Below, piece by piece: positions 1 to 64,000 of a DNA stretch of 64,000 nucleotides. The stretch is taken from assembly GCF_001421165.1 (NCBI RefSeq), contig NZ_LMKB01000006.1:385256-449255 (forward strand). Reading direction: 5' to 3'. How positions within the stretch are numbered: the stretch's first letter is position 1; every line of letters starts with the position of its first letter. The notes under the pieces are model-generated. The model searched no databases and was not told where the DNA came from. It was given only the letters and a program-made list of their open reading frames with translations. The position numbers were made by a program, and so were the translations under genes. This DNA comes from Frigoribacterium sp. Leaf8 (GTDB lineage Bacteria > Actinomycetota > Actinomycetes > Actinomycetales > Microbacteriaceae).

Positions 1-636
1 GACGACGTCGTCGCGCACCAGCACGGTGTCCGCCATGTCGACGCCGTACATCGGGTGGGTCGTGACGTACTGGCAGAGCGAGCCGCCGTACGCCTCGGAG
101 CAGTCGTAGACCACGCCGTCGAGCCAGAAGACCGAGGTGGGTTCGCGTCCCTCGGCGAGCCAGGCGGGATACGCCGCGGCCGTCGCGGCGTCCACCGTGC
201 TGACGTCGGCGAAGAGGCCCGTGACGTCGGCCCGCATGTCGGCCCAGCCACAGCGGAGCACCTGGGCGGACGCCACGACGTCCCTCAGGTCGGCGTCGGC
301 GCCGGGTGCCGTGGGAGCGACCTGTCCCATCGGCTGACCGAAGTAGGCGGGGTCGTTGAGGGGGGCGTCGCCCATCGTGGCGGCGTAGGTCGCGGCGTCC
401 ACCAGGTCGGTGCAGTCCGTCGGGATCGACACGGGCCGCGTCGTCGGGGTCTGCGACGGAGTCCCCGTCGGGGTCTCCGACGGGGTCGCGGTGGCCTCGG
501 GCGAGGCGGCGACGTCGGTCGCCGGGGCGGTCGGACCGGACGTCGACGCGCCCGCTCCACCCGTCGCCGGCGCGCAACCGGCCAGCAGTCCGGCCAGTGC
601 AAGACCGACGAGGGCGGTGTTCACGGAACGCTTCAT
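1..636 (-). CDS. secreted lipoprotein of unknown function (3' end outside window)
   Basis: The start codon is ATG at 636 with a strong purine-rich ribosome site (GAGGGGGAG) just upstream; the reading frame is open to the window edge, so the C-terminus is missing. The first ~21 residues form a lipoprotein signal peptide with a lipobox-like LLAGC, so Cys21 would be lipidated and the protein anchored outside the membrane. A Thr/Ser/Pro-rich linker (about residues 22-70) follows, then a globular part with several Cys and Trp residues, among them CGWADM and YDCSEAYGG. I do not recognise a family and assign no function. It is divergent from the molybdenum-cofactor operon. Confidence 0.75.
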   Translation of the reverse strand, partial: MKRSVNTALVGLALAGLLAGCAPATGGAGASTSGPTAPATDVAASPEATATPSETPTGTPSQTPTTRPVSIPTDCTDLVDAATYAATMGDAPLNDPAYFGQPMGQVAPTAPGADADLRDVVASAQVLRCGWADMRADVTGLFADVSTVDAATAAAYPAWLAEGREPTSVFWLDGVVYDCSEAYGGSLCQYVTTHPMYGVDMADTVLVRDDVV

Positions 637-823
637 GGTCGTCTCCCCCTCGCCAGGCCGATGCCGGACCGGTCTGTCGGCTGATCTCTCCAGCCTAACG
701 ACAACGACACGAGGAAGCCTCGGCTCCGAGGACGACATCGGATCATCCTCCGGGATGGCCTCGCCCCGAGGACGCCGGTCGAGGGCAGGTCTAGGCTCGC
801 GGCGTGGACGCGGGTGGCAGGGC

Positions 824-1444
824 ATGACCGGGGACGCCGGGTTCGACGCCGTCCTGCTCGCCGGGGGTCGCGCCTCCCGGGTGCACGGTGCCGACAAGAC
901 CGGCTTCACGAGTGGCGACGCGACGCTCCTCGACCGGGCCGTCCAGGCGGCGGCCGGAGCCCGGACCCTCGTCGTGGTCGGCCTGCGCGACGGTCGGGTG
1001 CCGCCCGCCGGAGCCCTGCTCACCCGTGAGGAGCCTGCCTGGTCCGGGCCGGTGGCCGCCCTCGCGGCCGGTCTCGCCGTCGTCGGCGACCCGGCACCGT
1101 GGGCACTCGTGCTGGCCTGCGACCTGCCGCGGGCGCCTGAGGCCGTGGCGGCCCTTGTCGCCGGCGGCGCCGAGGACGACGAACACCGGGACGGTCGGCT
1201 CGCCGTCGACTCGGGCGGGCGACGTCAGCCACTGCTCGCTCTCTACCGGACCGACGCCCTGCGGACGCGACTCGGAGGACTGCGGGCCGACGGCCCCCTC
1301 GAGGGCCTGTCGCTCCGCCGTCTGCTCGACGGGCTCGACCTGCTCGAGGTCCCCGTGCCCGACGCGCTCTGCGCCGACGTCGACACCGTCGCCGACGCCG
1401 ACCGCCTGGGTGTCGTCCGGCGCGAGGCCGACGCGACTGGTTGA
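824..1444 (+). CDS. mobA: MobA-like molybdenum cofactor guanylyltransferase
   Basis: This 206-residue nucleotidyltransferase would attach GMP to molybdopterin, forming the bis-MGD cofactor used by the oxidoreductase encoded at 3944-6256. The glycine-rich nucleotide loop LLAGG lies at residues 11-15 and the metal-binding CDLP at 99-102, both typical of the MobA fold. Length is normal. I chose ATG 824 because it directly precedes the LLAGG strand; a TAGGCT -10 box at 796-801 allows a short leader containing GGCAGGG. The stop codon abuts the start of the next gene, so it is the first gene of a five-gene operon. A MobA-like CTP:molybdopterin enzyme (MocA) is a less likely alternative. Confidence 0.85.
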   Translation: MTGDAGFDAVLLAGGRASRVHGADKTGFTSGDATLLDRAVQAAAGARTLVVVGLRDGRVPPAGALLTREEPAWSGPVAALAAGLAVVGDPAPWALVLACDLPRAPEAVAALVAGGAEDDEHRDGRLAVDSGGRRQPLLALYRTDALRTRLGGLRADGPLEGLSLRRLLDGLDLLEVPVPDALCADVDTVADADRLGVVRREADATG

Positions 1445-1717
1445 GTGTCGACCATGACCGACACACCTGCCGAACTCGACGCCTGGGCCGCACGACTCGT
1501 CCGGGCCCTGGGCCTGCCCGACGACTTCGTGGTCGACGTCCCCGTGGTTCTCGACCTCGCCCGCGACGCGGCGCACGGCGTCGCCCGCCCGGCCGCCCCG
1601 CTGACGACGTTCCTCGTCGGCTACGCCGCGGGGCTCGCCGGCGGCTCGCAGGCCGAGCTGGACCGGGCGACCGCGACCGCCACCGCGCTGGCCACGGCCA
1701 CGGCCGACCCGGCGTGA
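1445..1717 (+). CDS. DUF6457 small protein
   Basis: This 90-residue acidic, Ala-rich helical protein matches the general look of DUF6457 proteins, which in actinobacteria lie beside molybdenum-cofactor genes. The GTG start immediately follows the mobA stop; an in-frame ATG three codons later (1454) is an alternative. Its last bases overlap the GTG of moeA, so translation is probably coupled. The biochemical role is unknown. Position between mobA and moeA suggests a helper in cofactor maturation, which is inference only. Confidence 0.75.
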   Translation: MSTMTDTPAELDAWAARLVRALGLPDDFVVDVPVVLDLARDAAHGVARPAAPLTTFLVGYAAGLAGGSQAELDRATATATALATATADPA

Positions 1718-2886
1718 CGGTCCGGCGGGCCGACTGGCGGGTGGCCCGCGCCGAGGCGTCCGACGCCGCCCGGGCACTGCCCCGCGACCTCGAGACCGTC
1801 GTGCTCGCCGACGCGGTCGGTCGCACGCTGGCCCGGGACGCCACGAGCCTCGCGCGCGTGCCCGGCTCCGACGTCTCGGCGATGGACGGCTGGGCGGTCG
1901 CCGGCGAGGGCCCCTGGCGACTCGGCCCGTCGATCGTCGCGGGCCGGGTCGCCGACGACGACGGCTCGCTGCCGACCGGGGTCGCGCGACCGGTCACCAC
2001 GGGCGCCGTCGTCCCGGACGGGACGGACCGGGTGCTGCGCTCGGAGTCCGGGCACGTGGCCGACGGCGTCCTGACGGCCGACGACGACCCCCGCCGTCCG
2101 CCGCACGTCCGGCGAGCCGGAGAAGAGATCGACCGCGGCGACGCCCTGATCACCGCGGGCACGCTCCTCACCCCGCCCCGCGTCGCCGTGCTGGCCCTCG
2201 GCGGGCACGACGCCGTGCCCGTGGTGACCCGCCCGACGGTGGCCCTGGCCGTGCTCGGCGACGAGGTCGTGGCCGAGGGCGTGCCCGAGCGCGGCACGGT
2301 CCGCGACGTGTTCTCGGTGCCGGTGCCGCGCCTCCTCGGCTCCCTCGGCACGGCGTCCGCGACCACGACGCGGGTGGCCGACGACCTCGACACGACGATC
2401 GCCGCCCTCGACCGCCCGGACCGTCGCCTCGTGGTGACGACCGGCGGCACCGCGCACGGCCCGACCGACCACGTCCGCGCCGCCCTCGACCGGCTGGGCG
2501 CCGAGCTGGTGGTCGACGGTCTCGCGATGCGTCCGGGGCAGCCCCTGGTCGTCGCGCGCCGCGGCGACACGGTCTACCTGTGCCTGCCGGGCAACCCGAT
2601 GGCCGCCTACGTGGGGCTCGTGGTCGTGGGGACCGCGGTGGTGGACGGCCTCCTCGGGAGGCGACCCGCGCCTCCCGGGTCCGTCACGCTCGCCGTCGAC
2701 GTGGCCCACCCCCGACCCGGCGCGCTCGTGCAGGCGTACCGGGCGACCCCGGACGGAGCCGTGCCGACCGAGCGACAGTCGTCGGCGATGCTGCGCGGCC
2801 TGGCCGACGCCGACGGGCTGCTCGTCGTGCCCGAGGGCGGGGCGCGGGCGGGCGACGTCGTCCCCTCGCTCGGCCTCCCGTGGTGA
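1714..2886 (+). CDS. moeA: molybdopterin molybdenumtransferase MoeA
   Basis: MoeA inserts molybdenum into adenylylated molybdopterin. The 390-residue product has the hallmark SAMDGWAV (about residues 55-62) of the active-site cleft, the MogA-like nucleotide motif TTGGTAHGPTD in the central domain, and LCLPGNP near residue 290, followed by the C-terminal beta-barrel domain. The usual GGTSxG motif reads GGTAHG here. GTG 1714 overlaps the DUF6457 stop (GTGA). An in-frame GTG/ATG further upstream would lie inside the preceding gene and is not needed. MogA, which prepares the substrate, is encoded in the second molybdenum-cofactor group at the other end of the window. Confidence 0.9.
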   Translation: MTVRRADWRVARAEASDAARALPRDLETVVLADAVGRTLARDATSLARVPGSDVSAMDGWAVAGEGPWRLGPSIVAGRVADDDGSLPTGVARPVTTGAVVPDGTDRVLRSESGHVADGVLTADDDPRRPPHVRRAGEEIDRGDALITAGTLLTPPRVAVLALGGHDAVPVVTRPTVALAVLGDEVVAEGVPERGTVRDVFSVPVPRLLGSLGTASATTTRVADDLDTTIAALDRPDRRLVVTTGGTAHGPTDHVRAALDRLGAELVVDGLAMRPGQPLVVARRGDTVYLCLPGNPMAAYVGLVVVGTAVVDGLLGRRPAPPGSVTLAVDVAHPRPGALVQAYRATPDGAVPTERQSSAMLRGLADADGLLVVPEGGARAGDVVPSLGLPW

Positions 2887-2939
2887 GTCACGGGCCCCGC
2901 CGGCTTTCGATTCCGGGGTTCGAGGGGTAGACCTGACCC

Positions 2940-3943
2940 ATGGCACGCATCACGTCCCGCAAACCGGTGACCCGCATCACGGTCGGCGACGACGGCAGCG
3001 CCGGCGTCCGCAAGACCATGGACACCCTCGCGGTCGAGGAACCCCTCGAGATCCGCGTCGGCGGCACGTCGCTCGCCATCACCATGCGCACGCCCGGTCA
3101 CGACTTCGACCTGGCCGCGGGGTTCCTCGTGTCCGAGGCCGTCATCTCGACCGGTGACGAGTTCTTCGCCGCCCGCTACTGCGCCGGGGCCACCGCCGAG
3201 GGGCTCAACACGTACAACGTGCTCGACGTCACGCTCGCGCCCGGGGTGCCGGCGCCCGACCCGAGCCTCGAGCGGGCGTTCTACACGACCAGCTCGTGCG
3301 GGCTGTGCGGCAAGGCCTCGATCGACGCCGTCCGCACGACGTCGCAACACGACGTGCGGCACGACCCCCTCGTCGTCGACCCCGCCCTGCTCGCGACCTT
3401 CCCCGACCGCCTGCGCGAGGGCCAGGACGTGTTCGAGAAGACCGGCGGGCTCCACGCCGCGGCGCTCTTCGACGGCCGCACGGGCGAGCTGCTCGTCCTG
3501 CGCGAGGACGTCGGTCGGCACAACGCCGTCGACAAGGTCGTCGGCTGGGCCGTCAAGGAGGCGCGGCTGCCGTTGGGCGGGACCGTCCTGATGGTCTCGG
3601 GTCGCGCCTCGTTCGAGCTCACGCAGAAGGCGTCGATGGCCGGCATCCCGGTGCTCGCCGCCGTGTCGGCACCGTCGTCGCTCGCCGTCGACCTCGCGAC
3701 CGAGCTGGGCGTCACGATCGTGGGGTTCCTCCGCGGTCGGTCGATGGTCGTCTACTCGCGACCGGACCGGCTCGGCGAGCCCGACGGGATCGAGCCGTCG
3801 GCCCGCTCGCGCGACGCCGGCGACGCGACCCGCGCCTCCTCATCCCGCGAATCCGCCGACGCCGATGACGCCGACGCCCTCGACTCCCCCGGCGGCGCGA
3901 CGCGCGCCTCCTCGCCCGTCCCCCTGACGATCGGAACCAGACC

Positions 3944-3947
<4 letters not shown>
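2940..3947 (+). CDS. fdhD: formate dehydrogenase sulfurtransferase FdhD
   Basis: FdhD transfers sulfur from a cysteine desulfurase to the Mo-bisMGD cofactor, a step needed for active formate dehydrogenase-type enzymes. The sulfur-carrying CGLC motif is at residues 120-123 and the conserved [12 protein letters not shown] helix near residue 190. The conserved domain ends near residue 280; the last ~50 residues are a Ser/Asp/Ala-rich tail not expected in the family. Two stretches reading TRASS in this tail are encoded by copies of the GCGCCTCC motif that is overabundant in the window, suggesting the tail grew by insertion or conversion of non-coding sequence. The stop overlaps the GTG of the oxidoreductase gene. 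Confidence 0.93.
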
Positions 3948-6256
<2,309 letters not shown>

Positions 6257-6307
6257 CCCCGGGTCGGCCCGTCGCCGGGCGGCGCCGTCCGAGCCGGCTC
6301 GGTCGGG

Positions 6308-7021
6308 TCAGCGGGCGGCGGCGCGGACGGCGGTGACGGCCGCGGCCACGCCACCGTCCCAGGGAGCGCCGTGGCCCGGCAGCACCCAGGTCGCACCGGT
6401 CCCGAGCAGGGCGTCGAGCGAGGCGAGGGCCTGCTCGGGCTCGTCGGTGAACGGAGCCGGGGCGGGCCCGACGTGCCCGGTCGTCACGTGGCGCGTGGTC
6501 AGGGCGTCGCCCACGAAGACGGCGTCGACGCTCGGGACGAAGACGGCGATGCTGCCCTCGGAGTGCCCGGGCATCGGGATGATCCGAGGCGCACCCGGCA
6601 GGTCGAGCGTCTCGCCCCCGTGCACCTCGACGACCTCGGTGAGCCACGCGGTCCTCGCCCCGCCCTTGCGCAGGCTGTAGCCGGCGAACCCCAGCAGGGG
6701 GCCGAGCTTCATGGGCGGCATGCCGTTCCCCGGCTTCGGGCCGCCCTTCGCCCGCGAGGCGTCGGCGGCGTGGACGTACACGGGCACCCCGTGTTCGCGA
6801 CGCAGCCGCTCGGCGAAGCCGACGTGGTCGGAGTCACCGTGGGTGAGGACGACGCCCTTCACGTTGTCGGGGGTGCGTCCGACGGCGGCCAGCTCGGAGA
6901 CGAGTTCGGACCAGAGGCCGGGCAGACCGGCGTCGATCACGGTCACGCCCTCGGGCGTGACGACGAGGTACGCGGCGACGATGTCGTTGCCGATGCGGTG
7001 GAGGGAGGGGGCGAGTTCCAT
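6308..7021 (-). CDS. MBL-fold metallo-hydrolase
   Basis: This 237-residue single-domain metallo-beta-lactamase-fold hydrolase has metal-binding THGDSDH at residues 60-66, where the usual second His is Asp, then MPGHSEGS and LPGHG further on. The substrate is unknown. ATG 7021 faces a TetR gene; a perfect TTGACA -35 (plus-strand 7054-7059) and TACCGT -10 (7029-7034) precede it, the latter 7 nt from the ATG, so the mRNA is probably leaderless. Palindromes within this promoter make the divergent TetR protein its likely repressor. It converges on the oxidoreductase gene with a 51-bp gap. Confidence 0.85.
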   Translation of the reverse strand: MELAPSLHRIGNDIVAAYLVVTPEGVTVIDAGLPGLWSELVSELAAVGRTPDNVKGVVLTHGDSDHVGFAERLRREHGVPVYVHAADASRAKGGPKPGNGMPPMKLGPLLGFAGYSLRKGGARTAWLTEVVEVHGGETLDLPGAPRIIPMPGHSEGSIAVFVPSVDAVFVGDALTTRHVTTGHVGPAPAPFTDEPEQALASLDALLGTGATWVLPGHGAPWDGGVAAAVTAVRAAAR

Positions 7022-7074
7022 GATGGCTACGGTAGTTAGCCATCATGGCTATTGTCAATAGCTATACTCGACGG
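7022..7074. promoter_or_regulatory. shared divergent promoter/operator between MBL hydrolase and TetR genes
   Basis: Two perfect palindromes sit between the divergent starts: TAGCCATCATGGCTA (7037-7051) and CTATTGTCAATAG (7049-7061). They overlap the minus-strand TTGACA (7054-7059) and lie just upstream of the plus-strand TATACT -10 (7063-7068). The region is strikingly AT-rich for this genome. The arrangement is typical of a TetR autoregulatory operator that also controls the divergent enzyme gene; binding is inferred. Confidence 0.75.
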
Positions 7075-7623
7075 ATGCCCACACCCGACCGCACCTCACC
7101 CGACGCCATCCTGTTCGCCGCGCGCGAGTTGCTCGAGGCCGACGGCCCGTCCGGCCTCACGATGGCCGCGGTCGCGGCACGGGTCGGCGTGCGTGCGCCC
7201 TCGCTCTACAAGAGGGTCGAGAACCGGGAGGCGCTGCTGCGGTCGGTCGCGGAGGCCACCCTCACCGACCTGGCCGCGCGGCTCGACGGGGCGGGGTCCG
7301 CTCGCGAGGTGCTCGACGCCTTCCGCACGTTCGGGCACGAGCGCCCGGCCGCGTTCCAGCTGGTCATGACGCCCGGGCCCGGCGTCCCCACCGCGCGACG
7401 CGAGTTCGGCGCCGCGGCGAGCGCCGCCGCCCTCCGGGTCGGCGAGCAGCTCGTCGGGCCGGAGCGGGCCCTCGACGCCGCCCGCACGCTCACGGCGTGG
7501 GTGGCGGGCTTCGTCATCATGGAGCTCAACGGCGGCTTCCAGCTGGGCGGCGACGTCGACGGGGCGTGGGACTTCGGGGCCGAGCGCGTCCTCGCGGCCC
7601 TCGCCGCGCCTCCTGCGGTCTGA
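7075..7623 (+). CDS. TetR/AcrR-family transcriptional regulator
   Basis: The 182-residue repressor-type regulator has an N-terminal helix-turn-helix (about residues 10-48: AAVAARVGVRAPSLYKRV) and an alpha-helical ligand domain resembling the TetR C-terminal WHG type. ATG 7075 lies 6 nt after a TATACT -10 box, favouring a leaderless start; the in-frame ATG at 7045 falls inside the operator and would put the promoter within the coding sequence, so I reject it. It probably controls itself and the divergent MBL hydrolase. The ligand is unknown. Confidence 0.87.
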   Translation: MPTPDRTSPDAILFAARELLEADGPSGLTMAAVAARVGVRAPSLYKRVENREALLRSVAEATLTDLAARLDGAGSAREVLDAFRTFGHERPAAFQLVMTPGPGVPTARREFGAAASAAALRVGEQLVGPERALDAARTLTAWVAGFVIMELNGGFQLGGDVDGAWDFGAERVLAALAAPPAV

Positions 7624-7658
7624 TCCGTCCCCCGCGACCGCCCGGCCTGGCGCTCTGC

Positions 7659-8846
7659 TCAGTCGAGCGGTGCGTGCGGGTACGAGGAGGCGCGGTGCTG
7701 GAACTCGAGGATCGCCTCGTTCTCGACCCGCCCCTCCGCGATCTCGACGGCGCGGCGGATCGTGTCGGACGCCGCCCACGAGGTCGGCCCCTCCATGACG
7801 GTGCGGAGGAAGGGGAGGAGGGCTTCGCTGATCTCCCACGTCGTGGAATTCCAGAGGAGCGACGGGCTGTGGTCGACGGCGTAGTAGTTCGTGGTGGCGC
7901 CCACCGTGACGAGCGGTTCGGCGAACGTCGTGGCGCGGGCCCAGTCGAAGCCCATGCCTTCGTCCACCGAGACGTCGACGATGAGGCTGCCGGGGCGGAA
8001 GGCGTCGAGGTCGGTCTCGCGCAGGTAGGTGAGCGGGGCGTTCGGGTCCTGGAGGGTGCAGTTGACGACGATGTCGGCTGCGGCGAGGAACGGAGCGAGG
8101 GCGACCGGCCCGTCGGGGGTGTTCACGGTGCTGGCGCCGGGCGTCTCGGGGTCGTGTTCGAACTGGAAGATGTCGACCGACGGGATCGGCGACCCGACGG
8201 CGGCGATGTTGCGGTTCGTCAGGACGCGCACGTCGTGGATGCCGTGGGCGTTGAGGGCCGTGACGGCGCCGCGGGCGGTGGCGCCGAAGCCGATGACGAC
8301 GGCGCTGAGGCGACGGCCGTAGTCGCCGGTCGAGCCGCAGAGCTGGAGGGCGTGCAGCACCGAGCAGTAGCCGGCGAGCTCGTTGTTCTTGTGGAAGACG
8401 TGCAGGCCGTAGCCGCCGTCGGACTGCCAGTGGTTCATGGCCTCCCACGCGATGAGGGTGAGCCGTTTGTCGATGGCGAGCTGGGTGATCTCGCGGTCCT
8501 GGACGCAGTGCGGCCAGCCCCAGAGGGTCTGACCGTCGCGCAGGCCCTCGAGGTCGGCGGCCTGGGGCTTGGGCAGCAGGACGACGTCGCTGTCCGCGAC
8601 GATCTGCTCGCGGTCGGCCATCGCCACGAGGGGCTCGAGGTCGGCGTCGGGGATGCCGAAGCGCAGGCCGTAGCCGCGCTCAAGGGTCATGTTCGCCCGC
8701 AGGTCGGCGTCGATGCGGTCGAGGTGGGCGGGGTGGATCGGCAGGCGCCGCTCGTCGGGCTTGCGCGAGGTGGCCAGGACGCCGAGGCGCAGCAGTGCGG
8801 GGGCGCCGGAGGTGGTGCCGGTGGGCGGGGAATCCGTTTGGCTCAT
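7659..8846 (-). CDS. AlaDH/PNT-family dehydrogenase, N5-(carboxyethyl)ornithine synthase-like
   Basis: The 395-residue protein has an alanine dehydrogenase/transhydrogenase N-terminal domain (LATSRKPDERRLPIHPAHL near residue 25) and a Rossmann NAD(P) domain around residues 185-300 (AVVIGFGATARGAV). It resembles proteins annotated as N5-(carboxyethyl)ornithine synthase, which reductively joins pyruvate to an amino acid side chain, but it is longer than the classical ~313-residue enzyme and lacks a diagnostic motif I can verify. Alanine or saccharopine-type dehydrogenase activity is possible. A TACTCT box lies 5 nt before ATG 8846. It converges on the TetR gene. Confidence 0.6.
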   Translation of the reverse strand: MSQTDSPPTGTTSGAPALLRLGVLATSRKPDERRLPIHPAHLDRIDADLRANMTLERGYGLRFGIPDADLEPLVAMADREQIVADSDVVLLPKPQAADLEGLRDGQTLWGWPHCVQDREITQLAIDKRLTLIAWEAMNHWQSDGGYGLHVFHKNNELAGYCSVLHALQLCGSTGDYGRRLSAVVIGFGATARGAVTALNAHGIHDVRVLTNRNIAAVGSPIPSVDIFQFEHDPETPGASTVNTPDGPVALAPFLAAADIVVNCTLQDPNAPLTYLRETDLDAFRPGSLIVDVSVDEGMGFDWARATTFAEPLVTVGATTNYYAVDHSPSLLWNSTTWEISEALLPFLRTVMEGPTSWAASDTIRRAVEIAEGRVENEAILEFQHRASSYPHAPLD

Positions 8847-8888
8847 GCTTGAGAGTAGATGAGTGGCGCTCGCCCCCGAGCCGGAGGG

Positions 8889-9962
8889 TCAGTTGTTGAA
8901 GCGGAACTCCACCACGTCGCCGTCCTGCATGACGTATTCCTTGCCCTCGATGCGGGCCTTGCCGGCCGAGCGGGCCTCGGCGATGGAGCCGGTCTCGACC
9001 AGGTCGTCGAACGAGATGACCTCGGCCTTGATGAAGCCCTTCTCGAAGTCGGTGTGGATGACCCCGGCGGCCTGCGGGGCCTTCCAGCCCTTGCCGATCG
9101 TCCAGGCGCGGGTCTCTTTCGGGCCGGCCGTCAGGTAGGTCTGCAGCCCGAGCGTCTCGAAGCCGATGCGGGCGAGCTGGTCGAGACCGGACTCGTCCTG
9201 CCCGAGCGACGCGAGCAGCTCGGCGGCGTCCTCGTCGTCGAGGCCGATCAGCTCGGACTCGACCTGCGCGTCGAGGAAGATCGCCTCGGCCGGCGAGACC
9301 AGGGCCTGCAGTTCGGCCTTGCGCGCCTCGTCGGTGAGGACGGCCTCGTCGACGTTGAAGACGTAGATGAAGGGCTTCGCGGTGAGCAACCCGAGTTCGC
9401 GGATCGGCTCGAGGTCGATGCTCGTGGCCGAGAGCGCCTCGCCTCGCTCGAGCGCCTCCTTGGCGGCGACGGCCGTCTCGTGCACGATCGGCTCGACGCG
9501 CTTCAGCCGCAGCTCTTTCTCGTACCGGACGAGCGCCTTCTCGACCGTCTCGAGGTCTGCGAGGATCAGCTCGGTGTTGATCGTGCCCATGTCGCTCTCG
9601 GGGTCGACCTTGCCGTCGACGTGCACGACGTCGGGGTCGTCGAAGCCGCGCACGACCTCGGCGATGGCGTCGGCCTCGCGGATGTTCGCCAGGAACTTGT
9701 TGCCGAGCCCCTCGCCCTCGCTCGCCCCCTTGACGATGCCGGCGATGTCGACGAACGACACCGGCGCGGGCAGGATCTTCTCGCTGCCGAAGAGACCGGC
9801 CAACACCTGGAGGCGCGGGTCGGGCAGGTTGACGATGCCCACGTTGGGCTCGATGGTCGCGAACGGATAGTTCGCCGCCAGCACCTGGTTCTTGGTCAGG
9901 GCGTTGAACAGGGTGGACTTGCCGACGTTGGGCAGTCCGACGATCGCGATAGTGAGAGCCAC
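8889..9962 (-). CDS. ychF: redox-regulated ATPase YchF
   Basis: YchF is a ribosome-associated Obg-type P-loop protein that hydrolyses ATP rather than GTP. The 357-residue product has GLPNVGKST (about residues 8-16), DIAG, and NVDE in place of the G4 NKxD motif, which explains ATP preference, plus a C-terminal TGS domain. Length matches the family. I chose GTG 9962, giving the canonical N-terminus just before the P-loop; a TACGCT -10 (9971-9976) ends 8 nt upstream, so the mRNA is probably leaderless. The open frame extends upstream to 10082 but lacks family similarity there. Confidence 0.95.
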
Positions 9963-10081
9963 GAGGGTCAAGCGTACCGGGCCTGCCGAGCCGTGCCGTC
10001 GGAACCGCGTCCGCTGTGGACGGAACGGTCCCCCACCGCGCCTGGGGAGGCGGTGTCGGAGGCGCGTGAGAGCATGAGTCA

Positions 10082-10711
10082 ATGCCCATCGACTTCACCG
10101 CGATCGACTTCGAGACCGCTAACTCGAGCAGCGCCAGTGCCTGCTCCGTCGGCCTCGTCAAGGTCCGCGACGGCGTCGTCGTCGACAAGGTCGGCTGGTT
10201 GATCCAGCCACCCACCGGGCACGACGAGTTCTCCGAGTGGAACACCCGCATCCACGGCATCGTCGCGAACGACGTCGTCGGCGCCTTCGGCTGGGCCGAA
10301 CAGTTCGAGCTGCTCGCCGACTTCGCCGGCGACGACGTCTTCGTCGCCCACAACGCCGGCTTCGACATGGGCGTCATCAAGGCCGCCTGCGCAGCGACCG
10401 GGCTCACCCCTCCCCCGTGGTCGTACCTCTGCAGCCTGCAGGTCGCCCGCAAGACCTACTCGCTCGACTCGTACCGACTGCCGGTCGCCGCGACGGCCGC
10501 CGGATTCGACGCCTTCTCCCACCACGACGCCCTCGCCGACGCCGAGGCCTGTGCGGCCATCGTCGCCCACGCCGCACTGTTCCACGGCGCCTCCGACCTG
10601 TCCGAACTCGCGACGATCGCGTCGGTCAAGGTGAAGGTGCTGCAGCCGGCCGGGGCGCCGACGGCGCCCGCCGTGCCCCGGGCCGACCGACGCCCGATGG
10701 CCTTCGGCTAG
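10082..10711 (+). CDS. DEDDh 3'-5' exonuclease (DnaQ/RNase T fold)
   Basis: The 209-residue protein has the exonuclease I motif (IDFET, residues 8-12), exo II around AHNAGFDMGVI, and exo III with His (SHHDALADAEA), the full DEDDh set for two-metal 3'-5' exonuclease chemistry. It resembles stand-alone DNA polymerase III epsilon-like proteins rather than the replicative subunit, lacking a C-terminal polymerase-binding region. It diverges from ychF with a 119-bp spacer. The actual nucleic-acid substrate is unknown. Confidence 0.88.
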   Translation: MPIDFTAIDFETANSSSASACSVGLVKVRDGVVVDKVGWLIQPPTGHDEFSEWNTRIHGIVANDVVGAFGWAEQFELLADFAGDDVFVAHNAGFDMGVIKAACAATGLTPPPWSYLCSLQVARKTYSLDSYRLPVAATAAGFDAFSHHDALADAEACAAIVAHAALFHGASDLSELATIASVKVKVLQPAGAPTAPAVPRADRRPMAFG

Positions 10712-10816
10712 GCGCCTCCCTCACGCCAGTCCGACGCCCCCGGGGCGCGTCGGTCTCTCCCGACCCCACCGCGTCGACTCCCGACCGGTGTCGGTGGCCG
10801 CTGCCACACTTCCGCC

Positions 10817-12085
10817 ATGCCCCTTCCGCTCGCGCTGTTCCTCGCCCTGCTGCTCGGTCTCGTCCTCGGCGTCGCCGTCGGAGCACTCGTCGCTCGTACC
10901 CGCGCCGCGGAGGCGACGGCACGCCTGTCGTCCGACCTCGCCGCAGCCCGCGCCGTGGCCGATGCCACTCGTGAGCGCCTCGACGGTCAGGACGACCAGT
11001 ACCGTCGACAGATCGCGCAGCAAGAAGACCGCCTCCGCGAGTTCCAGGACCGCCTCCGCGACGTCCGCATCGCCGAGGCCGAGAGGGCACGCACCGACGG
11101 TCAGGTGCTCGTCGCGCTCAGCCCTGTGGCCGAGAGCCTGCAGGCCGTCCAGCAGAAGGTGGCCGAGCTCGAAGCCGAACGCACCCTCCAGTACGGCGCC
11201 CTCAGCGAGCAGCTCCGCACCGCCGCCGAATCGGGTGAACGGCTCCGCGGGACGGCCGAGTCGCTCGCCTCCGCGCTGAAGTCGAACAGCACCCGCGGCG
11301 TGTGGGGCGAGACCCAGTTGCGCAACGTCGTGCAGGCCGCGGGTCTCGTCGAGCGCGTCGACTTCGACGTGCAGACGTCGATCTCGTCGGACGCCGGCTC
11401 CGGTCGCCCCGACATGGTGGTGCACCTCCCCGGCGGCAAGAACATCGCGGTCGACGCCAAGGTGCCGTTCTCCGCCTACCTCGAGGCCAGCGCCATCCCC
11501 GCATCCGCCACGGGCGACGAGGGCGCACGACGCGACCAGCTGGTCCGGCAGCACGTCAAGGCGCTGCGGGCCCACGTCGACGCCCTGGCGGGCAAGACGT
11601 ACTGGGCCGGACTCGAGTCCTCGCCCGAGCTGGTCATCGCGTTCATCCCGAGCGAGTCGCTCGTGTCGTCCGCCCTCGAGGCCGACCCGGCCCTGATGGA
11701 CTACGCCTTCCAGAAGCGCGTCGCCCTCGCCTCGCCCGTGACCCTCTGGTCGGTGCTCAAGACCGTCGCCTTCAGCTGGCAACAGGACGTCGTCACCGCC
11801 GAGGCGAAAGAGCTCTTCGACCTCAGCCGCGAACTCTACGGTCGGCTGTCGACCATGGCCGGCCACGTCGACAAGCTCGGCCGGTCGCTACGCGCCGGCG
11901 TCACGGACTACAACCGGTTCGTCGGGTCGCTCGAGCGGACGGTCCTCCCGTCGGCCCGCCGGCTCAGCATGCTCGACGAGTCCAAGGTCCTCGCGACCCC
12001 GACGATCGTCGAGGAGTCTCCCCGAGAACTCACCGCCCCCGAGCTCGCGTCGGCCCTCGTCGAGGGCAGCACCGACCACGAGTGA
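10817..12085 (+). CDS. rmuC: RmuC-family DNA recombination protein
   Basis: The 422-residue product begins with a membrane anchor (residues 1-24), followed by a coiled-coil of about 100 residues (AARAVADATRERLDGQDDQ region) and the RmuC endonuclease-like domain (GVWGETQLRNVV, VDAKVPFSAYLEA, FIPSESLVSSALE). RmuC limits recombination at inverted repeats, an interesting fit with the palindrome-rich intergenic DNA of this window, though no link is shown. ATG 10817 starts the hydrophobic anchor directly. A strong bidirectional hairpin follows the stop. Confidence 0.92.
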   Translation: MPLPLALFLALLLGLVLGVAVGALVARTRAAEATARLSSDLAAARAVADATRERLDGQDDQYRRQIAQQEDRLREFQDRLRDVRIAEAERARTDGQVLVALSPVAESLQAVQQKVAELEAERTLQYGALSEQLRTAAESGERLRGTAESLASALKSNSTRGVWGETQLRNVVQAAGLVERVDFDVQTSISSDAGSGRPDMVVHLPGGKNIAVDAKVPFSAYLEASAIPASATGDEGARRDQLVRQHVKALRAHVDALAGKTYWAGLESSPELVIAFIPSESLVSSALEADPALMDYAFQKRVALASPVTLWSVLKTVAFSWQQDVVTAEAKELFDLSRELYGRLSTMAGHVDKLGRSLRAGVTDYNRFVGSLERTVLPSARRLSMLDESKVLATPTIVEESPRELTAPELASALVEGSTDHE

Positions 12086-12091
12086 CCCCCC

Positions 12092-12133
12092 GACACGACG
12101 AACGCCCGGCCGAGGCCGGGCGTTCGTCGTGTC
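12092..12133. terminator. bidirectional hairpin terminator rmuC/glpX
   Basis: A perfect 20-bp inverted repeat (GACACGACGAACGCCCGGCC and its complement around a 2-nt centre) lies between the convergent stops of rmuC and glpX. It can serve both strands. There is no long T tract, as is usual in high-GC actinobacteria. Confidence 0.85.
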
Positions 12134-12151
12134 AGGTGGGTGTCGCGCCGA

Positions 12152-13150
12152 TCAGGCCTTCTCGCCGTACCACTTCGAGACGAGGTGGTCGGCCTCGACC
12201 CGGCGGATGGTGCCCGAGTGCGAGCGCAGCACGATGCTCGACGTGCGGATCATGCCCTGCTTGCGCGTGACGCCCGCGACGAGTGCACCGTCGGTGACAC
12301 CCGTGGCGACGAAGTACGCGTTGTCGCCCGTGACGAGGTCGTCCTGGTCGAGGACGCGGTCGAGGTCGTGACCGGCGTCGATCGCCTTCTGGCGCTCGGC
12401 GTCGTCCTTCGGGGCGAGGCGGGCGAGGATCAGGCCGTCGAGGGCCTTGACCGCGCAGGCCGTGATGATGCCCTCGGGCGTGCCACCGACACCGACGCAC
12501 ATGTCGATGCGGGAGTCGGGACGGGCGGCGTTGATGCCACCGGCGACGTCACCGTCGAGGAGCAGGCGGGTCGACGCGCCCACGGCCCGGATCTCGGCGA
12601 TGAGGTCGGCGTGACGGGGACGGTCGAGGACGGCGATCTGCATGTCCTCGACGGCGATGCCCTTGGCGGCGGCCAGGGCGGTGATGTTCTCGCCGATGGG
12701 ACGGTCGAGGTCGATGATGCCGCGGCCCTCGGGGCCCGTGACGATCTTGTCCATGTAGAAGACGGCGCTGGGGTCGTACATGCTGCCGCGGTCGCTGACG
12801 GCGATCACCGAGAGGGCGTTCATGCGTCCCGCCGCGGTGAGGCTCGTGCCGTCGATGGGGTCGACGGCGATGTCGCAGGCCGGGCCGAAGCCGTTGCCCA
12901 CGTGCTCGCCGTTGAAGAGCATCGGGGCTTCGTCCTTCTCGCCCTCGCCGATCACGACCACGCCGTCGAACGCCACCGTGCCCAAGAACTTGCGCATGGC
13001 GTCGACCGCGGCCTTGTCGGCGGCGTTCTTGTCGCCCTTGCCGATGAACGGCGCCGAACGGATCGCGGCCGCCTCGGTGGCCCGGACCAGTTCCATGCCG
13101 AGGTTGCGGTCGGGGTGCGAGTAGAGGGTTCCGGAATCCGTGTCAGCCAT
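12152..13150 (-). CDS. glpX: class II fructose-1,6-bisphosphatase GlpX
   Basis: This gluconeogenic enzyme converts fructose 1,6-bisphosphate to fructose 6-phosphate and is the main FBPase in actinobacteria. The 332-residue product has the metal and phosphate motifs GEGEKDEAPM, DPIDGTSL and the C-terminal MCVGVGGTPEG. ATG 13150 follows a TAAGAT -10 (13158-13163) by 7 nt, and a CCGGAGC ribosome site overlaps that spacer, so leaderless or very short-leader translation is likely. The divergent neighbour is fbaA, whose product makes or uses the same metabolite. Confidence 0.96.
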   Translation of the reverse strand: MADTDSGTLYSHPDRNLGMELVRATEAAAIRSAPFIGKGDKNAADKAAVDAMRKFLGTVAFDGVVVIGEGEKDEAPMLFNGEHVGNGFGPACDIAVDPIDGTSLTAAGRMNALSVIAVSDRGSMYDPSAVFYMDKIVTGPEGRGIIDLDRPIGENITALAAAKGIAVEDMQIAVLDRPRHADLIAEIRAVGASTRLLLDGDVAGGINAARPDSRIDMCVGVGGTPEGIITACAVKALDGLILARLAPKDDAERQKAIDAGHDLDRVLDQDDLVTGDNAYFVATGVTDGALVAGVTRKQGMIRTSSIVLRSHSGTIRRVEADHLVSKWYGEKA

Positions 13151-13261
13151 GCTCCGGATCTTACCCGCGCCGCGCCTCCCGACCGGGCTCCGACGACCAG
13201 GACGAACAGACGTGCGCTGACTAGGGTGGATGAGCCACCAGCCGTGATCGAAGGAGATTCA

Positions 13262-14290
13262 ATGCCCGTCGCAACCCCCGAGCAGTACGCCGAGATGCTC
13301 GACAAGGCGAAGAACAAGGGCTTCGCCTACCCCGCCGTCAACGTCTCGTCGTCGCAGACGATCAACTCCGTGCTGCAGGGCCTGACCGAGGCGGGCAGCG
13401 ACGGCATCATCCAGGTCACCACCGGCGGCGCCGACTACTTCGCCGGCCACACCGTCAAGAACCGCGCCGCGGGCGCCATCGCCTTCGCCAAGTTCGCGAC
13501 CGAGGTCGCGAAGAACTACCCGGTGACCGTCGCCCTCCACACCGACCACTGCCCGAAGGACGCCCTCGACGGCTTCGTGCTCCCGCTCATCGCCGCCTCC
13601 GAAGAAGAGGTCCGGGCCGGTCGCAACCCGCTGTTCCAGTCGCACATGTGGGACGGCTCGGCCGTCCCGCTCGACGAGAACATCTCGATCGCGCAGGACG
13701 TGCTGAAGCGCACCAAGGCCATCAACGCCATCCTCGAGGTCGAGATCGGCGTCGTCGGCGGCGAAGAAGACGGCGTGCAGCACGAAGGCACCAACGACGC
13801 GCTCTACACCACGGTGGGCGACGTCACCCGCGTGGTCGAGGCGCTCGGCCTCGGCGAACACGGCCGCTACATCGCCGCCCTCACCTTCGGCAACGTGCAC
13901 GGCGTGTACAAGCCGGGCAACGTCAAGCTGCGTCCCGAACTGCTCGGCGAGATCCAGCAGGGCATCCAGGAGAAGTTCGGCACCGCCGCGAAGCCCCTCG
14001 AACTCGTCTTCCACGGTGGTTCGGGGTCGTCCGACGCCGAGATCGCCGAGGCCGTCTCGAACGGCGTCGTCAAGATGAACCTCGACACCGACACGCAGTA
14101 CGCCTTCAGCCGGTCCATCGCCGACACCGTGTTGAAGAACTACGACGGGTTCCTCAAGGTCGACGGCGAGGTCGGCAACAAGAAGCAGTACGACCCCCGC
14201 GCCTGGGGCAAGGTCGCCGAGAGCGCCATGGCCGCCCGCGTCGTCGAGGCGACGAAGCAGCTCGGGTCGTACGGTCAGTCGGCGAGCTGA
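13262..14290 (+). CDS. fbaA: class II fructose-bisphosphate aldolase
   Basis: The zinc-dependent aldolase interconverts fructose 1,6-bisphosphate with dihydroxyacetone phosphate and glyceraldehyde 3-phosphate. The 342-residue product carries LHTDHCPKD (zinc ligand and proton-donor region), EVEIGVVGGEEDG and FHGGSGSSD (phosphate binding). ATG 13262 has an ideal AAGGAG site 5 nt upstream (13251-13256); the much longer open frame from 12140 is antisense to glpX and is rejected. A TAGGGT box near 13223 is a probable -10. A strong hairpin follows the stop. Confidence 0.97.
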   Translation: MPVATPEQYAEMLDKAKNKGFAYPAVNVSSSQTINSVLQGLTEAGSDGIIQVTTGGADYFAGHTVKNRAAGAIAFAKFATEVAKNYPVTVALHTDHCPKDALDGFVLPLIAASEEEVRAGRNPLFQSHMWDGSAVPLDENISIAQDVLKRTKAINAILEVEIGVVGGEEDGVQHEGTNDALYTTVGDVTRVVEALGLGEHGRYIAALTFGNVHGVYKPGNVKLRPELLGEIQQGIQEKFGTAAKPLELVFHGGSGSSDAEIAEAVSNGVVKMNLDTDTQYAFSRSIADTVLKNYDGFLKVDGEVGNKKQYDPRAWGKVAESAMAARVVEATKQLGSYGQSAS

Positions 14291-14307
14291 CCCGCGCCTC
14301 CTGGTCG

Positions 14308-14349
14308 CACGACGAAGCCCCCGAGCGAGTGCTCGGGGGCTTCGTCGTG
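14308..14349. terminator. hairpin terminator after fbaA, shared with the convergent DUF6264 gene
   Basis: A 19-bp perfect inverted repeat (CACGACGAAGCCCCCGAGC, loop GAGT) sits between the convergent fbaA and DUF6264 stops and would terminate transcription from both sides. Confidence 0.85.
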
Positions 14350-14366
14350 GGAGCGAGGGGTGGACG

Positions 14367-14948
14367 TCAGTTCGACCCCGAGAAGTAGTCGTTCGTGAAG
14401 CTCTGCATCGCCTCGGCGAAAGCCGGGTCACCCATCAGGATGGCTGCCGCCCCGAAGCCCTGCACGAGGCCGAAGACCACACCGGCGACGAGGGGCACCA
14501 CGAAGCCGAGACGCCCGGCACGCAGCCGCCGGAGGGTCCACCAGGTCGAGACGGCGAACAGCGTCACGGCCAGCACGGCCATGACGACCCCGAAGGTCTG
14601 CAGCGCAGCGGACGAGCCGAACCCCGAGAGGTCGAGCCCGAACGTCTCGAACTGGGCGAGCTGCGTCGTCGCGTAACCGGGCACGCGGGCGACGGCCTGG
14701 ATCGCCCCGAAGGCACCCAGCCCGATCAGGGCGAACGTCGCCACCCGGTCGATGCGCCGCCCGGTCGAGAGCGCAGGAGGCGCGGTGCGGGTCTCGTCAC
14801 CGGGGCGGACGTCGGTCGAGACCGCGGGCCGGGCGCCCTGACCGGCGACCCGCGCCTCCTCGGCGGCGTCGGCCTCGGCCGCGGCGGGATTGACCCAGCC
14901 CTCGGGCGCGTACTCGCCGTAGCGCGGCTTCGGTCGGTCGTCGGTCAT
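14367..14948 (-). CDS. DUF6264-like membrane protein
   Basis: The 193-residue protein has a charged cytoplasmic N-terminus (about 65 residues, [16 protein letters not shown] at the front) and three hydrophobic helices (near residues 70-85, 118-138 and 148-170). This matches the Microbacteriaceae family DUF6264, of unknown function. Its ATG overlaps the ispH stop (ATGA), so it is translationally coupled to ispH. The N-terminal part includes EEARVAG, encoded by an exact antisense copy of the GACCCGCGCCTCC motif. Confidence 0.75.
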
Positions 14949-16018
14949 CGGGTGCGACCGCCGAGGCCGCGGGCGTCGACCTGGCCCGTCGCGTCTTTCC
15001 GCAGCTCTTTCGGCAGTGAGAACATCAGGTCTTCCTCAGCCGTGACGACCTCGTGGACGTCGACGTAGCCGGCGTCCGACAGGTCGGCCAGCACCTCGTC
15101 GACGAGCACCTCGGGAACCGACGCGCCGGAGGTGACCCCCACCGTCTCGACGCCGTCGAGCCACTCCTGCTTGATCTCGTTCGTGTAGTCGACGCGGTAG
15201 GCGGCCTTGGCGCCGTGCTCGAGAGCGACCTCGACGAGACGCACGCTGTTGGAGCTGTTCGCCGATCCGACGACGATGACGAGGTCGGCGCCCTGGGCGA
15301 CCTTCTTGATGGCGACCTGGCGGTTCTGCGTGGCGTAGCAGATGTCGTCGCTCGGGGGGTTCTGGATGTTCGGGAACCGCTCACGCAGTCGACGCACGGT
15401 CTCCATCGTCTCGTCGACGCTGAGGGTGGTCTGCGACAGCCAGACGAGGTTGTCGGGGTCGGCGACGACGAGGTCGTCGACCTCGCCCGGGTTCTGCACC
15501 AGGGTGGTGCGATCCGCCGCGTGGCCCATCGTGCCCTCGACCTCTTCGTGCCCGGCGTGGCCGATCAGGATGATGTGCCGGCCCTGGTTGCCGAAGCGCA
15601 CGGCCTCGCGGTGGACCTTCGTGACGAGGGGGCAGGTCGCGTCGATGGCCTGCAGCTCGCGATCCGCCGCACCCTTCACGACGGCCGGCGAGACGCCGTG
15701 CGCGCTGAACACGATGTGCGACCCCGGGGGCACCTCGTCGACCTCGTCGACGAAGATGGCCCCCTGGCTCTCGAGGGTCGCGACCACGTGCACGTTGTGG
15801 ACGATCTGCTTGCGGACGTAGACGGGCGCGCCGTAGTGCTCGAGGGCTTTCTCGACCGCGATGACGGCGCGGTCGACGCCGGCGCAGTACCCGCGGGGTG
15901 CCGCGAGCAGCACCTGCTTGCGTCCGTTGACGGGGGTATCCTTTAGCCTGTTCCGCACCGCAGGAACACGCGGTGTCGGCAGGTCGATGGCGAGGGCGCC
16001 GTTGGAGATGTGGCTCAC
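14945..16018 (-). CDS. ispH: 4-hydroxy-3-methylbut-2-enyl diphosphate reductase
   Basis: IspH is the last enzyme of the MEP pathway, making IPP and DMAPP with an iron-sulfur cluster. The 357-residue product has the three cluster cysteines in [22 protein letters not shown] and [11 protein letters not shown], plus FSAHGVSP for substrate binding. Length is slightly above the ~310-330 typical because of N- and C-terminal extensions. GTG 16018 follows a TAGACT -10 (16025-16030) by 6 nt. It feeds the isoprenyl transferase encoded at 26335-27123. Confidence 0.96.
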
Positions 16019-16133
16019 CCGACGAGTCTAGGTGTGCCGGACTGGTCGCGTACTGGGAGAGACCGCGCGACCGGTCGATCACCGGGGTCGCCGCTCGTCC
16101 TGCCGGTGTCGACCACCCCTCGAACGGAGCTCC

Positions 16134-17423
16134 ATGACGATCGTTCCCCCTCCCCCCACCGCCGAGTCCCCGTGGCCCGTCGGCCTCCTCGCGAGCAAGG
16201 TGCGCGACTGGATCGACCGCCTGGGGACGGCCTGGGTCGAGGGCGAGATCACCCAGTGGAACGTCTCGGGCGGCAACGTCTACGGCAAGCTCCGCGACCT
16301 CGAACACGACGCGACCGTCTCGTTCTCGATCTGGTCCAGCGTGAAGTCACGCGTACCCGCCGACCTCAAGCAGGGCGACCGGGTCATCGCCGCCGTCAAG
16401 CCGAACTACTGGGTCAAGGGCGGCAGCCTCACGATGCAGGTCTTCGACATGCGCCACGTCGGGCTCGGCGACCTCCTCGAACGACTCGAGCGCCTCCGTC
16501 GCCAGCTCACGGCCGAGGGGCTCTTCTCCCCCGAGCGCAAGCGGGCCCTGCCGTTCCTGCCCGGCTGCATCGGCCTCGTCACCGGCAAGGACAGCGACGC
16601 CGAGAAAGACGTCCTGCGCAACGCCCAGCTGAGATGGCCCTCGGTCTCGTTCCGCGTCGTGCACTCGGCGGTGCAGGGCGACCGCATGGTCGGCGAGGTC
16701 ACGGCGGCGATCCAGCGCCTCGACGCCGACGACGAGGTCGACGTCATCATCGTCGCGCGAGGCGGCGGCGATTTCCAGAACCTCCTCGGCTTCAGCGACG
16801 AAGGCCTCGTCCGCGCCGTCTCGGCGTGCACCACGCCGGTCGTCAGCGCCATCGGGCACGAGGCGGATCGGCCGCTCCTCGACGACGTCGCCGACCTGCG
16901 CGCGTCCACGCCCACCGACGCCGCGAAACGGGTCGTCCCCGACGTGACCGAAGAACTGTCGCGCGTGCAACAGGCGCGCACCCGCATCGGCGTGCGCCTG
17001 ACCTCGCTGGTCGCCACCGAGATCGACCGGCTCGAACAGATCCGCAGCCGGCCGGTGCTGGCGTCGCCCCAGACCCTCGTCGACGTGCGGGCCGACGAGG
17101 TCGTCCGGGCGGTGGCCCGCGGCGAAGAACTCGTCGGCCGGGCCGTCGAGAGGGCGCACACCCGCGTCTCGGAGCTCACGGCCCAGCTGCGCGCCTTGTC
17201 GCCGCAGGGCACGCTGCGCCGCGGTTACGCGATCGTGCAGCTGCCGTCGGGCAGGGTGTTGCGGTCCCCCGCCGAGGCCCCCGCCGAGACGCGCCTGCTC
17301 GTGACGACCGACGGAGGCGCGGTGGGCGCCGTCAGCACCGGCGCCTCCTCCCCAGGCTCCGACGCTCCCGACGAGTCGTCACCCGTGGCGTCCGCCACGA
17401 CCTCCGTCAGCACCCCTCGTTAG
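16134..17423 (+). CDS. xseA: exodeoxyribonuclease VII large subunit
   Basis: Large, catalytic subunit of the single-strand-specific exonuclease VII. The 429-residue product has an N-terminal OB-fold (WVEGEITQWNVSGGNVYGKL), a catalytic core with VIIVARGGGDFQNL and SAIGHEADRPL, and a shortened C-terminal coiled-coil. The tail after residue 390 is Ser/Pro-rich. ATG 16134 follows a GGAGCT site (16125-16128); the open frame extends to 16032 but without family similarity. xseB follows 9 bp later. Confidence 0.95.
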   Translation: MTIVPPPPTAESPWPVGLLASKVRDWIDRLGTAWVEGEITQWNVSGGNVYGKLRDLEHDATVSFSIWSSVKSRVPADLKQGDRVIAAVKPNYWVKGGSLTMQVFDMRHVGLGDLLERLERLRRQLTAEGLFSPERKRALPFLPGCIGLVTGKDSDAEKDVLRNAQLRWPSVSFRVVHSAVQGDRMVGEVTAAIQRLDADDEVDVIIVARGGGDFQNLLGFSDEGLVRAVSACTTPVVSAIGHEADRPLLDDVADLRASTPTDAAKRVVPDVTEELSRVQQARTRIGVRLTSLVATEIDRLEQIRSRPVLASPQTLVDVRADEVVRAVARGEELVGRAVERAHTRVSELTAQLRALSPQGTLRRGYAIVQLPSGRVLRSPAEAPAETRLLVTTDGGAVGAVSTGASSPGSDAPDESSPVASATTSVSTPR

Positions 17424-17426
17424 GAT
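17421..17426 (+). promoter_or_regulatory. probable internal -10 box for xseB
   Basis: TAGGAT begins with the TAG stop codon of xseA and ends 6 nt before the GTG of xseB, the same geometry as other apparent leaderless starts in this window. It could let xseB be transcribed separately from xseA. No clear -35 is visible. Confidence 0.4.
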
Positions 17427-17432
17427 CGTCGC

Positions 17433-17663
17433 GTGGACACCACCCCGACCAGCACCCCGCCCGACGTCTCGTCGCTCAGCTACGAGCAGGCCCGCGACGA
17501 GCTCGTGTCCGTCGTGTCCGAACTCGAGCAGGGCGCCTCGACCCTCGAGCGCTCGCTGGCCCTCTGGGAACGCGGCGAGGCGCTCGCCCGGCGCTGCGAA
17601 GAATGGTTGATGGGGGCGCGGGAGCGCCTCGAGGCGGCCCGCCGTCAGGGGTCGGCAGAATGA
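17433..17663 (+). CDS. xseB: exodeoxyribonuclease VII small subunit
   Basis: The 76-residue helical subunit binds the XseA coiled coil. Family features are [20 protein letters not shown] and [19 protein letters not shown], covering residues 15-62. GTG 17433 is the only start compatible with the conserved first helix. The stop overlaps the ATG of the DUF4245 gene. No ribosome site precedes it, consistent with coupling to xseA or a leaderless mRNA from the TAGGAT overlapping the xseA stop. Confidence 0.93.
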
Positions 17664-18343
17664 CCTCCCCCTCCGACGGCGGTCCCCGGGGCTCGCGACG
17701 TCCCCGAGAGCCCCGCATCGTCGCCGAACTCGGCCGACCCGAGACCCCGGACGAGACCGCCGCGCGCAAGGCCGAGAACACCCGCAAGCACTACGCGAAC
17801 CAGACGGCGATCAACCTGACCCTGTCGATCGTCGCCTCGCTCGGCATCGTGCTCTTCCTCGTGCTCGTCGTGGTCCGCCCGAGTGGCACGGTGAACCGGC
17901 AAGAGATCGACTACGTCCAGGTCGCGTCGCAGGCCCAGGCGAGCGTCGACGCCCCCCTGGCCGCGCCTCCGCTGCCCGACGGCTGGAGCTCGAACGCCGC
18001 CGAGGTCCGGTCCACGACCCGCGACGACGTGCCGACCTGGTACGTGGGGCTGATCACGCCGGCCCAGCAGTTCATCGGGCTCGAACAGGGCATCGACGCC
18101 AATCCGACCTGGGTCAGCCTGCAGGTGCAGAACGCGGCGGCGACGTCGACCCGGTCGATCGGCGGTCTGACCTGGGACGTCTACGACCGGCGCGACGCCG
18201 ACGACCCGGGCAACTACGCCTATGCCCTGACCACCACGGTCGACCGCAGCTCGTACGTGCTCTACGGCACGGCCGACGATGCCGAGTTCGACGTGCTGGC
18301 CACCTCCCTTGCCGAGCAGATCTCCAGCCAAGAAAGCGAATGA
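17660..18343 (+). CDS. DUF4245 membrane-anchored protein
   Basis: The 227-residue protein has a basic cytoplasmic N-terminus, one transmembrane helix (about residues 52-73: [19 protein letters not shown]) and an extracytoplasmic domain typical of DUF4245, an actinobacterial family of unknown function. ATG 17660 overlaps the xseB stop (ATGA). In mycobacteria a similar protein lies in the same neighbourhood as glpX, fum and xse genes. Only the topology can be supported from sequence. Confidence 0.85.
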
Positions 18344-18344
18344 C

Positions 18345-19076
18345 GTGACCCGACACGACCCCGCCGCCGGCGTGCCCGCCACCGCGGTCCCTTCCGCACC
18401 CGAGAACACCGCGACGTCCCGGCCCACGGACGTCTCGGCCATCGCGCCGGTGAGCGCGTCCGAGCCGGGGACGGCATGGAGCCGGATGGTGGACGGCAAC
18501 CACCGTTTCGTCGAGGGGGCACCTCGCCACCCCCACCAGGACAGCGACCGGCGGTCGTCCCTCGCCGCCGGCCAAGAGCCCGTGGCGGCCCTCTTCGGAT
18601 GCGCCGACTCGCGACTGGCCGCCGAGATCATCTTCGACGTCGGCCTCGGTGACCTCTTCGTCGTGCGCAACGCCGGCCAGGTGGTCGGCGACACCGTCAT
18701 CGCCTCGCTCGAGTTCGCGGTCTCGGTGCTCCACGTCCCCCTCATCGTGGTGCTCGGCCACGACAGCTGCGGCGCCGTCGCCTCGGCCATCGACTCCATC
18801 GGTTCCGACGCCGCCCCCGGGTCGGCCTTCCTGGGTGGGCTGATCGACATGATCATGCCGTCGGTCGAGCGTGCCCAGCTCGACCTCGAGACGGGTGCCG
18901 ACCTCGACCCCCGCACGGTCGGCCAATTGCACATCGAGGCGTCGGTCCGCACGCTCGTCGACCGGTCCGCCCTCATCGCGTCCGCCGTCGCGGACGGTAA
19001 GTTGGCCGTGGTCGGCGCGAACTACGACCTCGCCAACGGGCGGGTCGACCCTTCGGTCGTCGTCGGCCGACTCTGA
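18345..19076 (+). CDS. beta-class carbonic anhydrase
   Basis: The 243-residue zinc enzyme interconverts CO2 and bicarbonate. Zinc ligands are seen in GCADSR (Cys and the Asp-Arg dyad, about residues 84-89) and GHDSCGA (His and Cys, about 138-144). The first ~40 residues are low-complexity Ala/Thr/Pro and not part of the fold. GTG 18345 begins one base after the DUF4245 stop. It ends the xseA-xseB-DUF4245 run and precedes fumC by 85 bp. Confidence 0.93.
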
Positions 19077-19161
19077 ACCGAGTCGGTGCGAACGCTCCGA
19101 CGCCCCGCGCCCTCGACGGGCGCAGCAGCCCGGCAGGGCCCGAGGAAAGGACCACGACGTC

Positions 19162-20562
19162 GTGACCACATCCGAGACCGAGTACCGCATCGAGCACGAC
19201 ACGATGGGCGAGGTGCGGGTGCCCGCATCGGCCCTCTACCGCGCCCAGACGCAGCGTGCCGTCGAGAACTTCCCCATCAGCGGGGCCGGTCTCGAGCCGG
19301 CGCAGATCGTCGCGCTCGCTCGCATCAAGCGCGCGGCCGCCCTGGTGAACGGCGAGATGGGCATCATCGACCGTCCCGTCGCCGATGCGATCGTCTCGGC
19401 CGCGGACCAGATCATCGGTGGCAGCCATCACGACCAGTTCCCGGTCGACGTCTACCAGACCGGCAGCGGCACGTCTTCGAACATGAACATGAACGAGGTG
19501 CTCGCCACCCTCGCCGGAACGGTCGACGGCGTCGCCGTCCACCCCAACGACCACGTCAACGCGTCGCAGTCGTCGAACGACGTGTTCCCGACCTCGGTGC
19601 ACGTCGCCGTCACGGGCGCGCTGCTGCACGACCTGGTGCCCGCCCTCGACCACCTGGCGGTCGCCCTCGAGAAGAAGGCCACGGCCTGGTCCGACGTGGT
19701 GAAGGCGGGCCGCACCCACCTCATGGACGCCACGCCGGTCACGCTCGGGCAGGAGTTCGGCGGCTACGCCCGGCAGATCCGTCTCGCGATCGAACGGGTG
19801 CAGAGCGCCCTGCCGCGCGTGGCAGAGGTCCCCCTGGGCGGAACGGCCACCGGCACCGGCATCAACACGCCTCAGGGCTTCCCGCAGCGGGTCATCGCCG
19901 CCCTCGCGGACGACAGCGGGCTGCCCGTCACCGAGGCGCTCGACCACTTCGAGGCGCAGGGGGCCCGCGACGCGCTCGTCGAGGCCTCCGGTGCCTTGCG
20001 CGTGCTCGCCGTGAGCCTCACCAAGATCAACAACGACATCCGCTGGATGGGCTCTGGGCCCAACGCGGGTCTCGGCGAGCTGCACATCCCCGACCTGCAG
20101 CCCGGCTCGTCGATCATGCCGGGCAAGGTCAACCCGGTCATCCCCGAGGCCGTGCTCATGGTCTCGGCACGGGTGATCGGCAACGACGCGACGATCGCCT
20201 GGGCGGGCGCGTCCGGAGCCTTCGAACTCAACGTGGCGATCCCCGTGATGGGGACGGCGTTGCTCGAGTCGATCCGCCTGCTCTCGAACGCCACCCGCGC
20301 CCTGGCGGACAAGACCGTCGACGGGCTCGAGGCCAACGTCGAGCACGCCCGGGCCCTCGCCGAGTCGTCCCCGTCGATCGTGACGCCGCTCAACCGCGTC
20401 ATCGGCTACGAGGCCGCGGCGAAGGTGGCCAAGCACGCGGTGGCCCAGAAGCTCACCGTTCGCGAGGCCGTCGTCGATCTCGGGTTCGTCGAGCGGGGCG
20501 AGGTCACCGAGCAGCAGCTCGACACCGCACTCGACGTGCTCAGCATGACCCACCCGGGCTGA
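19162..20562 (+). CDS. fumC: class II fumarate hydratase
   Basis: The iron-independent TCA enzyme hydrates fumarate to malate. The 466-residue product has the superfamily signature [11 protein letters not shown] (about residues 316-326), [14 protein letters not shown] and the catalytic-loop [14 protein letters not shown]. Length matches the family. GTG 19162 follows GGAAAGGACC. The open frame upstream to 18871 is an antiframe of the carbonic anhydrase gene. Confidence 0.97.
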
Positions 20563-20647
20563 GCCCACCCGCCTGAGTCCAGCCCCGAGCGGCCCGGGTC
20601 GAGCCCTCCGTCCTGAGCCCATCCCCGGCCGGCCGGGACCACAGCAC

Positions 20648-20694
20648 GTCGAGGAGGCGCGCGCCCGTCGTCGACGGACACGCGCCTCCTCGAC
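20648..20694. terminator. terminator-like hairpin after fumC built from the GAGGAGGCGCG motif
   Basis: A 14-bp perfect inverted repeat (GTCGAGGAGGCGCG and its complement, 19-nt loop) lies downstream of fumC. Both arms are copies of the short motif that is overabundant across the window, showing how paired motif copies create hairpins here. Confidence 0.6.
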
Positions 20695-20715
20695 CTTTAG
20701 GCTTCTCTACCCTCT

Positions 20716-20758
20716 CGCCTGCCTGTTCGCGTTCCTGTTCCCGTTCCCGTTCCCGTCG
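20716..20758. repeat. short tandem repeat of GTTCC(C/T)
   Basis: Six-base units (GTTCCT, GTTCCC, GTTCCC, GTTCCC) stand just downstream of the prepilin peptidase stop, in the spacer after fumC. A slippage-type microsatellite; no function visible. Confidence 0.7.
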
Positions 20759-20783
20759 ACGGGGGCACGCCGCGACGCGGACC

Positions 20784-21563
20784 TCACGGACCCGTCACGA
20801 CGGCATCGACGGCGACGGCCACCGACGGGCTGGCCACGACACACCAGAAGGCCGCGAGCAGGCACGGCCCGAAAGGGATGCCCCGGCTGACCGATGCCAG
20901 CTCTGGCCACGGAGGCGTGCCGGCCCGTCGCGACCTCGAGCCCAACGCCCGAACGCCGGCCACCCCGACCGCGAACGTTCCGGCAAGAGCCCAGAGACCC
21001 AGGAGGGCCGCCGGGCTACCCGTCGCGACGAGTCCGCTCAACACGGCGCCGAGCTTGACGTCCCCCATGCCCAGGCCGCCGGCGATGGCGGCCACCAGAC
21101 CGAGCACGGCGGCGACCAGGGCGAAGGCCAGGCTCGTGGCCGCCGTGGCGATACCGCCCCCCGCGACGAGCAGGACGGTCGACACCCCCCACGCACCCGC
21201 GGCCACTCCGACGAGGACGTTCGGCAGTCGACGCTCGGCGATGTCGATCCAGACCAGGGCCGGAGTCACGGCCGCGACTCCGAGACATCCGACGAGCGTC
21301 ACCGCCCCGGCGCTCGCGCCCGTGAGGGGGCCGGCATCCAGTGTGGCGGCAGCGACCGTGACCGCCGACAGTGCAGCCGCGGCGACTGCTTCGAGGGCCT
21401 GCGTGCGCTCCTGTCGCGGTCCATCACCACCTCGAACCGCTTCCCCGTCCGACGAGCGCGTCCCGTCCGGCGAGCGCGTCCCGTCCGGCGAGCCCGTCCC
21501 GTCCGACGAACCCGTCCCGTCCGGGGACGCCGTCTCGTCCACGAGACCTTCCGACGAGCTCAC
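20784..21563 (-). CDS. A24-family prepilin peptidase-like membrane protease
   Basis: The 259-residue protein has about six hydrophobic helices and both catalytic aspartates of type IV prepilin peptidases: VWIDIAERRLPN and GLGMGDVKL. The N-terminal methylase domain and Cys motifs of full-length PilD are absent, as in short actinobacterial (TadV-like) versions. GTG 21563 overlaps the stop of the upstream AbiEi-like gene, with AGGAG just before it. Residues 12-40 are a hydrophilic tandem repeat (DGTGSS-type hexapeptides) encoded by a five-copy 18-bp minisatellite. No pilin or secretion genes are in the window, so its substrate lies elsewhere. Confidence 0.75.
   Translation of the reverse strand: MSSSEGLVDETASPDGTGSSDGTGSPDGTRSPDGTRSSDGEAVRGGDGPRQERTQALEAVAAAALSAVTVAAATLDAGPLTGASAGAVTLVGCLGVAAVTPALVWIDIAERRLPNVLVGVAAGAWGVSTVLLVAGGGIATAATSLAFALVAAVLGLVAAIAGGLGMGDVKLGAVLSGLVATGSPAALLGLWALAGTFAVGVAGVRALGSRSRRAGTPPWPELASVSRGIPFGPCLLAAFWCVVASPSVAVAVDAVVTGP
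21444..21533. repeat. 18-bp minisatellite, five copies, inside the A24 peptidase gene
   Basis: Five tandem units of consensus CCCGTCCGRCGARCSCGT stand head to tail with no spacer. Because 18 is a multiple of three, copy-number change would add or remove hexapeptides at the cytoplasmic N-terminus of the peptidase without a frameshift. Confidence 0.9.
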
Positions 21564-22624
21564 GATGCTCCTGATGACGAGGCCGTCTCCGATCCCGACC
21601 GACCCGAATGCGGAGTACGTCCCCGAGCTGGTCGGACCAGATGCCACGGGCGTCGACCTCGCGTGCGCCGAGTTCGCGGACGGTGGGCACGGCCCGTCGT
21701 CACGACGAGTCGCCGTCGAGGTCGCCGGGCGTCGTCGAGCACCGCGTGCACGGCCTCGACGATGAGCGATCGATGGTCGCGCACCATCTCGTAGCTGGCT
21801 CGAAGGGCGGTTCGTCCCTGGACCGTGATCGCGAGGTCCTTCAGACGGTCCGCGTCGAACGTGTCGCCGTGCCACCTGCGCCCGTCGAGTTCGAGGGCGA
21901 CGACACCGTCGACGACGACGTCGATGCGGCGGCGATCCTCCGGGCCGACCCGGGTCTGGGACTCGACGCGGTGCCCCAGGTCGGCGAACGTCACCCGCAT
22001 GACGCTCTCGATGAAGCTCTCGCTCCGCGGATCGGCCCAGTCGACGATGCCCCTCACATCGGCGGGAGCCTCGGCGAACGCCGCGTGCAGTCCGGCGACT
22101 GAGAAGTGACCGCTCGACAGCGCCCAGTCCAGGAGGGCGACGGCCTCGTCGAGAGGAGCCGCCGTCACGGCGTCCACCAGAGCGGTGCCGACGGGAACGG
22201 CCCAGGCCGCCCGCCGTGCGTCCTCCGATCCGTGTTCGTCGTCATCCGGCGGACGGGGCACCGGCCCGGGTGACGGACGACAGGGCACGCCCCCGTCGGA
22301 GCGCCACAGCACCCTCGCACCGTGCCTGGCCCGAAGTCGTGAGGCTCCAGGGGGCACCACGACGCTGACGATCGGAACGGTGGTCCACATCCACGCCCCG
22401 AGGAGGGCCAAGAGCGACGCCCCGGTCAACCGGCCCCCGATGCGCACGGCCTCGTACCGTGCGTCCCCCGGCGCGAAGGTCGTGTACCACCCGCGTCGGG
22501 CTCGGTGAACGTGCCCGGATCGCACTGCTGCGGTGAGCATCCGGTCGGTGGCTCCGAGGGCGACGAGATCCCGCTTGTGGAGGACGCCGCCTGCCCTCCT
22601 GACGTGGGTCGCGATCTGCTGCAT
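21560..22624 (-). CDS. AbiEi-antitoxin-like winged-helix protein with Vsr/DUF559-like C-terminal domain
   Basis: The 354-residue protein starts with an AbiEi-type domain (residues 1-50: HVRRAGGVLHKRDLVALGAT then RRGWYTTF). Its C-terminal half resembles very-short-patch-repair/DUF559 endonucleases (DLGHRVESQTRVG, RIDVVVDGVVALELDGRRWH). Similar solo proteins are frequent in Microbacteriaceae; no AbiEii toxin neighbour is present, so a classical type IV toxin-antitoxin pair is unlikely. The last ~50 residues are Arg-rich low complexity. ATG 22624 starts the domain. Its stop overlaps the peptidase start. Whether it is a nuclease, regulator or defence protein is open. Confidence 0.65.
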   Translation of the reverse strand: MQQIATHVRRAGGVLHKRDLVALGATDRMLTAAVRSGHVHRARRGWYTTFAPGDARYEAVRIGGRLTGASLLALLGAWMWTTVPIVSVVVPPGASRLRARHGARVLWRSDGGVPCRPSPGPVPRPPDDDEHGSEDARRAAWAVPVGTALVDAVTAAPLDEAVALLDWALSSGHFSVAGLHAAFAEAPADVRGIVDWADPRSESFIESVMRVTFADLGHRVESQTRVGPEDRRRIDVVVDGVVALELDGRRWHGDTFDADRLKDLAITVQGRTALRASYEMVRDHRSLIVEAVHAVLDDARRPRRRLVVTTGRAHRPRTRRTRGRRPWHLVRPARGRTPHSGRSGSETASSSGAS

Positions 22625-22807
22625 GCCGACAGGCTGACGCGACCCGCGCCTCCTCCGCGGCGCACGAGAGCCCGCCGGTGGAGAACGTCCGCGTCGCGCG
22701 AGGTGGGGCCGAGGCGTCCCTCACCGCGGCTCGTCGACCCCGCGGCTCGTCGACCCCGCGGCGCGCCCGTGCCCGCGCCCCGCGCCCGTCCGGGCGTTCC
22801 CGACCAT

Positions 22808-22882
22808 GCTGGCAAGTCCGGAGAATACCGCCCACCGACCTCGACACGGCCTCGAACCGTGTCGGATTGCTGAGTTGCCGAC
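22808..22882. repeat. 75-bp palindromic element, copy 1 (degenerate left end)
   Basis: The right end TGAGTTGCCGAC matches the family terminus; the left end (CTGGCAAGTCCGGAGAA) is diverged. Length from terminus to terminus is 75 bp, like all other copies. Confidence 0.75.
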
Positions 22883-22983
22883 CGGCAGGTGGACCCTGGT
22901 GCCGGTCGAGCACGGCACGGGTCGCACCGAGACGCCGACTCGTCACGGACCACCGAGCACCACGCGACCCCGAGCACAGTCCG

Positions 22984-23058
22984 GTGGGCAACTCAGGAGA
23001 ACGGCGACCAGGTGCGGCCCTGACTCCCCGCAGCCTGCCGATCGCCGGAGTTGCCGAC
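22984..23058. repeat. 75-bp palindromic element, copy 2
   Basis: Left end GTGGGCAACTCAGGAGAACG and right end GCCGGAGTTGCCGAC form the terminal inverted repeat. The core is unrelated to copy 1 apart from length. Confidence 0.85.
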
Positions 23059-23078
23059 ACGACGCGCGGTGGCGGACA

Positions 23079-23254
23079 CGCAGGAGGCGCGACGCCAGAA
23101 CGCAGGACGCGCAGCGCCAGACACGCAAGACGCGCGGCGCCAGACCGCGGGAGGCGCAGCGCCAGACACGCAGGAGGCGCGGCGCCGGACACGCCGGAGG
23201 CGCGGCGCCAGAACGCAGGAGCCGCGGCGCCAGACACGCGGGAGGCGCGGGTCA
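23079..23254. repeat. 22-23 bp tandem array of CGCAGGAGGCGCGGCGCCAGACA
   Basis: About eight imperfect units run directly from the second 75-bp element toward the 3' end of phoH. Each unit contains the GGAGGCGCG motif. All units are in the same orientation. Confidence 0.85.
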
Positions 23255-23270
23255 GGTGACCCGCGCCTCC
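23241..23270. repeat. perfect motif palindrome at the phoH 3' end
   Basis: GGAGGCGCGGGTCA and its exact complement flank a 2-nt centre, so two opposed copies of the 13-bp motif form a 14-bp stem 10 bp downstream of the phoH stop. It may act as the phoH terminator. Confidence 0.8.
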
Positions 23271-23280
23271 TGCGTCCCTG

Positions 23281-24645
23281 CTACACCAGGTCGTTCGACT
23301 CGAGCATCTCGGTGACGAGGGCGGCGATCGCGGACCTCTCGGAGCGGGTCAGCGTCACGTGACCGAACAGCGGGTGACCCTTGAGCGTCTCGATGACCGA
23401 GGCGACCCCGTCGTGCCGGCCGACGCGCAGGTTGTCGCGCTGCGCCACGTCGTGGGTCAGCACCACCCGCGAGTTCTGGCCGATGCGGCTCAGGACGGTC
23501 AGCAGGACGTTGCGCTCGAGGGACTGCGCCTCGTCGACGATCACGAAGGCGTCGTGCAACGACCGGCCCCGGATGTGCGTCAGGGGCAGGACCTCGAGGA
23601 TGCCCCGCTCGACCACCTCGTCGAGGACGTTCTGGGACACGATCGCGCCCAGCGTGTCGAAGACGGCCTGCGCCCACGGGTTCATCTTCTCGCCGGCGTC
23701 GCCCGGGAGGAACCCCAGGTCTTGGCCGCCCACCGCGTAGAGCGGGCGGAACACCATGATCTTCTTGTGCTGCTGCTTCTCGAGGACGGCCTCGAGGCCG
23801 GCGCAGAGCGCGAGGGCCGATTTGCCCGTGCCGGCGCTGCCCCCCAGCGACACGATGCCCACCTCGGGGTCGAGCAGCAGGTCGATCGCGAGGCGCTGCT
23901 CGGCCGATCGACCGTGCAGCCCGAAGACGTCGCGATCGCCGCGGACGAGACGAGCCTCGCCGCGGGCGACCACGCGCCCCAGTGCCGAGCCCCGCTCCGA
24001 GTGCACGACCACCCCGGTGTTCACGGGGACGTCCGCGAGCGCACGGGCGGAGATCTTCTCGGACTCGTAGAACGAGGCCATCTGCTCGCTCGAGACGTCG
24101 ATCGAGGTCTGCCCGGTGTACCCGCTGTCGACGACCTGTTCGGCCCGGTATTCTTCGGCGGCCAGTCCGATCGACGCGGCCTTCACCCGCAGGGGCAGGT
24201 CTTTCGAGACGACCGTGACGGCCAGCCCGTCGGCGGCGAGGTTCGACGCGACGGCGAGGATGCGCGAGTCGGCGTCGTTCAGTTGCAGGCCCGAGGGCAG
24301 GACCGACATGTTCGAGTGGTTCAGCTCGACCCGCAGGGAGCCCCCGTCACCCACGGCCACCGGGAAGTCGAGACGGTCGTGCTTCACGCGGAGGTCGTCG
24401 AGGAGGCGCAGGGCCTGGCGCGCGAAGTAGCCCAGCTCGGGGTCGTGACGTTTGCCCTCGAGTTCGCTGACGACGACGACGGGAAGCACCACGTCGTGCT
24501 CGGCGAAGCGGAAGAGCGCCTGTGGATCGGACAGCAACACCGAGGTGTCGAGCACGTACGTGCGTTGGGCGACCGACTGGTCACCCCCCGTCGTTGCTGC
24601 GGTGTTGCGTTCGGTTGAGGTGATGTTCGACGCGGTCACGACCAC
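23281..24645 (-). CDS. phoH2: PIN-PhoH fusion protein (PhoH2 type)
   Basis: The 454-residue protein joins an N-terminal PIN ribonuclease domain ([11 protein letters not shown] near residue 30, [21 protein letters not shown]) to a C-terminal PhoH ATPase with Walker [11 protein letters not shown] and Walker [11 protein letters not shown]. In mycobacteria the same architecture (PhoH2) is an RNA helicase/RNase that works with a short upstream PhoAT antitoxin-like peptide. Here GTG 24645 precedes a ~20-residue Thr/Asn-rich lead; a purine-rich GAGGACGGA site is upstream. Cytoplasmic, likely acting in RNA turnover under stress. Confidence 0.92.
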
Positions 24646-24882
24646 TCCGTCCTCGGGCGGCTGGGCACCCGGGTACCTTCGGCAGAGACGGCCGCGGAGC
24701 AGTTGCGAGGCGAACTTTCGTGGCCGTCTCGATCGGGCTCCTTGCCCGATGTGTCGAACCTACGACGCGCCTCCGACATCCGCATCATCGACACCACCGT
24801 GTCGTGTGACGATCAGGTGAACGACCCTCATGTAACGGTCGAGGGTGCGGCGCGCGAGCCCCACCCCGCAGGGCGGTCCCGC

Positions 24883-26010
24883 CTAGTAGAAGACGGTCGT
24901 GCCGAACGAGGTGAACGCACCCCGCAGCATCTCGAACGAATCGTCGCCCGTGGACACGTGCACGCTCAGCCGCACGGTCGTGTCCCGCACGGTGGCCGTG
25001 ACCCCGTGGTTGATCAGTGCGGCCGTCAGCGTCGTCATCTGGTCGAGGGCGGGTTCGAGCACGACGATGCCGGCGCGCTCCGCCTCGTCGCGCGGCGAGA
25101 CCACCGGCACCGCGAACTCGTCGGCGAGGTCGATCACCCGCGTGGCCCGCTCGGCCACGGCCCGCGAGACGGCGGCGACGCCCACGTCGGCGAGGTCCTC
25201 GAGGGCCGTGGCGAGGCGCGCCTGGGCGATGGGGTCGGGATTCGTCAACTGGAACGCCGCAGCACCCGGGCGGGTCGGCTGCCGTCCGTGGTACGAGCCG
25301 CCGAGGGTCAGGTCGCTCCCGGCGACACCGCTGAACACCGGTGTCAGGGCCGAGAGCGCCCGGTCGCTCAGGGCAAGGAAGCCCGTCCCCCACCCGGCGC
25401 GGACCCACTTCTGACCGCCCGACGCCACGACGTCGGCCACGGCGTAGGGCGCGTCGACCACACCGAACCCCTGGATCGCGTCGACGATCAGCAACCGGTC
25501 GCCGATCACCTGGCGGATGCCCTCGAGGTCCACCAGGTACCCCGTGCGGTAGTCCACCAGGCTGACGGCCACGGCGGTGACCGAGTCGGTGAGGTGACGC
25601 TGCACCACGGCCGGCGTGACCACGTCGTGGTCGAGGTCCATCCAGACCGGCTCGAGCACGCGCAGGGCCTCGGAGGAGCGGGTCGCCGCGACGGGCATGC
25701 TCGGGTAGTCGCGCGGCGACATGAGCACCTGCCCGGTGAGACCGAACAGCGTGTGCGTGAGCCCTTCGCTCGTGTTCGGCTGGAAGACGACGTGGTCGGG
25801 TGCGAAGCCGACGAGGGACGAGATCGCCCGTCCGACGCGACCCGCCTGCTCGGTCAGGGCGATCTCGGACCCGAAACGGGCCCTCGCCTGCACCTCGACC
25901 AACGAGCGCTGCTCGTCGGCGACGGAGCTCGAGATGGGACCCCACTTCGCGAAGTCGAAGTATCCGGGCTCGTCGGTGAACCCCGAGGCGAGGTCGTCGA
26001 TGGTCTTCAC
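24883..26010 (-). CDS. class V aminotransferase-fold PLP enzyme
   Basis: The 375-residue protein has the fold-type I small-molecule aminotransferase layout. The PLP lysine is in SGGQKWVRAGWGTG (about residues 210-223), the cofactor aspartate in IVDAIQGFG. Cysteine desulfurases, isopenicillin-N epimerases and kynureninases share this family; the conserved Cys loop of desulfurases is not seen. Substrate unknown. ATG 26010 has GGAGAACACC upstream. It is not in an operon with recognisable partners. Confidence 0.8.
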   Translation of the reverse strand: MKTIDDLASGFTDEPGYFDFAKWGPISSSVADEQRSLVEVQARARFGSEIALTEQAGRVGRAISSLVGFAPDHVVFQPNTSEGLTHTLFGLTGQVLMSPRDYPSMPVAATRSSEALRVLEPVWMDLDHDVVTPAVVQRHLTDSVTAVAVSLVDYRTGYLVDLEGIRQVIGDRLLIVDAIQGFGVVDAPYAVADVVASGGQKWVRAGWGTGFLALSDRALSALTPVFSGVAGSDLTLGGSYHGRQPTRPGAAAFQLTNPDPIAQARLATALEDLADVGVAAVSRAVAERATRVIDLADEFAVPVVSPRDEAERAGIVVLEPALDQMTTLTAALINHGVTATVRDTTVRLSVHVSTGDDSFEMLRGAFTSFGTTVFY

Positions 26011-26124
26011 GGTGTTCTCCTAGGCGGCGGTGACTGGTCCACCGTAGTGCCGTCCGCGGTCCGCCGACCCGCGCCTCCTCGTCCGGTCGTCCGCGCGGGG
26101 CCGTGCGCGGGGGGCCAGCACGCG

Positions 26125-26199
26125 GCCGGCAAATCAGGAGAACGACGCACCAGAACCCCAGCAGGAGGCGCGGCGCAGCCGGATTCCGGAGTCGCCCAC
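26125..26199. repeat. 75-bp palindromic element, copy 3
   Basis: Ends GCCGGCAAATCAGGAGAACG and ATTCCGGAGTCGCCCAC are slightly diverged. The core includes AGGAGGCGCGGCGCAGCCGG and is almost identical to copy 4, pointing to local duplication. Confidence 0.88.
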
Positions 26200-26223
26200 A
26201 CCAGCCCGGCCACCGCGCGCACA

Positions 26224-26298
26224 GCCGGCAACTCAGGAGAACGACGCACCAGAACCCCTTGAGGAGGCGCGGCGCAGCCGGATTCCGGAGTTGCCGAC
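26224..26298. repeat. 75-bp palindromic element, copy 4
   Basis: Left GCCGGCAACTCAGGAGAACG, right TTCCGGAGTTGCCGAC. It lies 99 bp after copy 3 in the same orientation, with matching core. Confidence 0.9.
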
Positions 26299-26334
26299 AC
26301 CAGCCCGGTCACCGCGTCGGCGGCCGCTCGGGCG

Positions 26335-27123
26335 TCAGCTGCCGTAGCGCCGGTGCCGAAGGGCGAAGTCGCGCACGGCCCGGAGGAAGTCGACCTCGCG
26401 CAGGTCGGGGTAGAAGGCCTCGACGAAGTAGAACTCGCTGTGGGCGCTCTGCCACAGCATGAAGTCGCTCAAGCGTTGCTCGCCCGACGTGCGGATCACG
26501 AGGTCGGGGTCGGGTTGGCCGCCGGTGTAGAGGTGGTCGGCGATGAGCTCGGGGGTGAGCACCTCGGCCAGGGCGTCGAGAGTGCCCCCCGCGGCGTCGT
26601 GCGCCCGCACGATGCTGCGCATGGCGTCGGCGATCTCACGGCGCCCGCCGTAGCCGACGGCGAGGTTCACGTGCAGCCCCGTCTTGTCGGCGGTCCGGGC
26701 CTGGGCCTCGCGCAGGGCCGAGCAGAGCGCCGGCGGCAGGTCGTCGGTCGCGCCGACGTGCTGCACGCGCCAGTCCCGCTGACGCGAGAGCTCGTCCGCG
26801 ACGTCGCCGATGATGCCGAAGAGCTCGGTCAACTCGTCGGACTGTCGGTTGCCGAGGTTGTCGGCGGAGAGGAGGTACAGCGTGACCACCTTGATGCCGA
26901 GGTCGTCGCACCAGGTGAGGAACTCGCTGATCTTCGCGGCACCCGCGCGGTGCCCGTGGGCGGCGGTCTCGAGCATGCGCTGCTTGGCCCAGCGCCGGTT
27001 GCCGTCGACGATCATGGCGACGTGGTGCGGCAGCTCTTGACCGTCGAGGCTCCGGCGGATGCGGTTCTGGTAGAGGCCGTACAGGACTCCCCTGGCGAGG
27101 GGAGAGGGACGGCGCTTTTTCAC
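26335..27123 (-). CDS. uppS: cis-prenyltransferase (isoprenyl transferase, UppS family)
   Basis: The enzyme condenses IPP onto a prenyl diphosphate to make cell-wall carrier lipid or a shorter Z-prenyl diphosphate. The 262-residue product has MIVDGNRRWAKQR (catalytic Asp), NLAVGYGGRREI and DLVIRTSGEQRLSDFML, the diagnostic UPP synthase motifs. GTG 27123 follows a TACCGT -10 (27130-27135) by 6 nt; upstream in-frame codons are not conserved. Neighbouring PAQR and mca genes mirror the mycobacterial Z-farnesyl diphosphate synthase locus (Rv1086), so a short-chain product is possible. Confidence 0.93.
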   Translation of the reverse strand: MKKRRPSPLARGVLYGLYQNRIRRSLDGQELPHHVAMIVDGNRRWAKQRMLETAAHGHRAGAAKISEFLTWCDDLGIKVVTLYLLSADNLGNRQSDELTELFGIIGDVADELSRQRDWRVQHVGATDDLPPALCSALREAQARTADKTGLHVNLAVGYGGRREIADAMRSIVRAHDAAGGTLDALAEVLTPELIADHLYTGGQPDPDLVIRTSGEQRLSDFMLWQSAHSEFYFVEAFYPDLREVDFLRAVRDFALRHRRYGS

Positions 27124-27208
27124 AGGGCTACGGTAGCCCACGGCGGGCCGTCCACAGAGCCGAGGATTCTCAGCCCGCCTCCTCGGACGCTCCCCTAGGC
27201 TCGGCCCC

Positions 27209-27985
27209 ATGAGCAGCCACACCGACGGAGATCGCGCGAGCCTCCGGGCAGACGAGGTCGACGGGGCCGACGGAGCCGACCGGGCAGACGGGGACGACAT
27301 CCCGAACCTGCCGTTGCTCGACGACGCCCTCGCCTACCCCGGCATCGAGCGCAAACCGAGTTGGCGCGGCTGGATCCATGCGGCCACCTTCCCGGTCGCG
27401 ATCGCGACCGGCGTGGTGCTCGTCGTCCTCGCGCAGGGCGTGGCGGCGACCTGGGCCTGCGCGGTCTTCATGACGACGTCGCTCCTGCTCTTCGGCATCT
27501 CGGCGACCTACCACCGCTTCCCGTGGAGCCCGAACGCGAAACGCTTCCTGAAGCGGCTCGACCACGCCAACATCTTCCTGCTGATCGCCGGCACCTACAC
27601 GCCGATCGCGGTCATCGCCCTGCCGCCGTCGAAGGGCGTCACGCTGCTCGTGCTCGTCTGGACGGGCGCCGTGTTGGGCATCCTCTTCCGGGTGTTCTTC
27701 CTGAACGCGCCGCGGTGGTTGTACGTGCCGCTCTACGTCCTGCTGGGCGTCGGCGCCCTGGGGTTCATCGTCGACCTGCTCGACGCGAACGTCGCGATGA
27801 TGGTGCTCGTGCTGGTCGGCGGCGCGCTCTACATCGCGGGTGCCGTGTTCTACGGCATCAAGAGGCCGAACCCCGTACCGGGGCACTTCGGATTCCACGA
27901 GCTGTTCCACACCATGACGGTGCTGGCGTACCTCTGCCACTGGACGGGCATCCTGCTCGTGGCCCTGGACCCGCCGACCTTCTAG
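27209..27985 (+). CDS. PAQR/hemolysin III family membrane protein
   Basis: The 258-residue protein has an acidic 50-residue N-terminus with an ADGADRADG-type run and seven hydrophobic helices. Conserved metal-site residues of the hemolysin III/TrhA group are seen in SATYHRF, LDHANIFLLIAGTYTP and the C-terminal FHELFHTMTVLAYLCHW. The family is linked to membrane energetics and fluidity rather than proven haemolysis. ATG 27209 follows a TAGGCT -10 (27196-27201) by 7 nt. It diverges from uppS, as in mycobacteria. Confidence 0.9.
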   Translation: MSSHTDGDRASLRADEVDGADGADRADGDDIPNLPLLDDALAYPGIERKPSWRGWIHAATFPVAIATGVVLVVLAQGVAATWACAVFMTTSLLLFGISATYHRFPWSPNAKRFLKRLDHANIFLLIAGTYTPIAVIALPPSKGVTLLVLVWTGAVLGILFRVFFLNAPRWLYVPLYVLLGVGALGFIVDLLDANVAMMVLVLVGGALYIAGAVFYGIKRPNPVPGHFGFHELFHTMTVLAYLCHWTGILLVALDPPTF

Positions 27986-28043
27986 CGCGAGGTCGTCCGA
28001 GCCGAGGAGGCGCGGGTCGCCACCCCGGCACCGGTCGCGTCGG

Positions 28044-28418
28044 TCACGAGTCGCGCTCGCGCCTCCTGCGGTCGCCGTCGTCGTCGAGGTCGCCCTCGAC
28101 GGGGCGAGCCCGCCGATCGGCGTCTCCGGGGAGTTCTTCGTCGTCGAGAGCCGCGGCCGCCAGGGTCGCCTCGTCGCGCTCGGCCTGGATGCGCTCGCGC
28201 ACCTCGCCTCGGTACCGGGTGCGTCGGACCCGACGGGTCATGTCGACGACGATCAGCACCGTCGCGACGGCGACGAACGCGATGGCGACGAAACCCCAGA
28301 CGCCGGGCGTGACGGCCTCGTCGGGGATGGTCGACGGCGGCAGCGTCGGGTCGGGGGTCTGCGGCTGCGCCAGCAGACGGGTCGTGACCGCGACCACCGA
28401 TTCGGAGAGCACGCTCAT
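28044..28418 (-). CDS. small single-pass membrane protein coupled to mca
   Basis: The 124-residue protein has a hydrophobic segment at about residues 40-62 (VWGFVAIAFVAVATVLIVV) followed by a basic and then acidic cytoplasmic tail (RRVRRTRYRGEVRERIQAERDEA). ATG 28418 overlaps the mca stop (ATGA). A small membrane protein occupies the same position after mca in mycobacteria (Rv1083), so this is probably its counterpart. Function is unknown; association with mycothiol metabolism is inferred from context only. Confidence 0.8.
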   Translation of the reverse strand: MSVLSESVVAVTTRLLAQPQTPDPTLPPSTIPDEAVTPGVWGFVAIAFVAVATVLIVVDMTRRVRRTRYRGEVRERIQAERDEATLAAAALDDEELPGDADRRARPVEGDLDDDGDRRRRERDS

Positions 28419-29305
28419 CGCTGCACCCCCACGAGGCCGGTGTCGGGGTCGACGACCCCGGCGAAGAGGTCGACCTCGGGCAGGTCGGACCCGACGTTCG
28501 ACTCGACGAGCTGGAAGTCCTCGGTGGGCCAGGCGGCGACCTGGAGGTCGTGGGGCCAGAAGAAGAACGCGCTGTCGAGCGGCACCTGGCTGGCGTGCGA
28601 CCGAAGGGCGGCGTCGCGCACGGGGAAGAAGTCGGAGACCGGCACGCGGGTCGTGGCCAGGTCGGGCCGGTCGCTGAAACGGGCCAGCATCTCGGTCAAC
28701 GACTCGATGAGGGGCGACTCGGGGTCGCTCTCGCGCAGGTGCGTGATCATCGCGCCGATGCGTCCGGCACTGAACATGCGGTCGTAGTAGACCTTGTCGA
28801 TCTGCCACGCGTCGCCGGTCGCCGGGTAGCGCTCGGGGTCGGAGGCGTCGCGGTAGGCCGCCATCGAGATCTCGTGCGTGCGGATGTGGTCGGGGTGGGG
28901 GTACCCGCCGTTCTCGTCGTAAGTCACCAGCACCTGCGGCTTGAACCGACGGATGATCGCGACGAGCGGCTCGGCGCTGATCTCGAGCGGGATGGTGGAG
29001 AACGAGTTGACCGCGACCGACTCGCCCTCGGCCGGCAGGCCCGAATCGGCGTAGCCCAGCCACAGGTGGTCGATGCCCATCGCCGCCTGGGCGGCCGCCA
29101 TCTCGTGCACGCGCAGGCCCGCGATGTCACGCTCGGCGTGAGCTCGGGCCTCGAGCTGCTCGTTGAGGATCGACCCCTGCTCGCCGCCGGTGCAGCTGAC
29201 GACGAGGACGTCGACGCCGAGGCTGCGGTAGTAGGCGTAGGTCGCCGAGCCTTTGCTGGACTCGTCGTCGGGGTGGGCGTGGACCGCCAGCAGGCGCAGG
29301 GTCAA
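28415..29305 (-). CDS. mca: mycothiol S-conjugate amidase
   Basis: Mca cleaves mycothiol S-conjugates into glucosaminyl-inositol and an exportable mercapturic acid. The 296-residue LmbE/PIG-L-fold protein has the zinc motif HAHPDDESSKG at residues 8-18 and YDENGGYPHPDH; the SSKG form distinguishes Mca from the deacetylase MshB (ESLN-type). The start is TTG 29305 with a strong GAGGAAG site. Gene order uppS-PAQR-small membrane protein-mca-DUF4307-greA is conserved with mycobacteria. Confidence 0.92.
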   Translation of the reverse strand: MTLRLLAVHAHPDDESSKGSATYAYYRSLGVDVLVVSCTGGEQGSILNEQLEARAHAERDIAGLRVHEMAAAQAAMGIDHLWLGYADSGLPAEGESVAVNSFSTIPLEISAEPLVAIIRRFKPQVLVTYDENGGYPHPDHIRTHEISMAAYRDASDPERYPATGDAWQIDKVYYDRMFSAGRIGAMITHLRESDPESPLIESLTEMLARFSDRPDLATTRVPVSDFFPVRDAALRSHASQVPLDSAFFFWPHDLQVAAWPTEDFQLVESNVGSDLPEVDLFAGVVDPDTGLVGVQR

Positions 29306-29374
29306 TTCTTCCTCGCAATGTGTGCCGGGCAGACGTTGCTACCCTGGGGACAGCTTAATCGGACGGAGATCCGC

Positions 29375-29797
29375 GTGACGTCCACGCCCCGTGTCACCTC
29401 GCCCTCGTCGCGCCTCGACGCACGGTACGGGCGTTCGCCGCGGGGTCGGCGCAGGCGCCTCGTCGTGGGCCTGTCCGTCGCCGTCGCCTTCGTCGTCGTC
29501 TTCGCGGCGTGGGTCGTCTTCGCCGCCTTCGACGGGACCTCGTCCCAGCTCGAATCCGCCGACGTGGGCTACCAGGTCACCTCCGACCGAGCCGTCGAGG
29601 TCCAGTACACGGTCACCGCGGACACGGGCGAGGCGGTCGACTGTGCGGTCGAAGCCCAGAACAGCGGCTTCGCGGTCGTCGGCTGGAAGATCGTGCACCT
29701 GCCCGCCTCCGAGCGGCGTTCGGTGACCTACACGACCTCGCTCGCGACGTCGGAACGGGCGGTCACGGGCTTGATCTACCGGTGCTGGCTTCCCTAG
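29375..29797 (+). CDS. DUF4307 membrane protein
   Basis: The 140-residue protein has a basic N-terminus, one transmembrane helix (about residues 29-50: LVVGLSVAVAFVVVFAAWVVF) and a small extracytoplasmic beta domain with Cys pair (VDCAVEAQ, IYRCWLP), typical of DUF4307. GTG 29375 follows GGACGGAG; TACCCT near 29339 may be the -10. It is divergent from mca and upstream of greA, the order seen around Rv1081c. Function unknown. Confidence 0.87.
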   Translation: MTSTPRVTSPSSRLDARYGRSPRGRRRRLVVGLSVAVAFVVVFAAWVVFAAFDGTSSQLESADVGYQVTSDRAVEVQYTVTADTGEAVDCAVEAQNSGFAVVGWKIVHLPASERRSVTYTTSLATSERAVTGLIYRCWLP

Positions 29798-29817
29798 ACT
29801 GCTCGGAATCGCACGAC

Positions 29818-29848
29818 GAGACCGGCCACTCGGCCGGTCTCCTTTTTT
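29818..29848 (+). terminator. intrinsic terminator after DUF4307
   Basis: A 10-bp GC stem (GAGACCGGCC / GGCCGGTCTC, loop ACTC) is followed by six T residues (29843-29848), the most canonical Rho-independent terminator in the window. It separates the DUF4307 transcript from greA. Confidence 0.9.
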
Positions 29849-29939
29849 CGGTGGGCGACCTCGCCCCGGCTCCCGGCACCGCGCCTCCTCGGCTCGAGTC
29901 GCCCGACCGGGTTCGGCCGCCGCACGAAACGGAGACACC

Positions 29940-30431
29940 ATGAGCACTGACAACGAGACCACCTGGCTCACGACGGACGCCCGCGACCGTCTGCAGGCCG
30001 AGCTCGACACCCTCAGCGGCGAGGGACGTCGCGAGATCGCGTCACGCATCGAAGCCGCCCGCGAAGAGGGCGACTTGAAGGAGAACGGCGGCTACCACGC
30101 CGCCAAGGACGAGCAGGGCAAGATGGAGGCGCGCATCCGTACGCTGATCAACCTGCTGAAGCACGCGACGGTCGGTGACTCGACGGCCGCCGACGGCATC
30201 GTCGGCCCCGGCACCGTCGTCACGGCGACCATCGCCGGCGACGAGAGCACCTTCCTGCTCGGCAACCGCGAGATCATCGCCGCCGGCAGCGACCTCTCGG
30301 TCTACAGCGAGACCAGCCCGCTCGGCCAGGCCATCAACGGGCTGAAGGTCGGCACGACGACCAGCTACACCGCCCCGAACGGCAAGGACATCTCGGTGTC
30401 GATCACGAACGTCGAGACCTACCAGCCGTAG
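29940..30431 (+). CDS. greA: transcription elongation factor GreA
   Basis: GreA rescues backtracked RNA polymerase by stimulating transcript cleavage. The 163-residue product has the N-terminal coiled-coil with the acidic tip (EEGDLKENGGYHAAKDEQ, about residues 41-58) and a C-terminal FKBP-like domain (STFLLGNREI). The tip acidic residues Asp and Glu are present. ATG 29940 follows CGGAGACACC. The gene is monocistronic between two terminators. Confidence 0.96.
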   Translation: MSTDNETTWLTTDARDRLQAELDTLSGEGRREIASRIEAAREEGDLKENGGYHAAKDEQGKMEARIRTLINLLKHATVGDSTAADGIVGPGTVVTATIAGDESTFLLGNREIIAAGSDLSVYSETSPLGQAINGLKVGTTTSYTAPNGKDISVSITNVETYQP

Positions 30432-30441
30432 GTCCGACGCC

Positions 30442-30474
30442 GAAGGCCCCCGCTCGAACGGAGCGGGGGCCTTC
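30442..30474 (+). terminator. hairpin terminator after greA
   Basis: A 14-bp perfect stem (GAAGGCCCCCGCTC, 5-nt loop) begins 10 bp after the greA stop. Confidence 0.88.
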
Positions 30475-30513
30475 GTCGTCCCGGCCGCGGGGGCCCGGAC
30501 CCTCGACGGGGGT

Positions 30514-30588
30514 GTCGGCAACTCCGGAATGCGGCGTCGTCCGCGGCAGTCCTGCGCCCGCGGGCGGCCGTTCTCCTGAGTTGCCGAC
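30514..30588. repeat. 75-bp palindromic element, copy 5 (reverse orientation)
   Basis: Termini GTCGGCAACTCCGGAATGC and CGTTCTCCTGAGTTGCCGAC; the CTCAGGAGAACG side is on the right, so it is inverted relative to copies 2-4. Confidence 0.9.
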
Positions 30589-30600
30589 GGGGACGCGGTG

Positions 30601-30735
30601 CCGTCAGGAGGCGCGGGCGCGGTCGGGACGCGCAGACCCGGTCAGGAGGCGCGGGCCACCGTCAGGAGGCGCGGACACGGTCAGGACGCGCAGACCTGGT
30701 CAGGAGGCACGGCCACGGTCAGGAGGCGCGGGGCA
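30601..30735. repeat. tandem array of GGTCAGGAGGCGCGGnCAC
   Basis: Seven imperfect 18-20 bp units alternate between AGGAGGCGCGG and AGGACGCGCAG variants, directly after the fifth 75-bp element and ending near the ilvA stop. Confidence 0.8.
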
Positions 30736-30752
30736 CGTCTCGCGGAGTCGGC

Positions 30753-31991
30753 TCAGAAGTCGACGTTGGGCTCGTACCCGGCGTCGCGGAGCCGTTGCAG
30801 GACCTCTTCGACGTGGTCCGGCCCGCGCGTCTCGACGCTGAGCTCGAGTTCGACCTCGCTGATCTGGAGCCCGCGACCGTGGCGGGTGTGCAGCACCTCG
30901 ACCACGTTCGCGTTGGCGTCGGACAGCACCTCGCTGACGCGGGTCAGCTGGCCGGGGCGGTCGGGCATGCCGATGCGCAGCTTGACGTAGCGGGCGGCGG
31001 CCGCGAGGCCGCGACCGATCACGCGCTCCATCATCAGCGGGTCGATGTTGCCGCCGCTGAGGATCACCACGGTCGTGCCGAGGTCACGCACCTGCTCGGT
31101 GAGGATCGCGGCGATGCCCACGGCACCCGCGGCCTCGACGACGAGCTTCGCGCGCTCGAGCAGCACGAGCATCGCCCGGGCCGTGTCGTCGTCGCTGACC
31201 GTGACGATCTCGTCGACCGTGTCGCGGATGATCTCGAAGTTGAGCACGCCGGGTTTCGCCACGGCGATGCCGTCGGCGATCGTGGGCTGGGCGTCGATGT
31301 CGGTCCGCACGCCGAGTTTCATCGAGACGGCGTACGGGGCGGCGTTGGCCGCCTGCACGCCGATGATGCGGACGTCGCGCCCGGTGCGTGCCGCGCTCTG
31401 CTTCAGGGCGCTGGCGACGCCGGCCGCCAGCCCACCTCCGCCAACGGGCACGATCACGGTGTCGACGTCGGGCACCTGTTCGAGGATCTCGAGCCCCAGC
31501 GTGCCCTGGCCCGCCACGACGTCGGCGTGGTCGAACGGGGGAATGAAGACGGCGCCGGTCGTGTCGGCGAACTCTTGTGCGGCTCGCAGCGACTGCTCGA
31601 CCGTGTGCCCCCGGAGGACGACGTCGGCGCCGTAGTGCCGGGTCGCCTGCAACTTGGGCAGGGCCACGCCGACGGGCATGAAGATCGTGGCCACGATGCC
31701 GAGTTCACGGGCCGCCAGGGCGACACCCTGAGCGTGGTTGCCGGCCGACGCGGCGACGACCCCGCGCGCCTTCTCGTCGTCGCTCAGCTGGGTCAGGCGG
31801 TTGTAGGCGCCTCGGATCTTGTACGACCCGGTGCGCTGCAGGTTCTCGCACTTGAGGTGCACCCGCGAACCGAGCACCTCGGCGAGGTACTGCGAGGTCT
31901 CCATCGGGGTGACGCGGACGACCTGCGAGACGCGGTCGCGCGCCTCCTCGATCTCGACGAGGGTGGGACCGGCCAGGGTGCGTTCAGACAT
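30753..31991 (-). CDS. ilvA: threonine ammonia-lyase with C-terminal ACT domain
   Basis: PLP-dependent deamination of threonine to 2-oxobutanoate, first step toward isoleucine. The 412-residue product has the PLP lysine in RTGSYKIRGA (about residue 58), the phosphate-binding GGGGLAAG (about 185), and a C-terminal ACT region from about residue 335 (GMPDRPGQLTRVSEVL). The single short ACT domain resembles the catabolic/short biosynthetic form rather than two-ACT E. coli IlvA. ATG 31991 overlaps the 3' end of the AI-2E transporter gene by 8 bp. Confidence 0.93.
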   Translation of the reverse strand: MSERTLAGPTLVEIEEARDRVSQVVRVTPMETSQYLAEVLGSRVHLKCENLQRTGSYKIRGAYNRLTQLSDDEKARGVVAASAGNHAQGVALAARELGIVATIFMPVGVALPKLQATRHYGADVVLRGHTVEQSLRAAQEFADTTGAVFIPPFDHADVVAGQGTLGLEILEQVPDVDTVIVPVGGGGLAAGVASALKQSAARTGRDVRIIGVQAANAAPYAVSMKLGVRTDIDAQPTIADGIAVAKPGVLNFEIIRDTVDEIVTVSDDDTARAMLVLLERAKLVVEAAGAVGIAAILTEQVRDLGTTVVILSGGNIDPLMMERVIGRGLAAAARYVKLRIGMPDRPGQLTRVSEVLSDANANVVEVLHTRHGRGLQISEVELELSVETRGPDHVEEVLQRLRDAGYEPNVDF

Positions 31992-33165
31992 CGGTGAGGC
32001 CTCCGGGCTGCGTGACGTCGTGCTCGACGGGTCGCGGCTTCTCTCGCCACGTACCCCTCGCGACGTAGGTGATCATGACGTTCAGCACGGCCACGAACGG
32101 GACCGCGAAGAGGGCGCCGGGGATCCCGGCGACCAGGGTGCCGGCCGCGACGGCGAAGACGACGGCCAACGGGTGCACCTTGACGGCACTGCCCATGACG
32201 AACGGCTGCAACAGGTGCCCCTCGATCTGCTGCACGAGGATCACCACGGCGAGCATGAGCAGGGCCACGACCCAGCCGTTGTAGACGAGGGCGATGACGA
32301 CGGCGACGGCTCCGGTCGCGACGGCGCCCACGACGGGCACGAACGACCCGAGGAAGACCGCGATGGCGATCGGTGCCACCAGGGGCAGGCCGAGGAAGAG
32401 CGCCCCCAACCCGATGCCCACGGCGTCGACGAACGCGACGAAGATCTGCACCTTGACGAAGTTGGTCAGGGTGAGCCAGCCCGCGCGGCCCGCCCCGTCG
32501 ATCGCCGGGTGCGAGGCCCGGGGGAAGAGCCGGACGACCCACCGCCAGATCTCGGACCCGCCGACGAGCACGAAGATCGTCGCGAAGAGCCCGAGCACGA
32601 GCCCGGCCGCGACGTGACCCGCGGTCGACCCGACCGAGAGCGCACCGCGCACGAGCGGCTGACTGTCTTGCTGGACGGCCGCCACCGCGTCGGACACGTA
32701 CCCGTTGATCTGCGCCTCGGTGAGGTGCAACGGCGAGGTGAGCAGGAAGTCCTTGAAGTCGCCGTAGGAGGCGATCGAGCGATCACGCAACGAGGGCCAG
32801 CCGTCGACGATCTGGAGGACGACCAGGACGACGAGGCCCGAGACCACGACGAGGAACCCCACCAGGACGGACACGACCGCCAACCACTTGGGCCAGCGGT
32901 GCCGCTGCAGCCACCCCGAGAGCGGGACGAGCAGCGCGGAGATCAACAGGGCCACCAAGAAAGGGATGACGATGACCCGCAGCTGGGTGATCGACCAGAT
33001 GACGACGCCGGCCACGGCCACGATCACCAGGATGCGCCAGGACCAGGCCCCGGCGATGACCATGCCCCGCGGCACCGACGGATCGGCGACGACACCGGCC
33101 GCGCGACCGCTCGTGACGTCGCCCTGCACCTCGTCGCCGCGCGTGGGGCGGTTCCGCCAGATCAT
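31984..33165 (-). CDS. AI-2E-family transporter (PerM/TqsA superfamily)
   Basis: The 393-residue protein has about eight transmembrane helices in the typical paired layout (IVAVAGVVIWSITQLRVIVIPF, FVPVVGAVATGAVAV, GHLLQPFVMGSAVKVHP). Members export small molecules or ions; the AI-2 label is historical and the substrate cannot be called. ATG 33165 follows a TAAACT -10 (33172-33177) by 6 nt. It is upstream of and overlaps ilvA. Confidence 0.9.
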   Translation of the reverse strand: MIWRNRPTRGDEVQGDVTSGRAAGVVADPSVPRGMVIAGAWSWRILVIVAVAGVVIWSITQLRVIVIPFLVALLISALLVPLSGWLQRHRWPKWLAVVSVLVGFLVVVSGLVVLVVLQIVDGWPSLRDRSIASYGDFKDFLLTSPLHLTEAQINGYVSDAVAAVQQDSQPLVRGALSVGSTAGHVAAGLVLGLFATIFVLVGGSEIWRWVVRLFPRASHPAIDGAGRAGWLTLTNFVKVQIFVAFVDAVGIGLGALFLGLPLVAPIAIAVFLGSFVPVVGAVATGAVAVVIALVYNGWVVALLMLAVVILVQQIEGHLLQPFVMGSAVKVHPLAVVFAVAAGTLVAGIPGALFAVPFVAVLNVMITYVARGTWREKPRPVEHDVTQPGGLTDV

Positions 33166-33295
33166 CGCGTCAGTTTATGGCCCTGCGGGGCCGGTCACCT
33201 ACCCCTCCACATGCCGGTGCACGCATGTGTCGACGGGGACCAGGCGACACCAGGAGGCGCGGCGCGCGTCGGTGGCCGTCGCTACAGTCGTCCGC

Positions 33296-34546
33296 GTGCC
33301 CCGTCAGCAGCTCTCCCCCGCCCAGGCCCGTCGTGTCGCCTTGGCGGCCCAGGGCTTCGGGAGGCCCGTCGACGGCCCTGCCCGCCCGGGGACGCGGCAG
33401 CTGAACGGCCTCGTCGATCGCCTCGGCCTGCTGCAGATCGACTCGGTGAACGTGTTCGAGCGCAGCCACTACCTGCCCGCGTTCGCACGACTGGGCGCGT
33501 ACGACCGCGCGACCCTCGACCGCCTCACCTTCGCTCCCCGCGGGCGGTACGTCGAGTACTGGGCCCACGAGGCCGCCATCGTCCCGGTGTCGACCTGGCC
33601 CCTGTTGCGGTGGCGCATGCGCGACTACGACGCGAAGTGGCGGGGGGACGCCTCCTCGTGGCTGTCCACGAGTCCGCGCATGGAACGCTGGCTGCTCGAC
33701 GAGATCCGTGACAAGGGGCCGCTGCCGGCCAGCCTGGTCGAGGCCGACGCCGCCCTCTTCCCCCAGCCCGACCGGACGGGCCCGTGGTGGGGGTGGGGTG
33801 ACGTGAAGCGCGGCCTCGAGTCGCTGTTCCGCACGGGCGCCCTGGTCAGTGCCGGTCGCCGTCGGTTCGAGCGCGTCTACGCGCTGCCCGAACAGGTGCT
33901 GTCGGCTGAGGTCCTGGCCGTCGACGTCGACCGCCACGAGGCCCACCGGCGCCTCGTCGCCCACGCGGCCCGCGCCTCCGGGGTCGCGACGGCCGCCGAC
34001 CTCGCCGACTACTTCCGTCTCAAGGCCGCCGACGTCGTACCCGCCCTGCGCGAGCTCCACGACGACGGTGTCGTCGAACCCGTGGACGTGCCGGGTTGGG
34101 GTGCGACCGCGTGGCTGCACCGTGACGCCCGCGTACCCCGTCGGCTCGAGGCCGACGCCGTGCTGTCACCGTTCGACCCCGTCGTCTGGCACCGGCCCCG
34201 GGCGGAACGCCTCTTCGACTTCCGCTATCGCATCGAGATCTACACCCCGCGCGAGAAACGCGTGCACGGCTACTACGTCCTCCCCGTCCTGCAGGACGAC
34301 CAGCTGGTGGCACGGGTCGACCTCAAGAGCGATCGTCAGGCGGGCGTCCTGCGGGTGCAGGCGGCATGGCATGAGCGCGACCTCCCCGTCGACGTCGAGC
34401 GGCTCGCGACGACGCTGCGCCGAGCGGCCGCCTGGCAGGGACTGCACGCCGTCGACGTGGCCGATCGGGGCGACCTGGCGGGGCGACTCCGCACGGTGCT
34501 GACCGGCCGGGACGACGCGGCCGGCCCGGCCGACCCCCTCGGTTAG
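33296..34546 (+). CDS. YcaQ-like winged-helix DNA glycosylase (HTH_42)
   Basis: The 416-residue protein belongs to the HTH_42 family, whose members unhook DNA crosslinks. Near the N-terminus LGLLQIDSVNVFERSHY has Q47-I-D49, matching the Q-x-D catalytic motif of the YcaQ subfamily rather than the Q-x-Q of AlkZ. Tandem winged-helix domains and a C-terminal beta-barrel (VHGYYVLPVLQDDQLVARVD) follow. GTG 33296 lies 7 nt after a TACAGT -10 (33283-33288). Its stop codon interlocks with that of htpX on the other strand. Confidence 0.85.
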   Translation: MPRQQLSPAQARRVALAAQGFGRPVDGPARPGTRQLNGLVDRLGLLQIDSVNVFERSHYLPAFARLGAYDRATLDRLTFAPRGRYVEYWAHEAAIVPVSTWPLLRWRMRDYDAKWRGDASSWLSTSPRMERWLLDEIRDKGPLPASLVEADAALFPQPDRTGPWWGWGDVKRGLESLFRTGALVSAGRRRFERVYALPEQVLSAEVLAVDVDRHEAHRRLVAHAARASGVATAADLADYFRLKAADVVPALRELHDDGVVEPVDVPGWGATAWLHRDARVPRRLEADAVLSPFDPVVWHRPRAERLFDFRYRIEIYTPREKRVHGYYVLPVLQDDQLVARVDLKSDRQAGVLRVQAAWHERDLPVDVERLATTLRRAAAWQGLHAVDVADRGDLAGRLRTVLTGRDDAAGPADPLG

Positions 34547-35448
34547 AAGGTCCCGGCGTTCTGTCGCAGCCGCTGGATGCGATCGGCGAGCGGAGGGTGC
34601 GTGCTGAAGAGTCGGTCCATCACGCCGGGCTTCATCGGATCGCTGATCCAGAGATGCGACATCGAGGTGTTCTGCTGCCGCATGGGCCGCCCCTGGGCAC
34701 CGAGCTTCTCGAGGGCTCGGGCGAGACCCTCGGGGTACCGCGTCGTCAACGCCCCGGTGGCATCGGCGAGGTACTCGCGCTGACGCGAGACGGCCGCCTG
34801 GACACCTGCCGCGGCGAGAGGGGCGATGATCATGGCCACCAGACCGAGCACCAGGAAGACGGGGTTCCCGCCGCCCCCACCGTTGTTGTTCGAGTTGCGG
34901 TTCCCCCCTGACAACGCGCTGAAGAACGACATGCGCAACAGGATGTCGGCCAGGAAGCCCACGGCCACGACGAGGCCGAACACCATGGTCGACACACGGA
35001 TGTCGTAGTTCTTCACGTGACCGAGCTCGTGAGCCATGACGCCCTGGAGCTCGCTGTCGTCCATGATCTCGAGCAGGCCGGTCGTGGCGGCGACCACGGC
35101 GTGTTCCGGGTCGCGGCCCGTGGCGAAGGCGTTGGGGGCCGGATCGACCACGACGTAGACCTTGGGCATCGGCATGCCCATCGTGATGCTGAGGTTCTCG
35201 ACCGTGCGGTACAACCGCGGAGCCGTCACACCGTCGACCTGCTGGGCGTTGCTCATCGAGAGCGCCTGCCCGCTTGCCGCGAAGTACTGGATCACGGCGT
35301 ACACCGCGGCACCGCCGAGAACCAGGAAACCGATCGACCCGTTGTTCCAGATGGCGCTCGCGGCGAACCCGAGGGCCCCGACGATCACCAGGAAGATCAG
35401 GACGATGAAGACGGTGTTGCGCTTGTTGCGCGAGATCGCGGAGTACAC
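34543..35448 (-). CDS. htpX: HtpX-like M48 membrane metalloprotease
   Basis: The 301-residue integral membrane zinc protease degrades damaged membrane proteins. The HELGH zinc motif is near residue 140 and the third ligand Glu in QREYLADATGA. Two N-terminal and two central hydrophobic helices are seen; a Gly/Asn-rich loop (GGNRNSNNNGGGGGN) interrupts the middle. The start is GTG 35448, 25 bp after the lemA stop, so lemA and htpX are cotranscribed, a pairing common in bacteria. Confidence 0.93.
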   Translation of the reverse strand: MYSAISRNKRNTVFIVLIFLVIVGALGFAASAIWNNGSIGFLVLGGAAVYAVIQYFAASGQALSMSNAQQVDGVTAPRLYRTVENLSITMGMPMPKVYVVVDPAPNAFATGRDPEHAVVAATTGLLEIMDDSELQGVMAHELGHVKNYDIRVSTMVFGLVVAVGFLADILLRMSFFSALSGGNRNSNNNGGGGGNPVFLVLGLVAMIIAPLAAAGVQAAVSRQREYLADATGALTTRYPEGLARALEKLGAQGRPMRQQNTSMSHLWISDPMKPGVMDRLFSTHPPLADRIQRLRQNAGTF

Positions 35449-35473
35449 GGTGTCGAGGACGACTCGGACTGGA

Positions 35474-36055
35474 TCAGAACTGGACGCGCGGCGGTTCGGC
35501 GATCGCCGACGGCTCGGAGACCTCGAAGAAGTCCCGCTCGCTGAAGCCGAGCCGCTTCGCGAAGAGGGAGTTGGGGAAGACGCGGTTCTTGGTGTTGAAC
35601 TCGCGGACGCCGCCGTTGTAGAAGCGGCGCGCGGCTTGGATCTTGTCCTCGGTGTCGACCAGCTCGGACTGCAACTGCAGGAAGTTCTGGCTCGCCTGGA
35701 GCTGCGGGTAGGCCTCGGCCACGGCGAAGATGCTCTTCAGGGCGGTCTGCATGTGCCCTTCGGCAGCCGACGCCTCGGCCGGTGTGCCCGCCCCGATGGT
35801 CTCGGCACGGGCCGCCGTCACGTTCTGGAAGACGGACGATTCGTGCGAGGCGTATCCCTTGACCGCCTCGATGATGTTGGGGATCAGGTCGGCCCGGCGT
35901 TTGAGCTGGATCGTGATGTCGCTCCACGCCTCGTCGACGCGCACCTTCAGGGTCACCAACGAGTTGTAGGTGGCCCAGAGGTAGATGCCGATGATGACCG
36001 CGAGCAGGACGATGATCCCTGCTGCTACCAAGATGCCGATCGTGGCCGGTTGCAT
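35474..36055 (-). CDS. lemA: LemA-family membrane protein
   Basis: The 193-residue protein has one N-terminal transmembrane helix (residues 6-28) and the conserved LemA helical domain (YNSLVTLKVRVDEAWSDI, LKRRADLIPNI, ARRFYNGGVREFN, FPNSLFAKRLGF). Function is unclear, possibly a scaffold in envelope stress. ATG 36055 has AGGAGTGAC upstream. It heads the lemA-htpX pair. Confidence 0.94.
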   Translation of the reverse strand: MQPATIGILVAAGIIVLLAVIIGIYLWATYNSLVTLKVRVDEAWSDITIQLKRRADLIPNIIEAVKGYASHESSVFQNVTAARAETIGAGTPAEASAAEGHMQTALKSIFAVAEAYPQLQASQNFLQLQSELVDTEDKIQAARRFYNGGVREFNTKNRVFPNSLFAKRLGFSERDFFEVSEPSAIAEPPRVQF

Positions 36056-36241
36056 GACGTGTCACTCCTAGGTGGTGGACCGATGACGGCGGGCGCCGGA
36101 TGGTCGCCCGCGACCGGGGTCGGGTCGTCGGGAGTCCGTTGGACACTATAAATGCGCTGCATGTGGGGTCCCTGCCCGCCGGGTGATCTCGAAGCAGACT
36201 CCCGAGGAGGGCCCGACCGGGCATCTCCCCCGCACAACGGA

Positions 36242-36270
36242 TTGACTTGTACCCCGCGAACGTGCTGAAT
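36242..36270 (+). promoter_or_regulatory. promoter of the Ig-like surface protein gene
   Basis: TTGACT (36242-36247) and CTGAAT (36265-36270) are separated by 17 bp. The -10 ends 8 nt before GTG 36279, supporting that codon as a leaderless start. Confidence 0.55.
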
Positions 36271-36272
36271 GG

Positions 36273-38495
36273 GTGACAGTGTTCGAGCCGCCGACCCTGC
36301 GTCCCCCGCGTCCGTCGACCCCCGTCGACGGACGGCTCGTGGTCGAGCCGCGACACGGACGACGTGTCGCCTCGACCCTCGCGACGGTCGTGCTGGGTCT
36401 CTCGCTCGCCCTGTCGGGCGGAGTCGGCGCGCTCGCCGCGGGCAGCCCGTCGGGCACCCCCGCACCCGGCCCGTCGCTCGGCCAGTCCCCTCCCGGTCCG
36501 GTCGCACCCACGATCGGCGACGTCGGAGACCGGGACGTGAACGCCGTCGTGGTCGGCGGGACCGGCACGCCCGGAGCCACCGTGAGGGTGCTCGACCCCC
36601 GCGTCCCCAGTCGAGCCCTCTGCGAGGTCACCCTGCCCACCGGTGACCCGGCCGGCGTCCCCTGGTCGTGCCCGGTGACGCTGGAGGACGGTGCCGACCA
36701 GACCCTCACGGTCCGAGACGTGACGAATGCCGCCGTGGTCGACGACGCCGTCAGCGCTCCGTTCTCGGTGCTCGGCCCGCCCACGGTCCAGGGCGGACCC
36801 GCCGTCGGTGGCAAGGTCGCGGGCACCGCGTTCCCCGGTGCCCGCATCACCGTCGGCGGGGGCGCGGCACCGGTCTCGGCGACGGCCGACGACGCCGGGG
36901 CCTGGTCGGCCGTGCTCCCGTCGGCGACCTGGCCGACCGGCCGGTACACGGTCACGGCGTCCCAGTCCTCGGACTCCGTTCCCGCCGTGCCCCGGTCCTC
37001 GACCTCCACCGGCGTCACCGTCACGATCGACCGCGACCCACCCGCCCCGCCGGCCGTGCTCTCGCCCCGGGCCGGCGAACGGGTCGCCTCGCAACCGCTC
37101 ACCTTCTCGGGGACGGGAGAAGACGGCGCGACCGTCACCGCCTACGTCGACAGCACACCCGTCTGCCAGGCCACGGTCTCCGGCGGCGCATGGGCCTGCA
37201 CGTCGTCCGATGCCGCCCTCGCCGATGGCGAGCACGTGGTCCAGGCCGCCCAGATCGACCCGTCGGTGAACGTCGGGCCGCCCAGCGCGGGCATCTCGAT
37301 CACGGTGACGTCGTCGGCCGCGCAGCCCGCGCCTCCTTCGTCCTCGGCCGCTCCGGCACCGACGGCGGCGCCCGGCGCGTCCGGGGGCGCCGTCCCCTCC
37401 GAGCCGTCTCCCGGGACGCCCGGAGCCCCGGGGACCGGTGACGGGCCGGGAGGCGCTCCCGGTGGCGACGGCGAGGTACCACCCGAAGCCTCCACACCGA
37501 CGGCGGACTCCTGGGCGGCCGCGACGACGTTCGGTCGCGACCTGCCGTCCCTCGGCCGGACGATGACCGGGACGGGATGGTTGATCGCTCTCGGCCTCGC
37601 AGCCGCGTTCGTGCTGCTCGTCGTCGCCCCGGCACGTCTGCTGGCCACGGCGATGCGAGGTCGCCTCGCGCCGCGCGCCCCGCGGCTCACCGGCCGGAAC
37701 CGTCGTCGGGAACTCCCGACCTCGTTCTCGACCGCCACACTCGACCCGCGCCTCGCCGCCGGGTTGACCATCGCGGCCGGAGCCGCCGTGGTCGGGCTGG
37801 CGGCCGGCCTCGACGACGAGGTCCGCTACGCACGCCTGTTCGCCGGGATCGTCGTCGGAGTCGCCCTGGTCAACGTGCTCGCGGTCGTCGTCCCCACCCT
37901 GGTGATGGGGCGTTCCCCGGACCGCGAGGCGCGCATCCACATGTCACCGCGCCTCCTCCTCGTCGCCGTCGTCGCCTGCGCGGTGACGCGGTCGCTCGGC
38001 CTGGACCCGCCCCTCGTGCTCGGGGTGGTGCTCGTCGGAAGCCTCGCCGCAGCGCCCCGGTCGGCGCACCACGGCCGGACCGGTGAGGTGGGCGATCGCG
38101 AGGCAGGACTGCTCGCGCTCGTCCAGGTCGCCGCTCTGGTGGTCGTGGCGGCCGGAGCCTGGGCCGTCCACGGCGCCCTCCCCGCCACCGGTGGGTTCTT
38201 CACCGAGTTGGCCCTCGAGACGAGCGCGACGGTCTGCCTGACCGGGCTCGGATCGCTCGTGCTCGCGCTCGTGCCGGTGGGCTCCCTGCCTGGTCGACGC
38301 CTCTGGGCCTGGTCGCGCCCGCTCCACGTGGCTCTCACGGTCGTCGGCGTCACGGCGGCCGCCGCCGTGCTCACGGGCGGCTCGTCGTCCTTCCCGATCG
38401 GAGGCGCGGTCGTGGCCGCCGCCGTGACCGCGGGCCTCTGCGTCGCGGCCTGGCTCTGGACGTCGTTCGTCGAGATCGACACCGACGACGCCTGA
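36273..38495 (+). CDS. Ig-like domain surface protein with multi-helix membrane C-terminus
   Basis: The ~740-residue protein has a signal peptide (about residues 30-56, ending in ALAA), two or three bacterial Ig-like repeats (around 75-345, with TVRVLDP, GARITVGG and GATVTAYVDS strands), a Ser/Pro/Gly-rich linker (345-420), and a C-terminal half with about eight hydrophobic helices (430-735). The mixture of an adhesin-like exterior and a polytopic membrane domain is unusual; I do not recognise the membrane part. GTG 36273 is the first possible start, but GTG 36279 fits the promoter better. No operon partner. Confidence 0.75.
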   Translation: MTVFEPPTLRPPRPSTPVDGRLVVEPRHGRRVASTLATVVLGLSLALSGGVGALAAGSPSGTPAPGPSLGQSPPGPVAPTIGDVGDRDVNAVVVGGTGTPGATVRVLDPRVPSRALCEVTLPTGDPAGVPWSCPVTLEDGADQTLTVRDVTNAAVVDDAVSAPFSVLGPPTVQGGPAVGGKVAGTAFPGARITVGGGAAPVSATADDAGAWSAVLPSATWPTGRYTVTASQSSDSVPAVPRSSTSTGVTVTIDRDPPAPPAVLSPRAGERVASQPLTFSGTGEDGATVTAYVDSTPVCQATVSGGAWACTSSDAALADGEHVVQAAQIDPSVNVGPPSAGISITVTSSAAQPAPPSSSAAPAPTAAPGASGGAVPSEPSPGTPGAPGTGDGPGGAPGGDGEVPPEASTPTADSWAAATTFGRDLPSLGRTMTGTGWLIALGLAAAFVLLVVAPARLLATAMRGRLAPRAPRLTGRNRRRELPTSFSTATLDPRLAAGLTIAAGAAVVGLAAGLDDEVRYARLFAGIVVGVALVNVLAVVVPTLVMGRSPDREARIHMSPRLLLVAVVACAVTRSLGLDPPLVLGVVLVGSLAAAPRSAHHGRTGEVGDREAGLLALVQVAALVVVAAGAWAVHGALPATGGFFTELALETSATVCLTGLGSLVLALVPVGSLPGRRLWAWSRPLHVALTVVGVTAAAAVLTGGSSSFPIGGAVVAAAVTAGLCVAAWLWTSFVEIDTDDA

Positions 38496-38667
38496 CCTGA
38501 CGCGCCTCCGTCGCCGGCCGTCTCGACTGCGGTCCACGCGACGGCGGTCGGGGCGGCGGCGGGCGGGGCGGCGGCGGTCGCGCGGACGGCTGCCAGGCCG
38601 TCGGGCTGCCGGTGGTCCCGGTCTCGCCGCATTGCCTGCCGCAGTCGGCGTCGTCGGCGTCGTCGCC

Positions 38668-38742
38668 GTCGGCAACTCAGGAAATCAACGCACGAACGGA
38701 CGGAAACGGCCTGCCGATCCTCTGATCTCCTGAGTTGTCGAC
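38668..38742. repeat. 75-bp palindromic element, copy 6
   Basis: Termini GTCGGCAACTCAGGAAATCA and GATCTCCTGAGTTGTCGAC. Both ends have the CTCAGGA form, so the terminal repeat is nearly symmetrical. Confidence 0.9.
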
Positions 38743-38743
38743 G

Positions 38744-38962
38744 TAGAGCAGGGCGGGGCTAGGCAGGGCGGGCGGGGCAGGGCAGGGCAGACGGAGCGGG
38801 GCAGGGCAGGGCAGACGGAGCAGGGCAGGGTAGGGCAGGGCGGAGCGGGGCCAGGCAGGGCAGGGCGGAGCGGGGCAGGGCGGAACGGGGCGGGGCAGGG
38901 ACAGGGACAGGGCGGAGCGGGGCAGAGCGCGGCAGAGCAGGGCTGAGCGCGGCCGGCAGGGT
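38744..38962. repeat. G-rich low-complexity tract of GGGGCAGGGCGGAGC units
   Basis: About 220 bp in which one strand is nearly pyrimidine-free in long stretches, made of interleaved GGGGCAGGGC and GGAGCGGGGC words of 10-20 bp. Such G-run clusters on one strand could form quadruplex-like or triplex structures. Confidence 0.85.
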
Positions 38963-39085
38963 GCGGCGAGGTAGCTCGGGGCGCGGCAGGGGGCGGCGGA
39001 GCGGAACACGCGGGCGGACAGCGCGCGACAGGGGCCGAGGCGATGCGGCCACACGGCGGACGCGACCGCCGGCCGGACGCCTGAA

Positions 39086-39160
39086 GTCGGCAACTCAGGA
39101 GAACGACGCCGGAACGCGCGCGACGTGCCCCGGAGCACGCCGATCTCCTGAGTTGCCGAC
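39086..39160. repeat. 75-bp palindromic element, copy 7 (most symmetrical)
   Basis: The first 17 bp, GTCGGCAACTCAGGAGA, and the last 17 bp are exact inverted repeats. The core shares nothing obvious with copies 3-4. Confidence 0.92.
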
Positions 39161-39249
39161 GATGCTCGCGCCGCGCGGGCGGGCGGTCGGGCGGGCGGTC
39201 TGGCTGGCAGAGCTGGCGGGGCTACGGGGTGGGAACGGACGAGCGGGCG

Positions 39250-39395
39250 AGGGGGCGGGGGCCTACGCGAGAGCAGGAGGCGCGGGCGAGGGCGCGGGCT
39301 CGGGCTCGGGCTCGGGGCCTAGGCGAGAGCAGGAGGCGGGGGCGAGAGAAGGAGGCGCGGGCGGGGGCCTACGCGAGAGCAGGAGGCGCGGGCGG
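39250..39395. repeat. minisatellite of CTACGCGAGAGCAGGAGGCGCGGGCG
   Basis: Three long near-copies of GGGGGCCTACGCGAGAGCAG with motif AGGAGGCGCGGGCG, separated by GGGCTC-type repeats. All copies have the same orientation. Confidence 0.8.
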
Positions 39396-39511
39396 GTTCG
39401 TCCGCGAGGCGCCTGCGTCCCGCAGGGGCCCGGCCGCGATCGACACCGCGTGCCGGGGCAGATGCGACCTCGCCACCGCGGGGCGACACGGGCCCCGCGA
39501 GGGGCGGCGCG

Positions 39512-39585
39512 TGCCCCCGCAGGGACTCGAACCCTGACTGAAGCGATTTTAAGTCGCCTGCCTCTGCCGATTGGGCTACGGGGGC
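39512..39585 (-). tRNA. tRNA-Leu(UAA)-like, short variable loop
   Basis: A 74-nt cloverleaf: 7-bp acceptor (GCCCCCG/CGGGGGC, A73), an 18-nt D-arm segment with a 3-bp stem and AATCGG loop like bacterial leucine tRNAs, a 5-bp anticodon stem (GGCGA/TCGCT) with loop CTTAAAA giving anticodon UAA, variable loop of only 5 nt (TCAGT), and T-arm CAGGG-TTCGAGT-CCCTG. CCA is not encoded. The anticodon and D-arm say leucine, but the long class II variable arm of leucine tRNAs is missing. Confidence 0.85.
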
Positions 39586-39713
39586 CCGAGCGACCAGCCT
39601 ACGAGACGCGGACGCCCGCCACGCTGCAGGCAGCGGGCGGGCGTCTCGGACGTGCTCGAGGGTCACTCGGAGGCGGGCACCCCGTCGGTCACCGAGGTCT
39701 CGCCGGTGATCTC

Positions 39714-41222
39714 CTACTTGGCGGCGGGCTTGCGCGCGGGCGCCTTGCGAGGAGCACCGGTCGCTGCCTCGCCGACCTCGGCCGTGCCCTTCTTGGCCGT
39801 TCCGTCGTCCTCGACCGGGTTCGCGTACGCGGGCCCCGCCTCGCCGGCAGGCTGGCCGGCACCGACGGATGCGGGCGCGGGAACCTCGGCGGGCGTCTCG
39901 ACGGCCGCCTTGGGACGCGAGGCGAACTCTTCGAAGGCCGCCCGGGGACGCTCACGGTTGTCGAGCGAGACGATGTCGCGTCCCAACCAGAAGTTGTTCC
40001 ACCAACCGCCGACGACGCGGAACTTGCGCTCGAAGGAGGGCATCGCCATGCCGTGGTACCCGCGGTGGGCGGCCCAGGCCGGGAAGCCCTTCATGGCGAA
40101 CTTGCCGCTCTGGAAGACGCCGACGTTCAGCCCCAGGCCGGCGACGGCTCCGAGGTTCTCGTGCTTGTAGTCGACGAGTCCTTCTCCGCGGAGCGAGGCG
40201 ACGATGTTCTTCGCGAGACGCTTGCCCATGCGGACGGCGTGCTGGGCGTTCGGCACGCAGAAGCCGCCCACGCCCTTCCCGGTGAGGTCGGGGGTGGCGG
40301 CGACGTCACCACAGGCCCAGGCGTCGGGGACGACGGTCTCGCCGTCGACGATGCGCAGGTCGGCCTTGACGGTGATGCGTCCGCGCTGTTCGAGCGGGAA
40401 GTCGGTGCCGCGGACCATCGGGTTGGCCATGACGCCGGCCGTCCAGACGATGAGGTCGGACTCGAACGACTCGCCCGTGGACAGTTCGATCTTCCCGCCG
40501 ACCGCCGACTGCAGCTGCGTGTCGAGGTGGACCGTCGCGGCGCGTTCGGCGAGGTTCTTGAGCACCCAGTGGCTCGTCTCGAGCGAGACCTCGGGCATGA
40601 TGCGGCCCATCGCCTCGACGAGGTGGAAGTGCGTGTCGTCGATGGTGAGGTCGGGGTAGTTCTTGAGCAGGTCGCTGGCGAAGCTGCGCAGCTCGGCGAA
40701 GACCTCGATGCCGGCGAAGCCACCGCCGACCACGACGACCGTGAGCAGGCGGTCGCGCTCGGGACCGGCCGGCAGGTTGGCGGCCTTCTGGAAGTTCGTG
40801 AGCACCTTGTCGCGGATCGCGGCGGCCTCTTCGATGGTCTTGAGGCCGATGGCCTCGTCGGCGACGCCCGGGATCGGGAAGGTGCGGGACACGGCGCCGG
40901 CCGTCATGACGATCTGGTCGTACTGCATCGTCCACGCGTCGCCCACCTCGGGCGTGATCGTGGCGGTCTTCGAGGCGTGGTCCACGCCGGTGACCTTGGC
41001 CGTGACGACGTTCGTCTTCTTGAGGTGGCGGCGGAGGGCGACGACCGCGTGGCGCGGCTCGATCGACCCGGCGGCGACCTCGGGCAGGAACGGCTGGTAC
41101 GTCATGTAGGGCAGCGGGTCGACGATCGTGACCTCGGCCTCACCCGCGCGCAACCACTTCTCGAGCTTCCAGGCAGTGTAGAAACCGGCGTAGCCGCCGC
41201 CGACGATCAGGATTTTGGGCAC
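39714..41222 (-). CDS. ndh: type II NADH dehydrogenase-like FAD oxidoreductase
   Basis: The 502-residue flavoprotein passes electrons from NADH to menaquinone without proton pumping. FAD-binding ILIVGGGYAGFYTA is at residues 4-17, the NADH Rossmann VVVVGGGFAGIEVFAEL near 163-179, and YQPFLPEVAAG matches NDH-2. The family core ends near residue 435; the last ~60 residues are an Ala/Pro/Lys-rich tail (PRKAPARKPAAK) of unknown use. GTG 41222 starts the first beta strand. It is monocistronic, downstream of nothing on this strand for 40 bp. Confidence 0.93.
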   Translation of the reverse strand: MPKILIVGGGYAGFYTAWKLEKWLRAGEAEVTIVDPLPYMTYQPFLPEVAAGSIEPRHAVVALRRHLKKTNVVTAKVTGVDHASKTATITPEVGDAWTMQYDQIVMTAGAVSRTFPIPGVADEAIGLKTIEEAAAIRDKVLTNFQKAANLPAGPERDRLLTVVVVGGGFAGIEVFAELRSFASDLLKNYPDLTIDDTHFHLVEAMGRIMPEVSLETSHWVLKNLAERAATVHLDTQLQSAVGGKIELSTGESFESDLIVWTAGVMANPMVRGTDFPLEQRGRITVKADLRIVDGETVVPDAWACGDVAATPDLTGKGVGGFCVPNAQHAVRMGKRLAKNIVASLRGEGLVDYKHENLGAVAGLGLNVGVFQSGKFAMKGFPAWAAHRGYHGMAMPSFERKFRVVGGWWNNFWLGRDIVSLDNRERPRAAFEEFASRPKAAVETPAEVPAPASVGAGQPAGEAGPAYANPVEDDGTAKKGTAEVGEAATGAPRKAPARKPAAK

Positions 41223-41261
41223 GGCGAATGTCTCCTTGAGGTGGGGGTGTCGCAGACGACC

Positions 41262-42509
41262 TTACCCCGAGCGCCGCGCACGCCTGAACTGGCGGACCGC
41301 CCCGACGGCGACGAGGACGGCCGCTCCCCCGAAGACCGTGAGGACGATCAACGGGATGCCCGTCGACCTCATGGTCTCGACCGTGGGCAGCAGGACCGCC
41401 AACGGCTGACCCGGATCGGTCACCGGTGTCGGCACGGGGGCCTCGACGGTCGGGTTCGTCGCCTGCGCCGACGGCGCCGGCACGTCCGCCCGCCGGTGCA
41501 CCCGGATCCACTCGGCCAGGTCGCCCATGGGGTTCTCGGCGACCGTCGGCACCGAGGCCGTGACGGCCGCGGCCGCGTCGACGAGGCCGTGCCCGTACAG
41601 CGGGTCGGGTGTCGTGGCGCCCTTCGGCGTGGCCGTCGCGACGACGCGGTTGATGACGTCGTCGGCGTCGAGCTCGGGATGGGCACTGCGCACGAGGGCG
41701 ACGATGCCCGCCACGAGGGGCGTGGCACCGCTCGTGCCGCTCCAGCTGTAGTGGACGTCACCGGGACCGACACCCACGAGGTCCTCGCTCGGGGCGGCCA
41801 CACCGATCGTGATGCCCTGGCTCGACGCGTCGAAGCTCGCCGTGCCCTGGCGATCCACACCGGCGACGGTGAGGACGCCCGGCATGGTCGCGGGCGCGCC
41901 GACCTCGGTCGTGCCGCTGCCGCGGTTGCCGGCCGCCGCGACGACGACGACGTCGTGCTGCATGGCGTAGAGGAAGGCGTCGTCCCAGCTGGTCGGCCAG
42001 TCGAGCGTGTTGCGGGTCAGGGACATGTTGATGACGTCCGCCCCGGCGTCGACCGCCCAGCGCACCGCCCGGGCGATCTGGTCGTCGGAGTCCACCGCCG
42101 ACGAGCCGAAGCCCACCGACACCGAGAGCAGGTCGGCCTCGGGCGCGACGCCGATCACGCCGTCGCCGGACCCGGTGCCACGGCCGGCGACCATCGATCC
42201 GACCAGCGTGCCGTGGTTCGGGTCGTCGCCGACGGGCGTCTGACCGTCGGCCGAGCCGAGCCCCGACACGTCGGTGCCGCCGACGACGACGCCCTGGAGT
42301 TCACGCACCGACGAATCGACGCCGGTGTCGATCACGGCCACGGTCGTCCCCGCCCCCCGTGTGGTCTGCCACGCCCGCTGGATGCCGTAGTCGGCGAGCC
42401 AGTACTCGGCATCGCGGACCTGGTCGGCCGATGCGGCCGACGCCGGCACGACGGCAGCGACGAGGGCCCCCAGCACGATCGCCACCACGAACCCCCCGGA
42501 ACGGCGCAC
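41262..42509 (-). CDS. secreted S8 subtilisin-family protease with C-terminal anchor
   Basis: The 415-residue protein has a signal peptide (1-30), the catalytic triad in AVIDTGVD, NHGTLVGSMVAG and SGTSGATPLVAG, and a C-terminal transmembrane helix (IPLIVLTVFGGAAVLVAVGAV) with a basic tail. This architecture is that of mycosins, the ESX-associated proteases, but no ESX gene is in the window. GTG 42509 begins 5 nt after the DUF501 stop, with GGGGGAG inside the end of that gene. It is the last gene of the eno-ftsB-DUF501 run. Confidence 0.88.
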   Translation of the reverse strand: MRRSGGFVVAIVLGALVAAVVPASAASADQVRDAEYWLADYGIQRAWQTTRGAGTTVAVIDTGVDSSVRELQGVVVGGTDVSGLGSADGQTPVGDDPNHGTLVGSMVAGRGTGSGDGVIGVAPEADLLSVSVGFGSSAVDSDDQIARAVRWAVDAGADVINMSLTRNTLDWPTSWDDAFLYAMQHDVVVVAAAGNRGSGTTEVGAPATMPGVLTVAGVDRQGTASFDASSQGITIGVAAPSEDLVGVGPGDVHYSWSGTSGATPLVAGIVALVRSAHPELDADDVINRVVATATPKGATTPDPLYGHGLVDAAAAVTASVPTVAENPMGDLAEWIRVHRRADVPAPSAQATNPTVEAPVPTPVTDPGQPLAVLLPTVETMRSTGIPLIVLTVFGGAAVLVAVGAVRQFRRARRSG

Positions 42510-42514
42510 GCGCG

Positions 42515-43072
42515 TCAGGCTCCCCCGCCGATCTCGGGCGAGGCGGCGGCCTGCTGGTCGTCGGCCAGGAAGTCGGGGCACCGGCACACGTCGGGACTCC
42601 ACGACGCCCGCTCGAGGGCGAGGTCGCCGAAGGGGTTGACCCCCGGCCCGGCCGCCAGCGAGTGACCGACGAGGGCGTGCAGGCACTTGACCCGCTCGGG
42701 CATGCCACCCGCCGTGACGTGGTCGATCTCGTCCACGTGCTCGATGCCCTCGCGGTCGGCCAGGTACGCCTCGTGCGCGGCGTGGTATCGGCTTCGCAAC
42801 TCGGGGTCGGACTCGAGGAGCTCGGTGAACTCGGCCATCACCCCGGTGGCCTCGAGGGTCGACACGGCAGCCGTGGCACCGGGGTGGCACAAGTAGTAGA
42901 GCGTGGGGAAGGGCGTGCCGTCGGTCAGCCGCGGTTTCGTCGCCACGACGGTGGGTGCGCCGCAGACGCAGCGCGCGGCGATGCCGATGACGTCGCGCGC
43001 GGGCCGCCCGAGCTGGGCGGTCACGACACGGACGTCGTGGTCGGTCACGGGGTCGAAGGGGGGCGTGGTCAC
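42515..43072 (-). CDS. DUF501 protein
   Basis: The 185-residue protein has the DUF501 features: DVRVVTAQLGRPARDVIGIAARC near the start, FPTLYYLCHP, and HVTAGGMPERVKCLHAL with conserved Cys/His residues that may bind metal. ATG 43072 overlaps the ftsB stop (ATGA). The eno-ftsB-DUF501 order is widely conserved in actinobacteria (Rv1023-Rv1025). No biochemical role is known. Confidence 0.93.
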   Translation of the reverse strand: MTTPPFDPVTDHDVRVVTAQLGRPARDVIGIAARCVCGAPTVVATKPRLTDGTPFPTLYYLCHPGATAAVSTLEATGVMAEFTELLESDPELRSRYHAAHEAYLADREGIEHVDEIDHVTAGGMPERVKCLHALVGHSLAAGPGVNPFGDLALERASWSPDVCRCPDFLADDQQAAASPEIGGGA

Positions 43073-43626
43073 GGCGTGCCACCTGTCTGCTCGGAGGTCG
43101 GGGCGGGCACCTGGCTGCCGCTGATGTCGGGGGCGACGAGTTCGGTCGCGGGCTCGTCGCTCAGCCCGGCGTCGAGCACCGAGGCCGTCATCGCCGCCAC
43201 CCAGTCGACCTGGGGCGTCTGGAGCGAGTCGCTGATCGTCGTGCCGGTGCCCGGAGCCGTGCCGGGCGCCTGGGCCGCGTCGTCGCCCATCACGAGGTAG
43301 CTGTACTCACCCGGGTAGACGTAGAGCAGGCGGTCGCGTGCCTGGGCCTCGATGTACGCCGGATCGCTCCATCGCGCGACGTCTTCTTTCAACTCGTCGA
43401 CGGACTGCTCTTGCTGCCGGACGTCGTCCTGGAGGGCCGCGATCTGTTGCTGCTGCTGCACCAGGGTGCGCAGCGAGGGCGCGAGGATGACGACGAACAT
43501 GACCAGGATGACCAGCATGAGCACGCTGAACCCCGAGAACCGGATCGACCGCAGCCAGTGGCCCGTCGGCGTCTCGCCGGTCGGCAGGGTCACCGGCACA
43601 CGGCGGTTCGCGGTCTCACGGGGCAT
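43069..43626 (-). CDS. ftsB: FtsB/DivIC-family septum formation initiator
   Basis: The 185-residue protein has a short cytoplasmic start, one transmembrane helix (about residues 32-54: FSVLMLVILVMFVVILAPSL) and a coiled coil (about 58-85, Gln-rich) followed by the FtsB EAQARDRLLYVYPGE motif. It should join the FtsQLB division complex. The C-terminal ~70 residues are low-complexity. ATG 43626 lies 6 nt after a TAGGCT -10 (43633-43638), so it can be transcribed independently of eno. Confidence 0.92.
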   Translation of the reverse strand: MPRETANRRVPVTLPTGETPTGHWLRSIRFSGFSVLMLVILVMFVVILAPSLRTLVQQQQQIAALQDDVRQQEQSVDELKEDVARWSDPAYIEAQARDRLLYVYPGEYSYLVMGDDAAQAPGTAPGTGTTISDSLQTPQVDWVAAMTASVLDAGLSDEPATELVAPDISGSQVPAPTSEQTGGTP

Positions 43627-43711
43627 GGGACGAGCCTAAAGGACGTCTCTGGGGAACGACGGAGGCCCGCCCCGCACGAGCAGGACGGGCCCCGAGGAGG
43701 CGCGGGTCGCG

Positions 43712-45094
<1,383 letters not shown>

Positions 45095-46336
45095 TCAGCC
45101 GATCGTGCGGACCTCGAGGTCGGCGGCCGACTCGCCCCCGCGCACGGTGACGAAGCGGCCGAACCCCGCCGCCGCCAGTCCGTCGAGCTGGTTGGTGAAG
45201 TTCTTGGCCTTCTTCTCGAGGCGCACGCGCCGTTCGCCGCCCGCCAGCAACGCGCGCTGCAGGGCGAGCAGCTCGACCGGTTCGACCTTCTTGTCGTAGA
45301 CCACCGCGAGCCCTTCGTCGCCGTCGGCCTCGAGGGTCACGAGGTCGACGAGGCGTTCGAAGCCGAGGGAGAAACCGGCCGCGGGCACGTCGCTGCCGAG
45401 GAAGCGGCCGATCATGCCGTCGTAGCGACCGCCGCCGCCGAGGGAATAGGGCACGTCCGGGTGGGCGATCTCGAAGATCGTGCCCGTGTAGTACCCCATG
45501 CCGCGGACCAGGGTCGGATCGAACTCGAGGGTGGACCCCGGCAGCGCCTCGCGCAGCGCGACGAGGTCGGCGAACGCCGCACGGTCGAGCCAGGGGACGT
45601 CCGTGGCCTCACCGGTGGCCCAGGAGGCGCCGGCCAGCTGGGTGAGCGCGTCGCCGAGACCCGGCGTGGTGACGCCGAGGTCGGCGAGTTCGGCGACGAC
45701 GCCGTCGACGCCGATCTTGTCGAGTTTGTCGACGACGATCAGCGCCTGGTCGGTCAGCGCCTCGGGTACCGCCCAGTGGGCGAGCATCGCCAGCAGGATG
45801 CGGCGGTCGTTCACGCGGATCGTCGTGCCGGTGAGGCCGAGGGCGTCGAGCACGGCGGTCGTGGCCTGGATCAGTTCGATCTCGGCCAGCGGCCCGGCCT
45901 CGCCCAGGACGTCGATGTCGCACTGGACGAACTGGCGGTAGCGGCCCTTCTGCGGACGCTCGGCCCGCCACACCGGGGCGATCTGCACGGAGCGGAAGAC
46001 CGTCGGCAGCTCGGCTCGGTGCGACGCGTAGAAGCGCGCGAGCGGCACCGTCAGGTCGAAGCGGAGTCCGAGGTCGGCGAGTCCGAGCACGCTCTCGGCC
46101 GATCGCAGGTCGTCGAGGTCGAGGCCCCGCCGGAGGACGGCGAAGACCTGCTTCTCGTTGTCGCCCCCGAGCCCGGAATGGAGGCGCGAGCTCTCTTCGA
46201 CCACGGGCGTCTCGATCTCGTCGAAGCCGTAGGAGCGGTAGACGCCTCGGATGACCGAGAGCACGCCCTCGCGGCGCCTCTTGTCGGCGGGCAGGTGGTC
46301 GCGCATGCCGCGCGGCGGGTTGACGGGGGTCGGCAT
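45095..46336 (-). CDS. hisS: histidine--tRNA ligase
   Basis: Class II synthetase charging tRNA-His. The 413-residue product has motif 2 in RYRQFVQCDIDVLG, the HisA histidine loops LVRGMGYYTGTIFEI and SLGGGGRYDGMI, and a C-terminal anticodon-binding domain (GLAVVYDKKVEP onward). ATG 46336 gives the canonical PRGMRDHLP start; a GATGAT box ends 6 nt before it. Upstream in-frame codons to 46378 are not conserved. Insertion of hisS between eno and mazG differs from the mycobacterial order. Confidence 0.95.
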   Translation of the reverse strand: MPTPVNPPRGMRDHLPADKRRREGVLSVIRGVYRSYGFDEIETPVVEESSRLHSGLGGDNEKQVFAVLRRGLDLDDLRSAESVLGLADLGLRFDLTVPLARFYASHRAELPTVFRSVQIAPVWRAERPQKGRYRQFVQCDIDVLGEAGPLAEIELIQATTAVLDALGLTGTTIRVNDRRILLAMLAHWAVPEALTDQALIVVDKLDKIGVDGVVAELADLGVTTPGLGDALTQLAGASWATGEATDVPWLDRAAFADLVALREALPGSTLEFDPTLVRGMGYYTGTIFEIAHPDVPYSLGGGGRYDGMIGRFLGSDVPAAGFSLGFERLVDLVTLEADGDEGLAVVYDKKVEPVELLALQRALLAGGERRVRLEKKAKNFTNQLDGLAAAGFGRFVTVRGGESAADLEVRTIG

Positions 46337-46589
46337 GAGGACATCATCCCAGAGACGCCGCACCCCTGACGTCGGCACCGACTTGCAGGCATGTCACATT
46401 CTACGTTATGGTCTTCTCGGGTGGTCGGCGCGAATCGGGTTGCGTGTCGGTCACACCACTCGGCCCTCCCTTCCCTGCGGTGAGGGCCCTGGCCGGGCCG
46501 GGCGCTGAGCGCTCGGCCCGGTTCAGCCCGACCCGACGCCCGCCGACACCATCAGGTTCCACCCACCCCGAGGCCGACGGCGAGCAGGG
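46337..46589. other. spacer hisS/tetR
   Basis: No gene is supported. TTGCAG (46383-46388) and TATGGT (46407-46412), 18 bp apart, resemble a plus-strand promoter with nothing coherent downstream, and a GC hairpin follows at 46493-46521. Confidence 0.5.
46493..46521. terminator. hairpin downstream of the second tetR gene
   Basis: CCGGGCCG and CGGCCCGG (8 bp) enclose a 13-nt loop about 70 bp after the tetR stop. Position suits a terminator; no T tract. Confidence 0.45.
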
Positions 46590-47171
46590 TCAGTGCTGAG
46601 GAACGCGCGAGACGAGGGTCTCGACGGCATGCTTGTACGCTGCGGACGCACGACGCCCGTCCCCCGAGACGATGGCGTCGTACTGCAGGCCGAACAACGC
46701 ATCGACGAAGACCCGTGCCGCGACCTTGGCCTCGGCCGGCGCGACCCCGTTCGCCGAGACCCAGCCCGCCACGTGGTCGACCCACCGTCCGACCGCCCCG
46801 CGAGCAGTGCCGCCGACCTCACCCGCCACGGTCTCGAGCAGGGCCGCCTCGAGCTCGAGGCGGTGCAGGTCTCGGCCCCGCTCGGTGGTGACCTCGTGCC
46901 AGACCTTCGCGAGGTGCTTGCCGAAGGCCTCGCGGTCGAGCTCGGAGACCGCGACCGACAGCAAGGCGTCGTTGCGGGCGACGACCGCGCGGACGATCTC
47001 GGCGATGAGCTCTGCCCGGTTGCCGAAGTGGTAGACGAAGACGTACGTGCTGACCCCCAGGGCCTCGGCCAGGGTGCGGAACGACACGGTGGCGAGGGAG
47101 CGACCCCGGAGGTGCTCGAGGATCTGGCCGAGGAGCTCGGGCTTGCGGGTGGGATCAGGCTTGCGAGGCAT
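46590..47171 (-). CDS. TetR/AcrR-family transcriptional regulator
   Basis: The 193-residue regulator has a helix-turn-helix at about residues 24-46 (SFRTLAEALGVSTYVFVYHFGN) and a ligand-binding C-terminal domain of TetR_C type. ATG 47171 follows AAGGAGCGGCACC; upstream in-frame residues are unlike TetR. Its own promoter (TATGGT, plus-strand 47234-47239) has palindrome ACAGACGTCTGT in the -35/-10 spacer. A TetR gene also lies beside mfd in mycobacteria (Rv1019). Its target may be the divergent promoter at 47337, which now lacks a gene. Confidence 0.9.
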   Translation of the reverse strand: MPRKPDPTRKPELLGQILEHLRGRSLATVSFRTLAEALGVSTYVFVYHFGNRAELIAEIVRAVVARNDALLSVAVSELDREAFGKHLAKVWHEVTTERGRDLHRLELEAALLETVAGEVGGTARGAVGRWVDHVAGWVSANGVAPAEAKVAARVFVDALFGLQYDAIVSGDGRRASAAYKHAVETLVSRVPQH

Positions 47172-47233
47172 GGTGCCGCTCCTTCGTGCCGACGAGTCGT
47201 ACTCGCCCTGCGCGGTCGCCGTCGTCGTAGTGG

Positions 47234-47251
47234 ACCATAACAGACGTCTGT
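47234..47251 (-). promoter_or_regulatory. tetR promoter -10 and operator palindrome
   Basis: Minus-strand TATGGT (47234-47239) is directly preceded by the perfect 12-bp palindrome ACAGACGTCTGT (47240-47251), inside the expected -35/-10 spacer. A bound repressor would block polymerase; autoregulation is inferred. Confidence 0.6.
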
Positions 47252-47323
47252 CGTGGCCGACCGGTCGGTCGACCGGCATCCGCGAGGCCCCCCGAGCACC
47301 CCGGGCGGGACGCCGAGTGCACC

Positions 47324-47365
47324 GACATGTCGGCTTTTGACATGTCAACACACATCCTCTACATT
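47324..47365 (+). promoter_or_regulatory. consensus promoter with operator, no gene downstream
   Basis: TTGACA (47337-47342), 17-bp spacer, TACATT (47360-47365). GACATGTC occurs at 47324-47331 and again at 47339-47346 overlapping the -35; the second extends to the 12-bp palindrome TTGACATGTCAA. It points away from tetR, toward the 3' end of mazG. Confidence 0.75.
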
Positions 47366-47437
47366 GAGGACACCACTCGGACCCCACCGGGTCGCTGCCC
47401 CTCGGGCCGACCCTCTGGTGGACGAGCGCCGGCCTAG

Positions 47438-47458
47438 CCGCTCATTCGGGTTGAGCGG
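47438..47458. repeat. hairpin with TTCGGGT loop, copy 1
   Basis: CCGCTCA-TTCGGGT-TGAGCGG, 7-bp stem, 20 bp before a larger hairpin with the identical loop. Confidence 0.7.
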
Positions 47459-47467
47459 GCGAGGCCG

Positions 47468-47500
47468 AGGTGCCCCCTCATTCGGGTTGAGGGGGCACCT
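47468..47500. terminator. hairpin with TTCGGGT loop at the mazG stop
   Basis: A perfect 13-bp stem AGGTGCCCCCTCA around loop TTCGGGT. The mazG stop codon (47478-47480) lies in its distal arm. With the smaller hairpin it probably ends mazG transcription and blocks reading from the orphan promoter into mazG. Confidence 0.7.
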
Positions 47501-48398
47501 GCTCGACGGGACGGCCCTCGATCGTCCCGCCTCCGGCCTGGGCGCCCCCGGGTTGCCCGCCTTCGGGCTGCTCGTCTTCCGCCTGGCCGCCCTCGAGCTG
47601 CCCGCCTTCGGCCGGTTCGGCCTCGTCTCGCCGCAGGAGAATCTCGCGCTCGCGCACGGCGGCCCGGAGCGCGCGCTCGGCATCGATGCCCCGGTCGGTG
47701 GCCTCGTCGACCTGCGCGAGCAGCCCTCGGCCCCACGCGAGTTCGCGCGACTCGGCCAGGGCGTCCGTCGCCGCCGTGTCCACCGCCGCCGTGCCCGTCA
47801 CCTCCGTGCCCGTCACCTCCGTGCCCGACGTCGTGGTCGGTGCCCGATCGGGCTCGGGGCGGACGCCACCTGCGGCAGCCCGTCGCGCATCGAGCTTCTG
47901 GGCGCGCGCGAGAGCGGGCTGCCCGACGGGGACGCCGTCGTAGGCACTCGTCCGCTGCGACTTCTCGTCGGCCTTCGCCGCCGACCAGAGTCGGACGATC
48001 TCGTCGACGTCGTCGGCCCGGTCGGCCCCGAAGACGTGGGGGTGACGCCGCACGGTCTTCTCGACGACGTCACGCACGACGTCGGCGAGGTCGAACGACC
48101 CCGAGGAGGCGCGGGCGGCGAGGGCGCCGTGCAGGACCACCTGGTAGAGCACGTCCCCGAGCTCCTCCCGGACGTCGTCCGAGGTGCCGTCCTCGATCGC
48201 GTCGACGAGCTCGTAGGTCTCTTCGACGAGGTAGGTCACCAGGGACCGTGGGGTCTGCGCACGGTTCCAGGCGCACCCGCCCTCGTCGGCGAGGAGGGCG
48301 TCGACCACGCGGACGAGCTCGTCGAGCCGAGCGCCCGCCCCGGGTTCGGAGGCGCCCCGCGCCTCCTCGTCGTGGGCTCCGTCCGGGCGACGCGACAC
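47478..48398 (-). CDS. mazG: nucleoside triphosphate pyrophosphohydrolase MazG
   Basis: MazG hydrolyses NTPs/dNTPs to the monophosphate and PPi. The 306-residue product has the core CAWNRAQTPRSLVTYLVEET, metal-binding EETYE and EELGD (about residues 55-85) and RRHPHVFG. Beyond residue ~155 the protein is low-complexity: a TGTEVTGTEVTG stretch and a GGQ(L/A/P)EGGQ tail. The tail's end lies in a terminator hairpin, suggesting the stop codon has drifted into the terminator. GTG 48398 begins 2 nt after the mfd stop. Confidence 0.88.
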   Translation of the reverse strand: MSRRPDGAHDEEARGASEPGAGARLDELVRVVDALLADEGGCAWNRAQTPRSLVTYLVEETYELVDAIEDGTSDDVREELGDVLYQVVLHGALAARASSGSFDLADVVRDVVEKTVRRHPHVFGADRADDVDEIVRLWSAAKADEKSQRTSAYDGVPVGQPALARAQKLDARRAAAGGVRPEPDRAPTTTSGTEVTGTEVTGTAAVDTAATDALAESRELAWGRGLLAQVDEATDRGIDAERALRAAVREREILLRRDEAEPAEGGQLEGGQAEDEQPEGGQPGGAQAGGGTIEGRPVEQVPPQPE

Positions 48399-48400
48399 GG

Positions 48401-52012
<3,612 letters not shown>

Positions 52013-52165
52013 CCGCACGATGTTACGCGGCACCACCGACACCGCGGTCGGGGTTCGCTGTCGGCGACACCGGGAGGCGCCCGGAGGTCGGTCACCGGCG
52101 GGACGGACCCGCTCGTCGCGGTCCGCGACTCGACCACGTCCGTGGTCGGCCGGGCTCCGGACGCG

Positions 52166-52756
52166 TCAGCTCTTCGCGGTGTGGAACTTCAGCTGCGCCG
52201 CGGTCAGTCCGTCGGTGGCGATCATCTCGACCGCGTCGGCCGCGTCGGCGACCAGGAACCGAAGTTCTTTGCGTTCGGTGGAGGAGAAGTCCTTGAGGAC
52301 GAAGTCGGCGGCTGGCTGCCTGCCGGGCGGACGGCCGATGCCGACACGAACCCGGGTGAACTCGTTCGACCCCGTGGCGGCGATGATGTCGCGGATGCCG
52401 TTGTGGCCGCCGTGGCCGCCACCGTGCTTCAGCCGGACGACGTCGAAGTCGATGTCGAGCTCGTCGTGGACGACGATGAGCCGCGACACGTCGAGGTCGT
52501 AGTACTTCAACAGCGCCTGCGTCGGCCCGCCCGAGACGTTCATGAAGGTCGCGGGCCTGGCCAGCACGAAGCGAGGGCCGCCGGGAGCGGTGCGCCCCTC
52601 GGCGACCGTCGCGTTCGTGCGGTGGTTCTTGAACCCGGTGGAGAGTCGGTCGGCCAGTTCGGCCAGGACCATCTGCCCCACGTTGTGCCTGTTGCCGGCG
52701 TAGCCGGGCCCGGGGTTGCCGAGCCCGACCACGAGCCACTGGTCGTCGAGTGCCAT
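52166..52756 (-). CDS. pth: peptidyl-tRNA hydrolase
   Basis: Releases peptides from prematurely dissociated peptidyl-tRNA. The 196-residue product has VVGLGNPGPGYAGNRHNVG with catalytic His, ARPATFMNVSGG and VVHDELDIDFD (catalytic Asp), and LKHGGGHGGHNG. ATG 52756 follows rplY by 60 bp; the pair is widely conserved. A 153-bp spacer separates it from mfd. Confidence 0.96.
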   Translation of the reverse strand: MALDDQWLVVGLGNPGPGYAGNRHNVGQMVLAELADRLSTGFKNHRTNATVAEGRTAPGGPRFVLARPATFMNVSGGPTQALLKYYDLDVSRLIVVHDELDIDFDVVRLKHGGGHGGHNGIRDIIAATGSNEFTRVRVGIGRPPGRQPAADFVLKDFSSTERKELRFLVADAADAVEMIATDGLTAAQLKFHTAKS

Positions 52757-52816
52757 CGTCGTGGTCGTCGTTCTCTCAGTGGGTCTGCGCCGGCAGGGTG
52801 TTCGAGCTGCGTCGTG

Positions 52817-53452
52817 TTACTCGGAGCGCTCTTCGTCCTCGATGGACTCGACGTCGCCCTCGGCCTCGGCGGCCTCGCCGTCCTCGTCGGAGACCGCGTC
52901 GGTCGTCAGGTCGAGCTGGGGCACCGAGACGGCGAGCACGAGGGTCTCGGGCTCGCTGACCAGGGTCGCGCCCTTGGGCAGCACGAGGTCGGCCGCCGAG
53001 ATCTGGGCGCCCTCTTCGAGGCCCTCGATCGAGACGACGACGTTCTGCGGGATGTGCGTGGCCTCGACCTCGAGCTCGACGGCGTTGAGCTCGACGACGT
53101 GGATCGTGCCGGGAGCCGACTCACCCTCGACGTGCACGGGCACCTCGACGGTGACCTTCTCGCCCTGGCGGACGACGATGAGGTCGATGTGCTCGATGGT
53201 CTGCTTGACCGGGTCGCGCTGGATGTCCTTGACGAGGGCGAGCTGGTTCGTGCCCTCGATGTCGAGCGTGATGACGGCGTTGGCACGACGCGTGATCAGC
53301 ATGGTCTCGTGACCGGGCAGCGTGACGTGCTGGGGGTCGGTGCCGTGGCCGTAGATGACCGCGGGGATCTGGTCCTTGGCACGGATCTTGCGGGCCGCGC
53401 CCTTGCCGAAGCTGGTGCGCACGAGGGCGCTGAGGTTGTTCTGGTCGGACAT
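52817..53452 (-). CDS. rplY: 50S ribosomal protein bL25 (Ctc form)
   Basis: The 5S rRNA-binding protein is the long Ctc/TL5 form of 211 residues: N-terminal L25 domain (SFGKGAARKIRAKDQIPAVIYGH, about 11-33), a C-terminal TL5 beta domain (LPKGATLVSEPETLVLAVS), and an acidic Glu/Asp tail. ATG 53452 follows CAAGGAGACGAC. The leader upstream to a TAACCT box near 53660 may be ~190 nt long. Confidence 0.96.
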   Translation of the reverse strand: MSDQNNLSALVRTSFGKGAARKIRAKDQIPAVIYGHGTDPQHVTLPGHETMLITRRANAVITLDIEGTNQLALVKDIQRDPVKQTIEHIDLIVVRQGEKVTVEVPVHVEGESAPGTIHVVELNAVELEVEATHIPQNVVVSIEGLEEGAQISAADLVLPKGATLVSEPETLVLAVSVPQLDLTTDAVSDEDGEAAEAEGDVESIEDEERSE

Positions 53453-53748
53453 GTCGTCTCCTTGCAGGGGCCGTGACGGCCCGGGGGTGTGTGGTCGGTG
53501 TCAACTCGAACGCGAATCGCGTGAGGAAGGACCCGCAACCCGAGGGGTGCCGCCCGAGGGACGATCACCGCTGCACGAGTGGTGCGTGAGCACCGAGCGC
53601 CTGCCTACCGCGTCGATCACGGGTGCCGGAGCACCCCTCGCCGAGGTTCAGCTACCAAGGTTACACGTCGGCCGGGCGTGTCGCCAACCCGCGCCTCCTC
53701 GGCTCGTCCGTCCGCGAGGGCGCCCCCTCAGCGCCCGAGTCGGGCTCG
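53453..53748. other. rplY leader and gntK 3' spacer
   Basis: A small hairpin (GGGTGC/GCACCC near 53621-53636) and one motif copy with a single mismatch (53689) are present. The AT-rich ACCAAGGTTACAC (53655-53667) is the probable rplY promoter on the minus strand. No gene. Confidence 0.4.
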
Positions 53749-54291
53749 TCAGTGCCCGAGTTCGCCTCGTCGCACGGCCCCGAGGTGGGCCGTCACGGCC
53801 GCCACGACGTCGTCGGGACCGGGCTCCACGTCGACCTCGAAACCGGCCTCGTCGTCGGTCAGCGGCTCGAGGGTGGCGAACTGCGACTCCATCAGGCCGG
53901 CCGGCATGAAGTGCCCCTTGCGCTCGCGCTGACGTCGGGCGACGAGGTCGCGCACGCCGGTCAGGTGCACGAACCGGAGGCGCGGGTCGCCCTCCCGCAG
54001 GACGTCGCGGTACGCCTTCTTCAGCGACGAGCAGGCGACGACCACCGAGTCGTCGCCCGCCGCGGCGATGCGGTCGGCGACGAGGCGGAGCCACGGCCAC
54101 CGGTCGTCGTCGTCGAGCGGCTGCCCGGCGGCCATCTTGAGCCGGTTGGCCTCGGGGTGCAGGTCGTCGGCGTCGACGAACGGGACGCCGAGGGTCTCGG
54201 CCAACAGCTCGCCCACGGTCGACTTGCCCGATCCGGAGACCCCCATCACGACGACGGGCGGGAAGGGAGCGGGGTGGGGCTGGTCGGTCAC
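53749..54291 (-). CDS. gntK: gluconokinase
   Basis: Phosphorylates gluconate to 6-phosphogluconate, the substrate of the divergent gnd product. The 180-residue P-loop kinase has VMGVSGSGKSTVG (about 14-26), DADDLHPEANRLKMAAGQPL and ACSSLKKAYRDVLR, all characteristic of GntK. GTG 54291; TAGGGT (plus 54325-54330) is a likely -10 overlapped by an inverted repeat. Confidence 0.94.
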   Translation of the reverse strand: MTDQPHPAPFPPVVVMGVSGSGKSTVGELLAETLGVPFVDADDLHPEANRLKMAAGQPLDDDDRWPWLRLVADRIAAAGDDSVVVACSSLKKAYRDVLREGDPRLRFVHLTGVRDLVARRQRERKGHFMPAGLMESQFATLEPLTDDEAGFEVDVEPGPDDVVAAVTAHLGAVRRGELGH

Positions 54292-54314
54292 GGACGGCCT
54301 TCGATCGGGGAAAC

Positions 54315-54330
54315 GGTTGCGTCAACCCTA
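54315..54330. promoter_or_regulatory. inverted repeat at the gntK promoter
   Basis: GGTTG-CGT-CAACC (54315-54327) overlaps the minus-strand -10 TAGGGT (54325-54330). A repressor site responding to gluconate is a reasonable guess; the regulator is not in the window. Confidence 0.4.
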
Positions 54331-54423
54331 GGCGAGCCGCCGTGGAGGGGTACGGACGGAGCCTGTCGGACGCTCGGCACCGAGGCATAGTCTGCGAACA
54401 CCACCGACCGAGAAGGAGGCACC

Positions 54424-55896
54424 GTGACCGAACACGGAGCAGCATCGCAGTCCACCGCCCACGCGAACATCGGAGTCGTCGGCCTGGCCGTCATGGGCTC
54501 GAACCTGGCGCGCAACCTGGCCAGTCGCGAGGGCAACACGGTCGCCGTCTACAACCGCTCCCCCGAGCGCACCGACACCCTCATGGACGAGCACGGTGAC
54601 GCCGGGTTCATCGCCTCGAAGTCGATCGAGGACTTCGCCGCATCCCTGCAGAAGCCGCGCACCGCGATCGTCATGGTGCAGGCCGGTCGCGGCACCGACG
54701 CCGTCATCAGCCAGCTCGCCGACGTGTTCGACGAGGGCGACATCATCGTCGACGGCGGCAACGCGAACTTCCAGGACACCCGCCGACGAGAGGCCGCCCT
54801 CAAGGAGCGCGGACTGAACTTCGTGGGCGCCGGCATCTCGGGCGGCGAGGAAGGCGCCCTGAAGGGGCCGTCGATCATGCCCGGCGGCTCGAAGGAGGCC
54901 TACGAGACGCTCGGCCCGATCCTGGCGTCGATCGCGGCGGTGGCCGAGGGCGAGCCCTGCGTCACGCACGTCGGGGCCGACGGCGCGGGCCACTTCGTCA
55001 AGATGATCCACAACGGCATCGAATACGCCGACATGCAGCTCATCGCCGAGTCGTACGACCTGCTGCGCCGGGTGGGCGGCCACGAGCCCGCCGCCATCGC
55101 CTCGGTCTTCGAGGAGTGGAACAAGGGCGAGCTCGAGTCGTACCTGATCGAGATCACGGCCGAGGTGCTCCGCCAGACGGATGCCAAGACGGGCGGCCCG
55201 CTCGTCGACTCGATCGTCGACCAGGCCGGCTCCAAGGGCACGGGCGTCTGGACCGTGCAGAACAGCGTCGGGTTGGGCGTGCCGGTCGGTGGGATCGCCG
55301 AGGCCGTCTTCGCCCGCGCCGTGTCGTCGAAGCCCGCCCAGCGCTCGGCCGTGCAGAAGACCCTGCAGGGACGGCCCGAGATCCAGGAGGCCGGCGACGG
55401 CTTCGAGGACGACGTGCAGAAGGCGCTCTACGCCTCGAAGATCGTCGCCTACGCCCAGGGCTTCGACGCCATCATCGCCGGTGCCGACGAGTACGACTGG
55501 GACATCGACAAGGGCGCCATCGCCAAGATCTGGCGCGGCGGCTGCATCATCCGGGCACAGTTCCTCAACCGCATCGTCGACGCCTACGAGAAGGACGCGT
55601 CGATCGCGACCCTGCTCGAGGACGACTACTTCGCCGCGGCCGTCCGAGACGGCGAAGAGGCCTGGCGCCGCATCGTGGCCAAGGCCGCCCTCTCGGGCAT
55701 CCCCGTGCCCGGCTTCGCCTCGGCTCTGTCGTACTACGACTCGCTCGCGTCCGAACGCCTGCCCGCCTCCCTCATCCAGGGGCAGCGGGACTTCTTCGGG
55801 GCACACACCTATCAGCGCGTCGACGAGGAGGGCACGTTCCACACCCTCTGGTCGGGCGACAGGGCCGAGATCGAGACGGAGCCGTCGACCCACTGA
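54424..55896 (+). CDS. gnd: 6-phosphogluconate dehydrogenase, decarboxylating
   Basis: Oxidises 6-phosphogluconate to ribulose 5-phosphate, CO2 and NAD(P)H. The 490-residue long-form enzyme has GVVGLAVMGSNLARN (Rossmann, about 17-31), GAGISGGEEGALKGPSIMPGG in two parts, HNGIEYADMQL and the C-terminal helical domain. GTG 54424 follows AGAAGGAGGC; TAGTCT near 54390 is the likely -10. Divergent from gntK, making a gluconate-use unit that feeds prs with pentose phosphate. Confidence 0.97.
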   Translation: MTEHGAASQSTAHANIGVVGLAVMGSNLARNLASREGNTVAVYNRSPERTDTLMDEHGDAGFIASKSIEDFAASLQKPRTAIVMVQAGRGTDAVISQLADVFDEGDIIVDGGNANFQDTRRREAALKERGLNFVGAGISGGEEGALKGPSIMPGGSKEAYETLGPILASIAAVAEGEPCVTHVGADGAGHFVKMIHNGIEYADMQLIAESYDLLRRVGGHEPAAIASVFEEWNKGELESYLIEITAEVLRQTDAKTGGPLVDSIVDQAGSKGTGVWTVQNSVGLGVPVGGIAEAVFARAVSSKPAQRSAVQKTLQGRPEIQEAGDGFEDDVQKALYASKIVAYAQGFDAIIAGADEYDWDIDKGAIAKIWRGGCIIRAQFLNRIVDAYEKDASIATLLEDDYFAAAVRDGEEAWRRIVAKAALSGIPVPGFASALSYYDSLASERLPASLIQGQRDFFGAHTYQRVDEEGTFHTLWSGDRAEIETEPSTH

Positions 55897-56032
55897 CGGG
55901 TGCAGGGGCGCTCACCGCGCCTCCTGCGTCCTGACGGGCGTGCCCCTCGATGCGGTGCCGCTGCGGCGGCCGGCGTCGGGCACGCCCGTTCGTCGTTCCG
56001 CCGCAGCGGACCTCGGAGCTTCCGACGTCGAT

Positions 56033-56107
56033 GTAGACAACTCAGGAGAACGGCCGCCGAATCGGCCCTTTGGAGGCGCGGCGCAGCCGAACTCCGGAGT
56101 TGCCGAC
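56033..56107. repeat. 75-bp palindromic element, copy 8
   Basis: Termini GTAGACAACTCAGGAGAACG and CTCCGGAGTTGCCGAC; core contains TGGAGGCGCGGCGCAGCCG like copies 3, 4, 9 and 10. Confidence 0.88.
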
Positions 56108-56219
56108 TTCGCACGGGCAGGTCGCGGGCCAGGCGGGCCGCTCGGGCCGGGCCGTGGCCTGCCGGTCGCGTGACCCAGGCGGCACGGGCCGGGCGGGCGG
56201 GCGGGTCGAGCAAATCCAT

Positions 56220-56294
56220 GTCGGCAAGTCAGGAGAACGACCGCCGAAACGGCGGGCAGGAGGCGCAGCACAGCCGAACTCCGGAGTTGCCGAC
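56220..56294. repeat. 75-bp palindromic element, copy 9
   Basis: Termini GTCGGCAAGTCAGGAGAACG and CTCCGGAGTTGCCGAC; core nearly the same as copy 10 (CGCCGAAACGGC). Confidence 0.92.
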
Positions 56295-56355
56295 ATCGGA
56301 CGAGCAAGCCGGGCCGGTCGGGGCCGAGCGGCCCGGTGGGGGCGAGCAGGTCCAC

Positions 56356-56430
56356 GTCGGCAAGTCAGGAGAACGACCGCCGAAACGGCCCGCAGGAGGC
56401 GCGGCGCAGCCGGACTCCGGAGTTGCCGAC
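56356..56430. repeat. 75-bp palindromic element, copy 10
   Basis: Termini identical to copy 9; 136 bp downstream and in the same orientation. Flanking ACATCGGACGAGCAAGCCGG is also repeated, so a larger unit was duplicated. Confidence 0.92.
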
Positions 56431-56458
56431 ATCGGACGAGCAAGCCGGGCCGGTCGGG

Positions 56459-56573
56459 GCCAGGCGAGCCGAGCGGTCGGAGCCAGGCGAGCCGAGCGGT
56501 CGGAGCCAGGCGAGCCGGGCGGTCGGAGAGCCAGGCGAGCCGGGCGGTCGGGGCCAGGCGGGTCGGGCCGGTC
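56459..56573. repeat. 23-bp tandem array GCCAGGCGAGCCGAGCGGTCGGA
   Basis: Five units, the first two identical, later ones with single substitutions and one GA insertion, directly before the prs 3' end. Confidence 0.88.
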
Positions 56574-56613
56574 GACTCCGTGCGCCGAGGCGACGGGAGG
56601 TGTCGGGCGGGGG

Positions 56614-57591
56614 CTACGCGGCGCCGTCGAACATCGAGGTGACCGAGCCGTTGTCGAAGACCTCGTGGATGGCCCGGGCGATCAGCGGGGCGATGGGCAG
56701 GATCTCGAGCTTGTCGAACTTCTGGTGCTCGGTGAGCGGCAGGGTGTCGGTGACGACGACCGAGTCGATGAACTCGCTGTTGAGGATCTCAGGGGCGGGG
56801 TCGCTGAAGACCGCGTGGGTCGCGGCGACCACGACGCCGATCGCGCCGTTGGCCTTGAGCGCCTCGGCGGCCTTGACGATGGTGCGACCGGTGTCGATCA
56901 GGTCGTCGACCAGCAGGCACACGCGACCCGAGACGTCGCCGACGATCTCGTGGACGGTGACCTGGTTCGGCACCAACGGGTCACGGCGCTTGTGGATGAT
57001 CGCGAGGGGGGCGTCGAGCTTCTCGCTCCAGATGTCGGCGACGCGAACGCGGCCCATGTCGGGCGAGACCACCGTCAGGGTGGTGTTGTCGAGCTTGGCG
57101 CGGAAGTGCTCGAGCAGCACGGGCATGGCGAAGAGGTGGTCGACCGGGCCGTCGAAGAAGCCCTGGATCTGCGGGGCGTGCAGGTCGACGCTCATGATGC
57201 GGTGCGCTCCGGCCGCCTTGAAGAGGTCGGCGACGAGCCGGGCGGAGATCGGCTCGCGACCCCGGCCCTTCTTGTCTTGCCGGGCGTACGGGTAGAACGG
57301 CGCCACGACGGTGATGCGCTTCGCCGAGGCCCGCTTCAGGGCGTCGACCATGATCAGCTGTTCCATCAGCCACTCGTTGATCGGCGCCGAGTGGGACTGG
57401 ATGACGAAGGCGTCCGAGCCACGGACGCTCTCGTCGAAGCGGGCGTAGAGCTCGCCGTTGGCGAAGGTGCGGGCGTCGGTCGGGATCAGCTCGCTGCCGA
57501 GCTCGGCGGCGATCTGGTTGGCCAGTTCGGGGTGCGCACGCCCCGAGATCAGAACGAGTCGGTTCTCGCCGGTGATCTTGATTCCGGACAC
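56614..57591 (-). CDS. prs: ribose-phosphate pyrophosphokinase (PRPP synthetase)
   Basis: Makes PRPP from ribose 5-phosphate and ATP. The 325-residue product has FANGELYARFDESVRG, YPYARQDKKGRGREP (ATP/metal site), SVDLHAPQIQGFF and the PRPP loop LLVDDLIDTGRT. GTG 57591 gives the usual actinobacterial N-terminus (SGIKITGENRLVLISG); the frame continues upstream but overlaps glmU. It lies 41 bp after glmU in a conserved glmU-prs operon. Confidence 0.97.
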   Translation of the reverse strand: MSGIKITGENRLVLISGRAHPELANQIAAELGSELIPTDARTFANGELYARFDESVRGSDAFVIQSHSAPINEWLMEQLIMVDALKRASAKRITVVAPFYPYARQDKKGRGREPISARLVADLFKAAGAHRIMSVDLHAPQIQGFFDGPVDHLFAMPVLLEHFRAKLDNTTLTVVSPDMGRVRVADIWSEKLDAPLAIIHKRRDPLVPNQVTVHEIVGDVSGRVCLLVDDLIDTGRTIVKAAEALKANGAIGVVVAATHAVFSDPAPEILNSEFIDSVVVTDTLPLTEHQKFDKLEILPIAPLIARAIHEVFDNGSVTSMFDGAA

Positions 57592-57632
57592 GTCACTCGC
57601 TCTCCGGCCCCGAGGGGCCAACCCGACCGGGT

Positions 57633-59066
57633 TCAGTCGGTCGTTCGTTCGGCGCGAGCGGCGGCCTCGGCAGCCGCCGAGCCGGGGCGGTTCGCCTCGA
57701 CCCATCCGCTCGCATTGCGCTGTGGAGCGATGCTCAAGGCCAGGGCACCGGCCGGCACGTCTTTGCGGACGATCGTTCCGGCGCCTGTGTACGCTCCGTC
57801 GCCAATCCTAACGGGGGCGACGAAGACGTTGTGCGACCCGGTGCGGACGTGCGACCCGACCTCGGTGCGGTGCTTGTCCACGCCGTCGTAGTTGGCCGTG
57901 ATGGTGCCGGCGCCGATGTTCGACCCCTCGCCCACCTCGGTGTCGCCCACGTAGCTGAGGTGCGGCACCTTCGACCCGGCGCCGATCTGCACGTTCTTGG
58001 TCTCGACGAAGGTGCCGATCTTGCCGTCGGCGGACAGGAGCGTGTTGGGACGCAGGTACGCGAACGGCCCGACGGAGGCGCGGGCACCGATGACGGCGAG
58101 CGTCGCGTCCGTGCGCTTGACGGTCGCCCCCTCGCCCACCTCGGTGTCGACGAGGGTGGTGTCGGGGCCGACGACCGCGCCCGGGGCGATGTAGGTCGCG
58201 CCGCGGAGCTGGGTGCCCGGCAGCAGTTCGACGTCGGGGCTGAGGGAGACGTCGCGGTCGATCCAGGTGGTCTGCGGGTCGACGATCGAGACGCCTTCGC
58301 GCTGCCAGTGCTCGACGATGCGGTCGTTCAGCCGACGGGCCGCGGCGGCGAGCTGCACGCGGTCGTTGATGCCCTCGAGGCGCCACGTCTCGTCGATCGC
58401 CCGTGCGGCGACGACCTCGCCGGCACCGGTGAGCAGGCCGACCATGTCGGTGACGTACTTCTCGTTCTGCGCGTTGGCCGACCCGATGCGGGGCAGGTGG
58501 GTGCGCAGGGCGGCGACGGTGAAGACGTAGGTGCCCGAGTTGATCTCGCGCACGGCCCGCTCGTCGTCGGTGGCGTCCTTGTGCTCGACGATGCGGTCGA
58601 CGTCGCCCGACTCGCGGCGGACGACCCGCCCGTAGCCGGTGGCGTCGGGCAGCACGGCACTCAGCAGCGTCGCCGAGGCGGAGGCGGCACGGTGCTGGTC
58701 GAGCAGGGCGGTGAGCGTCGCGTGGTCGAGGAAGGGCACGTCGGCGCTGACGACCACGACGTCGCCGGTGAACTCGGCGGGCAGCGCCTCCACCGCTTGT
58801 TCGACGGCTCGACCGGTGCCGGGCACGTCGTCCTGATCGACGACGAGCGCGTGCGGGGCGGTGTCGAGCACGCTCGCGACGACCAGGTCGCGCTCGTGCC
58901 GCACCACGGCGACGAGGTGGTCGGGCCGGAGCGCGCCGGCGCTCTCGAGCACGTGCTGGATCAGCGGCAGCCCCGCCAGGCGGTGCAGGACCTTCGGGGT
59001 CGAGGACTTCATGCGGGTGCCCTGCCCTGCGGCGAGGACGACGACGGCGAGCTGACGTTCGGGCAT
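57633..59066 (-). CDS. glmU: bifunctional UDP-N-acetylglucosamine pyrophosphorylase/glucosamine-1-phosphate acetyltransferase
   Basis: Makes UDP-GlcNAc for peptidoglycan. The 477-residue product has the uridyltransferase motif LAAGQGTRMKSSTPKVLH (about 10-27), the linker, then a left-handed beta-helix with hexapeptide repeats (GAVVGPDTTLVDTEVGEGA type) and the acetyltransferase NYDGVDKHRTEVG. ATG 59066 follows AAGGAGCACC; the longer frame to 59132 is not family-like. UDP-GlcNAc also feeds mycothiol synthesis in actinobacteria. Confidence 0.97.
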   Translation of the reverse strand: MPERQLAVVVLAAGQGTRMKSSTPKVLHRLAGLPLIQHVLESAGALRPDHLVAVVRHERDLVVASVLDTAPHALVVDQDDVPGTGRAVEQAVEALPAEFTGDVVVVSADVPFLDHATLTALLDQHRAASASATLLSAVLPDATGYGRVVRRESGDVDRIVEHKDATDDERAVREINSGTYVFTVAALRTHLPRIGSANAQNEKYVTDMVGLLTGAGEVVAARAIDETWRLEGINDRVQLAAAARRLNDRIVEHWQREGVSIVDPQTTWIDRDVSLSPDVELLPGTQLRGATYIAPGAVVGPDTTLVDTEVGEGATVKRTDATLAVIGARASVGPFAYLRPNTLLSADGKIGTFVETKNVQIGAGSKVPHLSYVGDTEVGEGSNIGAGTITANYDGVDKHRTEVGSHVRTGSHNVFVAPVRIGDGAYTGAGTIVRKDVPAGALALSIAPQRNASGWVEANRPGSAAAEAAARAERTTD

Positions 59067-59187
59067 GGTGCTCCTTGGTGAGGGGTGGCGCGTGATCACC
59101 GCCGATCCTCCCACGGGAGGCCGCCCGACCACGGGTCACCCGCCCGGCGTGGGGACGCCGCCGACGCCGAGACGCGGTGGTGAGGAG

Positions 59188-59676
59188 TCAGCGGGAGCGG
59201 ACGACGGCGACCGAGCCCGAGACCGCGACGGCGTCCTCGACGAGCGCGACGGCGACGTCGGGCAACCCGGTCCCGTCGACGACGGCCTTCCGTGCCCGGT
59301 AGAAGAGCCAGCTGCCGACGAGGGCGCCGGACGCCCCGGCGAGCGCTGCGGCCACGGGGGTGCCGCGACGGCCGGTGCCGGCCATCGCGATCCCCGCGAC
59401 GGCGCCGGAGACCGCGCGACCGAACAGCGGGCCGGCACCGACCCGGCTCGGCGTGGCCGGCAGCTTGTCGCCGACGAGCTCACCGAGGCCCGCGGCCACC
59501 AGGGCACCGCGGCCGAGGGGTGAGCGGAACAGGCGCCAGCGCTGCCAGGGGCCCCGCGCCTCCTGGGCGTCGTGGTTCAGGGCCAGGACGGCGAGCGGCG
59601 TCGCCGAGCGCGACCCGCTGAGGACGCCGAGCAGGACGGCCCGGACGAGGGATGGCGTGGGATCGGTCTTCGACAT
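59188..59676 (-). CDS. DUF4126-like small membrane protein
   Basis: The 162-residue protein has four short hydrophobic, Gly/Ala-rich segments and begins SLVRAVLLGVLSGSRSATPLAVLAL, the pattern of DUF4126 and related integral proteins of unknown function. ATG 59676 has GAGGACTCC upstream. Encoded between glmU and a tRNA gene on the same strand. Confidence 0.65.
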   Translation of the reverse strand: MSKTDPTPSLVRAVLLGVLSGSRSATPLAVLALNHDAQEARGPWQRWRLFRSPLGRGALVAAGLGELVGDKLPATPSRVGAGPLFGRAVSGAVAGIAMAGTGRRGTPVAAALAGASGALVGSWLFYRARKAVVDGTGLPDVAVALVEDAVAVSGSVAVVRSR

Positions 59677-59769
59677 GGCAGGAGTCCTCGTCGTCGGATG
59701 GACGCCAGGGCGCCCGCGGTCGGGGCGGGACGGACCCGACGAGCCGACCGCGACCTGCGACGCTCGGGG

Positions 59770-59841
59770 CTCCGCCACCAGGATTCGAACCTAGACCTAA
59801 CAGCTCCAAAGGCTGTCGTGCTGCCGTTACACCATGGCGGA
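59770..59841 (-). tRNA. tRNA-Gln(UUG)
   Basis: A 72-nt cloverleaf: acceptor TCCGCCA/TGGCGGA, D-arm with GTGTAACGGCAGCAC, anticodon loop CTTTGGA (anticodon UUG), T-arm TAGGTTCGAATCCTG region, G73. CCA is not encoded. Features agree with bacterial glutamine tRNA, including the weak first pair. Confidence 0.93.
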
Positions 59842-59967
59842 CCGCGCGTGCGCGCCGGTCCATTCTGCCAGACCACGACTCGACCGAGGTGCCCGCGCGG
59901 GGCGACGGGCCCGCCGGGCCGCACCGCGCCTCCCGCACCCGACGACGGCCTCGGGCATGATGGGCTG

Positions 59968-60462
59968 ATGCCCGAGCAGGACGAGGTCGACCGCATTGTC
60001 GAGGCGTGGCGCCACGAGCGACCCGACCTCGACTTCGCGCCGCTCCAGGTGCTCTCGCGCGTCGGGCGGCTGTCGAAGCACCTCGATCGCGCCCGTCGCG
60101 AGGCGTTCACCGCCAGCGACCTCGAGTCGTGGGAGTTCGACGTGCTCTCGGCGCTGCGTCGGGCCGGTGCCCCCTACCAGCTGAGCCCCAAGACGCTGCT
60201 GCAGCAGACCCTCGTCTCGAGCGGCGCGATGACCAACCGCATCGACCGGCTCGTGGCCCGCGGCCTGGTCGAACGCCGCACCGACCCGAACGACGGCCGG
60301 GGCATCCTGGTCACGATGACGGGCGACGGACGGCGCGCGGTCGACGCCGCGATCGAACGTCTCGTCACGGCCGAGGGCACCCTGCTCAGCGACCTCAGCG
60401 ACGACGACCGCCGCCGCCTGACCGACCTGCTGCGGACGCTGAGCCTCACGCTCGGCGACTGA
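59968..60462 (+). CDS. MarR-family transcriptional regulator
   Basis: The 164-residue winged-helix regulator has the MarR core: WEFDVLSALRRAG, LLQQTLVSSGAMTNRIDRLVARGLVERR (recognition helix) and the wing NDGRGILVTMTGDG. ATG 59968 is the only start giving the normal length; CATGAT lies 6 nt upstream as a possible -10. It converges on the ABC-F gene. Ligand and targets unknown. Confidence 0.9.
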   Translation: MPEQDEVDRIVEAWRHERPDLDFAPLQVLSRVGRLSKHLDRARREAFTASDLESWEFDVLSALRRAGAPYQLSPKTLLQQTLVSSGAMTNRIDRLVARGLVERRTDPNDGRGILVTMTGDGRRAVDAAIERLVTAEGTLLSDLSDDDRRRLTDLLRTLSLTLGD

Positions 60463-60485
60463 GTCGGGGCGACCTGCGGAGCACG

Positions 60486-60517
60486 CCAGCCCGCTCGCCC
60501 GCTCGCTCGCTCGCTCG

Positions 60518-60520
<3 letters not shown>
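60486..60520. repeat. (CGCT)n microsatellite
   Basis: About seven CGCT/CGCC units between the marR stop and the ABC-F stop; a slippage repeat right at the 3' end of the ABC-F gene. Confidence 0.8.
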
Positions 60521-62332
<1,812 letters not shown>

Positions 62333-62388
62333 CACAGAAGCGTAGACGGCCCGGGCCGGGCGGCCGACTCGACGGTGCGCGACCGGGG

Positions 62389-62883
62389 TCAGCCCAGCGA
62401 CGCCACCCACTCGTCCGAGCCGTCGGTGAACTCCTGGCGCTTCCAGATCGGGGTGCGGGCCTTGACCTCGTCGACGAGCGCGGCGCAGGCCGCGAACGCC
62501 TCGGCGCGGTGGGCCGACGCCACCGCGCAGGCCAGCGCGACGTCGCCCACGACGAGGTCGCCGTAGCGGTGCTCGACCGCGATCGCGACCTCGGGGTGCG
62601 CCTCGGCCACGGCGACCGCGACCTCGTGGATCACCTCGGTCGCCGTCGGATGCGCCTCGTAGTGCAGCGCCTCGACCCCCCGCCCCTCGTCGTGGTCGCG
62701 GACGACGCCCTCGAACGTCACGACCGCCCCGGAGGCGCGGCTCGTCACGAGCGCGGAGCACTCGGCCACCGACACGGTCACGTCGACGACGCGGGCGAGC
62801 AGCACGCGCTCGGAGGCGGGAGGCGCGGCGGGCGCCCCGGCGGAGGCGCCGCCGGGCAGGAGGGTCGGATCGTCGGTGGTCAT
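62389..62883 (-). CDS. moaE: molybdopterin synthase catalytic subunit MoaE
   Basis: With MoaD, MoaE converts cyclic pyranopterin monophosphate to molybdopterin. The 164-residue product has GAVVTFEGVVRDHDEGR, LHYEAHP, VEHRYGDLVVGDVA and the active-site lysines in VKARTPIWKRQEF. The first ~30 residues are low-complexity. ATG 62883 overlaps the mogA stop (ATGA). MoaD is not in the window. Confidence 0.94.
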   Translation of the reverse strand: MTTDDPTLLPGGASAGAPAAPPASERVLLARVVDVTVSVAECSALVTSRASGAVVTFEGVVRDHDEGRGVEALHYEAHPTATEVIHEVAVAVAEAHPEVAIAVEHRYGDLVVGDVALACAVASAHRAEAFAACAALVDEVKARTPIWKRQEFTDGSDEWVASLG

Positions 62884-63485
62884 GCGGCCCCCTCGGGACT
62901 GGGATGGCGGTTCTGGGCGTGGTCGACCCCGTGCAACTGGTCGACCACGTGGTCGAGGACGTCCTCGAGGACCGCGAGCCCGTCGCGCACCCCGCCGCGC
63001 GAGCCGGGCAGGTTGACGACGAAGGTGCCGCCGGCCACGCCCGCGAGCCCCCGGGAGAGGACGGCCAGGGGCGTCGAGGCCGCACCCCTGCGCCGGAGTT
63101 CTTCGGCGATGCCGGGCAGTTCGCGGTCGAGCAGCGGCAGGGTCATCTCGGGCGTCGCGTCGGTCGGCGACACCCCGGTGCCGCCGGTGGTGACGACGGC
63201 GTCGACGCCCCACTCGAGGGCGGCCTCGAGCACCGCGCCGACCGGTTCGCCGTCGGCCACGACGACGGGCCCCTCGACCAGCCACCCCCGCGCGACGAAC
63301 CAGTCGCGGATGACCGGCCCGGTCGTGTCGTCGGCGGTGCCGGCGGCGGCCCGGGTGGACGCCACGACGACGACGGCCCGACGGCGCGCGGTCTCGTCGG
63401 GCGCGGTCACGCCGGGCGCGGTCACGCCGGGCGCGGTCACGCCGGGCGCGGTCACGTCGGCCGTCTCGTGCGGGGCGCCGCTCAT
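62880..63485 (-). CDS. mogA: molybdopterin adenylyltransferase MogA/MoaB
   Basis: Adenylylates molybdopterin for MoeA. The 201-residue product has DDTTGPVIRDWF, the diagnostic TTGGTGVSPTDATPE (about 112-126) and VVNLPGSRGGVRDGL. The N-terminus carries a GVTAP repeat (four units) from a 15-bp minisatellite, not part of the fold. ATG 63485 overlaps the moaC stop (ATGA); moaC-mogA-moaE is one operon. Confidence 0.92.
   Translation of the reverse strand: MSGAPHETADVTAPGVTAPGVTAPGVTAPDETARRRAVVVVASTRAAAGTADDTTGPVIRDWFVARGWLVEGPVVVADGEPVGAVLEAALEWGVDAVVTTGGTGVSPTDATPEMTLPLLDRELPGIAEELRRRGAASTPLAVLSRGLAGVAGGTFVVNLPGSRGGVRDGLAVLEDVLDHVVDQLHGVDHAQNRHPSPEGAA
63401..63460. repeat. 15-bp minisatellite, four copies, in mogA
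   Basis: GCGCGGTCACGCCGG repeats four times (one base change in the last), adding VTAPG units near the MogA N-terminus. Copy changes stay in frame. Confidence 0.92.
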
Positions 63486-63994
63486 CGCGACCAGTCCCCC
63501 GACTTGCCGCCCTGCTTGTCGAGCACCTTGATCTCGCCGATCACGGCGAGCGCGTCGACCGCCTTGATCATGTCGAAGAGGGTCAGGGCCGCGACGGACG
63601 CGGCGGTCAGGGCCTCCATCTCGACCCCGGTGACGCCCCGGGTCGAGACGCGGGCGATCACGGTGACCTGCGCCTCCGTGGTCTCGAAGTCGACGGTGAT
63701 CGCGCCGAGCGGCAGCGGGTGGCACAGCGGGATGAGCGTCGGCGTCTGCTTGGCCGCCAGGATGCCGGCGATGCGGGCGGTGCCGAGGGCCTCGCCCTTG
63801 GGCAGCGATCCGTCGACCAGTCGCGCGACGACGTCGGGCCGGGTGGTCAGCACGGCCTGGGCGGTGGCGATCCGCTTCGTCTCGGACTTGCCGGTCACGT
63901 CGACCATGTGCGCGGTGCCGTCCTCGCGCACGTGCGAGAGCGGGGCGTCGGTCGGGGCGTCGGTCGGCGGCACGTCGGGCGGGGTCGGGGTCAT
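63482..63994 (-). CDS. moaC: cyclic pyranopterin monophosphate synthase MoaC
   Basis: With MoaA, MoaC forms cyclic pyranopterin monophosphate from GTP. The 170-residue product has AHMVDVTGKSETKR, PLCHPLPLGAITVDF and the signature GVEMEALTAASVAALT then LFDMIKAVD with catalytic Lys. ATG 63994 has GGTCGGGGTC upstream; a further gene probably precedes it outside the window. Second molybdenum-cofactor group, complementing the genes at 824-3947. Confidence 0.95.
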   Translation of the reverse strand: MTPTPPDVPPTDAPTDAPLSHVREDGTAHMVDVTGKSETKRIATAQAVLTTRPDVVARLVDGSLPKGEALGTARIAGILAAKQTPTLIPLCHPLPLGAITVDFETTEAQVTVIARVSTRGVTGVEMEALTAASVAALTLFDMIKAVDALAVIGEIKVLDKQGGKSGDWSR

Positions 63995-64000
63995 CGGTCG

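Follow-up and report, generated by a model that had tools for sequence, protein, structure and literature searches.

Set-length palindromic elements cluster around the gene of an AbiEi-like, nuclease-like protein in several actinobacterial genera

What holds a family of short palindromes to one length while their cores are free to vary, and does a neighbouring gene have a part in this? The question is raised by a window of 64,000 nucleotides from Frigoribacterium sp. Leaf8 (assembly GCF_001421165.1, contig NZ_LMKB01000006.1, positions 385,256 to 449,255; coordinates given below are those of the window), in which an initial annotation had described ten 75-bp elements with common inverted ends. 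The window sequence was re-checked and all ten were found where described, each 75 bp long. The first, at 22808-22882 on the minus strand, lies about 180 bp upstream of a gene for a nuclease-like protein (21560-22624, minus strand, 354 residues) and has divergent ends, the left one being GCTGGCAAGTCC. The second, at 22984-23058 (plus strand, as are the others unless stated), lies between this gene and the 3' end of phoH. Two elements are found 3' of uppS (26125-26199 and 26224-26298), one on the minus strand between the convergent greA and ilvA-like genes (30514-30588), two in the gap between the gene of an Ig-like protein and a tRNA (38668-38742 and 39086-39160, the latter with zero mismatches to the consensus at both ends) and three between the convergent genes gnd and prs (56033-56107, 56220-56294 and 56356-56430). 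Naming of the flanking genes by Pfam or as tRNA upheld the earlier claim that all copies are intergenic: they occupy five gaps, each bounded by one or more gene 3' ends, and three of the gaps lie between convergent genes. A frame predicted by a crude gene caller across the last copy (56336-57295, plus strand) was rejected since prs sits there on the other strand.

The element ends are not due to chance, since a 19-base end pattern with up to three mismatches has 28 matches in the strain's own 3.33-Mb genome, against one for the reversed control pattern. This genome contains at least 14 distinct copies, 11 of which lie within 72 kb on contig C6; model R1 gives at least 33 matches, a count in which palindromes are matched on both strands and from which weaker copies may be missing. 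Weaker matches to R1, which were not sorted individually, occur in 16 of 16 Frigoribacterium genomes. When length was left free, 88 end pairs from 30 loci in eight Frigoribacterium genomes measured 74 bp (7), 75 bp (70) or 76 bp (11, one of which holds a run of N), and no pair of 25-73 or 77-161 bp was present among them. The claim that length never varies therefore stands for the genus within 74-76 bp, but in other genera the set sizes differ, in steps of about 11 bp, as described below.

The gene at 21560-22624 is the candidate for the cognate protein, which combines an AbiEi-like DNA-binding N-terminus with a Vsr/EDxHD-type nuclease-like C-terminus. The best match in a fold search was the AbiEi antitoxin 6y8q (E = 2e-4), the only match below E = 0.001. 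The catalytic domain of the EDxHD homing endonuclease I-Bth0305I (3r3p) was matched with probability 1.00, E = 0.063 and a TM of 0.74 by target length, two mitoribosomal proteins ranking between these two. A profile match to the Vsr-like 3hrl covers residues 201-283 (E = 0.039), and E206, D235, H252 and D259 are invariant in 66 sequences; we take these to be the motif residues of the EDxHD family. Among 16 members, the AbiEi-like domain was identified by Pfam AbiEi_4 in 11 and by a PADLOC AbiEi model in 14, and weak matches, with E up to 0.5 allowed, were obtained to the MTES_1575-type Vsr REase domain (PF18741) in 13 and to DUF559 in six. A dN/dS of approximately 0.14-0.21 against four orthologues of the window protein indicates purifying selection. 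A scan of 299 genomes from 85 genera of the same bacterial family identified homologues at E 1e-8 or better in 186 genomes and 61 genera. A location downstream of one particular tRNA-synthetase gene is shared by 48 of 73 loci, so that the gene is mostly inherited in place. No AbiEii (DUF1814) toxin gene was found among the window neighbours scanned, which are phoH, a weak prepilin-peptidase match and fumC. Carriage by phage or plasmid was rejected: a Salinibacterium homologue matched nothing among phages and, among plasmids, only one protein, weakly and in part (28% identity over 76%), and the window protein has no plasmid match.

The elements cluster around, and often bracket, the homologue gene in several actinobacterial genera. 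Inverted repeats identified de novo beside 73 homologue genes numbered 117, compared with 7.8 in shuffles and 6.5 in control windows. Another 30 homologue loci (L187-L216, three of them own-genome homologues and only five from outside the bacterial family) held 40 inverted repeats versus 1.1; at least one was present at 20 of these 30 loci and at three of the five outside the family. An anchored element lies within 700 bp of the gene in 58 of the 73 loci, the remaining 15 including L098-L102, which are of the window's own type. In 68 loci with enough flank, an element was found upstream in 44, downstream in 41 and on both sides in 30; the downstream element of the bracket was not detected in L098-L102. 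In the own genome, 11 of the at least 14 copies are no more than 72 kb from the gene. Clustering was further judged in those five of seven genomes with an end match (the other two being G114 and G266) for which the homologue's position was available. The end matches listed for these five are on the contig of the gene, within about 170 kb (G038), 14 kb (G150), 37 kb (G163), 0 kb (G036) and 15 kb (G305) of a homologue, nearness being somewhat easier to obtain since several of these genomes have three to five homologue matches.

Variation in end sequence also tracks variation in the protein (Mantel r = 0.644, 0 of 2000 permutations), as determined for the 51 loci that have a near anchored element, that of L118 being a chance-like pair, and a row in alignment A3. 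This alignment contains 65 of the 73 named loci, those omitted being L140 and L146 (long fused frames), L141 (removed by hand), L165 (frame broken) and L166, L168, L169 and L170 (partial or distant). Co-variation of protein and ends would also be expected from plain joint inheritance.

Across genera, anchored lengths lie near 63, 74, 85 and 95 bp, one helical turn apart. Within 700 bp of homologue genes (n = 95) they measure 63-64 (4), 73-75 (26), 83-86 (56), 94-97 (6), 108 (2) and 49 bp (1), and 86 of the 91 anchored pairs farther away fall in the same length classes; anchored pairs totalled 189, against seven in shuffled sequence. The lengths of upstream and downstream elements of the same gene (n = 32 pairs) differ by 0-2 bp (18), 10-13 bp (10) or 22-23 bp (4). 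Copies that vary freely in length, which according to the initial annotation would speak against a fixed-length element, were not seen; lengths are set.

The five window sites are filled in seven Frigoribacterium genomes and conserved throughout this seven-genome clade, with one to four copies per site between species. In six genomes that share the gene order and lack the nuclease-like gene at this place, all five gaps were without a detected copy. This was assessed with a motif-anchored scan that recovers only six of the ten window elements, so that single-site absence in one genome is soft, and with a second, end-pattern scan of four gaps; for G002 the scans covered the uppS, greA/ilvA and tRNA gaps alone, since the contig ends there. 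As to the other finding named as contrary, fixation at the same sites in all relatives, the sites are filled in seven genomes and not detectably filled in six, and the combined outcome is mixed. In G006 and G014 the fumC-phoH gap contains a homologue of 58-59%, and the elements of these genomes, which lie beside this homologue and in the gnd/prs gap (two elements there in each genome), have the same anchored length and altered inner ends (CAGGCG, CAGGTG, CAGGTT). Two paralogue end types, the AACTCAGGAG type and the AACTCCTGCC type, were distinguished; paralogue-type elements have the same outer ends. Four candidate empty sites with boundaries that are not clean were obtained from 263 queried elements. 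The element at C10:779767 in G007 is absent in G010, where the empty site is only partly clean since the gap has diverged.

Identical departures from consensus in both arms were counted at 19 arm positions of 87 unique copies; 24 were observed against 35.9 under independence. The arms do not compensate, which argues against the hairpin RNA that was among the options first suggested. Y1_Tnp (PF01797) had matches in none of 16 Frigoribacterium genomes and in five of 14 control genomes, hence a target of a REP-type rolling-circle transposase, also suggested at first, is not supported as stated; other REPIN-like traits are present. Target-site duplications were rejected since repeats flanking the 87 unique elements were not clearly above those of shuffled pairs (3 bp, 4 versus 2.6; 2 bp, 7 versus 6.9; 4-10 bp, none). 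A mark for origin or terminus was rejected as well: the cluster lies about 0.75-0.8 Mb from dnaA in G005 and near half-way round in G150, so that its position with respect to dnaA is not constant. The idea of integron attC sites was dropped since the elements occur in both orientations.

The observations to be accounted for are the association with the gene, the matching of ends and protein, the stepped lengths, the clustering and the absent arm compensation. The best reading is a REPIN/RAYT-like system in which an unrelated protein would recognise two phased half-sites. At slightly better than an even chance, we hold that the elements are paired inverted recognition sites of the 21560-22624 protein, bridged across a small loop, and form a short non-autonomous element that this protein copies or moves. 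The element ends would be the candidate sites, bound by two copies of the AbiEi-fold/Vsr-EDxHD-type protein that would meet across a small DNA loop; such bridging is proposed as the reason why ends and helical phase are conserved and the core is free. The nuclease-like domain would be active, and the non-autonomous element would be copied or moved by the protein mostly near its own gene. Mobilisation would parallel that proposed for REPINs by RAYTs, although its substrate would be double-stranded DNA and its enzyme an unrelated one. The remaining suggestion of the initial annotation, a two-site protein complex of set spacing, is supported indirectly, by length steps of about one turn across genera and by the AbiEi-like gene linked to the elements.

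It is rather unlikely that the elements are instead operators that serve the host, the protein acting regionally, as a regulator or nucleoid protein, by looping phased site pairs near gene 3' ends, with elements that are immobile now and a nuclease-like domain that serves something else. The phased two-site architecture, the purifying selection on the protein and the upstream element present at 44 of 68 loci are consistent with such a role, and the five sites kept in all seven clade genomes also fit host function; passages of PMC7319586 describe AbiEi proteins that autoregulate via inverted repeats with DNA bending. Autoregulation, however, needs no copies at remote 3' ends or downstream of the gene, and operators do not readily explain the one to four copies per site between species, the five sites without a detected copy in six species that share the gene order, or nuclease-type residues that are invariant in 66 sequences.

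That the elements are an ordinary MITE or REPIN of some other transposase, with the neighbouring protein as a bystander, is very improbable: they are indeed short and extragenic, with inverted ends and presence or absence between relatives, but their lengths are stepped while cores are free, target-site duplication is not clear, the Y1 transposase is found in 0 of 16 genomes and end-matched elements are enriched next to the gene of this protein across many genera. Least probable, and already disfavoured, is a function in RNA as 3' UTR hairpins acting as bidirectional terminators or mRNA stabilisers, for although all five sites follow a gene's 3' end, which in three cases faces a convergent gene, and strong hairpins are predicted for the window elements, the arms lack compensation, steps of a helical turn are unexpected for RNA, the elements cluster around one gene and Rfam at gathering cutoff matches only two tRNAs in the window, by which a known RNA family was rejected.

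The preferred system of protein and phased half-sites resembles REPIN-RAYT in that inverted doublets lie outside genes and accompany one chromosomal gene, their ends conserved and their length set but their spacer variable, and in that the window protein has no plasmid match and a homologue has no phage match and a single plasmid match, weak and partial. It differs in that no Y1/HUH transposase was matched in the 16 Frigoribacterium genomes, in lengths stepped by the helical turn, in copies that crowd around the gene and in arms that do not compensate, compensatory changes being called common in REPINs in passages of PMC3116915. In its N-terminal domain and fold the window protein resembles the AbiEi antitoxins of AbiE type IV toxin-antitoxin systems. 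According to passages of PMC7319586, AbiEi and Rv2827c bind paired inverted repeats with gaps of 3 and 13 bp, and this 10-bp step is reminiscent of the lengths described here. Unlike AbiE, the scanned window neighbours include no AbiEii toxin, the protein adds a nuclease-like domain and the sites are scattered to places remote from the gene. To EDxHD (Vsr-like) homing endonucleases, of which I-Bth0305I is one, the window protein is linked by the candidate fold match to the catalytic domain and by the invariant E, D, H and D, but its gene lies outside any intron, intein or conserved gene, and multi-copy short palindromic elements accompany it. The weak matches to PF18741 and DUF559 relate the family to the MTES_1575-type Vsr REase, a domain whose name comes from a large protein that also carries HEPN, transglutaminase and wHTH domains; the passages of PMC3710099 that describe it do not mention palindromic elements.

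The elements and their gene look like a mobile-DNA or DNA-looping system made of parts not known in such a role, with a DNA-binding nuclease-like protein that is unstudied. More tentatively, and at somewhat less than an even chance, they may represent a second, independently built REPIN-like genomic symbiosis, in which a chromosomal AbiEi-fold/EDxHD nuclease-like protein, inherited for the most part in place at a conserved locus, maintains and spreads short palindromes by double-strand chemistry, the palindromes being defined solely by two half-sites an integral number of helical turns apart, with paralogues that keep separate end specificities in one genome. If true, short dispersed bacterial palindromes would have at least one origin besides RAYT transposases, and a large uncharacterised protein family, found in 61 of the 85 genera scanned, would gain a testable role. 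The stepped element length would then be an unusually direct, sequence-only readout of an apparent protein-bridged DNA loop, and the paralogue-specific ends would constitute natural sets of matched protein/site pairs.

All ten palindromic elements proposed in the initial annotation, beginning at 22808, 22984, 26125, 26224, 30514, 38668, 39086, 56033, 56220 and 56356, were borne out, each being 75 bp long. Their ends mostly read GTCGGCAACTC[A/C]GGAGA inward from either side. Gene calling in the window was crude, resting on frame and third-position GC, and gene names came from Pfam. The elements occupy five gaps between these genes. One is bounded by the phoH 3' end and the nuclease-like gene (21560-22624, minus strand), one lies past the 3' end of uppS, and one separates an Ig-like protein gene from a tRNA; the other two are the greA/ilvA-like and gnd/prs gaps, each with its flanking genes convergent. 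Copies at uppS (26125-26298) and gnd/prs (56033-56430) carry a common core like GGAGGCGCGGCGCAGCC that was not observed in copies at the remaining three sites; this suggests common descent. Inverted repeats with GCAGGAGGCGCG-like arms at spacings of 73, 96 and 119 lie between the 22984 element and phoH (23151-23269); they are without element ends and were also picked up in L068. The Ig-like protein gene (36273-38495) adjoins two elements; its product shows only 43-51% identity in eight of nine other genus genomes and was not found in the ninth stretch; most of its neighbours are ~80-93% identical.

The own genome, G000, measures 3.33 Mb and the window sits within its contig C6. A genome-wide search for the ends, allowing up to three mismatches, gave 28 matches versus 1 for a reversed control pattern; 19 of the 28 lie on C6 at 408-479 kb. 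The covariance model R1 and a free-length end-pair search brought the count to at least 14 distinct copies, of which 11 belong to that stretch, two are on C5 and one is at C6:120 kb. All 11 clustered copies (C6:406818-478838) lie upstream of the nuclease-like gene and none is on the cluster's fumC side.

The named relatives are Frigoribacterium. With end spacing left free from 25 to 300 bp, 88 end pairs in the genus (30 loci, eight genomes) measured 74 (7), 75 (70) or 76 bp (11), and the next length up was 162 bp, at which an end of one copy pairs with that of its neighbour. Anchored lengths, taken between the conserved AA of each end, are stepped. Near 30 homologues all but one of 43 are 63, 73-75, 83-87 or 94-96, the exception being 58. 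In the named set, whose organisms partly coincide with those of the first, the 95 lengths within 700 bp of the gene are 63-64 (4), 73-75 (26), 83-86 (56), 94-97 (6), 108 (2) and 49 (1). Farther from the gene these classes take in 86 of 91, and the remaining five are at 31, 55, 99, 99 and 111. A period of 11.2-11.3 bp fits best (mean resultant 0.88, n = 95; 0.86 after collapse to 54 distinct end/length types). Differences within a locus were 0-3, 8-14 or 19-23 in 224 of 226 comparisons, which share ancestry and are not independent, and none was 4-7 or 15-18. Whole turns are nevertheless repeatedly gained or lost, in many loci. The period lies closer to 11 than to 10.5, a usual finding for loops that proteins hold in living cells. 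Two side cases are a 98-bp element in G150 (L064:179-276), about one turn above that genome's other listed 86-bp elements, and an extra half-site in G006 (L054:16499-16727), 32 bp or about three turns from another, so that one array contains anchored pairs of both 63 and 95 bp.

Symmetric sequence, independent arms and stepped spacing are together what two DNA half-sites would give. Of the structural explanations first offered, the two-site protein complex with set spacing gains indirect support; that the nuclease-like gene's product binds the ends is something we infer. According to passages of PMC7319586, AbiEi and Rv2827c each bind a pair of inverted repeats, and the two spacings are 10 bp apart. 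The hairpin RNA is not supported, since identical changes at mirrored arm positions were rarer than under independence (24 versus 35.9 expected, 87 unique genus elements), clearly so at arm positions 17-18. In this the elements differ from REPINs, palindrome doublets in which compensatory arm changes are called common in a part of PMC3116915.

The elements keep company with the gene. A de novo inverted-repeat search, blind to the motif, found 117 repeats beside 73 named homologue genes versus 7.8 in shuffles and 6.5 in control windows of the same loci; 30 further homologue loci gave 40 versus 1.1, with at least one in 20 of the 30, including three of five loci outside the bacterial family. Ends at L188, L190, L192, L196 and L201 are quite different, yet match on both gene sides. 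In 58 of 73 loci the motif-anchored search placed an element no more than 700 bp from the gene; where flank sufficed (68 loci) it was upstream in 44, downstream in 41 and on both sides in 30. A downstream element often overlaps the reading-frame end, the protein then ending in GNSG or similar. End matches outside the genus occurred in seven genomes. Among the matches listed, those of G038, G150, G163, G036 and G305 share a contig with a homologue (within ~170, 14, 37, 0 and 15 kb, respectively); the listing gave no homologue place for G114 and G266, so that nearness was judged in five of seven.

Ends and protein sequences co-diverge (Mantel r 0.644, reached by 0 of 2000 permutations, 51 loci), part of which would also be expected from shared inheritance. 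In Leaf186 the ends of the window type (L101) are unlike those of a paralogue (L136) in the same genome. G006 and G014 have a 58-59% homologue in the fumC-phoH gap; their elements beside it and in the gnd/prs gap have an unchanged anchored length of 63 and altered inner ends at both places, a joint change within each genome as expected if the ends follow a trans-acting protein. No element was detected in their remaining three gaps.

The nuclease-like gene product has 354 residues and an AbiEi-like N-terminus. Homologues occur in 186 of 299 genomes and 61 of 85 genera of the bacterial family (E 1e-8 or better), and a second query (E 1e-10) found them in 13 of 197 genomes sampled from the class, four of the 13 outside the family. 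Pfam matches in 16 homologues were all weak (AbiEi_4 in 11, MTES_1575 REase in 13, DUF559 in 6). The AlphaFold2 model is confident (mean pLDDT 87). Its top Foldseek match, the sole one below 0.001, was the AbiEi antitoxin of Streptococcus agalactiae (E 2e-4), followed by two mitoribosomal proteins (E 0.02-0.03) and the EDxHD homing endonuclease catalytic domain of I-Bth0305I (probability 1.00, E 0.063). Because residues 201-283 match Vsr-like 3hrl by profile (E 0.039), the I-Bth0305I match would fall in the C-terminal part. S203, E206, Q223, D235, E245, H252 and D259 do not vary across 66 sequences, and dN/dS is ~0.14-0.21 versus four orthologues. The homologue at L165:10001-10854 (G038, a metagenome assembly) was matched in two frames, so either it is broken there or the assembly is in error.

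The gene has a homologous class II tRNA-synthetase gene, presumably glycyl, upstream of it in 48 of 73 named loci, which argues that it is itself no hopping element in most of them; a DsbA-like gene follows in 38. RAYTs, the tyrosine transposases of REPINs, are inherited vertically, and the nuclease-like gene, mostly kept in place, is again RAYT-like.

The comparison of empty and filled sites recommended by the initial annotation was informative in part. All five sites are filled in G000, G004, G005, G007, G008, G010 and G013, with one to four copies per filled site and the same gene order; in G001, G003, G009, G011, G012 and G015 all five gaps came up without a detected copy, in scans that miss some copies (the anchored scan recovers six of ten window elements). 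These six have no homologue in the fumC-phoH gap and do have homologues elsewhere. Three gaps were examined in G002 and no copy was detected in any. R1 gave weaker matches in all 16 genus genomes. G007 has extra copies at other places, at one of which G010 is without a copy; its local arrays of 75-bp elements (five at L039:1395-2181, four at L038:1220-1613) look like amplification. A GC-rich sequence at L040:1952-2011, to which short stretches match in many positions across the listed genus genomes, is probably a separate dispersed repeat. Four candidate empty sites emerged for 263 queried elements, and the three inspected fit insertion or loss, with boundaries that are not clean.

What is observed comprises the end pairs with their phase, their association with the gene, the fit between ends and protein, the clustering, and differences between species in whether elements are present. 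Two protein copies may bind the two ends of an element across a small loop; the nuclease-like domain could then act on the end-paired looped DNA, and its action would duplicate or move elements, mostly near the gene. In the part of the open-access literature that was covered, no description was seen of such elements, nor of any palindromes linked with DUF559, AbiEi-fusion or Vsr-like proteins. The parts of the system are known folds, and the system is in none of the families tested. With the caution owed to this partial coverage, and to its working like REPIN-RAYT, we call the system categorically new.
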